48,683 nucleotides of DNA from IMG/VR virus record IMGVR_UViG_3300050821_002724, positions 1 to 48,683 of that record; one strand, written 5' to 3'. The position numbers and the translations under genes are program-made. This stretch comes from a virus. Under the pieces are notes generated by a model, which was not told the DNA's origin, ran no database searches, and saw nothing but the letters and a program-made list of their open reading frames with translations. The number at the start of each line of letters is the position of its first letter. Within the stretch, counting starts at the first letter, position 1. Below, in pieces: positions 1 to 48,683 of the stretch.

Positions 1-257
1 GTCCGGTCACGGCGGCCACCAAGGTGCGGCAGGCGCTCGATGCGGCGGTTAGCGCGCAGAAAGGCAACCCCGGTAAGAACTACCGCGCACCGTTGGTGTC
101 GAAAAACCTCGATGACGCTATCGACGCGCTCTACCGGGCGCTGGGTGATGCGTCGCCCGAGGCACAGCAGGCGTTCGACAAGGAGATGGCCGAGGCTGAG
201 AAGAAGCGGCAGGAGGCTGAAGAGCGCGCGGCGAGCAAGGGCAAAAAGGCGGCTTAG
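1..257 (+). CDS. Hypothetical protein, 5'-truncated by window edge
   Basis: The frame is open from base 3 to the TAG at 255-257, with no stop before the edge, so the true start is probably outside the window. A GTG at 24 is the only start codon inside and has no good ribosome site. The visible part ends in a highly charged Glu/Lys/Ala-rich helix (EMAEAEKKRQEAEERAA) and a Lys-rich tail, which suggests a coiled or disordered C-terminus. I do not recognise the family. It is followed by a copy of the dispersed palindrome and by a strong terminator, so it is the last gene of an upstream plus-strand unit. Confidence 0.6.
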   Translation, partial: PVTAATKVRQALDAAVSAQKGNPGKNYRAPLVSKNLDDAIDALYRALGDASPEAQQAFDKEMAEAEKKRQEAEERAASKGKKAA

Positions 258-261
258 CCTT

Positions 262-279
262 CTTACCCACAAGAGTAAC
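262..279. repeat. Dispersed palindrome, copy 1
   Basis: CTTACCC-ACAA-GAGTAAC; after the first gene, before the terminator. Confidence 0.8.
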
Positions 280-310
280 CTCGCGTCCCTCCCCAGTGAC
301 GCGGGGCTTG

Positions 311-360
311 GCGGCGGTAGAGTTGGGCGTTCAACCCGCTAACTCTTCCGCCGCTTTTTT
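311..360 (+). terminator. Rho-independent terminator
   Basis: A long GC-rich stem (arms about 311-329 and 337-354, with two mismatches) closes a short loop and is followed directly by six T residues at 355-360. It ends the transcript of the truncated first gene and separates it from the early gene block. Confidence 0.85.
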
Positions 361-438
361 GTGACCACAACTATCAACAACGCGCATGCTCTAATGACAC
401 TCTAACAAACGTATGCGCCCCTTCATAGCGGCCCCATA

Positions 439-457
439 TCTACTTGCCGCAAGTAGA
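439..457. promoter_or_regulatory. Perfect 19-bp palindrome, operator-like
   Basis: TCTACTTGC-c-GCAAGTAGA: nine-base perfect arms around one base. It lies between a terminator and the first early gene, four bases before a copy of the dispersed palindrome. Symmetry, length and position fit a repressor operator. I saw no second copy in the window. No protein is assigned to it. Confidence 0.55.
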
Positions 458-460
458 CAA

Positions 461-478
461 GTCACTCAACAGAGTAAC
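461..478. repeat. Dispersed palindrome, copy 2
   Basis: GTCACTC-AACA-GAGTAAC; in the leader, not next to a start codon, so not a ribosome site. Confidence 0.85.
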
Positions 479-646
479 GAACGCATTAGACCACAGCTTA
501 GGCTCCACGGTAGCGTTCGACCATCGCTGACGCGCGTCGATGATTGTAGACGTTAAACCAACCATGCAGCCATGATGTGACATGCTAGCTCTGTCCAGCG
601 AACCTAAGACCGCGCAGAGGGCCGCGATACGTCCTCAACCTTTTCT

Positions 647-664
647 CTAACCCACGAGAGTACC
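647..664. repeat. Dispersed palindrome, copy 3
   Basis: CTAACCC-ACGA-GAGTACC; just before ATG 666. Confidence 0.75.
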
Positions 665-665
665 A

Positions 666-896
666 ATGATCCGCGCCCCAATGCACATCTTTAATCGCAT
701 GCCGGTTAGACGACCGGACGATATGCCGATGACCGCCACGGTCGAGCGGCAGCGCAAAGGCGTGTACCTCGTGACCCTCAAGTTCACCAAGTCGGGCCGC
801 ATCTATGACGAGTTGTGGATGCACGTGGCCACCGTGAAGGCCGCACGCGCGGGAGCGCTCAAGCTGTACCCAACTCTGAAGTGGAAAAAAGGCTAA
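666..896 (+). CDS. Small hypothetical early protein
   Basis: 76 codons starting at ATG 666, two bases after a copy of the dispersed palindrome whose GAGAG serves as Shine-Dalgarno. The protein is basic; its centre (TATVERQRKGVYLVTLKFTK) looks like two beta strands, followed by a helical stretch and a Lys/Trp-rich end. No signal peptide or membrane segment. It leads a run of small genes up to 1761. The family is not recognised; most likely one of the host-takeover or accessory genes usual in this part of phage genomes. Confidence 0.7.
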   Translation: MIRAPMHIFNRMPVRRPDDMPMTATVERQRKGVYLVTLKFTKSGRIYDELWMHVATVKAARAGALKLYPTLKWKKG

Positions 897-900
897 GGCT

Positions 901-1065
901 ATGAGATGGGTAATTATTAATAGCGATAACGCGCTACTTTACTGGTCTAATGCTTGCGGCTGGGTTACTGAGGACTACGATACGTTTTCTGACGAGGAGC
1001 ATGATACACTCTCCCTGCCGATGGGCGGCAAATGGAAGTTAGCGCCGTGGAGCAAGAAGCAATGA
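901..1065 (+). CDS. Small hypothetical protein (MRWVIINSDN type)
   Basis: 54 codons from ATG 901, with AAGG six bases upstream. It begins MRWVIINSDN, has a Trp/Asp/Glu-rich middle and ends with a Gly-Gly-Lys-Trp turn (LPMGGKWKLAPW). Short proteins of this look (WVI..SD....W....GW) occur in phages and I believe this is one of them, but no function is known to me. Its TGA overlaps the ATG of the next gene (ATGA), so the two are probably translationally coupled. Confidence 0.7.
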   Translation: MRWVIINSDNALLYWSNACGWVTEDYDTFSDEEHDTLSLPMGGKWKLAPWSKKQ

Positions 1066-1286
1066 CGAAGAAGGACTACACCGCGCTGGCGTTGGCGCTC
1101 AAGGCTGCAATGCCAAGGTACGCTGGCGACAAGGATCACGCGCACTATGCGCAGCACTGCGACGAGTATGGGCAATGGTGCCGCGACGTGAACGCTGTGC
1201 TTGTGGTGTGCGCCAAGGACAACCCGGCATTCAGCAAGGGTAGGTTCATTGCCGCCTGCGGCGTGCCGAACATCTTGGATAAGTAA
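1062..1286 (+). CDS. Hypothetical protein, possibly helical
   Basis: 74 codons; the start at ATG 1062 is chosen because it overlaps the previous stop as ATGA. A longer reading from 1032 would run deep into the previous gene. The protein (MTKKDYTALALALKAAMPR at the start, CRDVNAVLVVCAKDNPAFSKGRF later) looks all-helical. Proteins of the pattern 'F....YIA...A.....N..F....F...C' are frequent in phages without a known role. The gene is followed by a palindrome copy. Confidence 0.7.
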   Translation: MTKKDYTALALALKAAMPRYAGDKDHAHYAQHCDEYGQWCRDVNAVLVVCAKDNPAFSKGRFIAACGVPNILDK

Positions 1287-1300
1287 CTCACCGGAGTAAC
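1283..1300. repeat. Dispersed palindrome, copy 4
   Basis: GTAACTC-ACCG-GAGTAAC; holds the stop of the gene at 1062 and the ribosome site of the gene at 1304. Confidence 0.85.
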
Positions 1301-1303
1301 AGG

Positions 1304-1570
1304 ATGCTATGGTTGTACGATAGCCGTGATCGCGCGCATGGCAAGCGCAAGCTGCATATCCTGCCGCTGACCGGCGAGGGCAAACGCATGGCATGGGATA
1401 TTGTTCTCGCTGCCGAAGTTCCCAACGAGTACGAGGACTATAAGTTTCTTGCTGACAACGACAAAGAGGAGGACTGTGGTCTGTTCAACGACTACTGGGC
1501 CGAATACGGTTGGTTGCTCATGTCGGTAGACCCGAATGCTGTAGTGCCGCTTGACGCCGAGGTCGTGTGA
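1304..1570 (+). CDS. Hypothetical acidic protein
   Basis: 88 codons from ATG 1304, preceded by a palindrome copy (1283-1300) that also supplies the ribosome site. Acidic C-terminal half with many Asp, Glu, Tyr and Trp. No motif recognised. The stop TGA shares bases with the next ATG (TGATG), indicating coupling. Confidence 0.65.
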   Translation: MLWLYDSRDRAHGKRKLHILPLTGEGKRMAWDIVLAAEVPNEYEDYKFLADNDKEEDCGLFNDYWAEYGWLLMSVDPNAVVPLDAEVV

Positions 1571-1761
1571 TGCTGTGGCAAGTGACGCTCACCATTGAGG
1601 TGGAAGCCGACGACCACGAGGGCGCGCTGCGTGAAGCATGCAAGCTGGACGACAGCGTGGTCTGTTGCTGCGCCATCCCGTACAGCGATGAGGAGCGCTT
1701 GCGATGGCACATCGTCAACTATCACAAAACCGATACGCCCGAACACGACGAAGGCGAGTAA
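1570..1761 (+). CDS. Hypothetical small protein
   Basis: 63 codons from ATG 1570, overlapping the stop of the previous gene. The protein has a beta-alpha-beta look (LWQVTLTIEVEADDHEGALREA) with four nearby Cys residues (CKLDDSVVCCCA). The opening resembles small ferredoxin-fold phage proteins in which a strand is followed by an acidic turn and a helix, but no function can be given. It is the last gene before the first tandem-TTGACA promoter. Confidence 0.65.
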   Translation: MLWQVTLTIEVEADDHEGALREACKLDDSVVCCCAIPYSDEERLRWHIVNYHKTDTPEHDEGE

Positions 1762-1767
1762 CGCGAG

Positions 1768-1813
1768 TACAACCTATAAGTGTGTTGACAAGCGTTGACA
1801 CGTATGCTATGCA
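1768..1813 (+). promoter_or_regulatory. Promoter/operator with tandem TTGACA (copy 1)
   Basis: TACAACCTA at 1768-1776, eight bases, then TTGACA at 1785-1790 and again at 1795-1800, one helical turn apart. The first hexamer is 17 bases from TATGCA (1808-1813), a plausible sigma70-like promoter for the gene at 1850. The same arrangement with identical spacing recurs at 11373-11417. The doubled hexamer could be a second -35 or a repeated activator/repressor site. Confidence 0.7.
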
Positions 1814-1825
1814 ATTCTGTGTGGC

Positions 1826-1843
1826 ATTACCCAAGGGAGTAAC
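1826..1843. repeat. Dispersed palindrome, copy 5
   Basis: ATTACCC-AAGG-GAGTAAC; before ATG 1850, downstream of a tandem-TTGACA promoter. Confidence 0.85.
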
Positions 1844-1849
1844 CTTTAT

Positions 1850-2116
1850 ATGACTGACGTTGGCAACACGGCGCGCGATGCTTTGATCGCTCGCACCGTG
1901 CGCTGGGCTGAGACTGAGGGCTTGCATCCACGCGCACTCGACTACGCGCGCAAATACGCAAACCTCACCCATGCCGGGCTACGGATCATTTCGGCCTACG
2001 AGACGGCGGCGGATACTGGCGACAAGGCCGCCATCGCCGTCGCGTGGGATAACACCATTCGCTACATGCGTACCATGAAGCCCGCTTTTGAGGACAGCGG
2101 ACGCAAGGTCGCATAA
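1850..2116 (+). CDS. Hypothetical protein downstream of tandem-TTGACA promoter
   Basis: 88 codons from ATG 1850; the upstream palindrome copy (1826-1843, GGGAG) supplies the Shine-Dalgarno. The protein is Ala-rich and mostly helical (RTVRWAETEGLHPRALDYA, then AAIAVAWDNTIRYMRTM). It resembles no enzyme that I recognise. It is transcribed from its own promoter and followed by two stem-loops, so it may be expressed at a different level from its neighbours. Confidence 0.65.
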   Translation: MTDVGNTARDALIARTVRWAETEGLHPRALDYARKYANLTHAGLRIISAYETAADTGDKAAIAVAWDNTIRYMRTMKPAFEDSGRKVA

Positions 2117-2118
2117 AT

Positions 2119-2193
2119 AGACGGCGGCTCTAGCACCCCCGCGCGAGCCGTCTAGGGACGGCAGAGGCAAACAAGCCCCGTCTTTGCCGTCCC
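2119..2193 (+). other. Two consecutive stem-loops between genes
   Basis: First stem: AGACGG...CTC (2119-2130) with GAGCCGTCT (2145-2153), with a three-base bulge. Second stem: GGGACGGCA (2155-2163) with TGCCGTCCC (2185-2193), nine perfect base pairs. The second is followed by GTCTTTCCC, a poor U-tract. They could be a weak terminator/attenuator or an RNase processing site between the gene at 1850 and the ATPase gene. Confidence 0.55.
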
Positions 2194-2203
2194 GTCTTTC
2201 CCT

Positions 2204-2221
2204 CTAACCCACGAGAGTAAC
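2204..2221. repeat. Dispersed palindrome, copy 6
   Basis: CTAACCC-ACGA-GAGTAAC; before ATG 2228 of the ATPase gene. Confidence 0.85.
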
Positions 2222-2227
2222 GTACCC

Positions 2228-3343
2228 ATGAAGCTTAATCAACTGGAAGCGCGCTTGCCTGCGATGTACTACGCTGCATTGGAGGATGGCGGGCCATCGT
2301 ATCTAGTGCGCAGCCGCCCCGGCAGGGGTAAGACTAGCATATTTAGGCGCTACAAAAAGATCATGAAGCGCGTGGACCCCGCTGGCAAGTGGGGCTTTGC
2401 CTTGATCAACGGCGCTAACTTCACTTTGATGACCGGCATGGGATTTATGGTCCCGAGCAAGGACGCCAAGGGGCGTGAGGTGAGCAAGTTCCAACTGCCC
2501 TATTGGTATCACGACTACGATGAACCCGAGAAGACTCTGGACGAGTACACGGGCGGCATCCTGCTCATAGACGAGTATGACAAGCTGGGGCTGGACGAGA
2601 AGAAGATCGTTGGCGAGGCGGCGCTGAGCAAGATGTTGGGCAACCATCGCCTGCCACCCGGCTGGGTTGTGATGTTCGCTGGCAACTTGATGACCGATAG
2701 GTCTGGGTCCACGCGTGACTTGGATCACATGGTCATGCGGCGGATTACGTTGGACGTGACCGATGACGTGGAATGCACGGTCGAGTACTACCGTTCGATC
2801 AATGTGCTGCCGGAAGTCATCCAGTTCGCGGAAGAGAACCCGCAGTTATTGTTCGAACCGCAGCCCGAAGACCAGCGTCCCTGCTGCTCGCCGCGCACCC
2901 TGCATCAGACGGACATACACTTGAGATCGCTGATGAGCGTGTTCGACACCACTGAGATCCCGACCGATCCGCTCACTCAGGAGGAGATCAGCGGCGGTAT
3001 TGGCAAACCAGCCTGTGCGCAACTGGTCAAGACGATCCGCTTGGGTCAAGAGCTGAAGCCGTACGAGGAGTACATCGCCAACCCGAGGACGGTTACTCTG
3101 CCGAGTAAGCCCGATGCGCAACGGCTCTTGTCGTATAAGATCGCGGCGCGGGTGAGCGTGAAGGACGCCAAGGCGGCGCTGGAGTTTATGACCCGCATGC
3201 CGGAAGAGCATCAGGTTATGTTTGTCCGCATGGCCATCCAACGCAACTATCAACTGGCGTTCGAACCGCACGTGGCCGAGTGGTGCGCTAAGAAGACGGC
3301 GCTGATCGCGGTGCTTAATCGCTACAAGGTCGAGGATAAGTGA
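2228..3343 (+). CDS. MoxR-type AAA+ ATPase
   Basis: 371 residues. The P-loop is at residues 31-37 (PGRGKTS), Walker B at 111-118 (ILLIDEYD) and a sensor-1 Asn at 153 (MFAGNLMTDRSG); the small helical lid follows. This is the layout of MoxR/dynein-like AAA+ proteins, which act as ATP-driven chaperones, usually with a von Willebrand A partner. Such a partner is encoded three genes downstream (3932). A palindrome copy precedes the start ATG, and another lies inside the gene at 3092 (encoding VTLPSK). The stop overlaps the next start (GTGA). Family assignment is firm at the AAA+ level, moderate at the MoxR level; the client in infected cells is unknown. Confidence 0.85.
   Translation: MKLNQLEARLPAMYYAALEDGGPSYLVRSRPGRGKTSIFRRYKKIMKRVDPAGKWGFALINGANFTLMTGMGFMVPSKDAKGREVSKFQLPYWYHDYDEPEKTLDEYTGGILLIDEYDKLGLDEKKIVGEAALSKMLGNHRLPPGWVVMFAGNLMTDRSGSTRDLDHMVMRRITLDVTDDVECTVEYYRSINVLPEVIQFAEENPQLLFEPQPEDQRPCCSPRTLHQTDIHLRSLMSVFDTTEIPTDPLTQEEISGGIGKPACAQLVKTIRLGQELKPYEEYIANPRTVTLPSKPDAQRLLSYKIAARVSVKDAKAALEFMTRMPEEHQVMFVRMAIQRNYQLAFEPHVAEWCAKKTALIAVLNRYKVEDK
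3092..3109. repeat. Dispersed palindrome, copy 7 (intragenic)
   Basis: GTTACTC-TGCC-GAGTAAG; inside the ATPase gene, read as VTLPSK. Confidence 0.85.
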
Positions 3344-3720
3344 GCACCCTATCGCGGCGCATCCCCAAGCACTTGCTGCCCATCGACACCGTGCCAAAGC
3401 TATTCGAGATCAAGCACCGTTCGATGAGGCTGCGGCGCATTGCGCTGGAAGTCACACTATCCGAAACCCTTAGCTCCATACGAGGTGATACTATGCGATG
3501 CGTATTCGAGACAAGACTGAGCGTGGACATCGACGTGAACGATGACGCGCTGAAGAAAGCGTTTATCGACATGGTGACGCAGACGGCGCGCAACATGTAC
3601 GGCCCGACCGTGATGCTGGCGAAGAACGCGCCCACGATCAGCGTGAGCATGGCCTCGCGCAACGGCAAGGTGGACATCCCATTGTTCGAAACGGTTACTC
3701 AAGAGAGTGACGATGACTAA
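3340..3720 (+). CDS. Hypothetical protein in the ATPase/VWA operon
   Basis: 126 residues from GTG 3340, which overlaps the previous stop. An internal ATG at 3493 has a better ribosome site (GAGG seven to eight bases upstream) and would give a 75-residue product. The C-terminal part (CVFETRLSVDIDVND, then ALKKAFIDMVTQTARNMYG) looks like strand plus helix; the N-terminal 50 residues are basic. The family is not recognised. Its position between ATPase and VWA protein suggests it belongs to the same complex, which is inference only. It ends with the palindrome copy 3694-3711, read as VTQES. Confidence 0.6.
   Translation: MSTLSRRIPKHLLPIDTVPKLFEIKHRSMRLRRIALEVTLSETLSSIRGDTMRCVFETRLSVDIDVNDDALKKAFIDMVTQTARNMYGPTVMLAKNAPTISVSMASRNGKVDIPLFETVTQESDDD
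3694..3711. repeat. Dispersed palindrome, copy 8
   Basis: GTTACTC-AAGA-GAGTGAC; read as VTQESD at the end of one gene and ribosome site for the next (ATG 3713). Confidence 0.8.
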
Positions 3721-3916
3721 GCGCCGCCCAACTCGTCCCGAGTTCTTCCCCTGCTGGCTCAAGAACGAGCAAGCCGAGGTACGACGGTGCGGACGACGTG
3801 TCTACGGATACGACCGCCGCATGGTCCTCATCAAAGGTCCGCGCACATTCGAGCAAGCGTTCCGCGCCGCCCGCGCACTGGGGTTGAGCGGACGCTTGGA
3901 TATCTTCTGCACCTAA
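3713..3916 (+). CDS. Small basic hypothetical protein
   Basis: 67 residues from ATG 3713, inside the last codons of the previous gene; the palindrome copy there supplies the ribosome site. It is rich in Arg and has three Cys (FFPCWLKN, RRCGRR, IFCT). The helix FEQAFRAARALGL precedes the end. It does not match anything I know. It lies between the ATPase/accessory pair and the VWA gene, so it is probably co-transcribed with them. Confidence 0.6.
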   Translation: MTKRRPTRPEFFPCWLKNEQAEVRRCGRRVYGYDRRMVLIKGPRTFEQAFRAARALGLSGRLDIFCT

Positions 3917-3930
3917 CCCAAGAGAGTAAC
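3913..3930. repeat. Dispersed palindrome, copy 9
   Basis: CTAACCC-AAGA-GAGTAAC; stop of the previous gene and ribosome site for ATG 3932. Confidence 0.85.
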
Positions 3931-3931
3931 A

Positions 3932-5335
3932 ATGCCCCTCGTTCAAACCGACATCAAATCGCCGGTCGCTGGCGACAGCGGCAAGTGGAAGAAGCTGAGC
4001 CTCGACGCCATCCGCAATCAGCTATGGGCCGAAACCAAGGCTGGCATGCTGTGGGCTGTCCCCTCCTATGCCGACATCTGGTTGGCGATGATGGTGGACC
4101 GCGACGGCGAGCAAGCTTGGTTCACCGACCAAGTGGAGACTGCCGCCACCGACGATAAGTTCCTCTACATCAACATGGATTGGTTCTTCAAGCTCACTCT
4201 CGATGAGAGACTGTTCGTCGCCTGCCACGAGATCGCGCACGCCATGTATGGCCATGCCGGTCTGTTCTACATGCTTCAGAAGGCCGAGGAGATCCGTTAC
4301 TCAGATGGGTTAGTCCTGCCAGCCAACGGCGAGCTTCTTAATATCGCTGCCGACTACGTGATCAACGATCAATTGGTTCAGGCCAAGATCGGCAAGATGC
4401 CTGATGGCGGACTGCACTGGCCGCAACTGATCAACGGCGACATGGGCGTGCTCGACGCTTACCGGCTGCTGTACAAAATCAACAAGAGCCGAGGCCGCAA
4501 GCCCGGTGACAAGCGAGGTGAGCAAGAGAGCGATCAACCGGGCGGCGGTAAGCCAGTGGACGATGCGTGCAAGCGCACCACCAAGGCTGGCACAACACAA
4601 GGCGAGGGCAGCGGTAAAGCGTTCGACAAAGTCTTAAAGCCGGGCGACGGTTCCGGCAAGAAGCCCAACAAGGCGATGAGCGAGCGCTCGCAAGCCGAGT
4701 GGGATACGACAGTCAACGCGGCGATGGAGAGCGCCAAGCTTCAGGGCAGATTGCCCGCCAACCTTGAGCGGCTCTTTGTGAAACGCTTGCAACCCAAGGC
4801 AGACTGGCGCGATCTGTATCGGCTGGCGGTGAGCCGCAAGATCGGCAACGACAGGTACACATGGGATCGGCTGGAGCCGCAACTGATCTATCGCGGCATT
4901 GGCGCACCGGGGCGGACATCGTTTGGGTGCAACCTGATCGTCATCGTGGTGGATACTTCTGGATCGATTGACGAGAACACGTTCGCCGTGTTCATGGCTG
5001 AGACGACGGCGCTGCTGGAGCAAGCCAAGCCGAGGAACCTCGTGTTTGTCCAGTGCGATACCGATATCCAAGAGTGGACTGAGATGGATGGGGTGAGCGA
5101 TCTCTACCAGTGCAAGCTCAAGCGCGGCGGCGGCACCAGTTTCCTTGAGCCGTTCAAGCGGGTGGAGAAGGAGGGGCTGACGCCCGACCTGCTGGTGTAT
5201 CTCACCGATCTGTATGGCGACTTCCCCAGCACGTCCCCGAAGTACCCGGTGCTGTGGGGAGCGACCACCGATGCACCCGCGCCGTGGGGTGAGATCGTTC
5301 GCATCCCGCCGCAAGTCGGTAACTCAGGAGAGTAA
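3932..5335 (+). CDS. DUF2201-like metallopeptidase-VWA protein, partner of the ATPase
   Basis: 467 residues. The N-terminal part carries a HExxH zinc motif, HEIAH at 99-103, in a helical domain. A low-complexity Gly/Lys linker covers about 186-250. The C-terminal VWA domain has the MIDAS motif DTSGS at 341-345, and later FVQCDTDIQEW, GGGTSF and YLTDLYGDFP. This order matches the DUF2201 family (metallopeptidase-like plus VWA-like domain), usually found beside MoxR ATPases. Whether it cleaves protein is open, as some family members are thought to be non-catalytic. The start ATG 3932 follows a palindrome copy; another is inside the gene (4296-4313). Its stop TAA lies in the right arm of the next copy. 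Confidence 0.85.
   Translation: MPLVQTDIKSPVAGDSGKWKKLSLDAIRNQLWAETKAGMLWAVPSYADIWLAMMVDRDGEQAWFTDQVETAATDDKFLYINMDWFFKLTLDERLFVACHEIAHAMYGHAGLFYMLQKAEEIRYSDGLVLPANGELLNIAADYVINDQLVQAKIGKMPDGGLHWPQLINGDMGVLDAYRLLYKINKSRGRKPGDKRGEQESDQPGGGKPVDDACKRTTKAGTTQGEGSGKAFDKVLKPGDGSGKKPNKAMSERSQAEWDTTVNAAMESAKLQGRLPANLERLFVKRLQPKADWRDLYRLAVSRKIGNDRYTWDRLEPQLIYRGIGAPGRTSFGCNLIVIVVDTSGSIDENTFAVFMAETTALLEQAKPRNLVFVQCDTDIQEWTEMDGVSDLYQCKLKRGGGTSFLEPFKRVEKEGLTPDLLVYLTDLYGDFPSTSPKYPVLWGATTDAPAPWGEIVRIPPQVGNSGE
4296..4313. repeat. Dispersed palindrome, copy 10 (intragenic)
   Basis: GTTACTC-AGAT-GGGTTAG; inside the VWA gene, read as RYSDGLV (third codon phase). Confidence 0.7.
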
Positions 5336-5336
5336 G
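5319..5336. repeat. Dispersed palindrome, copy 11
   Basis: GTAACTC-AGGA-GAGTAAG; the VWA stop codon TAA is in the right arm; ribosome site for GTG 5337. Confidence 0.85.
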
Positions 5337-5501
5337 GTGAAGGATATCATTGTCTCGTTCGTAGAGGATAACACTAAGACGGTTGTTGTCGGTATCCTAG
5401 CTACAGTCGCTTTCCTGTTCATGTGGATACACTGGGACAGCGATTACAATTGCAATAAGCTACCGACTACGGTCGGCGTGCTTGCTTGTCATCTCAGCTA
5501 A
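5337..5501 (+). CDS. Small single-pass membrane protein
   Basis: 54 residues from GTG 5337, immediately after a palindrome copy containing AGGAG. One hydrophobic helix at about 16-31 (TVVVGILATVAFLFMWI) follows a charged N-terminus; the rest is short with two Cys. Probably an inner membrane peptide. Placement among early genes argues against a holin, and the real lysis genes appear to lie at 22.7-23.4 kb. Function unknown. Confidence 0.65.
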   Translation: MKDIIVSFVEDNTKTVVVGILATVAFLFMWIHWDSDYNCNKLPTTVGVLACHLS

Positions 5502-5515
5502 CTCAGGAGAGTAAG
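5498..5515. repeat. Dispersed palindrome, copy 12
   Basis: CTAACTC-AGGA-GAGTAAG; stop in the left arm; ribosome site for GTG 5516. Confidence 0.85.
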
Positions 5516-5719
5516 GTGAAGCCGCCGTGTTGGGATGACGGGTCATGTCCGACACCAGTTCGTTGCTATCTACATGGTTGTCAAAGGAGTAAGAGTCATG
5601 GACGACCAACCGATGAAATCTTGGCCTGCAAAGACAACTATCACGTATGGCGATGCGGAAACGCGCGGCAAACTACGGCACTGGAAACGAAGGTTGGGCG
5701 AGCACTACGACGCGTTTGA
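5516..5719 (+). CDS. Cys-rich small protein overlapping the next gene
   Basis: 67 codons from GTG 5516, directly after a palindrome copy with AGGAG. The N-terminus KPPCWDDGSCPTPVRCYLHGC has four Cys and a His and could bind zinc. The frame then runs 122 bases into the next gene in another frame. The strong ribosome site and Cys spacing favour a real gene; the long overlap argues against. The second half (DNYHVWRCGNARQTTALE) may be only the tail of the open frame. Confidence 0.5.
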   Translation: MKPPCWDDGSCPTPVRCYLHGCQRSKSHGRPTDEILACKDNYHVWRCGNARQTTALETKVGRALRRV

Positions 5720-6380
5720 ACGGGTGTTCCGTAAGCCAGACCGGATACAGATCGTGGCCGACATGGTGCGCGGCTCGACCTCGACCCGCCGCAAGGCGTT
5801 CGATAAGCTGCATGCCGGATGGGGCAAGGCGGCGTTTCTGGAGGGTGTTACTCTGGAGAGGAACAAGGCGTTGGCGATCTGGTCATACCTTAAGCCGCGC
5901 AACTCCGTGTTCGTCCAAGCTAGCGACAACGTGACCGACACCGAGCGCGCCTCGTTGGCGCAGGACTGCGTGTGCGTGAATTACATCGTTGCTGGCACGC
6001 ATCGTTGCGAGTTGGCCGATGGGTTGTGGACGCTGGAGGTGCCAGACCACGCGCTTGGGCGGGCGGTGGAGCGCAGCCAGTTTCTCACTCCCGAAGCGAT
6101 CATCCGTGAGGCGCACATAAACCTGTTGGCCCTGCCGGTAGAGCGGATGAACGATATCCACTACATCAAGGCTGGGCCGGGATGCTTTGCTGGCGCGCTG
6201 ATGGTCGCTAGAGAAGTGACCTACGTCGTCTCTGCTCACGTTCGCGTGAACACATGGCTGGCAAGTGAGATGATGGGCGACAACCAGCAACCGATACTGG
6301 AGGTGGGTGAACCCGGCAAGAGGCTAGGCGACACAGTGCTGCTGCCGCGTCCCCTGTGGTCGGATCGGAGGGAGCCATGA
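5598..6380 (+). CDS. Hypothetical protein, 260 aa
   Basis: Start ATG 5598 is chosen because AAGGAG lies ten bases upstream; an in-frame ATG at 5535 has no ribosome site. The protein has a basic helical N-terminal third (DRIQIVADMVRG, STRRKAFDKLHAGWGKA) and a mixed C-terminal half with several Cys and His. No known motif. One intragenic palindrome copy (5847-5864) is read as VTLERN. The stop overlaps the next start (ATGA). Its role among replication-early genes is unknown. Confidence 0.7.
   Translation: MDDQPMKSWPAKTTITYGDAETRGKLRHWKRRLGEHYDAFERVFRKPDRIQIVADMVRGSTSTRRKAFDKLHAGWGKAAFLEGVTLERNKALAIWSYLKPRNSVFVQASDNVTDTERASLAQDCVCVNYIVAGTHRCELADGLWTLEVPDHALGRAVERSQFLTPEAIIREAHINLLALPVERMNDIHYIKAGPGCFAGALMVAREVTYVVSAHVRVNTWLASEMMGDNQQPILEVGEPGKRLGDTVLLPRPLWSDRREP
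5847..5864. repeat. Dispersed palindrome, copy 13 (intragenic)
   Basis: GTTACTC-TGGA-GAGGAAC; read as VTLERN. Confidence 0.7.
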
Positions 6381-6580
6381 CGCTAGAACAAAAGATCGAA
6401 GCGCTTAAGGCGTTGCGTGGTAAACACGATCAGACTATGCGCACCGAAGCGATCAAGATCGAGCATGGCGTCAAGATGATCAAGGGCATGACGCCAACGG
6501 CGCGCGACCTTGAGGTGCGGATCAAGCGCCTTGAAGACGACCTTCACTGTGCGCGCATGGATGCGTTTACCGACGACTAA
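6377..6580 (+). CDS. Small coiled-coil protein
   Basis: 67 residues from ATG 6377 (ATGA overlap with the previous stop). Charged heptad-like sequence (LEQKIEALKALRGKHDQ, LEVRIKRLEDDLHCAR) predicts a helical hairpin or coiled coil. No enzymatic motif. The gene ends in a palindrome copy that serves as ribosome site for the next gene. Confidence 0.7.
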   Translation: MTLEQKIEALKALRGKHDQTMRTEAIKIEHGVKMIKGMTPTARDLEVRIKRLEDDLHCARMDAFTDD

Positions 6581-6594
6581 CTCAGGAGAGTAAG
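6577..6594. repeat. Dispersed palindrome, copy 14
   Basis: CTAACTC-AGGA-GAGTAAG; ribosome site for ATG 6595. Confidence 0.85.
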
Positions 6595-6759
6595 ATGCCA
6601 CGTAAGATTGTTGATTTTGGTCCGCTGACGACAGAACAAACTAAAGAGGTTGCAATGGAAGCGTTGAGTCATCTGACTATCGAAGAGATCGCGGACGTTA
6701 TTAAGGAGGCTATGGAAGCCGAAGACTTTGCTGCGGTCCTAGCCATTTTAAATTCGTAG
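6595..6759 (+). CDS. 54-aa hypothetical acidic peptide
   Basis: ATG 6595 follows a palindrome copy with AGGAG, giving MPRKIVDFGPLTTEQ and a helix-rich acidic body (HLTIEEIADVIKEAMEAEDF), ending at TAG 6757-6759. The strong ribosome site and spacing support it. Function unknown. A candidate structured RNA starts two bases after the stop. Confidence 0.7.
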   Translation: MPRKIVDFGPLTTEQTKEVAMEALSHLTIEEIADVIKEAMEAEDFAAVLAILNS

Positions 6760-6761
6760 CT

Positions 6762-6880
6762 CCTGCCAAGGAACTCTGGTCGGCAGCGGGAGCGACGGCA
6801 CCCGGCTAGGTAGCGATCCCACGCCGCTCAAGGTGGGACAATCGTGGAGCCTTCAAGACGTGGTTCGGGTCTTTGGCAGG
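6762..6880 (+). ncRNA. Candidate structured RNA with closing stem
   Basis: A 119-base segment without a plausible gene. CCTGCCAA (6762-6769) pairs perfectly with TTGGCAGG (6873-6880). Inside, GGCT (6804-6807) pairs with AGCC (6848-6851), and CGATCCCAC (6814-6822) pairs with GTGGG-aca-ATCG (6833-6844) around a ten-base loop. AGAC/GTCT (6856-6859, 6869-6872) forms a third arm. I match it to no known ribozyme, riboswitch or sRNA class. Strand is assumed from the neighbours. It could also be a leader element for the gene at 6956. Confidence 0.45.
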
Positions 6881-6937
6881 TGGGTATCCATAACCCCGTG
6901 AAACTACGTAAACCGTCGTCTTTATACTTGTTCACCC

Positions 6938-6955
6938 CTAACCCAAGAGAGTAAC
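6938..6955. repeat. Dispersed palindrome, copy 15
   Basis: CTAACCC-AAGA-GAGTAAC; ribosome site for ATG 6956. Its TAA here is not a stop of any gene. Confidence 0.85.
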
Positions 6956-7789
6956 ATGCATGCCGCCCTGATTGCCTTCATCGACAAGAAACTGAGCGAG
7001 GCCGCAGACTTCGTTCTTCGTCACATGCCGGTTGCCCTATCGACCGACGAAATTTATGAGAACTTGGTGGGTGAGCCGCATGTAGTGGCGGCGTTCAAAG
7101 AGGCAGGCAAGTACCTGCCGCCATCGTCGCTCAACCGCCGCATTAACTTAGGCATCCATACGCCATATCCACCGTTTGAAATTAAACTGTTGGTGTCGTT
7201 GCGGCTGGACCCGACTGAAAAGTATCCCGTTCTTCTATTACCGAAGTACGACCTCGATGTTACTCACGAGAGTGCGCTGGGGCAAGCGCTAACAATGTCG
7301 ATTAACGTCGCGCGCGAATGGGAGATGCTAACCCAGACATGGGAGAAATTTAAGGGCGCAGTGCCTGACCCACATGTGCTGGGGTTCCTGTTCCCGTGGC
7401 TGCGCGAGATCATGCTGAACTTTGACCTTGAGTTGCTGGATGTCGGCATCAGGCGCAAGCAGGAGCGCGAGCAGATCGAGCGCGAGGTGCGAGCGATCCA
7501 GAGGCGTATGCCGCCCAAGAGCTTTCCGCGCCTGAGCATCGAGTTGAACCGGGTGTGCCAATCCGGCAAACGCCTGTTCGGACAATATCGGATGCTGGAA
7601 GCGGCGGCAACGAGTATCGAGCGCGCCCCGCTGAGCATCAACCGGGCGACCAACCTAGCCCCGGCATGGTTGGACGAGCATATTGGAGAGTGCATCTCCG
7701 ATTGGTTTGAGGAGAAGGTGGCGATCACGTGGACAGACGACAGCGATATGACCGGCAAGCGGCGGCGCAAACTCTTTGGAGTAAGGTAA
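6956..7789 (+). CDS. Hypothetical protein, 277 aa
   Basis: ATG 6956 follows a palindrome copy (6938-6955). The protein is mixed: an N-terminal helical region, a segment PPFEIKLLVSLRLDP of beta character, and a long charged helix around residues 165-185 (RRKQEREQIEREVRAIQRR) that could be a coiled coil. The C-terminus is basic (MTGKRRRKLFG). No family recognised. An intragenic palindrome copy (7259-7276) reads VTHES. The stop TAA shares its last base with the next ATG (TAATG), so it is coupled to the helix-turn-helix gene and may act with it. Confidence 0.7.
   Translation: MHAALIAFIDKKLSEAADFVLRHMPVALSTDEIYENLVGEPHVVAAFKEAGKYLPPSSLNRRINLGIHTPYPPFEIKLLVSLRLDPTEKYPVLLLPKYDLDVTHESALGQALTMSINVAREWEMLTQTWEKFKGAVPDPHVLGFLFPWLREIMLNFDLELLDVGIRRKQEREQIEREVRAIQRRMPPKSFPRLSIELNRVCQSGKRLFGQYRMLEAAATSIERAPLSINRATNLAPAWLDEHIGECISDWFEEKVAITWTDDSDMTGKRRRKLFGVR
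7259..7276. repeat. Dispersed palindrome, copy 16 (intragenic)
   Basis: GTTACTC-ACGA-GAGTGCG; read as VTHESA. Confidence 0.7.
7768..7785. repeat. Dispersed palindrome, copy 17 (degenerate)
   Basis: CAAACTC-TTTG-GAGTAAG; before ATG 7789 of the helix-turn-helix gene. Confidence 0.55.
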
Positions 7790-8121
7790 TGGCAGGCTTC
7801 ACTTACAAGAGCTATAGCTTTGTCGATAAAGACCCGATCATTGACGAAATCAGGGGCGTCGTTAGTGCGAGCGGCGCTAGCTACAAGTGGATCGAAGAGC
7901 ATTCCGGTGTCACTCAGATGACGCTTTACAATTGGTTTGGCGGCAAGACCAAGAAGCCACAGGCTGCAACTATCAACGCGGTTGCGAGGGCGCTGGGCTA
8001 CAAGCTTGGGTTCGTGCCGAATGGTGAGGCGGTTAAGTTCGTGCCGCCGATGCCCCTGCCGATCAAGACCTCTGTTCGGCATGTGGTGCAGATGAGCAAG
8101 TACAAGCGGAGAGCGAAGTAA
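7789..8121 (+). CDS. XRE-type helix-turn-helix DNA-binding protein
   Basis: 110 residues from ATG 7789. Residues about 15-68 (IIDEIRGVVSASGASYKWIE, then SGVTQMTLYNWFGG and ATINAVARALGYKLGF) match the helix pattern of Cro/CI/XRE domains, with the recognition helix near TQMTLYNW. The C-terminal part is short and basic. Phage proteins of this kind repress early promoters. It is a candidate binder of the 19-bp palindrome at 439 or of the dispersed 18-bp palindrome; both ideas are inference. It overlaps the preceding gene by one base. Confidence 0.75.
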   Translation: MAGFTYKSYSFVDKDPIIDEIRGVVSASGASYKWIEEHSGVTQMTLYNWFGGKTKKPQAATINAVARALGYKLGFVPNGEAVKFVPPMPLPIKTSVRHVVQMSKYKRRAK

Positions 8122-8135
8122 CTCAGGAGAGTAAG
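8118..8135. repeat. Dispersed palindrome, copy 18
   Basis: GTAACTC-AGGA-GAGTAAG; stop of the helix-turn-helix gene and ribosome site for ATG 8137. Confidence 0.85.
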
Positions 8136-8136
8136 C

Positions 8137-8622
8137 ATGCCCAAGTACAAGATCGGCTTTGTCGGTGAGGCTGAAGTGCTGTTCGCCATGATGGCTAAAC
8201 TCCTGCCGTTGGATCATGTGACGGTAGAAGAAGTGGCACCACCTACGCCGCAACCCACCCGCGTGCTGGCGCAGCAGTTGGTCAGGCACTTGGATGCACC
8301 GAAGTCTGAGACGTTTGTGAGCAAGCAAACAGGCAAGACCTACTACAAGAACAAGCAATACAAGCGCGAACCACCGATACCGATGGACTTGACGAGGGGG
8401 ATTAACCGGATCATAATGGAAGCGCTGGCGCATGGCATGGCGCGGAGCGCGATTGATCTTAGGCCGTTGGTTAAGAAGGGCGGCTTCTCCGCAAACTCAG
8501 TCGGTTCGCGGTTGCAGAAGCTAGAGGTGAAGGGCGTCGTAGAACGCATGGGGGACGGCACGTGGAGACTGACCGACCGTTACTTGCCCCCGAGCGCCAT
8601 TGCCGAGGCTGGCCCAAAGTAG
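8137..8622 (+). CDS. Protein with C-terminal winged-helix-like domain
   Basis: 161 residues from ATG 8137 after a palindrome copy. The N-terminal half is mixed and Pro-rich. Residues about 88-146 (INRIIMEALAHGMARSAIDL, GFSANSVGSRLQKLEVKGVV, MGDGTWRLTD) read as a winged helix: helix, recognition helix with Ser/Asn/Arg, then a beta wing. Probably DNA binding. It follows the XRE gene and may form part of the same control unit. A related role in RNA polymerase modification cannot be excluded. Confidence 0.65.
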   Translation: MPKYKIGFVGEAEVLFAMMAKLLPLDHVTVEEVAPPTPQPTRVLAQQLVRHLDAPKSETFVSKQTGKTYYKNKQYKREPPIPMDLTRGINRIIMEALAHGMARSAIDLRPLVKKGGFSANSVGSRLQKLEVKGVVERMGDGTWRLTDRYLPPSAIAEAGPK

Positions 8623-8765
8623 AGGTCAAGACGTTTGTTGTCGAGACTGACCAAAGCTGGCGCTTCTGTATTGAGCCGATGGGCTACCGCGATGCTGTAT
8701 GGGAGCGCAGCGGTTACGTGGAAATTATTGTATGGAAGAAGCTGGATGTTCAAGGTTCAACGTAA
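8562..8765 (+). CDS. Possible small overlapping protein
   Basis: Open frame of 67 codons whose only early start is GTG 8562, inside the previous gene; ATG 8679 is an alternative. The part after 8620 (VEVKTFVVETDQSWRFCIEP, GYVEIIVWKK) has a convincing strand pattern and stands in the gap between two well-supported genes. Real coding is likely there, but the start is uncertain. Confidence 0.4.
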   Translation: METDRPLLAPERHCRGWPKVEVKTFVVETDQSWRFCIEPMGYRDAVWERSGYVEIIVWKKLDVQGST

Positions 8766-9003
8766 GGCATGCGCCACCTGCATTTACCGCGACGACAGTC
8801 CGCTGAACATCGAAGCGTTAGAAGCGCGCATCCGCGACCACTATGGCGGCTTCTCAGGTTTTCGTGTGTGCCATCACTCCAAGGATGCTTGCTGCCGTGG
8901 TTTCTGGGACCGGCACAAGTGGGAGTTTGCGGCTGGGCAGATCGCGCAACGGTTGAAGCTTGTGCAGTATGTGAACGACGACATCCTGAAGGATAAGCGA
9001 TGA
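8746..9003 (+). CDS. Cys-rich, zinc-ribbon-like small protein
   Basis: 85 residues from ATG 8746, with GAAGAAG seven bases upstream. Cys pairs CATC (about residues 8-11) and later CHH and CCRGFW suggest one zinc site. Short proteins of the form CATCI....H....CHH...CCRGFWDR are common in phages of proteobacteria and have no assigned function. The stop overlaps the next start (ATGATGG). Confidence 0.7.
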   Translation: MFKVQRKACATCIYRDDSPLNIEALEARIRDHYGGFSGFRVCHHSKDACCRGFWDRHKWEFAAGQIAQRLKLVQYVNDDILKDKR

Positions 9004-9176
9004 TGGAGTTCTTTCAGCCCCTGTATTTCCTTTTCGGCGCGGTGCTGTTCGTCTGTGGCTACGTCGCCTACCATGTGGGCTACGTCAAAGGTTACAAGGC
9101 TGGGATGACCTACGGCATGGAGAGGCTTGAGGACTACCATCAGCACACGCTGGCGAACCTGCGGAGCATGAAATGA
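9000..9176 (+). CDS. Small membrane-anchored protein
   Basis: 58 residues from ATG 9000 (or ATG 9003). A hydrophobic segment at about 6-26 (LYFLFGAVLFVCGYVAY) near the N-terminus is followed by a short polar helix (RLEDYHQHTLANLRSMK). Probably a single-pass inner membrane protein with a cytoplasmic tail. Overlaps both neighbours by ATGA-type junctions. Function unknown. Confidence 0.65.
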   Translation: MMEFFQPLYFLFGAVLFVCGYVAYHVGYVKGYKAGMTYGMERLEDYHQHTLANLRSMK

Positions 9177-9463
9177 AAAAACGTAAGCACCACGAAACTT
9201 GCCCTTCGTGCGCGTTCGTCCATGCGCACCGGCTCAAGTACGGTAAGAACAAGTATAGCCAGAAGGCGTTCAACGATATGGTGCATGCCGCCGTGAAGAT
9301 CAGCGCCATCATCATGGCTAAGCTGGATAACGAAGGTAAGGCGCAGTACCTCGCCAACGTGGTGCGGACAACCGCCGAGCTTGAGGGTGTAGAGATCGGC
9401 GTCGAGGTGATCAATGGATCGACTGGCGAGCCGTCCGTCGCCAAGGGGCCGACCAAGCACTAA
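9173..9463 (+). CDS. Hypothetical protein with CxxC
   Basis: 96 residues from ATG 9173. The N-terminus has a CPSC pair with flanking His (KKRKHHETCPSCAFVHAHR), then helices (FNDMVHAAVKISAIIMAKL). A half zinc finger is possible. It is immediately upstream of the DNA polymerase gene, separated by a palindrome copy, so a role in DNA metabolism is conceivable but not shown. Confidence 0.7.
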   Translation: MKKRKHHETCPSCAFVHAHRLKYGKNKYSQKAFNDMVHAAVKISAIIMAKLDNEGKAQYLANVVRTTAELEGVEIGVEVINGSTGEPSVAKGPTKH

Positions 9464-9477
9464 CTCAGGAGAGTAAG
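9460..9477. repeat. Dispersed palindrome, copy 19
   Basis: CTAACTC-AGGA-GAGTAAG; ribosome site of the DNA polymerase gene. Confidence 0.85.
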
Positions 9478-11370
9478 ATGCTGCGCATCTTTGGCGACTT
9501 TGAAACGTATTATGACAAGACCTACTCGTTGAAGTTCCTCTCGCCTGTGGAGTACATCCTCAATGCGAGGTGGGAGACGTTGTGCTGCGCCATTGCGGTC
9601 GAGCATGAAGCTCCCTTCCTCCTGCCGAAGGACGAGGTGGCTCCCTACCTGCGCAGCATCAAGCAACCGTACGCTTTCATCTCGCACAACGCTTTGTTCG
9701 ACGCCTGCATCCTCGCTTACCACTACCACATCCATCCTGCTGTCCTGTTCTGCACGCTCAGCATGGCGCGGGCGACGATCTGGCACAGCATCCCCAATGG
9801 TAGATTATCCCTCAAGAACGTGCTGAAGTTCTTAGGTCTGCCCGAGAAGACCGACTTCATCCTCCAGATGCAGGGCAAGCACTGGAAGGACTTGGAGGCT
9901 GACCCCGGCTTGATGATGGGCTTCACCGGCTATGCCCTTAACGACGTGGAAGGGTGCCGCGAGATATTCTTTAAACTTAGGAAAGACTTTCCGGCACAAG
10001 AGGCGTACGTGATGGATCGGGTGATCCGCATGGCCACCCAGCCCGTGTTCAACGTGGACATGGTGGTGCTGGATGACTACCGCCGCGACGTGCGGGAGCG
10101 GAAGAAATACTTACTCTCGCGAGTGACGCTGACCGATCCCGGCGCGCTAATGAGCAACTTCAAGTTCGCCGAGATGCTCATAGTCCGGGGCGTGGACCCA
10201 CCTACCAAGATATCGCCCGCCACCGGCAAGCCGACCTTCGCGTTCGCTAAGACCGACCTCGCGTTCACCGACCTGTTGGAGCACCCGGACATAGAGGTGC
10301 AAGCGCTTGTCGCAGCACGCTTAGGGATCAAGTCAACCATCGAAGAGACGCGTTCCACACGCCTGATTAACATTGGGCTATGCACCAACAGTTTCCTTAA
10401 ACAACCTCTCCTGCCGGTGCCGCTCAAGTATGGCGGCGCGCACACCCACAGATATTCGGGTGATTGGTTGCTGAACCTACAAAACTTGTCGGCACGCAAG
10501 AGCAAGGAGATACGCAAGGCGATCCTCGCGCCGCCCGGCTATACCATCGTCGCTGTGGACGCGGCGCAGATCGAGGCGCGCATTGTGGCGTGGATCGCTG
10601 GGCAGGAAGACTTGTTAGAGACGTTCCGATTGGGCGAGGATACCTACAAGGCGTTCGCCAGCATCATCTACTCTACTCCGATTACCCACGTGAGTAAGAA
10701 ACAGCGGTTCGTCGGCAAGACCTGCATTTTGGGCCTTGGGTTCGGCATGAGTGCGATGAAGTTGTATCGCACCATCACCAACGATGCGCGCGAGCAGAAG
10801 ATCGATATCGAGATCACACTGGAGGATTGCCAGACGTGGGTGCAGACGTATCGCTCGACCTACGTCGCCATCTGGCGCTGCTGGCAGGACTTGGGCAATT
10901 TGATCCACGCCATTGTCAGCGGCTACGGCGATGGCTGGGGTGTGGGGCCGTGCCATGTCGAAGGCACAACTATCATTTTGCCGAGCGGCTTGCGGCTGTT
11001 CTACGATAACCTGCGGCTGGAGGACAACGACTATTGGTATCAGCAGGCGCAGTTCAAGCGCAAGCTGTACGGAGCCAAGCTCTTAGAGAACGTGGTGCAG
11101 GCGCTCGACCGGCAGCATGTGGTGGAGGCCGGGCTGCGCACCGAGGCTCGCGCACGGGAGCTAGGGATCGACGCACGGGTGCTGCTCAACGTCCACGACG
11201 AGAACGTTCACTGCGTGCCTGACGAGCAGGCGCTGCCTCTCGCAAGCATTGCGTTGGAGGAGATGCGCCGCAACGAGGCATGGTGTCCGACCCTCCCTCT
11301 CGCTGCCGAAGTGAAGATGGGCCGTAACTATGGCGAGATGCAGGAGTGGAAACCACCAGAGGTTGAGTGA
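9478..11370 (+). CDS. Family A DNA polymerase with 3'-5' exonuclease
   Basis: 630 residues. The DnaQ-like exonuclease comes first: D7 and E9 (GDFET), the second motif SHNALFDA, and D156 in YALNDVEG. The polymerase domain has motif A VDAAQIEAR (catalytic D361), motif B RFVGKTCILGLGFG, and motif C VHDEN (H573-E575). All catalytic residues look intact, so this is the replicative, proofreading polymerase of the phage. It lacks a 5'-3' exonuclease domain, as usual for phage enzymes. Start ATG 9478 is fixed by a palindrome-type ribosome site. Two intragenic palindrome copies lie at 10110 (LLSRVT) and 10681 (ITHVSK). Confidence 0.95.
   Translation: MLRIFGDFETYYDKTYSLKFLSPVEYILNARWETLCCAIAVEHEAPFLLPKDEVAPYLRSIKQPYAFISHNALFDACILAYHYHIHPAVLFCTLSMARATIWHSIPNGRLSLKNVLKFLGLPEKTDFILQMQGKHWKDLEADPGLMMGFTGYALNDVEGCREIFFKLRKDFPAQEAYVMDRVIRMATQPVFNVDMVVLDDYRRDVRERKKYLLSRVTLTDPGALMSNFKFAEMLIVRGVDPPTKISPATGKPTFAFAKTDLAFTDLLEHPDIEVQALVAARLGIKSTIEETRSTRLINIGLCTNSFLKQPLLPVPLKYGGAHTHRYSGDWLLNLQNLSARKSKEIRKAILAPPGYTIVAVDAAQIEARIVAWIAGQEDLLETFRLGEDTYKAFASIIYSTPITHVSKKQRFVGKTCILGLGFGMSAMKLYRTITNDAREQKIDIEITLEDCQTWVQTYRSTYVAIWRCWQDLGNLIHAIVSGYGDGWGVGPCHVEGTTIILPSGLRLFYDNLRLEDNDYWYQQAQFKRKLYGAKLLENVVQALDRQHVVEAGLRTEARARELGIDARVLLNVHDENVHCVPDEQALPLASIALEEMRRNEAWCPTLPLAAEVKMGRNYGEMQEWKPPEVE
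10110..10127. repeat. Dispersed palindrome, copy 20 (intragenic)
   Basis: CTTACTC-TCGC-GAGTGAC; polymerase gene, read as LLSRVT. Confidence 0.8.
10681..10698. repeat. Dispersed palindrome, copy 21 (intragenic)
   Basis: ATTACCC-ACGT-GAGTAAG; polymerase gene, read as ITHVSK. Confidence 0.8.
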
Positions 11371-11372
11371 AA

Positions 11373-11417
11373 TACAACCTACACGAGTATTGACAATCGT
11401 TGACAATAGTGTATTAT
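11373..11417 (+). promoter_or_regulatory. Promoter/operator with tandem TTGACA (copy 2)
   Basis: TACAACCTA (11373-11381), eight bases, TTGACA (11390-11395), four bases, TTGACA (11400-11405), and TATTAT at 11412-11417, 16 bases after the first hexamer. The layout is that of 1768-1813. It lies in the gap after the polymerase gene and should drive the winged-helix gene at 11455 and probably the nuclease/helicase genes after it. Confidence 0.75.
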
Positions 11418-11454
11418 TCGTGTCTTTCAAGCAACACTGAGGTGAGTAAGTGAG

Positions 11455-11769
11455 ATGTTAAATTTCGTCACCGAGGAACCGGACATCAGTGTCCCTTGCG
11501 ACGAGAAGACGCTCACACACGTCTTCTCGCTGGGGCCGCTGGAAGCCAAGTTCCTACAAGCGATGCTGTCCACCAGAGGCTGGGTGGGCAAGGAAGAACT
11601 ACCCGAGGTGCGCGCCTCGATCCGGCAGATGATCTATAAGCTGCGCGCCAAGCTGGAGCCGCGCAAGGTGTGGGTGATCAACAATGGCCGTGGACGCTAC
11701 AGTATTCCTCCAAGCTCTAAACACGTCGCTAAAGCGCTTATCGAAGCCGGGCTTAACTCAGGAGAGTAA
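11455..11769 (+). CDS. Winged-helix transcription regulator
   Basis: 104 residues from ATG 11455. From about residue 22 the sequence follows the OmpR/PhoB-type winged helix: SLGPLEAKFLQAMLSTRGW, then SIRQMIYKLRAKLEP (recognition helix) and VWVINNGRGRYSIPP (wing). There is no receiver domain, so it is a stand-alone DNA-binding protein, possibly the regulator of middle or late genes or of its own promoter. It sits directly downstream of a tandem-TTGACA element. It is another candidate binder of the dispersed palindrome. It ends in a copy of that palindrome. Confidence 0.75.
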   Translation: MLNFVTEEPDISVPCDEKTLTHVFSLGPLEAKFLQAMLSTRGWVGKEELPEVRASIRQMIYKLRAKLEPRKVWVINNGRGRYSIPPSSKHVAKALIEAGLNSGE

Positions 11770-11770
11770 G
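11753..11770. repeat. Dispersed palindrome, copy 22
   Basis: TTAACTC-AGGA-GAGTAAG; end of the winged-helix gene, ribosome site for GTG 11771. Confidence 0.8.
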
Positions 11771-12178
11771 GTGGCGAACCTGCCGATGAGCGCGCTTGGC
11801 ATAGCGCCCGACTTGTGGAAGATGGTCAACATCCAAGAAGATCAGGCGATGCAGGCGCAGCTACCGCATCCAATGCAGCAGGCGCAGCAGGCGCAGCAGC
11901 AATTTTCTAACGACCAGATGCACGCGATCATGAGCGGCACGGCGACGAACCCACCACCCAACCTATCAGAGCGCGCTCGCGAGTTGTTCCTCAAGCGCAT
12001 GGGCGGCATCCGCGCCGAAATGAAAATTAGGCTGGGCGACTTCGTGGCTTGCCACATCCACGGCGAAACGGTGTATGTGTTCTTTTGCTTCGCTGGTCGA
12101 GAGGGCGTAGTCAAGGAGAGCATTGACCTGTTCCCGAGCGACCTGCTGATCACTCAGTTCAGGATGATCCTGTCGTGA
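11771..12178 (+). CDS. Hypothetical protein with Gln-rich linker
   Basis: 135 residues from GTG 11771 just after a palindrome copy with AGGAG. The N-terminal third contains a Gln/Ala run (MQQAQQAQQQF) and is probably flexible; the C-terminal half has strands (RLGDFVACHIHGETVYVFF). Not recognised. It shares the operon of the winged-helix regulator. Confidence 0.7.
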   Translation: MANLPMSALGIAPDLWKMVNIQEDQAMQAQLPHPMQQAQQAQQQFSNDQMHAIMSGTATNPPPNLSERARELFLKRMGGIRAEMKIRLGDFVACHIHGETVYVFFCFAGREGVVKESIDLFPSDLLITQFRMILS

Positions 12179-12186
12179 GGGCCGAT

Positions 12187-12204
12187 CTTACTCATGAGGG
12201 TAAC
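12187..12204. repeat. Dispersed palindrome, copy 23
   Basis: CTTACTC-ATGA-GGGTAAC; ribosome site for ATG 12205. Confidence 0.85.
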
Positions 12205-12408
12205 ATGGACAAAATCGAGTACTACGAGAACGAGTACGATGAGGATAGCCCCCGTAAGACGGGCTGGTACATCAACACGTACGACAAGCTGGGTGAATTG
12301 CCCATCGAGAGCGTAGGACCGTATCTGACTAAGACCGCAGCGCTGCGTGTGTGGCGCGAGACGACACCAGACAAGAGAGAGCCAAGCAATGCTGGACACG
12401 AAAGCTAA
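12205..12408 (+). CDS. Small acidic hypothetical protein
   Basis: 67 residues from ATG 12205, directly after palindrome copy CTTACTC-ATGA-GGGTAAC, which supplies the ribosome site. An in-frame ATG-like start at 12175 is less likely. Tyr/Asp/Glu-rich N-terminus (IEYYENEYDEDSPRKTGWY). No motif. It overlaps the nuclease gene by 20 bases. Confidence 0.65.
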   Translation: MDKIEYYENEYDEDSPRKTGWYINTYDKLGELPIESVGPYLTKTAALRVWRETTPDKREPSNAGHES

Positions 12409-13108
12409 GCCATTCGCTTGGTCGTACTCCAAGCTGAAGAATTACGAAACCTGCCCCCGGCGCTATCAAGCCGTGGACGTGGATAAGACGGTGGAGCAAG
12501 GCCGCTCAGAGGCGCTGGACCGTGGCGACGAGTTACACGAAGCCATGCGCAGTCGGGTGCAAGGCACGACCCCTCTTCCTCCACACCTGATTTATATGGA
12601 ACGGTGGGCAGAGAAGCTGACGCGCGTCTTGCACCCGTTCCAAATCATCCAGACCGAGTTGAAGCTCAGCACTGACCGGCAGGGAAAGCCAACAGGCTAC
12701 TTTGACAAGACCACGTGGGTGCGCACCAAGATCGACTATCTGCGCACCATGCCGACCGAGGTCAAGGGCCAAGACTTTGGTCACGTGGTGGACTACAAGA
12801 CTGGGCGGCCTCCCAAGGTATGGGACGGCACTCAGTTACTGATTAACGCCCACCTGATCTTTCAGCACTACAAGAACCTGATCAAGCTGCGGGTGGACTA
12901 TCTGTGGACCGAATACAACGACACGTCGCACGAAACCTTCCTCCGTGCCGAAACCCCCGCCGCGTATGAGGGGTTACTCCCGAGAGTGACTGCGTTGGAG
13001 CAGGCGCACGCGACCGGGAACTTCCCGCCCAAGCCTTGTGGGCTATGCGAAGACTATTGCGACGTGACCAGTTGCGAACACCACGGCAAGAGGATGGGAC
13101 GTGGCTGA
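12389..13108 (+). CDS. PD-(D/E)XK nuclease, RecB/Cas4-like
   Basis: 239 residues from ATG 12389. Motifs of the PDDEXK_1 superfamily appear in order: SYSKLKNYETCPRRYQ at 12-27, GDELHEAM with H50, a conserved acidic residue at about D116, and VVDYKTG with D135/K137. The C-terminus has four Cys (CGLCEDYC, SCEHH), as in Cas4 and AddB-type iron-sulphur nucleases, so a cluster or zinc is possible. The role is probably DNA end processing in replication or recombination. Intragenic palindrome copy at 12973 (LLPRVT). It is followed by overlapping small genes, a second nuclease and a helicase. Confidence 0.8.
   Translation: MLDTKAKPFAWSYSKLKNYETCPRRYQAVDVDKTVEQGRSEALDRGDELHEAMRSRVQGTTPLPPHLIYMERWAEKLTRVLHPFQIIQTELKLSTDRQGKPTGYFDKTTWVRTKIDYLRTMPTEVKGQDFGHVVDYKTGRPPKVWDGTQLLINAHLIFQHYKNLIKLRVDYLWTEYNDTSHETFLRAETPAAYEGLLPRVTALEQAHATGNFPPKPCGLCEDYCDVTSCEHHGKRMGRG
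12973..12990. repeat. Dispersed palindrome, copy 24 (intragenic)
   Basis: GTTACTC-CCGA-GAGTGAC; nuclease gene, read as LLPRVT. Confidence 0.8.
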
Positions 13109-13310
13109 GCTTAAGGTGGACGACATCGTGGAGGTGCTGCGCTATCGGCGCGAGGGCGGGTTGTTTAAGGAAGTCTGGCATCCAGCCATAGTTATGCACA
13201 TTGAGGACCACAAGATCGAAGTGAAGAAACTCAAGGGCGCGTTCGATGAAGCGGGCCACGATTTGCTCGCCCTGCCGAGAAGCGAATATGGAAGGATGTG
13301 GCGGCGATGA
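13101..13310 (+). CDS. Small hypothetical protein
   Basis: 69 residues from GTG 13101, overlapping the nuclease stop by eight bases. Strand-rich (DDIVEVLRYR, WHPAIVMHIEDHKIEVKKLK), with the look of a small SH3-like barrel. Tight packing between nuclease genes suggests co-translation. Function unknown. Confidence 0.65.
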   Translation: MAELKVDDIVEVLRYRREGGLFKEVWHPAIVMHIEDHKIEVKKLKGAFDEAGHDLLALPRSEYGRMWRR

Positions 13311-13438
13311 TGTTCGACCTGAGTGACGACGAGATCAAGCTGGTAATCAGCGCACTCCACACGCTCATTGACGAGAGCAGTGACGAGCGCCTGAATGAGC
13401 AAGCAGAGGCATTGATTGAGAAACTGAGGAACCGATGA
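13307..13438 (+). CDS. 43-aa hypothetical peptide
   Basis: ATG 13307 (or ATG 13310) to TGA 13436-13438. Acidic and entirely helical (MFDLSDDEIKLVISALHTLI, DERLNEQAEALIEKL). Its start overlaps the previous stop and its stop overlaps the next ATG, the arrangement of all genes here. This makes a real gene likely despite its length. Confidence 0.6.
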   Translation: MMFDLSDDEIKLVISALHTLIDESSDERLNEQAEALIEKLRNR

Positions 13439-13710
13439 CCAAAGGGCCAATGCTGCTGGTTTGCACCCGGCTGGCGGACATGACGGTGGTACACCCGGAG
13501 CAGACGCAGGAGCACTGCTCCCAGTGTCAGCACATGGTGGGCGTCTATCCGACCGGGCAGCGGGCGATCAAAGACTACCCAGAGATGAAGATCATGTGCA
13601 ACGTGTGCGCCAGTTGGGCAATAACGCCGGAAGACGAGATTGAACCTGCTGGTACTCGCGAGGAGATCGTTAAGGAGCGCGACGAGAGCGTGCCAGTGGG
13701 GAGAGCATGA
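13435..13710 (+). CDS. Zinc-ribbon-like small protein
   Basis: 91 residues from ATG 13435. Two Cys pairs, CSQC and CNVC, about 25 residues apart form a plausible zinc ribbon; the C-terminal end is acidic (GTREEIVKERDES). Located between two nuclease genes; may bind DNA or the nucleases. Not recognised as a named family. Confidence 0.7.
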   Translation: MTKGPMLLVCTRLADMTVVHPEQTQEHCSQCQHMVGVYPTGQRAIKDYPEMKIMCNVCASWAITPEDEIEPAGTREEIVKERDESVPVGRA

Positions 13711-14081
13711 CGACCCCAGAGGGACGAACCAAGCGCAGCATCGACCGGGTGCTGAAAGCGTTCGACTTCGTGTACGCGTTCAAGCCTGTGAACATGGGGA
13801 TCGGCGCGCGTGGAGTGGACTACCACTGTGTGGCAGGCGTAGCGTTCCTGATCGACGGCGAAGTTCACAACTTACCCGTCGCGTTTTTCATCGAGGCGAA
13901 GAAACCCGAGGGCGAAGCGACCGCCATCCAAAACAACTTTCTACGCGAGCGACGGGAGAAACAACACTGTAAGACGTTCGTGATTGATGACGACAATGTT
14001 ACTCTGCATGAGTTAGTGGAGTGGCTGGAACAGCTTGAGAGCCAAAATGAACGTACACGCGCCCTCGCCGATAACCTATAA
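13707..14081 (+). CDS. VRR-NUC-like nuclease
   Basis: 124 residues from ATG 13707 (ATGA overlap). Nuclease signature: GARGVDYHC with D38, then FFIEAKKP with E63 and K65, and Q75 in IQNNF. This D...E-x-K...Q pattern is that of VRR-NUC/Holliday-junction-resolvase-type PD-(D/E)XK enzymes of about this length. Phages pair it with an SNF2-type helicase, and here that helicase overlaps it by 35 bases. Likely role: resolving branched replication or recombination intermediates. Confidence 0.8.
   Translation: MTTPEGRTKRSIDRVLKAFDFVYAFKPVNMGIGARGVDYHCVAGVAFLIDGEVHNLPVAFFIEAKKPEGEATAIQNNFLRERREKQHCKTFVIDDDNVTLHELVEWLEQLESQNERTRALADNL
13998..14016. repeat. Dispersed palindrome, copy 25 (intragenic)
   Basis: GTTACTC-TGCAT-GAGTTAG, five-base spacer; VRR-NUC gene, read as VTLHEL. 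Confidence 0.65.
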
Positions 14082-15444
14082 GTTTCCACCGAGCGCTTTT
14101 CATGCGCAGAAGGTGACAGCGGCGCTGCTGATCGAAGAGCCACGTGGCTACGTCTTGAACGAGTTCGGCACCGGCAAGACAAGGAGTATCCTGTTTGCTT
14201 TCGACGCGCTTAGGAGGGCTGGCCTCGCACACCGGATGCTGGTGATCTGTCCCCTCACGGCGATGACCCGCACGTGGCGGCGAGAGATCATGCGCGAGTT
14301 TCCGTGGCTGACCTGCATCGTGTTGCATGGCACCAAGCTTCAGCGCGAGCGCCGCCTGATGCAAAAGATGGACATCTATATCATCAACCACGACGGGTTG
14401 AACGTGATGTACGAACACCTATCATCGCGTGCCGATATCGACGTGGTGTGCGCCGACGAGGCGGCAATCTACCGCAATGGGCGCAGCGAGCGCACCAAGA
14501 CGTTCCGCGACTATGTGGCGCAGAAACCCCGCGTATGGGGCCTGACCGGCTCGCCCATCCCCCGAGCGGTAACAGATGTGTGGGGGCCGTGTTCAGCAAT
14601 TACTCCAAACACCGTACCAAAGTGGTTCACCATCTTCCGCGACCAACTGATGATCAAGGTAAGCCAGTTTTCATGGAAGCCCAAGCCTCATGCCGAAGAG
14701 CGCGCGGTCGCCTGCATGCAGCCCTCTGTACGCTTTCGTCTGGACGAGGTGGTCGAGTTACCCCCGAGAGTAATCAATTACTATGAAGCGCCGTTATCGC
14801 CCCAGCAGACCTTTATCTATGACGCGATGCGCAGGGAGGCGCTGGCGCTGGTCGGCAGCGAGAAAATCGACGCTCTCAATGCCGGTGCTATTCTGTCCAA
14901 GCTGTTGCAGATCGCCATTGGTTATGTTTACACCCGTCAGGGCAAAACAGTTCATCTGGAGAACACCCCACGTTTGCAATTGATCCTTGATCTGGTAGAC
15001 AGCACATCACAGAAAGTTCTGCTGTTCGCGCCCTATAAGAGCGTGGTGAAGGCTCTGAGCGCCATGCTGGCAGACAACCAAATCGACCATGCGGTGATAA
15101 CCGGCGACACGCCGCTCAAAGATCGAAATGCTATCTTTTCAGCATTTCAGGATACCGGCCAATATAAGGTCATCTGCGCCCACCCCGGATGCATGTCGCA
15201 CTCGCTGACGCTCACTAGGGCGAATACCACCATATGGGCCGGGCCGACGACCTCGCTGGAGACGTTCAGTCAGGCCAACGCCCGTACGTTCCGTGTCGGA
15301 CAAACCCATAGGACGTTGATCGGCATGGTGGGCGGCACGGCGGCAGAGAAGCGGATATACAGCCTGTTGGGCCGCAACGAGGCGCTGCAAAACAAGTTCT
15401 TAGAGATTATGGAAGCGATCACCGAGGATAACTCTCTTGAGTAA
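14047..15444 (+). CDS. SNF2-family DNA helicase/translocase
   Basis: 465 residues from ATG 14047. Helicase superfamily 2 motifs appear in order: EFGTGKTRS (Walker A, 39-47), VVCADEAA (motif II, D137/E138), LTGSP (motif III), and QANARTFRVGQ (motif VI, Arg finger). SNF2-like phage helicases of this length act on branched DNA and are usually encoded next to a VRR-NUC nuclease, as here. The start is inside the nuclease gene. Intragenic palindrome copy at 14757 (LPPRVI), and another overlaps the stop at 15428. Confidence 0.85.
   Translation: MNVHAPSPITYKFPPSAFHAQKVTAALLIEEPRGYVLNEFGTGKTRSILFAFDALRRAGLAHRMLVICPLTAMTRTWRREIMREFPWLTCIVLHGTKLQRERRLMQKMDIYIINHDGLNVMYEHLSSRADIDVVCADEAAIYRNGRSERTKTFRDYVAQKPRVWGLTGSPIPRAVTDVWGPCSAITPNTVPKWFTIFRDQLMIKVSQFSWKPKPHAEERAVACMQPSVRFRLDEVVELPPRVINYYEAPLSPQQTFIYDAMRREALALVGSEKIDALNAGAILSKLLQIAIGYVYTRQGKTVHLENTPRLQLILDLVDSTSQKVLLFAPYKSVVKALSAMLADNQIDHAVITGDTPLKDRNAIFSAFQDTGQYKVICAHPGCMSHSLTLTRANTTIWAGPTTSLETFSQANARTFRVGQTHRTLIGMVGGTAAEKRIYSLLGRNEALQNKFLEIMEAITEDNSLE
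14757..14774. repeat. Dispersed palindrome, copy 26 (intragenic)
   Basis: GTTACCC-CCGA-GAGTAAT; helicase gene, read as LPPRVI. Confidence 0.8.
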
Positions 15445-15445
15445 G
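15428..15445. repeat. Dispersed palindrome, copy 27
   Basis: ATAACTC-TCTT-GAGTAAG; covers the helicase stop and the start region of the next gene. Confidence 0.8.
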
Positions 15446-15643
15446 TTCGATATGGTGGAGGTGCAGGTCTGCTACCTGCATCAGACGGAAAGCGCCATTC
15501 TAGTGAACATTACCGGCAACCTGCAAGGTGGCGTGTGGTTGCCGAAGTCGCAGATTGAGTGGGAGGACAACCACTATCCCAGAGGCACGATGATCTCGAT
15601 TGAAGGCCCTGAATGGTTGTTTGAAAAAGAAGGGTTGATATAA
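15437..15643 (+). CDS. Small hypothetical protein
   Basis: Up to 68 residues. TTG 15437 lies within the palindrome copy at the end of the helicase gene; ATG 15452 is an alternative start with a similar ribosome site. The sequence is strand-rich (MVEVQVCYLHQTESAILVNI, GVWLPKSQIEW). Proteins of this form ('AILV.....WLPKSQIE') are common in phages near replication genes. I do not know their role. Confidence 0.65.
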   Translation: MSKFDMVEVQVCYLHQTESAILVNITGNLQGGVWLPKSQIEWEDNHYPRGTMISIEGPEWLFEKEGLI

Positions 15644-15733
15644 CACACGAAAAAGTGGGAATAAAAAATAACCCGAAAAAATTTTTCGGGAATTTGAAAA
15701 TCTAATAGGCGAAAAAAGAAGGAGCAATGGACA
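15644..15733. other. AT-rich intergenic segment with a perfect stem
   Basis: An AT-rich 90-base stretch in a GC-rich genome. CCCGAAAAA (15672-15680) and TTTTTCGGG (15682-15690) are exact inverted repeats. It may work as a bidirectional terminator, although the loop is minimal. A TATAAC at 15639-15644 could be a -10 element but has no good -35. AAGGAG before 15734 serves the next gene. Confidence 0.45.
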
Positions 15734-16237
15734 ATGACGTTTGATCTAGGCACCCGCGTCAAACAAGTGCGGGCTATCGAAGCAAAGATAAAGACGAGGG
15801 AGGCCGAGCTTGAGGCTGAGCTTAAAGCTGCTAAGGATTGGGCGGTGGCGGCGCGGGTGGAAATCCTTGAGTTCCTGAACGCCACCAAGCAGAAGAGCGC
15901 CAACACCGAGTTCGGCACCGCCTACTGGAAGCCGAAGGTTACCTACCGGGTCGAGGACAAGGACGAGTTCCGGCGTCATGTGATCGGCATGGAGCAGTGG
16001 GAGCTTGTGACGTGGGGCGCGGCGGGCAATGCTGCCGAGGTGTTCACCAACGAGCATGGCGAGCCGCCACCGGGATGCGTGCGCAATAGCGTGAACATCC
16101 TCTACATCAACCCGCCTGCCAAGCCACGCACCAAGGTGGCGAAAGCCAGCACCGGCAATGGTGCGGAACCGCCTGACGACGACGCTCTTGCGGAGGACTT
16201 AGGCGTGCCAGCCGGGGCAGAGGCTGGTCAAGACTAA
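15734..16237 (+). CDS. Hypothetical protein, possibly Gp157-like
   Basis: 167 residues from ATG 15734 with AAGGAG upstream. A charged N-terminal coiled coil (EAKIKTREAELEAELKAA) leads into a strand region (TEFGTAYWKPKVTYRVEDKD). This resembles siphovirus Gp157-like proteins by architecture only. The C-terminal tail is acidic and disordered. It directly precedes a possible ssDNA-binding protein and the primase, so a replication accessory role is plausible. Confidence 0.6.
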   Translation: MTFDLGTRVKQVRAIEAKIKTREAELEAELKAAKDWAVAARVEILEFLNATKQKSANTEFGTAYWKPKVTYRVEDKDEFRRHVIGMEQWELVTWGAAGNAAEVFTNEHGEPPPGCVRNSVNILYINPPAKPRTKVAKASTGNGAEPPDDDALAEDLGVPAGAEAGQD

Positions 16238-16251
16238 CCCACGAGAGTAAC
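16234..16251. repeat. Dispersed palindrome, copy 28
   Basis: CTAACCC-ACGA-GAGTAAC; stop of the gene at 15734; the next start is 26 bases on, so not its ribosome site. Confidence 0.85.
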
Positions 16252-16277
16252 CACGTGGCAACCAAAGAGGACAGGAC

Positions 16278-17474
16278 ATGAACCAAGTTGTACAGAAGCC
16301 CCCCACGGGGCCAGTTGCGATCTCCAATCGGTGGGCGAACATCCCACGCGACAATGACGATCTGTCGCAGGGCGTAGCCCTTAGCTTTCCTATCCTTGCC
16401 ATCGGCACCAACCAGTGGGTGGTGCGGTGGAAGGGCGAGGATAAGCTGGTCACCATCCCTAACACCGAGTACCCGGCTCCCTTCGTGGACGTGGTTATCC
16501 TCAAGGCCCAGAAGGAAATGTCGCGGGTGTTCTACGCCAGCGGCTACGTACAGGGCGTGCGCGGCAAGAAGCCCGACTGCTGGTCGAGCAACGGCATCAA
16601 GCCTGATGAGACGGTAGCGCAGCCGGTCAACCCGGTGTGCGCGACCTGCCCCAACAGCGCATGGGGTTCCGGCGCTTCTCCTGCCGCACCCAAGGCGCAG
16701 GCGTGCCAGCAGCGGCGGCGCACCGTAGTGGTGCCGTACTACCCGCAACCCTACGACCTCACCAACGAGGAAGCGGGCGGACCCATGCTCTTGAGTGTGC
16801 CGCCCGGTTCGCTCACCAACATGGTGCGCTACAAGGAGGCGTTGGACACGATGGAGTTGGCGGACGGTAGCAAGGGCGCTCCCTACTGCGCCGTTGTTAC
16901 TCGCTTGAGTTACGAACCTCTCTTGAAGTTTTCCAAGGTGGTGTTCCAGTACATGAAGCCCTTGGACGACGGCGAGAGCGACGTGATCGCGGGACTGCGC
17001 GAGGCCGAGGCGGTGTCTCGTATTCTCGTGTCCAAGATCAACGTCGATGGCGGCGAGGTGGATCACGCGGACACGAGCGCGTCGGGAGGGACAGAGGGTC
17101 AGTCGCAGGTGCAGGCTCCCAAGGCTCCACCGAAGGCGTCAACCGGCATGCCGCCCAAGACGCAGGCTGCGCCTCCTCCCCAACCTGCACCCCAAGAGGC
17201 GGCTCCCCCGCCACCCCCACCCCCACCCCAGAAAGTGGGCGGGCATGCCGTGAATACCGGCATCGCGGAAGCGGTCGCCCAACCCTCTGCGCCGCCTCCA
17301 AGCACCCGTCAAGTCAACTCCCCCTCCAATGCCACCGGAGGGCGCAACATCCCACCCAAGCGGGTGGTCGTGGCGACGGACGACGAGACAGTGGATGAAA
17401 CCCCACCCCCCGTGCAAGAAGGATCGCCTGCCGATAAAATGTCGGCCATGTTCGACAAGTTGATGGGCGAGTAA
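16278..17474 (+). CDS. Possible ssDNA-binding protein with zinc site
   Basis: 398 residues from ATG 16278. The N-terminal 230 residues have strands and a Cys cluster (DCWSSNG, VCATCPN, ACQQRRR) fitting one zinc site. Residues about 265-370 are Pro/Ala-rich and disordered. The end is acidic and finishes in a short helix (ADKMSAMFDKLMGE), recalling the protein-binding tail of single-stranded DNA-binding proteins. It is located between replication genes. The assignment rests on architecture and context, not on a family match. Intragenic palindrome copy at 16896 (VTRLSY). Confidence 0.5.
   Translation: MNQVVQKPPTGPVAISNRWANIPRDNDDLSQGVALSFPILAIGTNQWVVRWKGEDKLVTIPNTEYPAPFVDVVILKAQKEMSRVFYASGYVQGVRGKKPDCWSSNGIKPDETVAQPVNPVCATCPNSAWGSGASPAAPKAQACQQRRRTVVVPYYPQPYDLTNEEAGGPMLLSVPPGSLTNMVRYKEALDTMELADGSKGAPYCAVVTRLSYEPLLKFSKVVFQYMKPLDDGESDVIAGLREAEAVSRILVSKINVDGGEVDHADTSASGGTEGQSQVQAPKAPPKASTGMPPKTQAAPPPQPAPQEAAPPPPPPPPQKVGGHAVNTGIAEAVAQPSAPPPSTRQVNSPSNATGGRNIPPKRVVVATDDETVDETPPPVQEGSPADKMSAMFDKLMGE
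16896..16913. repeat. Dispersed palindrome, copy 29 (intragenic)
   Basis: GTTACTC-GCTT-GAGTTAC; read as VTRLSY. Confidence 0.8.
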
Positions 17475-17480
17475 ACAATA

Positions 17481-17502
17481 GGGGCGGGCGCGAACCCGCC
17501 CC
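17481..17502. other. GC-rich stem-loop before the primase gene
   Basis: GGGGCGGG (17481-17488) and CCCGCCCC (17495-17502) around a six-base loop. There is no U-tract after it. It may slow transcription or protect an mRNA end between the preceding gene and the primase. The primase ribosome site (GGGGAG) lies just beyond it. Confidence 0.5.
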
Positions 17503-17526
17503 ACCATTGTACTGGGGAGTACGCAT

Positions 17527-20472
17527 GTGGACAACGAGGGCCATCTTTTTCTGACGCAGGTAGCGCTTGCCGATAAGGATACTTGGTTCAGCATTCATCG
17601 GCGGTTATTGTTTCAAGACGGTCGCCCACCCATCTTTCCCGGCAACGCGCACAAGAATATCCGTGCGGCGCTAGAGGATGCAAACTACTGGGCCTCGCGC
17701 GGACAGTGCGTGTACCTCGCGCAAGGCGCGTTCCGTAACGCCGGGGAGATGGGCCGGATATACCCGAAGGCGGTGCGACAGGAGCCAAACCTAGTCGCCT
17801 GCAAGAACCTTTACATGGACATGGATGTCAAGGAGAGCGCCTACCCCGACCACAAGTCGGTGCTGCTGGCGCTGAAAAAGTTTACTCTCGTGAGTGGCCT
17901 GCCATATCCAACTATCATCGTGGCGAGTGGCAACGGCGGCGTGCATGTGTACTGGACGCTCGACACCGAGTTTGAGCCGCGCGAGTTCCGGCACATGGCC
18001 GGGCAGCTATCGACGGCGGCGACTCAGCACGGTGTGTTGTTCGACCGGCAATGCACCAACGATCCGTGCCGCCTGCTAAGGGTGCCGGGGACGTGGAATT
18101 TCAAGGGCGGGCCTGATGTTGAGGCCAAGCCGGTCACCATGCTCTATTGCAATCCCACGCATATTCCGCTAAAAGATATGCAGAAGGGACTGTCCCAGTA
18201 CAAGATCGTAGGCGCGGTGCCGGGGGGTGGACCGGGAAGCCGTACTCAAGAGAGTAAGTCTAGCGTCAACGACGATCTGGCTGGCGGCATGAAGAGTGGT
18301 TATGCGCCTGCGAACATCGACGTGGTGGCAGGGTTCTGCCCGTTCATTAAGGATACACTGGAGCAAGCTGGCGCTAATCTGGTGGGCGAGAAGCAATGGC
18401 ATCTGGTCGCTGCTCTATCTTGCCATTGCGACGATCCAAGCAAGACGGTACACCGGCTATGCGAAAAAGGCCCCCAGTATAGTATCGAAGGGACCGAGGA
18501 GAAACTGCGGATTGCTCAACAGCAGCGAGCCTCGCGCGAAACCATCGGACCTCCCAAGTGCGCCGCCATTGCGCTTGAGCGCGTTGAGTGCGCCACCTGT
18601 CCGCATCTGGCTCTTGGCACCACGCCATTATCAGTTCAGTATAAGCAGCCCTACACTCGTACTCACGCGGGCTTCCAAGGAAATCCCAGCCCAAATTCAA
18701 TAGACTTACCGACAGGATACTACCGAGGCAACGACGACCTGATCTATACCTCAAAAGCTAACGACAAGGGTGGTATGGATCAATTCCTCGTATTCGAGTA
18801 CCCTCTCCTGCCGGGGTCAGCCAGCGTGGAATTTGGCAAGCCGTTCCGATTTTCGTTTGACACCATACAGGGTGAGAAGATTGTTACCAAACGGTTTGAC
18901 AGCACCATCACTGCCGACAACATCGGGTTCTCTAAAGCCCTTGCTTCTGAAGCAATGCCGCTCACAATCAAGCCCGAACTTTCGAGAATGTTCATGGCAA
19001 ACTACCTCAAACTCTTGCAACACAAGAAAGAAACTTTGATCGATGTGCCAGCTTTCGGTTGGAGCCAAGACTATAAAGGCGATATGGGCTTTGCCTTCGC
19101 CGGGAAATTTTTTAGTCCCGCCGGTGAATTTAAATCGAACCGTCCGGGCGAAGGTGTGGAAGACTACCGAGTGCTTGGCGACGAAGCGCCGTGGCGAGCG
19201 CTGGCGGGTATCCTCTTAGTGCCGGAACGGCCTGACCTCTGCTGCATGGGGGCAGCAACGTTTGCTTCTCCCTTGGTGGACATGACCGGCCATGCCGGGT
19301 TACTCCTTGGGTTAGTCTCAGGCAAATCCGGCATCGGCAAATCGACTGCGTTATTGTTTGGTCAAGCCGCATGGTCGAAGCCGGTCGTGGGTGGTCTTAG
19401 TGACACCGTGATCTACACGTTTGCTAAGTGCGCCACGCTGCGGCACTTGCCTCTGTTCTACGACGAGATCAAGGGCGAGAAACAGGTGCGGGCAATGACC
19501 GAGTTGGCGTTCCAACTCACGGGTGGCCGCGAGAAGGGCCGCGCCAACCGCATGGGCGCAATGCGACAAGTGAAAGAGTTTAGAACGATGTGCGGATACT
19601 GCGCTAACGCATCCATTGTCGATGCCGTACGGCAGGAGGACAAAGGCACTGACGCGTCATGGTTGCGCATGTTTGAGATGCAAGCTATCGACTTGCCAAA
19701 GACCGAGAAGGAGTTTGCCTTCGCCGTCAACAGGCACCTGACAGACTTGCACTTTAACTTTGGCGAGATCGGCTTTAAATACGCAGAATTTCTTGGCAAG
19801 AACCACACTAAAATCAGCAAAGCGCTAGTCGCCACGCAGCAACAATGCGCAGAAGAGCTAGGCGCTGACCCCAAGATTGAGCGCTACTGGATCGACGCCA
19901 TCGCAACAATCTTGTTGGGTGCTCACCTCGCTAACAAGCTGGGGTTTTGCAAGTTTCCCATCGACGTGATGAAGGCGTACATGTATGCAGAGTTTCGCCG
20001 CATGAAGCAAGAGATGCTGGATGACCCAAGCGACTTCGGCACTGATATAGCTTTAACTAGTACGTTAGGCGCGTTCCTCAACGAGAAGCTGCCACGCAAC
20101 ACTGTCATCCTGAACAAGACACAGATCGGTGCGGGTAAGCCGGGCAAGGATATCAAAATTATCAATCTGAAGCCGCCTAATTTTAACTGGGGAACACTTG
20201 AGGTGCAGCTATCGGGTGACCCTCTCATCCTGCGGATCACCGACAGTGCGCTGACTTCGTGGTGCAAGCGTACAGGTAACCCCAAATCAAACCTAGCGGC
20301 GGCGATGAAGAAGCGGCTCAACGCAAAGATATTTAATGTCGTCATCGGCGCTGGCACGGATATGGCTGGAGCCAAGCAAAGTTCGTGGGTGATCGAGGCG
20401 ACCGGCACCATATTAGAGGAGACGCTTGAGTACATCATCGCCCACGGGAAGTTTGAACCTAATGTTCCATAA
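17527..20472 (+). CDS. AEP primase fused to P-loop helicase domain
   Basis: 981 residues from GTG 17527 (GGGGAG upstream). N-terminal archaeo-eukaryotic-type primase domain: YMDMD with D98/D100, SGNGGVH (134-140) and RLLRVPGTWN (182-191). A Cys-containing linker follows. From about 560 comes a helicase-like ATPase resembling DUF927: Walker A GKSGIGKST (599-607, K605), Walker B LPLFYDE (D646, E647). The enzyme should make primers and unwind DNA for the polymerase at 9478. No other replicative helicase is visible. Three intragenic palindrome copies (17881, 18241, 19299). Confidence 0.85.
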   Translation: MDNEGHLFLTQVALADKDTWFSIHRRLLFQDGRPPIFPGNAHKNIRAALEDANYWASRGQCVYLAQGAFRNAGEMGRIYPKAVRQEPNLVACKNLYMDMDVKESAYPDHKSVLLALKKFTLVSGLPYPTIIVASGNGGVHVYWTLDTEFEPREFRHMAGQLSTAATQHGVLFDRQCTNDPCRLLRVPGTWNFKGGPDVEAKPVTMLYCNPTHIPLKDMQKGLSQYKIVGAVPGGGPGSRTQESKSSVNDDLAGGMKSGYAPANIDVVAGFCPFIKDTLEQAGANLVGEKQWHLVAALSCHCDDPSKTVHRLCEKGPQYSIEGTEEKLRIAQQQRASRETIGPPKCAAIALERVECATCPHLALGTTPLSVQYKQPYTRTHAGFQGNPSPNSIDLPTGYYRGNDDLIYTSKANDKGGMDQFLVFEYPLLPGSASVEFGKPFRFSFDTIQGEKIVTKRFDSTITADNIGFSKALASEAMPLTIKPELSRMFMANYLKLLQHKKETLIDVPAFGWSQDYKGDMGFAFAGKFFSPAGEFKSNRPGEGVEDYRVLGDEAPWRALAGILLVPERPDLCCMGAATFASPLVDMTGHAGLLLGLVSGKSGIGKSTALLFGQAAWSKPVVGGLSDTVIYTFAKCATLRHLPLFYDEIKGEKQVRAMTELAFQLTGGREKGRANRMGAMRQVKEFRTMCGYCANASIVDAVRQEDKGTDASWLRMFEMQAIDLPKTEKEFAFAVNRHLTDLHFNFGEIGFKYAEFLGKNHTKISKALVATQQQCAEELGADPKIERYWIDAIATILLGAHLANKLGFCKFPIDVMKAYMYAEFRRMKQEMLDDPSDFGTDIALTSTLGAFLNEKLPRNTVILNKTQIGAGKPGKDIKIINLKPPNFNWGTLEVQLSGDPLILRITDSALTSWCKRTGNPKSNLAAAMKKRLNAKIFNVVIGAGTDMAGAKQSSWVIEATGTILEETLEYIIAHGKFEPNVP
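17881..17898. repeat. Dispersed palindrome, copy 30 (intragenic)
   Basis: TTTACTC-TCGT-GAGTGGC; primase gene, read as FTLVSG. Confidence 0.65.
18241..18258. repeat. Dispersed palindrome, copy 31 (intragenic)
   Basis: CGTACTC-AAGA-GAGTAAG; primase gene, read as RTQESK. Confidence 0.75.
19299..19315. repeat. Dispersed palindrome, copy 32 (intragenic)
   Basis: GTTACTC-CTT-GGGTTAG, three-base spacer; primase gene, read as LLLGLV. Confidence 0.65.
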
Positions 20473-20485
20473 GAAAGGAAGACCA

Positions 20486-20731
20486 ATGAACGAAGAACCC
20501 CTACGCCCCACCCTTCCCTCCATGCCGCCTCGCATGACCCACTTCGACACCATAAGCGACGACGCCAAGAAGAGCGTGTCGCTACGCGGCCTGCGCCGCG
20601 CCACGGCAATTAACGCAGTGGCGATGGCGCGCGAGCATGCTCAACGAGGGAGCGAGCCTTACAATCAGAACGAAGCCGACGTGATCATGGCGATCATGGA
20701 GCTATTGGATAAGGTGGCGGGGGCGACGTGA
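20486..20731 (+). CDS. Small helical hypothetical protein
   Basis: 81 residues from ATG 20486, with GGAAG upstream. Pro-rich N-terminus, then two helices (GLRRATAINAVAMAREHA, EADVIMAIMELLDKV). It overlaps the next gene (GTGA). Unknown function; its position directly after the primase fits a replication accessory factor, without further support. Confidence 0.65.
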   Translation: MNEEPLRPTLPSMPPRMTHFDTISDDAKKSVSLRGLRRATAINAVAMAREHAQRGSEPYNQNEADVIMAIMELLDKVAGAT

Positions 20732-21018
20732 AAACTCTCGCCACGGTGTTACTCACCGGGGTAATCTATGCCCACCCTCAACCAGCTAGCGCTTGCCATA
20801 AGTATAGTCACTGGTATTATCCATATCCGCAACGTTGTGGCATATATGCGCGGGCGAGCGCCCCTCTACCTGTTCTACGCAGCAGCGTTTATCCTCCCAC
20901 TCGTGTTGGTAGTGATATACCGCTGCCTGATTTGAGTGCGGCATGGGACAACGACGATCATAGCGAAGGGATGCAACGCCTTAAGGCGTTGCGTCTCCTT
21001 ACTCAAGAGGGTAAGTGA
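20728..21018 (+). CDS. Secreted Cys-containing hypothetical protein
   Basis: 96 residues from GTG 20728. An N-terminal signal peptide is visible (MKTLATVLLTGVIYAHPQPASA), with probable cleavage after ASA. The mature start CHKYSHWYYPYPQRCG has a Cys pair and many aromatic residues. Proteins with this signature occur in Rhizobiales and their phages in my recollection, without known function. It contains a palindrome copy in the signal peptide (20748, LLTGVI) and another at the stop. Confidence 0.65.
   Translation: MKTLATVLLTGVIYAHPQPASACHKYSHWYYPYPQRCGIYARASAPLPVLRSSVYPPTRVGSDIPLPDLSAAWDNDDHSEGMQRLKALRLLTQEGK
20748..20765. repeat. Dispersed palindrome, copy 33 (intragenic)
   Basis: GTTACTC-ACCG-GGGTAAT; in a signal peptide, read as LLTGVI. 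Confidence 0.75.
20998..21015. repeat. Dispersed palindrome, copy 34
   Basis: CTTACTC-AAGA-GGGTAAG; end of the gene at 20728 and ribosome site of the next. Confidence 0.85.
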
Positions 21019-21230
21019 TGGACTTGAAACCTTTAGACAATGAGCAAATCAAAGATCACTTTTTAGAACGAGCAAGCGAACCGCAGGGTGGTGGATACGC
21101 TACAGCCTACGCGCTCATGTGTATTCTAGAAACTTTTTATAGTAGCGGTGGGATAAGCATTACTGAGATGATTGAAAGCCTATACCAAGAAGCCTACGCG
21201 GCAAATGATAAAGCAAAAGTGCATGACTAA
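21018..21230 (+). CDS. Small hypothetical protein, last plus-strand gene
   Basis: 70 residues from ATG 21018, which overlaps the preceding stop and follows palindrome copy CTTACTC-AAGA-GGGTAAG. Helical and acidic (LDNEQIKDHFLERASEP, ITEMIESLYQEAYAA). No motif. It ends two bases inside the terminator region shared with the minus strand. Confidence 0.7.
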   Translation: MDLKPLDNEQIKDHFLERASEPQGGGYATAYALMCILETFYSSGGISITEMIESLYQEAYAANDKAKVHD

Positions 21231-21262
21231 TAAAAAGGGTGGGCCACGGGAGAGGCCCACCC
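21228..21262 (-). terminator. Terminator at the convergence of the two blocks
   Basis: GGGTGGGCC (21237-21245) and GGCCCACCC (21254-21262) form a nine-pair stem with an eight-base loop. Read on the minus strand it is followed by TTTTTATTA, a good U-tract. It should end the PEP-CTERM transcript. It may also slow plus-strand transcription, which has no U-tract here. Confidence 0.85.
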
Positions 21263-21292
21263 AGTCTACGTAAGCCCCAATGAACGAAAAGC

Positions 21293-22018
21293 TTACGATA
21301 GGGAAAGTTCGCGAACGCGCTTGCGCGACAGCGCGCCCCACGCCATGAAGCCAAACCCAATGACCAGCATCGCCCACGTGGACGGTTCTGGGATGGCGCT
21401 GGAAGTCATACTCTGATTGAAGCCAGTAATTGAACCGCCAGAAATTAGATCGAGGTGCGCCGCCTCCGTCATTGAGAATGGCAAACCAGCGATGAAGCTC
21501 TGGGTCTTGGTGCCGGAAAAACTATCCGGGTCGGTCGTCGCGTGGCCAGACACGCTGTCGAGCAAAGTGCCGGGCGTGTTGAGCGGGTTAGCGCCCTGTC
21601 CGTTGGCCGGATCGGCGAAGAACTCCAGCGTCGAATTGGCTGCGCCAATGTTACGATTAAACGTGAGCGAAGCGCTCTCTTCGATACTGTTCACAGGCGG
21701 AACGAAGCCAGTGTCGCTGGCGAAGAAGCTCAGCACCCCCTCGTGCGCACCGTTGTTGACGATATCCGAGGTTGAAAGCTGGAGGATGTCGTGACCGCCG
21801 AACGTGCTCTGGGTGAGCGCGATCTCAACAAAGAACCCTCCCACCGTGGTGTTGACCACCAAGAGATTGTTAGCCCCGCCTGATTGATCGCAGCCAAGCT
21901 GACCGTCTTTGCACGAGAACGTCGTCGTGCCGTCACTGATTGAAAGCTGCAACGTCGCACTCGCGGGAGTAACCCCGGCAGCGGCAAGCAGCGTTGCGCC
22001 TAGCACCAAACTCTTCAT
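21293..22018 (-). CDS. PEP-CTERM-sorted secreted protein
   Basis: 241 residues; start ATG 22018 is chosen since it begins a clean signal peptide (MKSLVLGATLLAAAGVTPASA) with GGAG upstream; an earlier in-frame start adds an unlikely extension. The body is Ser/Thr/Asn/Gly-rich with predicted strands. The end has the sorting signal: PEPSTWAM at about 213-220, a hydrophobic segment (LVIGFGFMAWGAL) and basic SRKR. In bacteria such proteins are processed by exosortase and exported to the envelope or extracellular matrix. A phage copy would need the host exosortase. It has its own promoter and terminator, so it is a cargo (moron) gene. Its role may be surface alteration of the infected cell. Confidence 0.85.
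   Translation of the reverse strand: MKSLVLGATLLAAAGVTPASATLQLSISDGTTTFSCKDGQLGCDQSGGANNLLVVNTTVGGFFVEIALTQSTFGGHDILQLSTSDIVNNGAHEGVLSFFASDTGFVPPVNSIEESASLTFNRNIGAANSTLEFFADPANGQGANPLNTPGTLLDSVSGHATTDPDSFSGTKTQSFIAGLPFSMTEAAHLDLISGGSITGFNQSMTSSAIPEPSTWAMLVIGFGFMAWGALSRKRVRELSLS
21956..21973. repeat. Dispersed palindrome, copy 35 (degenerate, intragenic)
   Basis: CGCACTC-GCGG-GAGTAAC; signal-peptide end of the PEP-CTERM gene, read as VTPASA on the minus strand. Confidence 0.55.
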
Positions 22019-22040
22019 AGCCACGTCTCCATGTCCCCAG

Positions 22041-22058
22041 TGGCGAACCCATTCGCCA
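22041..22058 (-). promoter_or_regulatory. Inverted repeat at the PEP-CTERM transcription start
   Basis: TGGCGAA-CCCA-TTCGCCA, seven-base perfect arms. It begins about eight bases after the -10 element, so it covers the probable first bases of the transcript. It could be an operator or a 5' mRNA hairpin. Confidence 0.5.
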
Positions 22059-22065
22059 ATGCATA

Positions 22066-22094
22066 ATCGTATCATAATGGTGTGAATGTGTCAA
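22066..22094 (-). promoter_or_regulatory. Sigma70-like promoter of the PEP-CTERM gene
   Basis: On the minus strand TTGACA (22094-22089), 17 bases, TACGAT (22071-22066): a consensus -35 and a good -10 at ideal spacing, about 48 bases before the start codon. It makes the gene independent of the structural transcript. Confidence 0.8.
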
Positions 22095-22097
22095 GAC

Positions 22098-22125
22098 ACT
22101 GGCGGGAATTTGTTTTCCCGCCAGT
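22098..22125. terminator. Stem-loop insulating the structural operon
   Basis: ACTGGCGGGAA (22098-22108) and TTCCCGCCAGT (22115-22125) pair perfectly around a six-base loop. It lies just after the last gene of the structural block and three bases before the -35 of the PEP-CTERM promoter. The minus-strand side lacks a U-tract, so termination is probable but not certain. Confidence 0.5.
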
Positions 22126-22133
22126 TTACGTTG

Positions 22134-22643
22134 TTACTCTTCGATCAGCGCCGCGCCTTCGCGCTTCATGAAGCGCTTCTCCGGGCCACCACCCTCCCTG
22201 CCGCTGCCCACTGTGGGGAAGCCGCGCATGCGGACCACCATCTCCGAGTCGTCGGGAGCCGGGACCGCCGCCGTGGTCGGATCGATGGGGCAACGATAAG
22301 CTCCCGTGGTTGTGGTCAACCCCGGCACCGCGTCGGGAAGCGGCTGCTCCCTTGCCGGGCTAGCGCGGGTCACGTCGGCACCCAACGCCAACAGCTTGTC
22401 ACGCAGGTCTTCGTCGTCGCCCACGCCCATCGTGGCGCGCTCATAGGCCGCGTCGTCGGCGCGCTGAAACGCTTCCGCAGCTTGCTCGGCGCGGTCCCGC
22501 AGCGTCTCCTGCGTGGAGCGCTTGGGCGGGCCGTTGGCAGACGCGGGTCCGCCGCGCTCGACCTCCCTTGCCGCATTGGGATTGTCCATCTGCGCCCGCG
22601 TCAGCGGCGGGGGCCGCGATGGTGTCTGTGGTGTCGTCGCCAT
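22134..22643 (-). CDS. Hypothetical protein, disordered
   Basis: 169 residues; start ATG 22643 with GGAG upstream. Pro-rich ends flank a helical, acidic middle (RDRAEQAAEAFQRADDAAYE). There is no signal peptide or membrane helix, so an Rz-type spanin is unlikely. It is the last gene of the structural/lysis run; it may be a minor virion protein. Not recognised. Confidence 0.6.
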   Translation of the reverse strand: MATTPQTPSRPPPLTRAQMDNPNAAREVERGGPASANGPPKRSTQETLRDRAEQAAEAFQRADDAAYERATMGVGDDEDLRDKLLALGADVTRASPAREQPLPDAVPGLTTTTGAYRCPIDPTTAAVPAPDDSEMVVRMRGFPTVGSGREGGGPEKRFMKREGAALIEE

Positions 22644-22697
22644 ATCGCTTCTCCGTGGCCCATATGGCTACCGGCAGGTGGGCCACTCGTGCCGGTA

Positions 22698-22715
22698 GTT
22701 ACTCTCGTGGGTTAC
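22698..22715. repeat. Dispersed palindrome, copy 36
   Basis: GTTACTC-TCGT-GGGTTAC; end of the holin candidate gene. Confidence 0.85.
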
Positions 22716-22957
22716 TGCCCCAGCAACCGAATCGCCCCCAGCACACCCACTGTGATCCCTACAAACTCAAGCACGAACTTCGACATGTTGCCGTTGCCGC
22801 AACCCTCTGGGATCGGTAAGATCTTGTGAAGGTAAAGGTCGAAGCACCCATAGACGGTATACAGTGTGCCGAACGCCACGAGGTATAGGATGCCGAAGAT
22901 CGCCAATACGGCAATGAGCAACAACTGTTTGTAAGTTCGCTTGTCATCGTCGCTCAT
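22712..22957 (-). CDS. Two-helix membrane protein, holin candidate
   Basis: 81 residues from ATG 22957. Two hydrophobic helices at about 11-35 (LLLIAVLAIFGILYLVAFG) and 60-80 (KFVLEFVGITVGVLGAIRLL) are joined by a short loop with two Cys; the N-terminus is charged (MSDDDKRTYK). Size, topology and position directly after the endolysin gene suit a class II holin. This is inference from context; many phage membrane proteins look alike. A palindrome copy covers its stop (22698-22715). Confidence 0.6.
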   Translation of the reverse strand: MSDDDKRTYKQLLLIAVLAIFGILYLVAFGTLYTVYGCFDLYLHKILPIPEGCGNGNMSKFVLEFVGITVGVLGAIRLLGQ

Positions 22958-22975
22958 CTCCCAACACGTTACCCT

Positions 22976-23425
22976 TCAAGCAAAGCCGTTGCGCGTACCT
23001 TTAGTGTCGATGGTCAAGGCCATGTGGCGCGGTGCGCCCTGAGTTAGGCCCAGATGCACCCATGTGTCATACTCGTGGATCAACTGGTCGATGCCCAGCG
23101 TCTTCATGTGCGAGTGCAGATGCTTGCAGATATGCTTTGGCGTGCCGAAACCGGGGCAGGAGAAGTCAACCGCCAGCCCGCTCATGTGGGCGCTGCTCGT
23201 GCTGCCGCCGACCGCTTTGTTTACCTGTGGACTGCGATAGCCAGAAGAGATCAACACTGGCTTGTCGCCAAGCAAGGTGCGCACCTGCTCCATCACGTCG
23301 GCAGTGCGTTTGAGGTTTGCCCGCTCTGGACTACCCATTGGCGGCACGTTGTTCAAGCCCATGCGCGCCGCCGTCTGGCTGTCGGTCATCTCTTCCAGCG
23401 TGAAGTGTTCTGTAAGCTCCGTCAT
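22976..23425 (-). CDS. Endolysin, peptidase M15 type
   Basis: 149 residues from ATG 23425, overlapping the previous stop as ATGA. Signature of the M15_3 peptidase family: SGYRS (61-65), SSAHMSGLAVDF with zinc ligands H80 and D87, and WVHLGL with H124. Such enzymes are D-Ala-D-Ala or L-Ala-D-Glu peptidases that cut peptidoglycan cross-links. There is no signal peptide, so a holin is needed, and a two-helix candidate follows. Longer reading from GTG 23446 has no ribosome site. Likely role: host lysis. Confidence 0.85.
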   Translation of the reverse strand: MTELTEHFTLEEMTDSQTAARMGLNNVPPMGSPERANLKRTADVMEQVRTLLGDKPVLISSGYRSPQVNKAVGGSTSSAHMSGLAVDFSCPGFGTPKHICKHLHSHMKTLGIDQLIHEYDTWVHLGLTQGAPRHMALTIDTKGTRNGFA

Positions 23426-23721
23426 TTCTGTCCCCAGCGCTTCCACCCGCCCGTGGCAGGCTTGACCGGCTTGCTGATCGCAGTGACCGCGCCGCCCTTC
23501 TTCAGCCCCTGTGCCGGGCCGGGGTAGACCAAGGCTTCCGCCTTGTTGTTTTCGAACGCCTGATGGGCAGAGCTTTCTACACCACCGCCCTTATTAAACT
23601 TCTTGCCTTTGTCAGCCATGTTGAACTCCTTGCCGACACTCTGCGGCACCCCGCCAAACCCGCCCTTGGTGTGGGCGGCAGCGGCCATGAGACGGGCTTG
23701 GGGTTTGGATGTGCTTGGCAT
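23422..23721 (-). CDS. Small basic Gly/Lys-rich hypothetical protein
   Basis: 99 residues; start ATG 23721 follows a palindrome copy whose GGGAG acts as ribosome site. Contains FNKGGGVESSAHQ and LKKGGAV, short KGG motifs that recur in the larger virion proteins of this block. The C-terminus is basic. Possibly a minor virion component. Its TGA overlaps the endolysin start, so the two are coupled. Confidence 0.65.
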   Translation of the reverse strand: MPSTSKPQARLMAAAAHTKGGFGGVPQSVGKEFNMADKGKKFNKGGGVESSAHQAFENNKAEALVYPGPAQGLKKGGAVTAISKPVKPATGGWKRWGQK

Positions 23722-23725
23722 GGCC

Positions 23726-23743
23726 GTTACTCCCGTGGGTAAG
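23726..23743. repeat. Dispersed palindrome, copy 37
   Basis: GTTACTC-CCGT-GGGTAAG; ribosome site (minus strand) of the gene starting at 23721. Confidence 0.85.
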
Positions 23744-23773
23744 GGAGCCGGTCGCCCGGCTCCCTCGTTGTTG

Positions 23774-24406
23774 CTAGCGCCCCAGACGCCCCTTCGGCTG
23801 TGGGGTCGGCGGCAGGCCCTGATCGGGATGTCCCGGCTGCGGCGGCAGACCCTGATCGGGGTGCGCAGGCGAGATTTCGATCACCACATACCGATAGCCA
23901 ACGCCCTCGATGGCGGCAAGGACAATCGCCTTCTTGGCGCTACCCGGAGGGGAGACTTCCGGGGGCAGCGGGGGCCAGACAGTGCCGGGGGGCGGATCAA
24001 CCGGAGGCGGTTCCACGCCCTCGATTGGCGGCAGCACGTTGTCGGGATGCTCGGGGTCCACCGGATAGATCGGACCCTGATCGGGATGCTCCTCGCCTAC
24101 GCCCCAACCCGGATCGACCGGCAGATGCCCGCCACCCGGAGGGCGCGGCCACAGGTGTGGAGGCTGCGGCAGACCCTGATCGGGACGACCGGGACGACCA
24201 CCCCAAGCGGGACCACCGCCCACATGGGGAGGACGACCCGAACCCGGAGGGCGATTACCGACATGCGGCGGACGACCACCGGGGAGGCCCTGATCGGGAT
24301 GGCCGGGGTAACCCCCTTCACCCTCGTCAATGCCCCAACCCGGATCGACCGGGCCACCACCCGGCCTTTCTACGAACTGAATATACGCCCATGAACCTCT
24401 TGCCAT
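23774..24406 (-). CDS. Pro/Gly-rich repeat protein
   Basis: 210 residues from ATG 24406 with GGAG seven bases upstream. After a short start (MARGSWAYIQFVERPG) nearly all is Pro/Gly-rich with repeats of HPDQGLP (five variants) and PVDPGWG (two or three). Only one stretch near the C-terminus looks folded (AKKAIVLAAIEGVGYRYVVI). Probably an extended, disordered or fibrous protein of the virion or lysis stage. The Asp/Gly-Trp repeats recall choline-binding or elastin-like sequences only superficially. Function unknown. Confidence 0.65.
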   Translation of the reverse strand: MARGSWAYIQFVERPGGGPVDPGWGIDEGEGGYPGHPDQGLPGGRPPHVGNRPPGSGRPPHVGGGPAWGGRPGRPDQGLPQPPHLWPRPPGGGHLPVDPGWGVGEEHPDQGPIYPVDPEHPDNVLPPIEGVEPPPVDPPPGTVWPPLPPEVSPPGSAKKAIVLAAIEGVGYRYVVIEISPAHPDQGLPPQPGHPDQGLPPTPQPKGRLGR

Positions 24407-24451
24407 TGCGTTTCTCCACTGTTGACGACATCCCTATGATGCGTCGAACCT

Positions 24452-24631
24452 CTACATATACCCTGTTGCCCACAATATGATGACAATGATCAGGATAATC
24501 CCGATCACGCTAACCCCGCCGTGACCATAACCGTATCCGTAGTTCCAGTTATGGATGTAGCTGCCGCCACCGACACCCCCCAGCAGAATTACCACTAGTA
24601 AAATTACTAGGACGATGCCAAGCGTGCTCAC
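24452..24631 (-). CDS. DUF3309-like small membrane protein
   Basis: 59 residues from GTG 24631, one base before a near-perfect palindrome copy with AGGAG. Two hydrophobic helices (TLGIVLVILLVVILLG and SVIGIILIIVIILW) flank a Gly/Tyr/His loop (WNYGYGYGHGG). This pattern matches the DUF3309 family of short alphaproteobacterial membrane proteins, of unknown function. Its place beside structural genes and lysis genes leaves open a role as an additional holin or envelope factor. Confidence 0.7.
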   Translation of the reverse strand: MSTLGIVLVILLVVILLGGVGGGSYIHNWNYGYGYGHGGVSVIGIILIIVIILWATGYM

Positions 24632-24649
24632 GTTACTCTCCTGAGTTAC
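24632..24649. repeat. Dispersed palindrome, copy 38
   Basis: GTTACTC-TCCT-GAGTTAC; ribosome site (minus strand) of the DUF3309-like gene and stop of the gene before it. Confidence 0.85.
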
Positions 24650-24924
24650 TTATCTTTTGGGACGTGATAGCCTTTCTGTCCCGCACGCCACGAGCGGTTT
24701 TTGGCTATAGACTCAACGCGCTCGTTGCTCAACTTGTTCCGTCCTCCTCCTGCAAGCGGCGTGATATGAGCCACATCGCCAGACGGAGCATGACCCAACT
24801 TTTTAGTCTCCTCTCGGCGCGCTTCATTGCGCTCCGCACGGTGCTTGATTTGCTCGGGCTTGCCCTGATACTCGGCGTATTCATGCTTGTAGTTCCTTTT
24901 GCTCGGCGGGTTCTTACTGACCAT
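24646..24924 (-). CDS. Small basic protein, degenerate HNH-like
   Basis: 92 residues from ATG 24924, with GAGG seven bases upstream, overlapping the end of the 2342-aa gene; ATG 24936 is an alternative. N-terminus KRNYKHEYAEYQGKPEQ and a centre with DVAHITPLAGGG then LSNERVESIAKNRSW. Similar small podovirus proteins carry DVDH..P...GG and are often labelled HNH-like; here the key second His is absent as far as I can see, so catalysis is doubtful. May be a virion or packaging accessory protein. Confidence 0.6.
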   Translation of the reverse strand: MVSKNPPSKRNYKHEYAEYQGKPEQIKHRAERNEARREETKKLGHAPSGDVAHITPLAGGGRNKLSNERVESIAKNRSWRAGQKGYHVPKDK

Positions 24925-27900
24925 AGGCGTCCTCATACTCTCGCGTTAGGGCGCGGACCTTCTCTTTGTGCCGGTCCCTTAGTTCCTGCCCCTTGACACC
25001 TTTGGGCAACGCCTTGATCGCCTCGCCCAGCGCATGCTTGCCCGCCCCCGCCCGCACCACGTCCTGTGTGCGTACGCCAAACAACTGCTCCAGTATCGGC
25101 AGCGCGCCCTGCGGCTCCATTGCGAACGGCTTACGGTCGTCCTCGTCGCCCTCGTACATGTGGAAAGCTCGCGCCGCGTCCGCGATCTGCTTAGGTGTCA
25201 GATACTTGATCGCATCGGGCCAGTTGCCGTTGAACAAAGCTTGCGAGCCACGAAACGCATTAACGCCTAGCGATCCAGTTGCGCCAAAAGTGAACTGCGC
25301 CAACCACGACATCAATGCGTCGGGCCTAGAGCTATCGGGCTCGCCGAACGTCAACTCGGGATTGGCCACACGCCCGGCAAAGCTTGGCGCGGCGCTGCCC
25401 AACAGCGACAACGGCCCATCTACGACCGCGTTGGCTATCGTCGGCCCTGCGTGGTCCGCTAGCCACAAGCGCAAATCGCTCGACATCTGGCTCGGTGTCG
25501 GCGTGATCCCCAACTGGCTTCCCAGTATGCCCAGCACCTTGAGCGGTTCAGTCGGCAGGGCAGAGCTACCAGAGATCGCCCAACCACCCAGTATCATCGT
25601 GCCAAGCCCCCACCACGCCTCATGCCGGGTCGCCTGATCGGCGGAACGAAATGCGAGGTAGGCGTTGCGCCCCAGCAGGTACAGCATGTTCATGCCCGGT
25701 AGCCTGAACTGGGTGATTACTCTCATGAGTTTGGTGTTGAACGCAGGAGCGCGCATGCCTGCGCCGTAGTGGATCAGCCCTTTCTCGATGGTCTGCTTGG
25801 CGTGCAGCAGCGCCGCATCGTGGTCGCCGCCGTTCTTGGCGTACTCCAAGTCGTAAGCGCTCAACCCGGTGACGAACCGCCCCATGCTGTCCATCGCTCC
25901 CGACACGTCGCGGATATAGCGGGACACCTTGTTCAGCGCCCCGCGCTCACGGGAGAACGGCAGCAGATCGACGCCGCTATCCTTGTGGATATGCTGCGAA
26001 GCCGCCAGCGCGTCCACTACAGACCGCCTGCGCGCGTCGGTGACGCTGTTGCGCATCATGTCGAACATCGAGGTGTAGTCGGCCTCGGGATCGCGGAACT
26101 TCGCATAAGCGTAGCCAAACCCTTTCTTCGCCGCCATCCACGGCCCGCCCGCCTCGCGCATGATCTGGTGAAACTTACGGAACGTCGGGATCAGGCCATG
26201 ACGCGGGGCCATCACCGCCGCGCCCATATAGTGAAGATTGAGTTGATGCGTCAGCAAGTGCGATGCCGAAGCCATGTCCTGAATGAACGCCATCTGCGTT
26301 AGTTTTTGCACGACCGGCGAGTAGGACGGGTTCATGTTCTCTGGCGTGACATTGTAGCTGCGCGCCGCAAGCTCGTTGTAAACCCGGCTCCTGTCGGTGG
26401 TCAGCTTGTCGTCGGGATGGTCGTCCATGACTTGGCGCATGCGCTCAAAGGCGTCATCGATCTTGGGCTGGAACTCGGCGGCGGCTTGATACCGGGACGA
26501 CGACAGGACGTGATTAGCCAGCGCCTCGCCGCCATACTCCGCGCCTTGGACTTTCTGACTGCGCACGAAGTTCTTGGTCAAGCGGCTCCCGCTCTGAGTG
26601 ACGATGGCGGTTTCCCGTATCCTGTCCTTCATCGCGGTCTTCTGCTGGTCGCTCCAGTCGGTGCGCTTGTCGATGCTGGCCAGCAACGACTGGGTTTGCT
26701 GCGAAGTAAAGCTCTTGTCCACCCCCTGCCCCCGGCGATGCTCGACCCCCGATAGATTTTTTAACCCAGCCTCGCTCAGCCTGCGGTGAATTTCCTGCCC
26801 TTCGCTCAGGCTCTTGGCGAACTCGACCCGTTTGTGCTGCATCGTCGCCCAATACTCAGGCTGCGGTTTGCCATACCCGATCCCTGCCTCGTCGTGAGCG
26901 ACGTTGCGCATGCCCCCCTGCCCGTCATCGACCTCGTATATTCTCCCCCCTGCCGGATTGTCAAAGTAGTATTTGAGGCTTACTCGCGCGGGTAAGTTCA
27001 CTTTGCCAAGGTAGTCCTCAAGCTCGGCCCGAGAATTAAATCTTCGAACGTTAGGCTCCAACAGATTACCGTGGTAGTCCCGGTCGGAGCCTTTAGGCGT
27101 AAGCACCTCATGCTCAGCCCGTACGACAAAATCGCCATGTCGGGCGGCAGGGAAGTACGGTCCCTTACGGCGCTGGAACACGTCCGCGTCTAGCCCTTCA
27201 ACGCCATAACGCTTGTAATAGTCTTTGTCGGCGTCAGTCAGCTTGCCCACCAGCATCCGGTCCAACACGTCCAGCGTGGTCGATCCGGCAGGAGGGTCGA
27301 TGCCTTCGATAAAGTTCTTGGCGTTGAGCTTCCTGATCGCGTTGAGGTCGTCCTTGAAGTGCTTGTCCTGCGCGAGGAAGTGCGCTTGCAGGTCTTTGTG
27401 CAGCGCGTTGAACTTGGCGCTGATCTCTGGGTGAACCGCCCGCGCTTGGATGTGGTCGAGCGTGTCGCTCTTGAGGTGCGCGTTCATCCCTTCGCCCAGC
27501 GCATGGTGCGGGTAGACGCCGAACTCGTTCGCCATCCGCATCACGTCCTGCATCTTCGCCATCGCCTCGGGGCCGTGCTTGTCGGCCAGCCCGGTCCACT
27601 CATGCGCCAGCCGCATACCCGGCTCGGCTAGCTCTTCAGCCCGGCCCCCGCGCTGCTGCATCGCATCGATGCGATCTCTAAGTGGATCGCTCTTGCCCTC
27701 CTTGAACTTGTCGCGATGGATCTCGTACATCTGCGGCTCGCTGGCGAAGCGTTCGGCAGCTTGTTTGAAGATCGGGTTCTTGTCGGTCAGCGTGGTCCTT
27801 ACCGCGTCGTTGATGCGCCCTGTCCATGCCTTATGTTCGCGCCCGTAGTCACGTCCCGCCTTCTCCGGGTCTTCGGTCGCTTGCTGCGCCCAACGTGGGC

Positions 27901-30900
27901 GCGACACCCGGTTCTCGCCCGCTTCCATTTGACGTTTCGCCAACCGGCCTACGCCCGCCATCAAGTCGCCCGCGCCGCGTGGATCGCGCCACATCAACTG
28001 TTCGCTGAGCGACATCGCCGCCTCGATGGCGCTAATATCGCGCTCTCCCATCCCTAGCGCATCGCGGATGATCGCCAGCGCGCCCTCCCACATCGTCATC
28101 TTGCGCCACTTGGAGATGCCAATGTCCTTCGCTAACTGCTCGCTGATCCTTACCCCCTTGAGTAACTCCTGCATGCGCGGGTTGGTCATCATGCCGGTCA
28201 AGAACTCTTTGCGGCTAGACAGGTAGTAGCCAATCTGGTTGCGCTCTGCGGTCTTCAAGTCGGGAAGGTTCTTCAGCACCTCGATCCGTAGCCGCTCCAT
28301 CAGCTTGCTAAGGCCGGGGTTCTTCTGGATTGCGATCTCGGTGGCTCCGTGGAACGCTTCATGCAAGGGCGTGTCCGACGACATGTGGTCGGCATTGAGA
28401 AGGATCGTTGGCTTGCCGTCAAGCCCTTCGGGATGAAACGCCCCGTAAGTTACTCGTCCGGGCGGGTTGCCCAACACCCGGTTCATCTCTTCGTCAGAAA
28501 TATAATGCACAGGTATATCGCCTGCGATCCTGACCACCATATCGCGCAGCTTGCCCATCGCTTGCGGTGCGCCAGACGCATAGCGGCCTACCTTATAAGT
28601 CTCCTTGATCGCTGTCTCAGCGTCGGTGCTGCGCGATGGGCGGACGTTGACCTTGCCGTAAGCGCCCTCCAGTTGGATTTCTCCCTTGCCGGGAGGGCCG
28701 TCGTCCTTGTCAACGAAAGCCTCTTCGCCATACTCTTCTCCAGCGCGCAGGCGCTGCTCATTCCATCCTTCTTGCTTACTCCACTTGCCACGGTCGAGCT
28801 TGCCCTTCTCAACCTTGAACCCGGCCGTCATCTTGTAGCCCCGAACGGCGGGCCTGTCTTCCTCGTCCTCCTCACTCTTCTGAGTAATTGTGGGCCGCTC
28901 ACGTCCTCCCTTCGCTTCCTCGGCTTCTTTCTCTGCCAGCTTAGCCCGCGCCCGCTCGCTGGCTTCTCGGGCTTGCCTTTGGAGAGCCGTCTCTTCGCGC
29001 TTCTCGCCCGGCGCTTTGGCGACTTTCTCTTCTGCAACACGCTCCTTGGCCTTCTCGTACTCCTCGGCTACGTCGGGAGCCTCACCCGTCGCCTCTTCGC
29101 CAACGCCTTCAGTCGCAACCTCCTTAACCCCCTTGCCCGCTGCGGCAGCGAACTCCTTGCCTGCGGCGCGGCGCTCTTTGAGTACACCTTCTTTGGCAGC
29201 TTCACCCTTTAGCAGGTCGCGCTCGCGATCCAAGAACCTTTTGTAGTCGGAGGTCTTGGCGACCTTGATGTCAGCAAGGCGCTTCGCTTCGTGCAACAAG
29301 ACCGCTCCAGCCGAGTGCGCAAGCTCTGGGTCTTTGCGGTCCTTGAGCATCTTCATAAATTTGAAGCCGCCGTCGTTGGCTTCCTTCACCATCTTCTGCA
29401 CGCGCGCCTTGACCTGCTCGCGCGCTCCCTTGCCCCCTGATCCTCGGGCTGGATCAGGCGCATGCTCATCGCCCGCTTGAGGTAAGTTGTTGCGCACGAT
29501 ATCATCAGCAACAGCGTTAGAAGCGCGCATCGCCTCTTTCTCAGGCTCGCTCTTCTTGCCGGGCTTCTGTTCTTCTGGCTCCTTCGTTTGCCGGGTGGCG
29601 GGTTTAACAGGCTGCTCGGTCGCCACCCGCTGTGCGGCGGCGCGATCCGCTTCAGCTTGCGCCGCAGCGGCGCGCTGCTCCTCTGGCGTCTCGGAGCGTA
29701 AAACCCTTCCCTTGGGCGCTTCTGCTTTGGCAGTGGGGGGAGGGGTTTCCTTCGCCAGCTTGAGCCGCGCCGCCTCGGCGTCTGCCGCCTCACGGATTCG
29801 TTCAGCTTCGGACTTCTGCGGGACGTAGCCCTCGCCGCCGAAGTGATCGGGGAACAGCATCTTGGCTGTATCCTCCCCCCTCTGCACAGGCTCTTTGCCG
29901 GGAGCAACAGTCAAATAACCCTTTCCGTTCGGGTCTGGGTCGCGGTACAGCCTTACTCCGTCTTTTCTTTCGGCTAGCAACTCAGGCTCGGGCGGCTTAC
30001 TCTCGGGAGTAGCCCTCTCACCACGCGCAATAATTGCTGCACCTTGGTCAGGCGTCATGTGTGAGATAGCTTCGTCATTATGACCAAGATCACGCAGGGC
30101 CTTCTTGTCGGCCTGCGTTAGCATCATCTTACCTAATGAACCTTCTCCCTGTGCAACCGTAGGTTCTACAGATGGTTCTTGTACTGCTTGTGGTTGTCCT
30201 TCGCGCGCGGGAGCCGCCTCGGCAGCGGCAGGCTCGGCCTTTGCAGGCTCTGCCGCCGCCGCTGCCGGTTGCGCTCCTACCACGGACTCTGCCGCAGGCT
30301 TGGCCGCCTGCGCCTCGATCTTGTCTTGCAGCGTGCCATCCTTCGCCGCCGCCTTCAAGCTGTCCTTGCGCCAGCCGCTGCCCCTCGGGCTATGGTCGTA
30401 GACCACGGTGCCGCCGTCGCCGGGGAGCTTCACCTTGCCGTACCGCCAATTCTCAGAAAGCTTAGTGATATCAGGGACTTGCGCCCCTTTGGGGTAGATC
30501 ATCGCATCGCGCGGGTGGCTTGGGTCCACAAGCTCCGCGTGCTGCGCCGCTAGGGCGGCGGGATCAATGGGAGCCGCAGTAGGCGCGGCAGGGGCGGGCG
30601 CTGGCTGGGGTTCCGGGGCCGGGGGTGGGGGTGGTGGCCCGGCAGCGACTTGGGCCTCTGGCGGCCTTCCTTGAGGCTCCTGTGCGGGCGCACCTGTAGG
30701 TTGTGCAACCGGAGGAGGTGGTTGTACAGACGCTTCCTGTGGCTTACTCACCGGAGTAACTGGTTTGCCGTCCGTCGCGGCCTTAATGTCGGGGGTGATG
30801 GGTGAACTAGGGACGCTTTTTGTCCCCGTAGTTGCTTCGTCAGGGGTCACCGTGGTCCTAGCGCGGGGCTTGGCGTCGTCACGCTCCTGCTCTTGCGTGG

Positions 30901-31942
30901 TGCGTCCCTGTTCGGCTCCTGTCTCGTTTGGCTTAGCGTTAAGGTTGCGTCCCGTCCTGCCATGAAACAATACCCCCGGCAGGGAGAGTTCGGCCCCGGT
31001 CTTGAAGCCTTCGCCAAAACTCTCAGCGATCTCGCCGGGGGTCACCGCGCCGCGCGTGCCTGCTTGCTGCTCGGCCTTGGCGGTGAACGCGGTCTGGCCT
31101 GCCGCCTGCGCGCCTAAGTTCGTGCCTTCAAACACGCCCCCGGCAAGCGCTTTCCGCACGAGGCTATCGCCTACGATCTTGCCCACTACACCAGAACCGC
31201 CAATCTCTGCGATGGGTCCGACCGCGCCCGACAGCATGCCAATTGCGCCTGAGATTTCTGCCGCGTGGGTCTTGTTCAGGCTCTCTTGGGCGATGGCGTA
31301 CTTGGCGTCAGCCTCCGACATGTAGACGCGCTTGGCGGCGTAGTCCGGGTTGGCTTTTTGCAGCGCCGCGTCGTCTGCATCAGCCACTGCGCCATGCACG
31401 TCCGCCGCCGTCTGGCCTGCCGCCTGCGCGCCGAACCCTATCGCGCCGCCTGCAATTGCGCCCGGCGGTCCCGCTATCGCGCCGCCCACGATGGCGGGAG
31501 CCGCCGCCCCGGCCATACTGGGAGCCGCCTCTGCGCCCTGCAACAGAGGATGGCTCCAGAACGAACCTTCTCGGCCCTGCTGACCGGCAGGGGTCATGCT
31601 CTCTACGTCACGCTGACCGAGTGTGCGCTCGCGCAACGCTTGATCGGCGTAGTAGCGCTGCATCTCGGGCGACCCAGCAAAGCGCGAGCCAAACCCACCG
31701 ATATCGGACATGCCTTCGTGGTAGCCAGCCGCCAAGCCCGCGCCCACGTCGCTCCACGGCACCGGCCCCAAGTCCCTCGGAGACGGACTGATGGGCGGGC
31801 CTGCGCCCCTTGTAGGCGTGGCGTAGATATCGTCGTCGCTTGTTTGCGTTGGAGGAGCCGCTACCGCAGGCGTGGGGGCGCTATCAGAGGCCGGGCCAAC
31901 CCCACGCGTCGGTGTCGAGTACAGGTCGTCTACGTCGGCCAT
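24914..31942 (-). CDS. Large polyvalent ejection protein with metallopeptidase motif
   Basis: 2342 residues from ATG 31942. Near the N-terminus are two copies of a (L/I)Y-TPTRG motif and Gly/Ala-rich hydrophobic stretches (GGAIAGPPGAIAGGAIGFG) able to insert in membranes. A long Pro/Ala/Glu-rich region of low complexity covers about 330-1050. A zinc metallopeptidase motif HEAFH lies at about 1194-1198 (LHEAFHGATE). The C-terminal third is helical with QFRLPGMNML and hydrophobic GTMILGGWAIS. This organisation fits the phage polyvalent proteins, which travel with the DNA and enter the host like T7 gp16. Six intragenic palindrome copies. No transglycosylase domain here; it is in the next protein upstream. 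Confidence 0.75.
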   Translation of the reverse strand: MADVDDLYSTPTRGVGPASDSAPTPAVAAPPTQTSDDDIYATPTRGAGPPISPSPRDLGPVPWSDVGAGLAAGYHEGMSDIGGFGSRFAGSPEMQRYYADQALRERTLGQRDVESMTPAGQQGREGSFWSHPLLQGAEAAPSMAGAAAPAIVGGAIAGPPGAIAGGAIGFGAQAAGQTAADVHGAVADADDAALQKANPDYAAKRVYMSEADAKYAIAQESLNKTHAAEISGAIGMLSGAVGPIAEIGGSGVVGKIVGDSLVRKALAGGVFEGTNLGAQAAGQTAFTAKAEQQAGTRGAVTPGEIAESFGEGFKTGAELSLPGVLFHGRTGRNLNAKPNETGAEQGRTTQEQERDDAKPRARTTVTPDEATTGTKSVPSSPITPDIKAATDGKPVTPVSKPQEASVQPPPPVAQPTGAPAQEPQGRPPEAQVAAGPPPPPPAPEPQPAPAPAAPTAAPIDPAALAAQHAELVDPSHPRDAMIYPKGAQVPDITKLSENWRYGKVKLPGDGGTVVYDHSPRGSGWRKDSLKAAAKDGTLQDKIEAQAAKPAAESVVGAQPAAAAAEPAKAEPAAAEAAPAREGQPQAVQEPSVEPTVAQGEGSLGKMMLTQADKKALRDLGHNDEAISHMTPDQGAAIIARGERATPESKPPEPELLAERKDGVRLYRDPDPNGKGYLTVAPGKEPVQRGEDTAKMLFPDHFGGEGYVPQKSEAERIREAADAEAARLKLAKETPPPTAKAEAPKGRVLRSETPEEQRAAAAQAEADRAAAQRVATEQPVKPATRQTKEPEEQKPGKKSEPEKEAMRASNAVADDIVRNNLPQAGDEHAPDPARGSGGKGAREQVKARVQKMVKEANDGGFKFMKMLKDRKDPELAHSAGAVLLHEAKRLADIKVAKTSDYKRFLDRERDLLKGEAAKEGVLKERRAAGKEFAAAAGKGVKEVATEGVGEEATGEAPDVAEEYEKAKERVAEEKVAKAPGEKREETALQRQAREASERARAKLAEKEAEEAKGGRERPTITQKSEEDEEDRPAVRGYKMTAGFKVEKGKLDRGKWSKQEGWNEQRLRAGEEYGEEAFVDKDDGPPGKGEIQLEGAYGKVNVRPSRSTDAETAIKETYKVGRYASGAPQAMGKLRDMVVRIAGDIPVHYISDEEMNRVLGNPPGRVTYGAFHPEGLDGKPTILLNADHMSSDTPLHEAFHGATEIAIQKNPGLSKLMERLRIEVLKNLPDLKTAERNQIGYYLSSRKEFLTGMMTNPRMQELLKGVRISEQLAKDIGISKWRKMTMWEGALAIIRDALGMGERDISAIEAAMSLSEQLMWRDPRGAGDLMAGVGRLAKRQMEAGENRVSRPRWAQQATEDPEKAGRDYGREHKAWTGRINDAVRTTLTDKNPIFKQAAERFASEPQMYEIHRDKFKEGKSDPLRDRIDAMQQRGGRAEELAEPGMRLAHEWTGLADKHGPEAMAKMQDVMRMANEFGVYPHHALGEGMNAHLKSDTLDHIQARAVHPEISAKFNALHKDLQAHFLAQDKHFKDDLNAIRKLNAKNFIEGIDPPAGSTTLDVLDRMLVGKLTDADKDYYKRYGVEGLDADVFQRRKGPYFPAARHGDFVVRAEHEVLTPKGSDRDYHGNLLEPNVRRFNSRAELEDYLGKVNLPARVSLKYYFDNPAGGRIYEVDDGQGGMRNVAHDEAGIGYGKPQPEYWATMQHKRVEFAKSLSEGQEIHRRLSEAGLKNLSGVEHRRGQGVDKSFTSQQTQSLLASIDKRTDWSDQQKTAMKDRIRETAIVTQSGSRLTKNFVRSQKVQGAEYGGEALANHVLSSSRYQAAAEFQPKIDDAFERMRQVMDDHPDDKLTTDRSRVYNELAARSYNVTPENMNPSYSPVVQKLTQMAFIQDMASASHLLTHQLNLHYMGAAVMAPRHGLIPTFRKFHQIMREAGGPWMAAKKGFGYAYAKFRDPEADYTSMFDMMRNSVTDARRRSVVDALAASQHIHKDSGVDLLPFSRERGALNKVSRYIRDVSGAMDSMGRFVTGLSAYDLEYAKNGGDHDAALLHAKQTIEKGLIHYGAGMRAPAFNTKLMRVITQFRLPGMNMLYLLGRNAYLAFRSADQATRHEAWWGLGTMILGGWAISGSSALPTEPLKVLGILGSQLGITPTPSQMSSDLRLWLADHAGPTIANAVVDGPLSLLGSAAPSFAGRVANPELTFGEPDSSRPDALMSWLAQFTFGATGSLGVNAFRGSQALFNGNWPDAIKYLTPKQIADAARAFHMYEGDEDDRKPFAMEPQGALPILEQLFGVRTQDVVRAGAGKHALGEAIKALPKGVKGQELRDRHKEKVRALTREYEDAYGQ
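25717..25734. repeat. Dispersed palindrome, copy 39 (intragenic)
   Basis: ATTACTC-TCAT-GAGTTTG; polyvalent gene, read as KLMRVI. Confidence 0.75.
26979..26996. repeat. Dispersed palindrome, copy 40 (intragenic)
   Basis: CTTACTC-GCGC-GGGTAAG; polyvalent gene, read as NLPARVS. Confidence 0.85.
28149..28166. repeat. Dispersed palindrome, copy 41 (intragenic)
   Basis: CTTACCC-CCTT-GAGTAAC; polyvalent gene, read as ELLKGVR. Confidence 0.85.
28871..28888. repeat. Dispersed palindrome, copy 42 (intragenic)
   Basis: CTCACTC-TTCT-GAGTAAT; polyvalent gene, read as ITQKSE. Confidence 0.75.
29996..30013. repeat. Dispersed palindrome, copy 43 (intragenic)
   Basis: CTTACTC-TCGG-GAGTAGC; polyvalent gene, read as ATPESK. 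Confidence 0.8.
30743..30760. repeat. Dispersed palindrome, copy 44 (intragenic)
   Basis: CTTACTC-ACCG-GAGTAAC; polyvalent gene, read as VTPVSK. Confidence 0.85.
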
Positions 31943-31944
31943 CA

Positions 31945-31962
31945 GTTACTCACGCGGGTAAG
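31945..31962. repeat. Dispersed palindrome, copy 45
   Basis: GTTACTC-ACGC-GGGTAAG; before the start (minus strand) of the polyvalent gene. Confidence 0.85.
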
Positions 31963-31966
31963 CCTC

Positions 31967-34900
31967 TCATGCGGCTGGACGGGGTATGAGACGCGGACCA
32001 ACCTGCGGCACCAAGTTGGGTCGTGTCGGTATGCCCTGTGAAGGGATCGGCGGGGCTGGCGGCGCTGGCCCGCTCGGCGGACGCGCCACCTCGGGTGGCG
32101 GGGCTTGGTTACGCTTCGCTTCAGCGGCGGCGCGCTCCCTGATCAGTCCTCTCAGACTACGGTAGTCCTCCTCCGGTAGGGCAAACTTGCCCGTGCTGAC
32201 CACCTCGCCATTGTCGTTCAAACGATGCACCGTAACCAAGGAGCGCGGCACGCCATACTCCTTGTCAGCTTTCAACGGTTCGGCAGTGGCGACATAGTTA
32301 TGGTTGACCACCATGCCGGTCACCATGTCGGCCACCGCTTGCATGCTTTGGGTGGGCGAGTAATGGAAGCCGCTGACCAGCGCTTGCGACATGATGGTCT
32401 GCTCTTGCGCCGTCAGAAGGTTGTTGAGCTTCTGGATATCAAACTTCTTGCCGCTGACATAACCCAGCGCCTGCGCCATGATCGCGTTCGGGTCTTTCGG
32501 AGATGGGTTTTGTGGGTCGGGCGTCATGTTGACCTCCCGCTCCACTTCTTCGTTGCCACGCGGCTTGGTCTCTTCCCACTCGCGGCTGCTCATCTCCTTG
32601 CCAGTTTCAAACTTCTGTCGTCCTTCTTCGCGCGTCGTCTCCATCGTCTGCGCTTGGGTTCGGCCTGCGGCTTCCTTCTCGGCGGCGCGCACCGCGCCAC
32701 GCTGCTCTTTCCCTGCCGCATAAGATTTCGCTAGTGCATCCCGTTGCGAAGCGATCCGCACCGTCAGGTCGCGACCCTCGGACGCGATATTCTGGTTGAC
32801 GGTCTGCATCGCCTCGCGCCAACGGGCGTCACGCGCCTGCCATGCCGCATCGCGCGGGCGGTTCGGGTCGGCAGGGAGGATTTCTTTGTTGCCAAGAATA
32901 GGATTGCCATCAGGGCTGACGTACTTCTGCCGTATCCCGGCATAGCCGTCATGCTCCTGCTGGTCGAGCGAAGCAGCGATCTTCTTGAAGTCCGCATCCG
33001 CTGCCGCTTCCTGTGCGTCGGGCGTAGTAATGTTAGGACCGGCTTGCGATGGGATCGCGCCGCCATGCCCGGTCGGACCCTTTGCCAGTAGGGAACTGTC
33101 GGCGGTGGGGGGAGGCGCAGCGGTTTGCGCCGTCGTGCTGTCGGGGCTTTTACCCGGCGATGGCGCAGTCGGAGCAGCAGGCGCAGCGGGCGCGGCGGGC
33201 GCGTTCACCTGAAGAGGTCCGGGCGCTGGAGCCGAAGGCTGCGCGGGCGCAGGCGTGGACGCGTTGGCGCTCGGCGTGTAGGGCCGGTCGGTCGGGCCAA
33301 GCGCCGCCTCTGACGCTTCCCCTCTGGCTCGCGCGTCGGCTTCCTTCTGCTCCTGTTTCTTCTCGGCGTTACGTGCGTCGAACTCGGCCTTCATCGCCGG
33401 GTCGTAGCGCACCGCCATATCCTCGTAGCGCTTCCACGTGGCTGATTGGTCTTTGTAGCCCAGCGCCGCCGCGAGGATCGCGTGCGGAGCAATCCGCTGT
33501 ACCCACAACTGCCGCGCGTTGAGGTCGCTGCCAACCGCCACGATGCTCTTGCCGTCAGGAGCCATCTGGAAAGTGATATGCCTGCCGTCCACCACATTGT
33601 TGTCGGCCTCGTTGAGCGCGTCCATAGCACCCTTGAGGTTGCCGTCGTAATAACGCCGTGCGGCCTCTTCACCGATGGGAGCGTTGGCGATGGCGCTGTA
33701 TTGCATCTGCGATGCGCCCATCTTGTTCGCGCCCACGATATCGCCACGGTTCAGCATCCACAGCCGCATACCCTCCATGCCTGCGATCTTATGCTCGTAA
33801 GTGTCAAGCGCGTTACCGGGGTCTTGAACGTCGTTGCCCTCGTGGTAAGCGGTATGAGAGATCACCGCATCGCCATCTGGCTGCTTGCCGGATGCGAAGT
33901 TCATCCGCGCTGTCTGGGTGGTTGGGTCGCCCGCAATGCCTGCGGCCTGCGCGCTGCCCAACCCCACATGCGCCGCGATCCACTGCAAACCGCCCGAGAT
34001 CGCGTCGATCAAGCCGCGCGACGGGTTGCCCTGATCGTCCTTGATCTGGGGCGTAAGGTTATCCGTGCGCCGATAAGGGCCATGACCTTGGGGTTGGGTT
34101 CGGTCACTCTGCTGAGTAACAGGTGGGGTGGTGTCGTCAGGAGGAGTAAAATACTTACCGCCCTGATCGTACTCGCCCGCACCCGCGCCGGGAGCCGCCG
34201 CAGCCGCAGCATCGCCTTGCTCGCGCTGCGCGTCCTCGGCCTCGTCGCGCTGATCCTGCATCTCGTCCATGATCGGCGAAGGCATCGTCCCGGCGCTCTC
34301 GTCAGGCACATCGCCGCCGTCGTCAAACTTATACACCGTGCCGCCGCGCGCCATCGGCAGGGAGGGAATAGCGCCAGCGGTAAACGTCGGCACGCTGGTC
34401 TGAGTCACCCCCTTGCCCACGGGTGCGCCAGCGCCGGAATAGGTCGCCGGGTTGTAATAATAGGGCGGGATCGGTTGCGCGCCTCCCTGCCCCAGACCGG
34501 GCGGCATGCCCAGCGCGCTGGCCGAGACATCGCCCGATTGATCCACGCCCCCACCCAGATCGTAGCGGGTATAGTTCTTCCTCGGAGGAGGACGACGGTT
34601 ACGGCGCGGAATTGGCCCACCCTTGGCCGACAGGATTTGCTGTGATGTCGGCCCAATTGGCCCAGACGGCCCAAACGGCCCCGGAGCAAAGTTCGATTTA
34701 TTTTGGCTCGTGTCTACCGGTGCCGGTGCAGCAGGTGCGCCCGCGCCAGAGATCTGATTGTTGCCGGTGGTTTGCAGGAGATCGTTGCTGCCAACGCTAT
34801 AGTTGGTGCCGCCCGTGCTGGTGGTGTTGGTGAACCCTGCGCCGGTCTGCGCGTCCACGTTCGGGTCGTAGCTCTTGGCTTGGACCGCATTGGCAACGCC

Positions 34901-37891
34901 CGGAATGCCCGTGGTAGTGGTCGCCGTGGGATCGATGGTGGAGATATCAACGATGGGCTGGCCCTGATTGACAACGGTGGATACAGTCGGGGCAGGCTCG
35001 TTAAGGGGAGTGGGAGCCGCTGGCGTAGTGGTAGGCCAGACCGCCGCTGGCGTTCCGCTCAGTTGCGACCATCCAGCCCAAGCAGGATTGTTGGCGTTAG
35101 CTTTCTCCTGACTGAGAAGGGTTTCCTGATTCGTAGCCCATGTTTGCTGGTTGGGGGCCATGTCAGCGTAAGGCGTGCCAGCCCAGCCACCACCCGCTAC
35201 CGGCCCGCTGTAATTAGGACTAAGAAGCGATGACGCCGCAGCGCCGCCGCCAGCAGCGAACCCCATCATCGGGCGCGAAGGAATACCCCCCCGGTTAAAG
35301 CGCTGGATCGGCCCTCCCTTGCGCGAAAGGATTTGCTGCGATGTTGGCCCAATCGACCCGGACGGCCCAAATGGTCCCGGCGCAAATTTTGGTTTGTTCT
35401 GACTCGTATCTACCGGTGCTGGTGCGCCCGCGCCAGAGATTTGGTTGTTGCCGGTGGTTTGCAGAAGGTCGTTAGTGCCGACGCTGTAGTTGGTGCCGCC
35501 AGTATTGGAGGTATTAGAAAACCCGGCCCCAGTCTGCGCGTCCACATTGGGATCGTAACTCTTGGCTTGAATGGCGTTCGGCACTCCCGGTGCGCCAGTG
35601 GTCGTGGTTGTTGTGGGATCGACAATCGTCGTCGCCGCAGGCATGTTAGTGATGTTCTGCACCGAAGGCGGATTGATCACAGTCGGCGTAGCGGCGGCAG
35701 GCGCAGGCGTCGGAGTGGGGGTCGCCGCTGGCGGTTGCCATGTGCCAGCGGTCATCGCGTTATATTGCGCCAACTGATCCGGGGTCATCTTCGACCAATC
35801 AGCAGTCAGCTCCTGCCCGCCAATCCCACCTTGCCCCGGCCCATAGGACGTGTAGTACATTGAGTTAGGGTTGTGCAGATCGACTGCCGTCATGCCGGGC
35901 AAGCCGGTCATATACTCGTCTGCCGCCAATACATTGCCTTGCAACCCCGGCTGCGCCGCCGCAGCCGCTGGCGTATAGGACGGGTATTGTGCAGATGCAG
36001 GCGCGGCCCCGCCAGTTTGCAGCCTGATCGTCGGACGCGACGGAATGCCGCCGTGCGCAAACCTTTGGATCGGCCCGCCCTTGCGTGACGCCGTGGCGAC
36101 ATCGCTACCAAGATCGTCAGGCCGGATCGGCGGCATTGGGGCAGGCACCGACTGCCCGCCGCGTGCGCCCTGCCCTTCCGACAAAACGATATTGCCAGAT
36201 GGGTTCATCGTCGGGCCGGGGTAAGGCGTCGGCCCTCCCCCCGGTGGCGACAGGATTTGCCCTTGTGGCGGCGACGAAGGCGCGCTCTGTCCACCCCCAC
36301 CCTGTTGCGAGAGAGGCGGGTTGGGGCCAAACAAATTGCTCAGATTGAGCGCCGTCATCATCGGCGGGCCGCCGCCGCGCGGGTTCGCCTGATCGAGGTT
36401 GGGCCGCTCAACTGGAACGAACCGCCCGCCACCCGGTTGGTTACCCGGCTGGTTACTCACCGGGGTAACAGTTCGGGTCGCAGAAACCGGCTGAGCGGCA
36501 ACGGACGGCGCGTCCGCCGTTGGCGTTCCCCTCGGTCCCTCCATCTTATTGCCTTCGCCACCACCGATTGGCGTATGTGACACAGGCACTGGCGTAGGCG
36601 GCTCGGGGCGCACCGTGTTCTGCGTCGATACCGGCTCTGGCACCGACGAGGGCGTAATTCCTACGTTTGGCGGCGCACCCGTGCGTTGCGGCGGACCTTG
36701 GATCGGCCTCGGTGACGGCACCGGAGGCAGCGCAGGTTGGTCCTCTTCACTCCAATCACGCCCAACTTTAGACGGCAACACGTCAGGCTTGTTAGCCATC
36801 GCCGCCGCTTGGTTCGCCGCTGTCATCACCTGCGCCGGGTCTTGGGTACGGTCTTGCGGGTCAACCGTAGACGGGGCAGGGTATGGCTCACGTGCAGGCG
36901 GTCTATTGCGCTCGTCAGGGGTATCGCTTGCCTCTGCCGACTGCGGCGACGTTGCGGGACTGTCTGGCCCAAGCGGAACGCGATGCGCCTCTAAATCCGC
37001 CCGCGCCCTCTCTGCCTCTTCCGGCGACAAGGCAATGGTGTTGTCACCCGCCACCTGATAAGAGCCGGGAGGAGGTCCAGCTTGCGCCGTCTCGGGCGGC
37101 TTGTTGGCGTTGTATTGCTTCTGCCAATCAGGGTGCGCCCGCTTGTAAGCTTCCGCCGCTTTATCTTCGGCGTCGGTGGTCGGATTAACGATCTTGTCCC
37201 AACCCGGCTTAACACCCGTATCCTTAGCACTGACTGTCTCAGTACGCGGCTTACCCGCTGCTGGCTTATCGTCGCCCTTAGCAACTTGCGTCCCAGAGAC
37301 ATAGCCCTGCGCCGCTTTAAAGAACCGCATCCCATTATTGCCGGGGGTAAAATTGGGCGACGACGGATCGGTTGACCACGCCTTCCAGCCCTGTTGCTGA
37401 TACACCTTGTAAGCGGCGTTGAACGCACCCTGCGGATCACGCGCAGCGTTCACCATCTCAGCAGGCCACGCATGCGGGTTAATCTGGGTCAGGCCGATCT
37501 CGCCCGCTTTGCCGACTGCGCCGGGATTGCCGCCGCTCTCGGCCTGCGCCAGCGCCGCCATGTGCGCCGCGTCATCACCCTTAAATCCAGCCTTTTCCGC
37601 CATCTTGACCATATCGGCCATTGGCACTTTGCCCTCTGCGGGCGTCTCTTGCTTACCGCCGTATGCCGTATCCGGCAGAGGGCGACCCTCCCAATCCGTC
37701 CGCACGGCGCGGCCTTCGGCGTCAAGCGCCGCCTTGCTGCCGGGCTTCGGTTGACCGTAGGCTTTGGCGCGAGCGTCGTAGTAATCTCTACGCGACTTGT
37801 AATAGTCACGCATGTAGGACAGCTTGATCATGGCGATCAGGCCGTCAGCGAAGCCCTTGCCGAACGATCCGTAGTGTTTGCCCATTGCCAT
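31967..37891 (-). CDS. Virion-associated lytic transglycosylase, 1974 aa
   Basis: Start ATG 37891 follows a palindrome copy. Residues 93-170 form an SLT domain: MAALAQAESGG with catalytic E118, then GEIGLTQINP (130-139). It should cut peptidoglycan locally during DNA entry, as T7 gp16 does. The remainder is very long, Pro/Gly/Thr-rich, with a duplicated block (DNA 34632-34935 and 35328-35622) and KGGPIQRF-type motifs. A later part (about 1250-1500) is more helical and ordered, ending in a charged helical stretch. Partner of the 2342-aa protein and the 494-aa protein. Palindrome copies at 34103 and 36452. Confidence 0.8.
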   Translation of the reverse strand: MAMGKHYGSFGKGFADGLIAMIKLSYMRDYYKSRRDYYDARAKAYGQPKPGSKAALDAEGRAVRTDWEGRPLPDTAYGGKQETPAEGKVPMADMVKMAEKAGFKGDDAAHMAALAQAESGGNPGAVGKAGEIGLTQINPHAWPAEMVNAARDPQGAFNAAYKVYQQQGWKAWSTDPSSPNFTPGNNGMRFFKAAQGYVSGTQVAKGDDKPAAGKPRTETVSAKDTGVKPGWDKIVNPTTDAEDKAAEAYKRAHPDWQKQYNANKPPETAQAGPPPGSYQVAGDNTIALSPEEAERARADLEAHRVPLGPDSPATSPQSAEASDTPDERNRPPAREPYPAPSTVDPQDRTQDPAQVMTAANQAAAMANKPDVLPSKVGRDWSEEDQPALPPVPSPRPIQGPPQRTGAPPNVGITPSSVPEPVSTQNTVRPEPPTPVPVSHTPIGGGEGNKMEGPRGTPTADAPSVAAQPVSATRTVTPVSNQPGNQPGGGRFVPVERPNLDQANPRGGGPPMMTALNLSNLFGPNPPLSQQGGGGQSAPSSPPQGQILSPPGGGPTPYPGPTMNPSGNIVLSEGQGARGGQSVPAPMPPIRPDDLGSDVATASRKGGPIQRFAHGGIPSRPTIRLQTGGAAPASAQYPSYTPAAAAAQPGLQGNVLAADEYMTGLPGMTAVDLHNPNSMYYTSYGPGQGGIGGQELTADWSKMTPDQLAQYNAMTAGTWQPPAATPTPTPAPAAATPTVINPPSVQNITNMPAATTIVDPTTTTTTGAPGVPNAIQAKSYDPNVDAQTGAGFSNTSNTGGTNYSVGTNDLLQTTGNNQISGAGAPAPVDTSQNKPKFAPGPFGPSGSIGPTSQQILSRKGGPIQRFNRGGIPSRPMMGFAAGGGAAASSLLSPNYSGPVAGGGWAGTPYADMAPNQQTWATNQETLLSQEKANANNPAWAGWSQLSGTPAAVWPTTTPAAPTPLNEPAPTVSTVVNQGQPIVDISTIDPTATTTTGIPGVANAVQAKSYDPNVDAQTGAGFTNTTSTGGTNYSVGSNDLLQTTGNNQISGAGAPAAPAPVDTSQNKSNFAPGPFGPSGPIGPTSQQILSAKGGPIPRRNRRPPPRKNYTRYDLGGGVDQSGDVSASALGMPPGLGQGGAQPIPPYYYNPATYSGAGAPVGKGVTQTSVPTFTAGAIPSLPMARGGTVYKFDDGGDVPDESAGTMPSPIMDEMQDQRDEAEDAQREQGDAAAAAAPGAGAGEYDQGGKYFTPPDDTTPPVTQQSDRTQPQGHGPYRRTDNLTPQIKDDQGNPSRGLIDAISGGLQWIAAHVGLGSAQAAGIAGDPTTQTARMNFASGKQPDGDAVISHTAYHEGNDVQDPGNALDTYEHKIAGMEGMRLWMLNRGDIVGANKMGASQMQYSAIANAPIGEEAARRYYDGNLKGAMDALNEADNNVVDGRHITFQMAPDGKSIVAVGSDLNARQLWVQRIAPHAILAAALGYKDQSATWKRYEDMAVRYDPAMKAEFDARNAEKKQEQKEADARARGEASEAALGPTDRPYTPSANASTPAPAQPSAPAPGPLQVNAPAAPAAPAAPTAPSPGKSPDSTTAQTAAPPPTADSSLLAKGPTGHGGAIPSQAGPNITTPDAQEAAADADFKKIAASLDQQEHDGYAGIRQKYVSPDGNPILGNKEILPADPNRPRDAAWQARDARWREAMQTVNQNIASEGRDLTVRIASQRDALAKSYAAGKEQRGAVRAAEKEAAGRTQAQTMETTREEGRQKFETGKEMSSREWEETKPRGNEEVEREVNMTPDPQNPSPKDPNAIMAQALGYVSGKKFDIQKLNNLLTAQEQTIMSQALVSGFHYSPTQSMQAVADMVTGMVVNHNYVATAEPLKADKEYGVPRSLVTVHRLNDNGEVVSTGKFALPEEDYRSLRGLIRERAAAEAKRNQAPPPEVARPPSGPAPPAPPIPSQGIPTRPNLVPQVGPRLIPRPAA
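34103..34120. repeat. Dispersed palindrome, copy 46 (intragenic)
   Basis: GTCACTC-TGCT-GAGTAAC; transglycosylase gene, read as VTQQSD. Confidence 0.8.
34632..34935. repeat. Direct repeat, copy 1, inside the transglycosylase gene
   Basis: About 300 bases similar to 35328-35622. Both encode a block containing QAKSYDPNVDAQTGAGF, GGTNYSVG, DLLQTTGNNQISGAGA and FAPGPFGPSG. This copy has nine extra bases (an extra Ala-Ala-Pro). The two copies are diverged but in frame. Confidence 0.8.
35328..35622. repeat. Direct repeat, copy 2, inside the transglycosylase gene
   Basis: Partner of 34632-34935; about 700 bases apart. Tandem in-frame duplication followed by divergence is the simplest origin. The encoded block is Thr/Gly/Asn-rich and probably extended. 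Confidence 0.8.
36452..36469. repeat. Dispersed palindrome, copy 47 (intragenic)
   Basis: GTTACTC-ACCG-GGGTAAC; transglycosylase gene, read as VTPVSN. Confidence 0.85.
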
Positions 37892-37895
37892 CAGG

Positions 37896-37913
37896 GTTAC
37901 TCTCGTGGGTTAG
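37896..37913. repeat. Dispersed palindrome, copy 48
   Basis: GTTACTC-TCGT-GGGTTAG; between the 494-aa gene stop and the transglycosylase start (minus strand). Confidence 0.85.
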
Positions 37914-39394
37914 GCGGGCATCATTTGTTGCTGCGGCATGCCGGGGATCGCGCCCCGCGTGGTCGCCATGTGCGTGGGCCGGGATACAAATCTTGGTTGT
38001 TGCGGAGGAACGTTGGCGGGTTCACCGCCTACGTCGCCACGCTGCGAGAACTGCTGCTGGCCTCGCCGGGCTGCGTCAATCTGCTTGGCGAAGTACTCGT
38101 GGCCCTTCCATGTGGCCACGTCCTTGGGAATGACGAACTCGTTAGCGGTCAGCATCGCCGGAACATCGTCAGTCGCTTGTCCATTGCTTGGGGAAGCATG
38201 CGCAGGCACGCCCCCGCCCGGTGTAGCGTCACTGGGCAGCGCACCGGGTGGGTACTGCGACGGCGGAATGGGAGAGGGCGGTATGCCGGTATCACCGCCC
38301 CCTTGAGTGGGCGTCAATTGCGGATCGCTCGGTCCCACGTCACCGCCATTATCGTAGCCGCCAGTCTTCCGCATGTACATCGACGCCGCATCGCGCGCCA
38401 TTGTCGCCATTGGATTGGGTTGGGCTGGCGGGGGCGATACGCGAACCATGCCGCCCGGCATGCCTGACGGCGCTGGCGGTATGCCCGTGGAGCCATCGCC
38501 CACGCTGCCGCCGTCGTCATATTTGGTGATCGGCCCGCCCTTAGCGGCAAATTTAAGCATCCCAAACCCGGCCAGACTGCCCGCCGCCTGCCCAAGCCCG
38601 GCCATCTCGGATGCGCCCGCTTGAGCAAACTCGGCTTGCGATTGGTTATAGCCGTTGACAGCGTTCACATAGCTGTTCATGTTGTTCGCGCCAGCGTTGA
38701 ACCACGCTGTCGGGTTGGTCATAGCGGTGGAGCCTGTGGATAAGTTGCTCTGCGCCGTCCCTGCCGCCCCGGACGCCAGCCCGCCTGCGGTGCTAGCCGC
38801 CTGCGTACCCACGCCGGTCAAGGAGCCAGTCGAGTTCGCCAACCCCATGCCAGTGTTGAGCGCCTGTCCCTCCAACCCCATCTGTTGCATGCGCAGGTTC
38901 TGCGCGGCGGTGGTGCCTGCGGCGGCTTCGGCAGCGCCCAGCATAGGCTGGGTAGAAGTGTAGAGCGAGGCGTACTTGCCCGATGCCGGGTTCACCCCAT
39001 AACTTCTAAGCGTCTCGGCGGCAGAGTTGATCCCCGCCATGCCCTGCTCAGCCACGTCGGACATGGCTTGGCCACGCGCCTCGGCAATGGCGCTTGGCGA
39101 AGCCCAGTTCTCGGCTTGGCTTGCGAACTGGGTTTCCAGCGGCAGGAAGGTGCTTTGGTACTCCTGCCACTGTTGCGCACTCTCGTCCTGAGATTGGGTG
39201 AGCGACTGCGCTTCTTGGGTAGCGAGATTGATCTGCGCCTGCTCGGACGCATCGACAAGCGGCTGCTCTTGGTTCCAGACTTGCTGAGTCCACTGAAGCT
39301 GCTGCTCGCCAAGCGAATAAGCTTCCTGCGCGGCTTGCGCAGACGCCATCGCTTCCATCATGCCAGAACTGTCTGCGCTGCCCTTGTCACCCAT
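37910..39394 (-). CDS. Putative internal virion (ejection) protein, 494 aa
   Basis: Start ATG 39394 follows a palindrome copy. The N-terminal half is Gln/Ala-rich and helical (AQAAQEAYSLGEQQLQWTQQ), in the way of T7 gp14-like and P22 gp7-like inner-core proteins. The middle is Gly/Ala-rich with membrane-insertion character (LTGVGTQAASTAGGLASGAA). The C-terminal part is Gly/Pro-rich with KGGPITKYDDGG and GGYDNGGDVG motifs. By size order and adjacency it is the third ejection protein beside the two giants. Not assignable by a specific signature. Confidence 0.65.
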   Translation of the reverse strand: MGDKGSADSSGMMEAMASAQAAQEAYSLGEQQLQWTQQVWNQEQPLVDASEQAQINLATQEAQSLTQSQDESAQQWQEYQSTFLPLETQFASQAENWASPSAIAEARGQAMSDVAEQGMAGINSAAETLRSYGVNPASGKYASLYTSTQPMLGAAEAAAGTTAAQNLRMQQMGLEGQALNTGMGLANSTGSLTGVGTQAASTAGGLASGAAGTAQSNLSTGSTAMTNPTAWFNAGANNMNSYVNAVNGYNQSQAEFAQAGASEMAGLGQAAGSLAGFGMLKFAAKGGPITKYDDGGSVGDGSTGIPPAPSGMPGGMVRVSPPPAQPNPMATMARDAASMYMRKTGGYDNGGDVGPSDPQLTPTQGGGDTGIPPSPIPPSQYPPGALPSDATPGGGVPAHASPSNGQATDDVPAMLTANEFVIPKDVATWKGHEYFAKQIDAARRGQQQFSQRGDVGGEPANVPPQQPRFVSRPTHMATTRGAIPGMPQQQMMPA

Positions 39395-39398
39395 CTCG

Positions 39399-39416
39399 GT
39401 TACTCACTTGGGTAAT
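39399..39416. repeat. Dispersed palindrome, copy 49
   Basis: GTTACTC-ACTT-GGGTAAT; before the start (minus strand) of the 494-aa gene. Confidence 0.85.
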
Positions 39417-39435
39417 GCTCATAATGCTCATCATG

Positions 39436-39942
39436 TTATTGCATTGCGCCGACTGTAGTCATGTTTGCCAACGGCAAGTTAATATCGTTCGTTCGCTCTG
39501 GTGGCGCGTACTCAATGAATGGCATGGGCAAGTCGAGCCATCGGCATTCTTCCTTGAGCATGCTCATGATATGCATACCACTCATCAGGCCATTGTATAC
39601 GTCCTTGATCAGGTGCTCATCCTTGAAGCCAAGCTTAAGATTGGCGTTGTGCGCTCGCACATTGCTCTCAGGCACCAAGCCTATAAGTTTTTTCACCTTG
39701 AGTTGGTTAAACGGGTAGTCGAACGCCAGATAAATCATCACCCGGTTCACCCAGTGCGGATCGAACCCGGCCATATGAATGGCGACGGAGCCGCCCCGAT
39801 ACTCAGTGAACAACACGCCCCCTAAGAGGCGATCCGTATCGGTATAGCGCGCGATGCAATGGTGCAGCTTCGGCACGAATTGAATATGCGCGGCAGTGGC
39901 AATCGCCCTGATTGCATGCACGTCATCGATGCGGATGGTCAT
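39436..39942 (-). CDS. GNAT-like acetyltransferase fold protein
   Basis: 168 residues from ATG 39942, overlapping the previous stop as ATGA. The pattern LGGVLFTEYRGGSVAIHMAG, WVNRVMIYLAFDYPF and then GLVPESNVRAHNANLKLGFK matches the C-terminal acetyl-CoA-binding half of GNAT proteins; the last motif (N..A...N..LGF) is characteristic. Similar proteins occur among virion genes of podoviruses, in T7-like phages next to the internal core genes. The true substrate is unknown. Confidence 0.7.
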   Translation of the reverse strand: MTIRIDDVHAIRAIATAAHIQFVPKLHHCIARYTDTDRLLGGVLFTEYRGGSVAIHMAGFDPHWVNRVMIYLAFDYPFNQLKVKKLIGLVPESNVRAHNANLKLGFKDEHLIKDVYNGLMSGMHIMSMLKEECRWLDLPMPFIEYAPPERTNDINLPLANMTTVGAMQ

Positions 39943-40271
39943 GGTATCCTCACTGAGGTAACCTGAACCGGCAGCGGGATAGGCTTAGCGGGTCGTGGAG
40001 CTTTCCCCAGTGCGGCGCTAGCGGCGGCAGGAGCGGCGGCGCTGCCGACTGCGGTCTTACTAAGGGCGATCTGGTTGGCGACGAACGTGCTAAGCCCTGC
40101 GTTGGTGACGAAAATCTGCGCCGCCGATGACGGCGTGTAGTTGGGGCTGGGCGACTGCGCGTTCATGATGATCATGGTCATCGACTGCTGGATCGCGTCC
40201 AGCGTAACGCGCATCGACCGGGCGTCGTTGCCCGGCGACGGAATGCTTGGGTAGATGCTCTTGCCAGCCAT
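39939..40271 (-). CDS. Small structural-region protein
   Basis: 110 residues; start ATG 40271 shares one base with the preceding stop (TAATG) and has GAAGG upstream. A helical segment (ARSMRVTLDAIQQSMTMIIM) is followed by Ala/Pro-rich tail. Conserved-looking opening MAGKSIYPSIPSPGND. Typically such proteins accompany nozzle genes in podoviruses; function not known to me. Confidence 0.6.
   Translation of the reverse strand: MAGKSIYPSIPSPGNDARSMRVTLDAIQQSMTMIIMNAQSPSPNYTPSSAAQIFVTNAGLSTFVANQIALSKTAVGSAAAPAAASAALGKAPRPAKPIPLPVQVTSVRIP
39944..39962. repeat. Dispersed palindrome, copy 50 (variant)
   Basis: GTATCCTC-ACT-GAGGTAAC; longer arms, shorter spacer; before the GNAT-like gene (minus strand). 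Confidence 0.55.
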
Positions 40272-42565
40272 TATGCCGCCTTCAGTTCTTTTACACTGGA
40301 TGCACACTTAAAGAACCGCATGCCGATCTGACCCTCGAATTGGAACTCCCATAGCTCGGCTTTAAAGTCGCCCGGTATCAGCAACACCTCGCCCGACTTC
40401 TGGATTTCCCGCACCACAATGGGGTTGCCATCTGCGTAGACCCGCACAATCAAGTACTGAGTGGTGGGGTCGAAGGTCTGCCCTTGGTCGGTGTTCCGCG
40501 CTCCCAACGTGATCGTGACCTCGGGCGGCACCTCAAACAACACCATGAACGCCTTGAATAGCTGCGGCGCGGTGAAGCGGAACATCTTAGTTTTCCACTG
40601 CCAGCTACGCAGCGTCGTCGCTCCCGACACGCTCTGCGGCGGGTTCCACTGCATCACCGCCCCGCCCCCTATCAAGACAAAAAGCTGCCCCGATAACTCA
40701 TCAGAGTAACAATTAATGATTTCGGTCTCAGGCGGGACAGGCCGCAAATAGGTGAACGGCACGTTCGGCACCGAGTTGTCCAGCACGAACCCCAGATACC
40801 CCAACCCATCAGGGCTAGGGATGGGTGAGCTTTTGATAAAACTGGCGTAGCTCGATCCGTACTTGCCCGCCGCCCACTGCGGCGGCAGCAACGAGTAGTG
40901 AAACTCTTTCTCGAAAATGCCGATGGTGACGTTCTCGGTGCCGCCTGTGTTCAGAAGCTGGATGCCATTGGGCGAAGCATAGTACGCGCCCTCGCCCGCG
41001 CTCACGATGGAGCCGCGCGAAATGCACGGCTCGTTAGCGGTGATCTTCCCTATCGTCATAGTGTCGGGCGTCACACCCGTGGCGATAAAGGGCGATCCTT
41101 CGGTCATCACGTTGAGCGAGGTGCCATTGGCTGTCAGTCCGACGATGGGATAGTCCACTGTCAACGCGTACTGAGGAGGCCACGCATGCGGCAAGTACGC
41201 AGCGCTGAACCACACCTCGCGCTCATTGGTGTACCCGGCAGCGATGCCGTTGGCCATCATCACCACGCCCTGCAATCCAGCGGGGGGAGGGGCAAAGCCA
41301 ATAGTGCTGAGAATGAGGTTGCCGGTGATAGACGCATCGCTAGCGTTATCAGTAATGGTCACCGGGCCAACCGGATTAATCGGCACCTCGGTGACTTGAA
41401 AGTAAGTGGCGTTGCCAGACGCGTCGGTGACCGTACGATACAACCTATAATGGCCGGGGTTCATCGCCCGCCCGGTGTTATAGCCGGGCGGCGGGATGGG
41501 GATAACGATCACCCACGTCCCATTGCCGTCGCCCGACGCCACCGTCGCGGGCGAGGGTTGCCCCTCCTCGGCAAAGTCGTTAACATAAGTGTAGACGTAA
41601 GCGCGCGTCTCAGGCAGGGCGGTGAGAAATTGGATCGTGTCGCCAGCTTGCACGCCACCAGCAATCACGGCGTTGCTGATGGTCACCTGCCCAGCAGCCA
41701 TGTTGATGGTCGATACTGTCGCGCCATTCACAATCTGATTAGCGTTGTCGAACTGGAATGTGTCGCCCGCGACCACGTTGCCAATCAGCGCAACGCTGAT
41801 CGTCACCGCTGTAGGGCTGACAACCGCAACCTTCGTACCGGGGAACACCACTGCCGGATTAGAAGTGCATATGCACGTCATGCCCGAGACAATGTTGTTT
41901 GGCGCACTGCCAGTGCTAGAAAATGTCAGCACTGTTGAACCAAGCGCAGACGCAACCGTCACCGCCGCCGTCAACCGATGGTCGGTCAGGTCAATGACGT
42001 TCATACCGATAGTGACAGCGCCCAGTGAGTTAGCAGCGAACTGTAGCAGCGAAGACCCTACGGCGGTAGCGCCAGTGGTGACCAGCACGATTGAAGACGA
42101 TGGCGGGGTGACGGTCGGCGGCGTACCGGGCGCAGGGATGCCAAGAATGTAGTTGGGCGCAGGCGGATCGAGTTGCAGGTTCGCCAACGTGTTGTACACC
42201 GGCCCCGGCGAGGTAACAGGCCACGACGGATTGGTTCCGTCTGCGTCATATTGATCGCTAGGGAAGAAGTAATAGCGGTTGAAAGTATCACCCACCGTTG
42301 GGTTGCGAATGGTGGTCATGAATGGATCAGGATACTCCAACCACAACGAACCAGTAGAAGTAAAGTCGGGCGGGTTGTCAGTGTTCAACGGTATTCGGTA
42401 AACCTGTTGGGTGTCATCATAAATCGCGTCGTACACCGCATTAGCAGCGCGAAACCCGCGTATCTGCCCCCGGTACAGCCACGCGTTGTTCGCCAACTGC
42501 GCGTTGTTATCCGGCAGGAGAAGCGGGTCACGGATTGGCAGCATGCCGCTGAAGTCGGCTACCAT
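40271..42565 (-). CDS. Tail nozzle/stabilisation-like protein
   Basis: 764 residues from ATG 42565; only a distant GGAG (about 20 bases) is upstream, so initiation may depend on the preceding gene. Strand-rich throughout. The opening VADFSGMLPIRDPLLLPDNN, then AWLYRGQIRGF, is like that of podovirus tail proteins that bind after the head-tail connector (T7 gp12 or P22 gp10 analogues). Repeated Thr/Val-rich strands in the middle (about 150-300) suggest a beta-barrel or Ig-like insertion. Role inferred from position between inner-core and fibre genes. Palindrome copy at 40693 (YSDEL). Confidence 0.6.
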   Translation of the reverse strand: MVADFSGMLPIRDPLLLPDNNAQLANNAWLYRGQIRGFRAANAVYDAIYDDTQQVYRIPLNTDNPPDFTSTGSLWLEYPDPFMTTIRNPTVGDTFNRYYFFPSDQYDADGTNPSWPVTSPGPVYNTLANLQLDPPAPNYILGIPAPGTPPTVTPPSSSIVLVTTGATAVGSSLLQFAANSLGAVTIGMNVIDLTDHRLTAAVTVASALGSTVLTFSSTGSAPNNIVSGMTCICTSNPAVVFPGTKVAVVSPTAVTISVALIGNVVAGDTFQFDNANQIVNGATVSTINMAAGQVTISNAVIAGGVQAGDTIQFLTALPETRAYVYTYVNDFAEEGQPSPATVASGDGNGTWVIVIPIPPPGYNTGRAMNPGHYRLYRTVTDASGNATYFQVTEVPINPVGPVTITDNASDASITGNLILSTIGFAPPPAGLQGVVMMANGIAAGYTNEREVWFSAAYLPHAWPPQYALTVDYPIVGLTANGTSLNVMTEGSPFIATGVTPDTMTIGKITANEPCISRGSIVSAGEGAYYASPNGIQLLNTGGTENVTIGIFEKEFHYSLLPPQWAAGKYGSSYASFIKSSPIPSPDGLGYLGFVLDNSVPNVPFTYLRPVPPETEIINCYSDELSGQLFVLIGGGAVMQWNPPQSVSGATTLRSWQWKTKMFRFTAPQLFKAFMVLFEVPPEVTITLGARNTDQGQTFDPTTQYLIVRVYADGNPIVVREIQKSGEVLLIPGDFKAELWEFQFEGQIGMRFFKCASSVKELKAA
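40693..40710. repeat. Dispersed palindrome, copy 51 (intragenic)
   Basis: ATAACTC-ATCA-GAGTAAC; nozzle-like gene, read as CYSDEL (third codon phase). Confidence 0.75.
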
Positions 42566-42582
42566 AATTGTCGGAACTAGCG

Positions 42583-42966
42583 TTACTCCTTCTCGTTACC
42601 CTCTTGAGTAACCTTGTTGCGGCGAGAGATCATCTTAGCTCCATAGTCATGCTCGGCTTGAGTGCGCTTGGCATACACCGATAGCGCCTCCTTGCCTGCC
42701 TCCATCTCCAATTCGGTCGCCTCGTTAACGATCTCGTCGCTCACATCGAGAGGAGGGGCCATGTTGGGTTTAGGCGGAATGCCGTGGATGTTCATCCGCA
42801 TCGAAGGCGGCGACTCGGGCGGCACAGTCTCCGCAGCAACATGCGCCCCAGTGAGAGGTTCGCTGGGAGGAGCGCCGTGCAGCGGGTTAGGTCTTGCGGC
42901 TGGGCGCGGGGCCGCCGCCTGACTTGATGATGGTGGCCTTACGGGCGGGTTCGGGGAGGTCGCCAT
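42583..42966 (-). CDS. Hypothetical structural-region protein
   Basis: 127 residues from ATG 42966 (AGGAG upstream). The N-terminal half is Pro/Ala-rich; the C-terminal half is helical and charged (DEIVNEATELEMEAGKEALS, AEHDYGAKMISRRNK). It overlaps the preceding gene by 80 bases in another frame. Ends in a palindrome copy read as VTQEGN. Possibly an assembly factor. Not recognised. Confidence 0.6.
   Translation of the reverse strand: MATSPNPPVRPPSSSQAAAPRPAARPNPLHGAPPSEPLTGAHVAAETVPPESPPSMRMNIHGIPPKPNMAPPLDVSDEIVNEATELEMEAGKEALSVYAKRTQAEHDYGAKMISRRNKVTQEGNEKE
42595..42612. repeat. Dispersed palindrome, copy 52
   Basis: GTTACCC-TCTT-GAGTAAC; last codons of the gene at 42583, read as VTQEGN. 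Confidence 0.85.
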
Positions 42967-43180
42967 TGGTTTCTCCTGTTGCAGGTTCGGGCGGCGCGTA
43001 GGGTGTGGGTTGGTTGCCTGCGTCACACCAACGCAGAAACTCCAGATAGTCCATGTTCCCTTCATCGGACGGGATGAACGCGCTGTCCACGTCGCGTTTC
43101 ACCATGTTCGTGCTGGGTGCGTTAGTCATAACGTCCCAAACTTCTGAATAGGTCGTATCCATCATCGGTCGTACAGGCAT
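42887..43180 (-). CDS. Hypothetical protein overlapping the next gene
   Basis: 97 residues from ATG 43180 with GGAG upstream, from the last codons of the fibre gene. Contains MDYLEFLRWCDAGNQPTPY, a pattern familiar from short phage proteins near tail fibres. The last 27 codons overlap the next gene. No frameshift site is evident, so the two appear to be separate proteins. Confidence 0.65.
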   Translation of the reverse strand: MPVRPMMDTTYSEVWDVMTNAPSTNMVKRDVDSAFIPSDEGNMDYLEFLRWCDAGNQPTPYAPPEPATGETNGDLPEPARKATIIKSGGGPAPSRKT

Positions 43181-43181
43181 G

Positions 43182-44270
43182 TCATATCTCCGCGCTAGCT
43201 TGATAGTAAAATGTAGCCGTACCAGTCCCGGTAGCAGTAATATTCGCCGCTACGTAAGCCGAATTTACTTCTGCATAACCAATAACAAGATTAGAGCAAT
43301 TTGTATAAGATATTGTCCCAGATATAAATGTCATAGTTGGAACCACGCGCATCGCTGGAAATGACAACGTAGAGAATACCTGATTACCAGCAGTATTGTA
43401 CCCACCGACGATGGCGAACGCTACATTAAAATATCGAGCGCACCTTGCATATCTCGCATCTAAGCTTTGCACCGGAAACGCTGTGGCGACGTTGCCAAGC
43501 TCCCATTTAACGCCTGTGACCGCCCACTTCGCGCCGTTGGTAGCGACCACATTGACTGCGCCGGTCGCGCCAGCGAAAGCCCCCGCTACCCAAGTTCCCG
43601 CCGCACGTCGCCCGTTCGCGCCCGAACCGAGATCAAAACAAACGTACATCCCGACGCCGGAGCCAGTCAGAACCCACGTCCCGCCCGTATCACCGGGAAT
43701 AGTAATAACGACCTTCGTCCAAGTGTTGGCGGTGGGAATAGAGTAAGAAAAGACGTAAGAACGATTGGCAGGGCCATTCTGAATACAACCGCTAAATGTT
43801 CCAGTTAAGCTAGAGCACACCCAAAATGATAGAGTCATCGGCTGCGCGTTCGCCGTCCCCCATTGGCAATCGCCAATCATATCGCACTCAAGCCCCTGCT
43901 CGATACCATACAAATCAGTAGCTATTGGTGTATGAGCAGCTAGAGACTGCGCGCCTAAATAGTACTGAAACCCAGCGGGAGGCTGCGGCGAGCCGTTATA
44001 ATTTTGCCCGTAGTTAAATCTCGCTGTCGTTTCATTTATATAAGCCAGCCAACGATCAGTAACAAATGTTCCCACTGTGGGCGTAATCATCGCCCCTGCG
44101 TTATGCACGTCGATCCACATATCGCCGTTATCAAGGCGGTTAGGATTGATCCCCCCAACCACAGTCGAAGCCAGCCCGCCAGCCAACCACTTGGTTCCGT
44201 CCCATTGCCACGTCACGCCTGCGGCGGTAAACTGCTGGCCGACCGTAGGATTGCTAGGAAAATCGATCAT
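43182..44270 (-). CDS. Tail fibre/receptor-binding protein
   Basis: 362 residues from ATG 44270 with GGAG upstream. Begins with SNPTVGQQFTAAGVTWQWDG, a short domain common in phage fibre proteins. Then RLDNGDMWIDVHNAG starts a long beta-rich domain paralogous to the C-terminal domain of the upstream fibre protein. It ends in YYQASAEI. Probably a receptor-recognising protein or its companion. The final codons GCG-GAG-AT also serve as Shine-Dalgarno for the following gene. Confidence 0.75.
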   Translation of the reverse strand: MIDFPSNPTVGQQFTAAGVTWQWDGTKWLAGGLASTVVGGINPNRLDNGDMWIDVHNAGAMITPTVGTFVTDRWLAYINETTARFNYGQNYNGSPQPPAGFQYYLGAQSLAAHTPIATDLYGIEQGLECDMIGDCQWGTANAQPMTLSFWVCSSLTGTFSGCIQNGPANRSYVFSYSIPTANTWTKVVITIPGDTGGTWVLTGSGVGMYVCFDLGSGANGRRAAGTWVAGAFAGATGAVNVVATNGAKWAVTGVKWELGNVATAFPVQSLDARYARCARYFNVAFAIVGGYNTAGNQVFSTLSFPAMRVVPTMTFISGTISYTNCSNLVIGYAEVNSAYVAANITATGTGTATFYYQASAEI

Positions 44271-44273
44271 CAG

Positions 44274-45845
44274 CTAAATCTCCGCGCTTGCAGTCCATTG
44301 AAGACCAAACTGCACCTGACTAGACGCTATTGTCTGAGTGGCAAGCCAATTAAAGTTATTAGTCAATGTATCGCGCGTCCCTCCAGTTACGTCCACACCA
44401 TTCGCTATGTCACGTATCATACCGGAAGCCCCCGTAGCCGTCGAGTATGTCACGATTGTTGGCGTTGCGCGTTTGGTTACTTTAAAAAAAGCAGTACTAC
44501 CGCCCCAATTTATCGTAGTAGCCAATCCAGTTGTCATAAGGTATGAATTTGGACTAATGTTTGTTGTCCCCGGCACAACTCCAGCAGGATAACCAGTCTC
44601 AAAATACCTCTGGCAGCGCGCCAGTTTGCGCGCTAAATCATCTGGCACGAACGGCGTGGCGACACTGCCCGCCTCCAGCTTGAGACCAGTGATCGCCCAA
44701 TTCGCGCCGTTGGTTGCGGTAACGTGAACCGCGCCAGCCGCCGCAAAAGCCGCCGTCGTCTGCCAAGCATTGAGAGTCGGGGTTTGGTTAGTCGAGCCGC
44801 TACCGAAATCGAAAACGACAATCATCCCAATATTGTTGCCAGCATTCGGCCAAGCAAGCGCGTTAACCGCCACGTCGCCCGGAATGGTAATGGTGATCTT
44901 GGTCCAAGTGTTCGCTGTCGGCAGAGAATAAGTCGTGGCGTAAACGCGATAATTCGCACCGCCTGAGGTGGTCGCTGCGCCGCTCATAATGGTGAAGCTA
45001 AAATTACCGGTCAGACTAGAACGCGCCCAAAACGACACAGTAAATGGCTGCGCACTCGCCGTTCCCTGACCAAGATCGCCGATGAAGTCAGCTTCGATAT
45101 CATGCTGCATTTGTAGGACGGCCCCAGCCACCGATGTGTAAGCCGAGGTCGATTGCACGCCGAGGAAATAGGGAAATCCCGGCGCTTTGGTCGTAATGGC
45201 GGCGAGATTTTGCCCAATGGTAAACCGGGAAGTCGCTACAGAATTGTAAGACGCGAAGCGATCAGGGCACCATTGACCAGCGGTCGTAACGGCGACGCTC
45301 GCCCCAACATTGTGCTGGTCTACCCACATGTCTCCATTATCTATGCGGTTAGGATTGTTAGGCGAAACCCCGGTCGCCCCCTGCGGCCCCGTTGCCCCCT
45401 GCGGCCCTGCCGCCCCTGCCGGTCCTTGCGGTCCAACCACATTGACCGCCACCACCCACTGGGAACTATTGCCGTCGTTAAACCAGACGTAGAGATTTCC
45501 GCCTACGCTGTCCCACCACAGCGTACCCGGTTGCGGATTGGAGGGAGCCGTATCGCCAACGCCAACCGAACCACCGATCTGCGCCCAGTTAGCAGGATTG
45601 AACGCACCGGGAGCGTTTGCCGCCACACAGCGGTAAAGCTGACCTGCTTGAATGACGAACTGCCCAATCGCGTAGTTCGCCGCATTTGAATAGAACGTGA
45701 TCCCGATCAGGTCTTGCGCCGCATTGGTCGCGTTGACCACGCCCATCTGTAAGTCAGCAAAGTTGACATACAGTTCCCCCGGCTGCTTGCCGGTAGGCCG
45801 GTTGCCAGAAACGCTGGAGCGAAGCGATTGTACCCTTCCGGTCAT
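44274..45845 (-). CDS. Tail fibre with collagen-like hinge
   Basis: 523 residues from ATG 45845. N-terminal part RPTGKQPGELYVNFADLQ and YRCVAANAPGAFNPANW are of fibre/base type. Residues about 137-159 are a collagen-like Gly-X-Y run (GPQGPAGAAGPQGATGPQGA). After it, NRIDNGDMWVDQHNVGASV begins a domain paralogous to the whole of the next fibre, and the end is also TASAEI. Trimer formation is likely, since collagen-like hinges trimerise. Likely the main host-range protein. Its stop TAG is three bases before the next ATG. Confidence 0.8.
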   Translation of the reverse strand: MTGRVQSLRSSVSGNRPTGKQPGELYVNFADLQMGVVNATNAAQDLIGITFYSNAANYAIGQFVIQAGQLYRCVAANAPGAFNPANWAQIGGSVGVGDTAPSNPQPGTLWWDSVGGNLYVWFNDGNSSQWVVAVNVVGPQGPAGAAGPQGATGPQGATGVSPNNPNRIDNGDMWVDQHNVGASVAVTTAGQWCPDRFASYNSVATSRFTIGQNLAAITTKAPGFPYFLGVQSTSAYTSVAGAVLQMQHDIEADFIGDLGQGTASAQPFTVSFWARSSLTGNFSFTIMSGAATTSGGANYRVYATTYSLPTANTWTKITITIPGDVAVNALAWPNAGNNIGMIVVFDFGSGSTNQTPTLNAWQTTAAFAAAGAVHVTATNGANWAITGLKLEAGSVATPFVPDDLARKLARCQRYFETGYPAGVVPGTTNISPNSYLMTTGLATTINWGGSTAFFKVTKRATPTIVTYSTATGASGMIRDIANGVDVTGGTRDTLTNNFNWLATQTIASSQVQFGLQWTASAEI

Positions 45846-45860
45846 GGCTATATAGCCCTT

Positions 45861-47828
45861 CTAAAACGTGCCACAGTCAATATTGGCGTTGGCTACACTA
45901 CTCGTAACATACTGCATCGGCACCGCGTCGAGCGGGTTGATCGGATTACCCACGAGAGTAAGTATGCCGGTCATCGTCCCGCCCGTCAGCGCCACTCGCG
46001 TAGTGTCGGTCGGATGCACGTGATCGCCGCGCGTGAACGCAGGCGATGACCCAGATGACCCTACACTGTCCATCGCAGGCACAGCGTTCGACGCCACCGG
46101 CACGTTAGCGATTAACGCGTAAGACGTGAGCGCGTTAGCAACTTGCGCCGCCGTCTGATAGCCCGAAGGATTGCTCGCCGCGTAACGCGAAGTGTCGCTC
46201 GGATGAACGTGGTCAGCGCGGGCGAAGGTTGTACCTGTACCAACCGCCGCTGTACCGTCCATACTTGGCGGCGTCGTTGAAGCCGCAGGAGAAGGCGGGA
46301 TGTTGGCGGTTAGCGCGTAGGGTGCGAGCGTAGTATCCAGATCAGTAATGTCAGCCGAGATCAAATGCACCCACGTCGCATCATTGCGCGAGTAGGTGGT
46401 GCCATCACTCGGCGCATCAGCAATGCCACCGCCACTGGCGGTTGGCACCCATGTGTTGTTCTGTCGCGCGTAGGCAGTGCCATTTGCCGGTGCGTCAGGA
46501 ATAGGCGCAGCCCCCCAACTAAACGTATTCGATGCGTTGGCAACAAGAATTTGCCCCGGCTGACCGCCACTGATCTGAAGAGTTGCTGGGCCATTAGCCA
46601 AAATCAAACCGGGTGCGCCAATCGCTCCAGTGAAATTGCCGCCACGCAACGGCATGTAGAGCGACAACGCCGTCACTACGTTGGCAGCGCTCTGGTAGTT
46701 CGCCGGATTACTCGCTGGGTAAGCTGCCGCCCACAACCCATTCTGACGACCATACAACGTGCCATCGGTCGGCGCGTCCTGAAGCCCCTGTCCGGTCAGC
46801 GGCAACCATGCATTGTTGTTGCGAGCATAAAACTGCCCATCGTTCGGTGCGTCAGCTTGGATCGGCGTCACCAACCAATTGCTGTTGCTACGTGAGTAAA
46901 GCAGGCCGGTCATCGGTGCGTCAGGAATAATTACGTTCTGCCGCACCCACACACCATTGTTACGCGCATAGGTGTTACCATCCACTGGCGCGTCAACTTG
47001 GATCGCGTCAGCCTGCCACGTGCCGTTGTAACGCCCGAACCGAACGCCGCCCCCCGGCGCTTCCGTGATATATTGAGGAAGCGCGTACCAGTTGTTATTC
47101 CGACGCGTGTACATCACGCCATCAGCGGGCGCGTCAGCCTGAATGGGGACGGTCACCCAAAAACCATTGTAGCGCCCATAGAGGATGCTGTCTTCTGGCG
47201 CTTCGATCACAAGGTTGGTCGAGGCAACCACCTCCCAGCCGAAAATGACGCCATCAGTCACCCACTCAGATAGCGTCTCAGTGTCGGTGTTGAACCACTG
47301 ATCCATCACATTCGGATTGCTCGGCGGCGCGGCTCCCCAGAAGTACCGCACCCCAGAGTTCACGTAGCCCTGCGTCGGCTCGCCCAGCGGCAACTGAGTA
47401 TACAACGCCGGAACGGGGTTGATCGTTTCGCAAGCGCAGTCGGCAGAAGAAGGGATTTGGATCGACAGCCAATCGGTCCAATCCACACCGCTGGAAGTCA
47501 CACTGATCCCAAGCGTGTACATCTGCCCAGCGATGCCGCCCGAAACCAGAAAGATCAATTGCGAGCCAAGCGAAGAAAGCTCTCCTGCTGCTCCCGATTG
47601 AAGGAGTTGCGCGTAGCTGACCACCAGCGCCGGATTGCTGGTTACATCAACCGAAAACGAGAACCCATCTACCGTCGTCGTCGGTTCGATTTGGCTATAG
47701 TCGATGACCACCAGCGTCTGCTCGGTCAACTGTTTGACGTGGGTAACCAAAGATGACCCGGTGTTGACCGAGACATAGTAATACGCACTGTCGGTGTTGA
47801 CGACGCCGGAAGGAAGCGCGTAACCCAT
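45861..47828 (-). CDS. Repeat-containing tail fibre protein, 655 aa
   Basis: Start ATG 47828, one base after the preceding stop. The N-terminal 190 residues resemble the next tail protein (IDYSQ, GGIAG, CxC, PNVMDQWF). Residues about 205-350 and 440-510 hold nine copies of a 16-residue motif (D/E)AP-DG--Y-R-N--W, spaced about 25 residues apart. Later there are two DHVHP-DT-R motifs, typical of fibre shafts. The overall plan is adaptor domain, repeat shaft, tip. Exact role (fibre or shaft) is inferred. Palindrome copy at 45945 (LTLVGN). Confidence 0.75.
   Translation of the reverse strand: MGYALPSGVVNTDSAYYYVSVNTGSSLVTHVKQLTEQTLVVIDYSQIEPTTTVDGFSFSVDVTSNPALVVSYAQLLQSGAAGELSSLGSQLIFLVSGGIAGQMYTLGISVTSSGVDWTDWLSIQIPSSADCACETINPVPALYTQLPLGEPTQGYVNSGVRYFWGAAPPSNPNVMDQWFNTDTETLSEWVTDGVIFGWEVVASTNLVIEAPEDSILYGRYNGFWVTVPIQADAPADGVMYTRRNNNWYALPQYITEAPGGGVRFGRYNGTWQADAIQVDAPVDGNTYARNNGVWVRQNVIIPDAPMTGLLYSRSNSNWLVTPIQADAPNDGQFYARNNNAWLPLTGQGLQDAPTDGTLYGRQNGLWAAAYPASNPANYQSAANVVTALSLYMPLRGGNFTGAIGAPGLILANGPATLQISGGQPGQILVANASNTFSWGAAPIPDAPANGTAYARQNNTWVPTASGGGIADAPSDGTTYSRNDATWVHLISADITDLDTTLAPYALTANIPPSPAASTTPPSMDGTAAVGTGTTFARADHVHPSDTSRYAASNPSGYQTAAQVANALTSYALIANVPVASNAVPAMDSVGSSGSSPAFTRGDHVHPTDTTRVALTGGTMTGILTLVGNPINPLDAVPMQYVTSSVANANIDCGTF
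45945..45962. repeat. Dispersed palindrome, copy 53 (intragenic)
   Basis: ATTACCC-ACGA-GAGTAAG; fibre gene, read as LTLVGN; the last copy seen on the right side. Confidence 0.85.
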
Positions 47829-47829
47829 C

Positions 47830-48683
47830 TCATGGCCCCGGTGCTGGAGGGGTATCTGGCGGTGGCGACAGCCACAGCATGAACACTACGCTATCAGTGC
47901 TTGGCGGCTCGGCAAAGCCAATCTCGTCACCAGAAGCGGCAAACTGTACATCCGGCTGCTGCCAGACGCCATCGACCGACACTAGCAAGGTGTTCGATGT
48001 TGGGATGGTCAAGTCTGTGCCGTCCACCGCCGTCATGGTGAAGTCGGTAGTAATCCCATCCGGCGTGATCGGACTAATGGTGACAACCTGCGCGCCATAG
48101 CCGCCACCACCGCCAACCGTGGCCTCTTCCCAATAGCTCAACAGGCCATTGGTGACAAAATCAAAAATATTGCCAGTCGAAGAATCATACCAGCGATCCA
48201 GCACGTTGGGCGCGACCGGCGCGGTGGCGCTGACGAAGAACCGTGGCGCAGTGTTGACAATGATCGAGCCATCGCCGCTCACTGCGCCCTGCGTCGGCGG
48301 CGGGGGCAGGACCATCGCACACCCGCAATCGTCGCCACCCAGCACGTTCACTGTCAGATAGTCAGAGCGCACCTCATTGTCGCTCATTAACCCGTTGATG
48401 GTAATCTGGTAAGAACGCCCAGCGATACCGCCATAAACAGTAAACACCAGCGACGGACCCGTGTCGCTCCACTCCGAAGCAAAGATCGACAATTGCGGCG
48501 AGCCCCCCGGCCTAATCTTAAACGAGTAGGAAGTCAGATTGACGGGAGGGGTAAGCTGACTGTAATCGACAAAGATCGAGGTGGCGGCGTCGAGCGGCTT
48601 GTTGTAGCTGCCCAGTTGCAATGTCGAGTTGGCGACGAACGACGCCGGGTTGCCCTGCATGCCGGGGATCAGATACGGGTAGT
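47830..48683 (-). CDS. Tail protein, 5'-truncated by window edge
   Basis: The frame is open to the right edge: before the first Met (48660) the codons read YPYLIPG, so the start is probably outside. Residues after that show IFVDYSQLTP, VYGGIAG, a CGC pair, NVLDRWYD and LLSYWEE, in the same order as in the N-terminus of the downstream 655-aa protein. The C-terminal part (PDGITTDFTMTAVDGT, LLVSVDGVWQQPD) is a common phage beta domain. Probably a tail adaptor. The two genes seem to be paralogues. Confidence 0.7.
   Translation of the reverse strand, partial: YPYLIPGMQGNPASFVANSTLQLGSYNKPLDAATSIFVDYSQLTPPVNLTSYSFKIRPGGSPQLSIFASEWSDTGPSLVFTVYGGIAGRSYQITINGLMSDNEVRSDYLTVNVLGGDDCGCAMVLPPPPTQGAVSGDGSIIVNTAPRFFVSATAPVAPNVLDRWYDSSTGNIFDFVTNGLLSYWEEATVGGGGGYGAQVVTISPITPDGITTDFTMTAVDGTDLTIPTSNTLLVSVDGVWQQPDVQFAASGDEIGFAEPPSTDSVVFMLWLSPPPDTPPAPGP

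Follow-up and report, generated by a model that had tools for sequence, protein, structure and literature searches.

Dispersed 18-bp two-fold symmetric sites across a phage genome and its relatives, possible operators of a phage-encoded DNA-binding protein

The window, that is, the whole 48,683-nt stretch of viral DNA analysed here (IMG/VR record IMGVR_UViG_3300050821_002724), comprises early, replication, cargo and structural regions. Three of its genes are considered below as candidates for a DNA-binding protein:

3..257, plus strand: early helical protein family (G007_045), 3' end in the window; best candidate binder by presence
7789..8121, plus strand: XRE-type helix-turn-helix (HTH) protein, candidate of the original prediction; weak HTH_3/HTH_31 matches
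11455..11769, plus strand: winged-helix protein, second candidate binder; present in 15 records and the Bradyrhizobium relatives

Throughout this DNA, at about one copy per kb and in genes and gene junctions alike, lies an 18-bp two-fold symmetric site, TTACyC-N4-GrGTAA, with equivalent arms and without orientation. A palindromic position weight matrix (PWM, at least 10 bits) locates 50 such sites in the window, where about 0.5 would be expected (0.45-0.6 in Markov shuffles). This essentially bears out the original prediction, made by eye, of some 53 copies where chance would yield hardly any, spread over early, replication, structural and cargo regions, in all of which PWM sites were mapped. 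The sites of the early and replication part, which have no strand, are given with their PWM scores; "kept" refers to the relative G008:

262..279: palindromic site CTTACCCACAAGAGTAAC, immediately 3' to the early gene whose end is at 257; 23.4
461..478: palindromic site outside called genes; 21.9
647..664: start-associated, 1 nt upstream of gene 666; 19.4
1283..1300: start-associated, stop of the upstream gene inside; 23.3
1826..1843: start-associated; 20.9
2204..2221: start-associated, gene 2228-3343; 24.4
3092..3109: intragenic; 22.2; kept
3694..3711: intragenic; 23.4; kept
3913..3930: start-associated; 22.8; kept
4296..4313: intragenic; 20.4; kept
5319..5336: gene junction, stop codon inside; 25.0
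5498..5515: gene junction, CTAACTCAGGAGAGTAAG; 24.8
5847..5864: intragenic; 20.1; kept
6577..6594: junction, stop, Shine-Dalgarno and start; 24.8
6938..6955: start-associated; 22.8
7259..7276: intragenic; 19.8; kept
7768..7785: weak, upstream of HTH gene 7789; 13.5
8118..8135: junction, stop and start; 25.0
9460..9477: junction, stop and start, ahead of DNA polymerase; 24.8
10110..10127: within DNA polymerase gene; 21.7; kept
10681..10698: within DNA polymerase gene; 24.5; kept
11753..11770: at 3' end of winged-helix gene; 20.3; kept
12187..12204: start-associated; 23.4
12973..12990: within RecB-like exonuclease gene; 22.7; kept
14757..14774: within SNF2 helicase gene; 22.2; kept
15428..15445: across helicase gene stop; 23.1; kept
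16234..16251: gene junction, stop codon inside; 24.4; kept
16896..16913: intragenic; 22.4; kept
17881..17898: weak, intragenic, possible noise; 13.6; not kept
18241..18258: intragenic; 21.5
20748..20765: near replication block end; 21.0
20998..21015: start-associated; 24.3; kept

The cargo and later part holds the remaining sites:

21956..21973: weak, in PEP-CTERM-type cargo gene; 14.7
22698..22715: gene junction; 24.6
23726..23743: start-associated, minus-strand gene; 24.1
24632..24649: junction, stop and start, minus-strand genes; 25.3
25716..25733: weak, intragenic; 15.8
26979..26996: within 2342-aa gene; 20.0
28149..28166: within 2342-aa gene; 22.5; kept
28871..28888: within 2342-aa gene; 18.7
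29996..30013: within 2342-aa gene; 19.3; kept
30743..30760: within 2342-aa gene; 24.8; kept
31945..31962: start-associated, 2342-aa gene (minus strand); 23.3
34103..34120: within 1974-aa gene; 22.0
36452..36469: within 1974-aa gene; 22.8
37896..37913: junction, stop and start, minus-strand genes; 24.4; kept
39399..39416: start-associated, minus-strand gene; 23.2; kept
40693..40710: within internal virion protein gene; 20.8; kept
42595..42612: within small gene upstream of internal virion protein gene; 24.8; kept
45945..45962: within tail-related gene; 24.3; kept

The original prediction had staked itself on an enrichment over codon- and dinucleotide-matched sequence that would not be limited to ribosome sites, and it held on both counts. 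The pattern sTTACyC-N4-GrGTAAs, with at most three mismatches, was matched 65 times in the window versus 10.1 +/- 3.2 in dinucleotide shuffles, and 27 of the 50 sites were wholly intragenic versus a mean of 2.1 (maximum 6, 60 trials) under synonymous-codon shuffling; thus, codon usage and ribosome sites both fail as an explanation. Constraint falls on T2, T/A/C3, A4, C5, Y6, C7 and their mirror positions, with a weak preference among the window sites for the outer C/G and a central A..T. Because the arms degenerate independently and few of these sites have perfect ones, exact-palindrome counting is nearly blind to the motif. Pairing between the arms stood at the level expected under independence, with no covariation, and this independent variation points to a two-fold protein reading duplex DNA rather than to an RNA hairpin. 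A third half-site was also considered and rejected, since half-site direct repeats at 12-13 bp were nearly all a right arm followed by CyC and matched the estimated expectation.

Regarding placement, 18 of the 50 sites, about one third, lie 1-7 nt upstream of a start codon (1.8 expected), and in this start-associated subset the palindrome frequently includes a stop codon and a core resembling a Shine-Dalgarno sequence. The early/replication half of the window is the denser one, at 1.46 sites per kb compared with 0.59 per kb for the structural half, which holds 14 sites. The early half was about two-fold or more denser in the window, G007, G008, RHph, BRA, G003 and G006, the late half being nearly devoid of sites in G003 and in the Bradyrhizobium contig. 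Spacing was significantly more even than random in the window, G007, G008, RHph, G009, G012 and G015, and the largest gaps were small in G008, G007 and RHph; scanned with a single-spacer matrix, G003, G013, G014 and G018 showed no such evenness.

Among the alignable intragenic sites of the window, 19 of 20 are kept in G008, and the constrained positions of intragenic sites are 0.92 identical between both genomes versus 0.75 in the flanks; judged from this alignment, the sites are maintained by selection. In all relatives with enough sequence, the layout is kept and the motif is each lineage's own, the versions including TTACCC-N3, TCACTA-N4 and GTTACCT-N4, and the spacer differs by lineage as well. 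The cultured Rhizobium phage RHph_TM3_14A, which infects Rhizobium etli, carries 59 sites of the GTTACCT-N4 version, and G006, which has a 117-bp exact terminal repeat, carries 32 of the same motif type. In G002, from the window's own species, the noncoding DNA preceding the early genes contains three consensus copies spaced exactly 21 bp apart as well as a fourth copy, and one further site lies close to promoter-like sequences; promoter-like matches near these tandem sites hardly outnumber those in shuffles. A different palindrome, GTTAGCC-N4-GGCTAAC, was observed at the more distant loci L030, L013, L014 and L063, and a terminator-like one at L083. No comparable motif was found in Pseudomonas KPP25 or Agrobacterium Atu_ph08, whose examined stretches also contained neither candidate binder.

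Related apparent prophages in Bradyrhizobium, including those of sp. 139 and Rp7b, carry the motif layout together with recombinase genes. In two Bradyrhizobium genomes strict motif matches were confined to phage contigs, the host chromosomes, 8.7 and 7.9 Mb in length, yielding none elsewhere. Neither the 12 viral records nor RHph_TM3_14A yielded a tyrosine or serine recombinase match, and therefore lysogeny cannot be the general purpose of the sites.

A constant layout with a motif that differs by lineage implies a diverging binder encoded by the phage, which would co-evolve with its sites. The idea that one protein binds the many copies as a system is thus supported by selection on the sites and by the shift of the motif, although the two proteins first proposed as binders are not, each being absent from at least one motif-bearing relative. 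The 7789 HTH protein is missing in G013, G014, RHph, G003 and G006, which share or resemble the motif. The widely conserved 11455 protein, represented by EVB41_062 in RHph_TM3_14A, has an AlphaFold model (pLDDT 80) with winged-helix structural neighbours, among the weak ones TrmBL2 and AspA, whose winged helices are of chromatin or centromere type; its absence from G006, a complete genome keeping 32 sites, weakens it as the sole binder. Judged by presence, the better candidate is the early G007_045 family, to which EVB41_028 of RHph_TM3_14A belongs and which was found wherever the early region of a motif-bearing relative was covered. It matches no Pfam or PHROG family and, with model confidence low to moderate, no PDB entry by fold; the full family was too diverged for a profile scan. 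A ParB_N domain was found in none of 13 records, and no repressor of a known family was common to all genomes. It is possible, though rather doubtful, that this hitherto undescribed all-helical family, which has no detectable relative among solved structures, reads symmetric, regular sites embedded in coding sequence family-wide, its specificity diversifying so that each lineage has its own genome-wide code.

The reading that we tentatively prefer, with slightly less than even confidence, is that a single dimeric protein encoded by the phage uses the sites as operators in a symmetric, stoperator-like, genome-wide silencing. This sequence-specific, two-fold symmetric protein would bind all sites as a dimer, reading the TTACyC half-sites independently with a normal gap of 4 bp and tolerating 3 or 5 bp, and would most likely silence transcription throughout the genome and act as a roadblock to it. 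From sites close to the early promoter region and 50-70 others, densest in the long early/replication operon and continuing through the late genes, it would halt transcription initiating or reading through at any place. Junction sites can double as stop codon and Shine-Dalgarno sequence, and intragenic ones fill the long gaps between junctions to give about one per kb. The binder may be the immunity repressor in integrated relatives and could be an early-gene shut-off in those with no detected recombinase. In its favour are the excess of sites over shuffled controls, their retention in G008, the independently varying arms, the motifs and spacers that differ by lineage, the denser early half, the copies upstream of the early genes of G002, the Bradyrhizobium prophages with their recombinase genes, the confinement of strict matches to phage contigs and the parallel with stoperators, whose motif also changes with lineage. 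However, the evenness of the late half is not obviously required for early-gene silencing, which counts against this reading, as do the missing recombinase matches, the lack of a common repressor of a known family and the barely elevated number of promoter-like matches near the tandem sites.

A second reading is a physical organisation of the genome, in which the DNA would be bridged or coated, through sites about 1 kb apart, by a protein of chromatin-like or segregation type, for compaction, nuclease shielding, positioning or packaging. The more-even-than-random spacing in seven genomes, the sites in structural and cargo genes and the weak resemblance of the winged helix to TrmBL2 and AspA are consistent with it, but the roughly two-fold denser early half, the nearly bare late half in two relatives, the uneven spacing in four others and the lack of a ParB_N domain make it unlikely on balance. 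The confinement of strict matches to phage contigs and the differences among lineages would also fit a self mark that restricts a phage nuclease, packaging factor or replication factor to either phage or non-phage DNA; this is improbable, since it does not predict the bias to early genes and start codons. Similarly improbable is a host-encoded DNA-binding protein exploited by the phages, with motifs differing because hosts differ: the phage-encoded readers are so far candidates, but a host factor with sites of its own fits poorly with host chromosomes lacking strict matches. Iterons of a replication origin, bound by an initiator protein, are very improbable, for although the tandem copies of G002 lie beside AT-rich noncoding DNA, such triplets were not found in the other lineages, and the scattering of over 50 single sites through each genome does not fit an origin array. 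A translation signal, with the palindrome as an RNA element at ribosome-binding sites, accommodates the start-associated subset but is hardly credible, given that over half of the sites are intragenic and that the arms show no compensatory pairing, A facing A at pair 3/16 in 43 of 76 start-associated sites and none of the 76 having a perfect 7-bp stem, on which grounds a structured RNA hairpin was rejected.

Within one phage group, then, there are about ten sequence variants of the site code, and the symmetric site would also constrain amino acids within essential genes. With these variants, the growable isolate RHph_TM3_14A and the Bradyrhizobium prophages, the co-evolution of DNA-binding specificity with about 60 genomic sites is directly testable. 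Additionally, the motif variants offer a means to sort viral contigs into specificity groups.

A literature search, in which subscription journals were little covered, found no description of the motif. Operators of the lambda/P22 type, of which a genome has a handful, are bound by dimers and form imperfect palindromes, about 17-18 bp long and variable at the centre; the present sites are likewise imperfect palindromes, but 50-70 are carried per genome. Noc, ParB/parS and MatP-type sites are dispersed short palindromes recognised by dimers, which organise bacterial or plasmid genomes; the dispersion is alike, whereas the phages studied here yielded no ParB_N homologue. Iteron origins, in contrast, consist of tandem direct repeats clustered at one locus.

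The nearest known concepts are, as originally proposed, stoperators and start-associated sequences (SAS), both asymmetric 13-bp elements from which the more symmetrical window motif differs. In cluster K mycobacteriophages, the SAS GGGATAGGAGCCC lies a few nt upstream of starts, across the ribosome-binding site and in some cases also across the stop codon of the preceding gene, and the ESAS inverted repeats vary between subclusters (PMC3203893). The window has comparable pre-start sites overlapping these same signals, but they differ from the SAS in sequence and symmetry; moreover, virtually all SAS are found a few bp before starts and in the non-structural half, whereas only about one third of the window sites are so placed and the structural half is also occupied. 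L5-clade cluster A mycobacteriophages carry many short stoperators per genome, in promoter regions and downstream, at which the L5 repressor stops transcription (PMC6550527, PMC9283540), and the stoperator motif changes in correlation with phage lineage (PMC6550527). Both systems thus share many sites per genome and a lineage-specific consensus. However, the stoperator is asymmetric, follows the direction of transcription and occupies promoters and short intergenic spaces, whereas the window site, palindromic over 18 bp and equivalent in its arms, has no orientation and is fully intragenic in 27 of 50 cases, and its 50-70 copies per genome are found in podovirus-like phages, kin of the Rhizobium phage and the Bradyrhizobium prophages. 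If the preferred silencing reading is true, these phages would represent, next to the actinobacteriophage examples, a second, apparently independent case of a whole phage genome under one multi-site binding protein.

It was verified that the palindrome sTTACyC-N4-GrGTAAs is far more frequent in the window than in shuffled sequences, with 65 matches at up to three mismatches versus 10.1. A palindromic weight matrix, trained on the sites themselves and cut off at 10 bits, gave 50 sites versus about 0.5 in shuffled sequence. The enrichment also survives the refuting check that came with the original prediction, a comparison with matched random sequence: against synonymous-codon shuffling there are 27 wholly intragenic sites in the window versus a mean of 2.1 (maximum 6 in 60 trials), 34 versus 2.6 in the related record G007 and 37 versus 3.5 in G008. 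Counting only sites with alignable flanks (those with unaligned flanks were left out), 19 of 20 intragenic sites are kept between the window and G008, the constrained positions being 92% identical and the flanks 75%; identity exceeds that of the site's own flanks in 19/20. Between G007 and G008, 19 of 22 sites are kept.

The half-site is TTACyC, in which T3 is frequently A (or C) and Y6 is T or C; C or G stands at the outer position, and the four-base centre has a weak A..T preference. The spacer measures 4 in 41 of the 44 strict half-site pairs of the window, 3 and 5 being rare; all three lengths are present in G013 and G014, and spacer 3 predominates in G009, G010, G011, G012, G015 and G018. 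Among 76 start-associated and 138 intragenic sites of the TTACTC group, departures in the two arms were independent, the count of complementary pairs equalling the product of the column frequencies, and at pair 3/16 A stands opposite A in 43 of the 76 start-associated sites. Such independent variation fits a protein dimer on duplex DNA. A conserved RNA hairpin is ruled out by this same independence and by the perfect 7-bp stem occurring in none of the 76 start-associated sites. It is certain or nearly so that these are specific, selected, two-fold DNA sites.

The window, a viral record of 48,683 bases, resembles podovirus-like phages, the nearest named isolate found being Rhizobium phage RHph_TM3_14A. 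A plus-strand early/replication block reaches about 20.5 kb, followed by a small cargo region and by a minus-strand structural block starting at about 24.9 kb.

Features of the window and of its Bradyrhizobium relatives
21293-22075, cargo region: gene for a PEP-CTERM-type secreted protein, with similar genes in some relatives
23774-24406, minus strand: gene lying in repetitive sequence; homologues occur in G007, G008, G015 and G021
24914-37891, minus strand: two giant genes (2342 and 1974 aa), common to much of the phage group
Loci L181-L184 (G022:C42) and L189-L195 (G023:C166, C111): Bradyrhizobium relatives, one on a 60.6-kb contig, one apparently integrated

The strand opposite 23774-24406 holds long open frames, which are probably spurious.

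A start codon lies at most 35 nt downstream of 18 of the 50 window sites (1.8 expected), nearly always at 1-7 nt. TAA occupies left-arm positions 2-4 in 41/76 start-associated sites; at several window sites (6577, 8118, 9460) it serves as stop codon for the gene upstream, and in such junctions the spacer and right arm form the Shine-Dalgarno, CTAACTCAGGAGAGTAAG-ATG thereby making up an entire gene junction. Intragenic sites favour one reading frame (phase 0 in 17/26), and we infer that the V/L-T-x-x-S/G residues of site-bearing proteins partly reflect the site.

Each relative with enough sequence shares the common layout and has its own motif version.

Motif versions among the compared records
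TTACTC-N4: window, G001, G002, G007, G008, G013, G014
TTACCC-N3: G009, G010, G012, L163-L165
TTACTC-N3: G015, G017
TCACTC-N3: G011
TAACTC-N3: G018
TCACTA-N4: G021
TAACTGG-N2: G016
GTTACC/T-type: G003, G004, G005, G006

The cultured RHph_TM3_14A (MN988472) carries 59 GTTACCT sites with spacer 3 or 4 and gaps averaging 996 bp (maximum 2.9 kb). Record G002 represents the window's species across their overlap (nearly all genes at 100% protein identity) and continues further left, where three consensus copies set at intervals of exactly 21 bp, and one further copy, precede the early genes. These tandem copies adjoin an AT-rich noncoding stretch (locus L106, 6600-7000), which may be an origin or an early control region. 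A further G002 site lies close to promoter-like sequences, and a perfect sigma-70-type match, TTGACA-N18-TATAAT (L106 7777-7806), is about 23 bp off a motif site. In phages at a greater distance that have a related DNA polymerase (L030, L013, L014, L063), a different palindrome, GTTAGCC-N4-GGCTAAC, is repeated.

A capsid-protein scan of bacterial genomes revealed relatives in two Bradyrhizobium isolates. Strain Rp7b holds its phage on a 60,568-base contig, where 47 motif sites were counted. Of the two integrase-like genes on this contig, one passes the Pfam cut-off and the other falls short of it. In strain 139, phage genes reach the ends of two contigs whose other sides pass into chromosomal-looking genes, and a large serine recombinase adjoins one phage boundary, apparently as expected of an integrated prophage that the assembly has broken up. 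That phage contig has 32 sites versus 0 over its first 26 kb. In the two bacterial genomes, of 8.7 and 7.9 Mb, the strict motif TTACCYNNNNRGGTAA has 3 and 9 copies respectively, on phage-bearing contigs only. No tyrosine or serine recombinase match was obtained in 12 viral records or RHph_TM3_14A, indicating that the motif system is not tied to integration.

The binder is very probably phage-encoded, with diverging specificity. The common gene set was defined by searching all relatives iteratively with profiles of the G007 proteins, and the early family (G007_045) was picked among shared proteins without obvious enzymatic or structural role. It occurs in 16 records, namely every one with the motif and a known early region (window 3-257 is the 3' end of its gene), in both Bradyrhizobium relatives and in L163-L165; it was not found in the stretches of Pseudomonas phage KPP25 and Agrobacterium phage Atu_ph08, themselves without such a motif. 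The family is strongly diverged (identity down to about 20%), with an acidic N terminus, and its model is predicted helical (mean pLDDT 60) with no PDB match; it is the leading candidate, though a tentative one. The original prediction had named two others. The XRE-type protein at 7789 is weakened as a binder, being present in only nine records. The protein at 11455 is modelled with confidence as a winged helix, its structural neighbours being AbfR2/ArsR/MarR-like (none reaching E below 0.001), and occurs in the Bradyrhizobium relatives as well as in 15 records; it is missing from G006, which is complete, judging from its 117-bp exact terminal repeat, and still bears 32 RHph-type motif sites. 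This protein is a somewhat less likely binder than the early family. A different binder is about as probable as the winged-helix protein, and other shared proteins without assigned function, the 039, 014 and 013 families, are possible candidates. Neither candidate was found in the examined stretches of L030, L013, L014 and L063. A Candidimonas prophage-like locus (L173), in a genome without the early family, has 7 copies of GTTAccATCatGATggTAAC versus 0.2 expected.

With moderate confidence, a phage-encoded protein bound at these sites would silence transcription initiation and elongation. This reading draws on the sites ahead of early genes, their position over gene starts, the apparent prophages and the early-operon bias: the window has 1.46 sites per kb over its early/replication half and 0.59 per kb over its structural half, 7/8 genomes tabulated show a bias of roughly twofold or more (slight in G012), and G003 and the Bradyrhizobium contig have almost no sites in the late half. 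The main rival, physical organisation of the genome by the site-bound protein, is favoured by the sites in late genes and by their spacing, which is more even than random in the window (gap CV 0.70, p ~0.03), G007 (0.70), G008 (0.61), RHph_TM3_14A (0.61), G009, G012 and G015, and not in G003, G013, G014 and G018. Nucleoid-associated silencers combine silencing and genome organisation, and a single protein could do both here.

Regarding known multi-site systems, the window's sites fail as members of either cluster A stoperators or cluster K start-associated sequences (SAS) on the tested features; in function they may still resemble stoperators. Stoperators are asymmetric, oriented, monomer-bound 13-mers that lie in promoters and in short gaps between genes (PMC9283540, PMC6550527); the likeness lies in many sites with a lineage-specific motif, whereas the sites here are two-fold symmetric. 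SAS are asymmetric and found nearly all at starts, in the non-structural half only (PMC3203893). The present sites resemble them in start-codon placement and Shine-Dalgarno/stop overlap, but only 18 of 50 are start-associated and the structural half carries them too.
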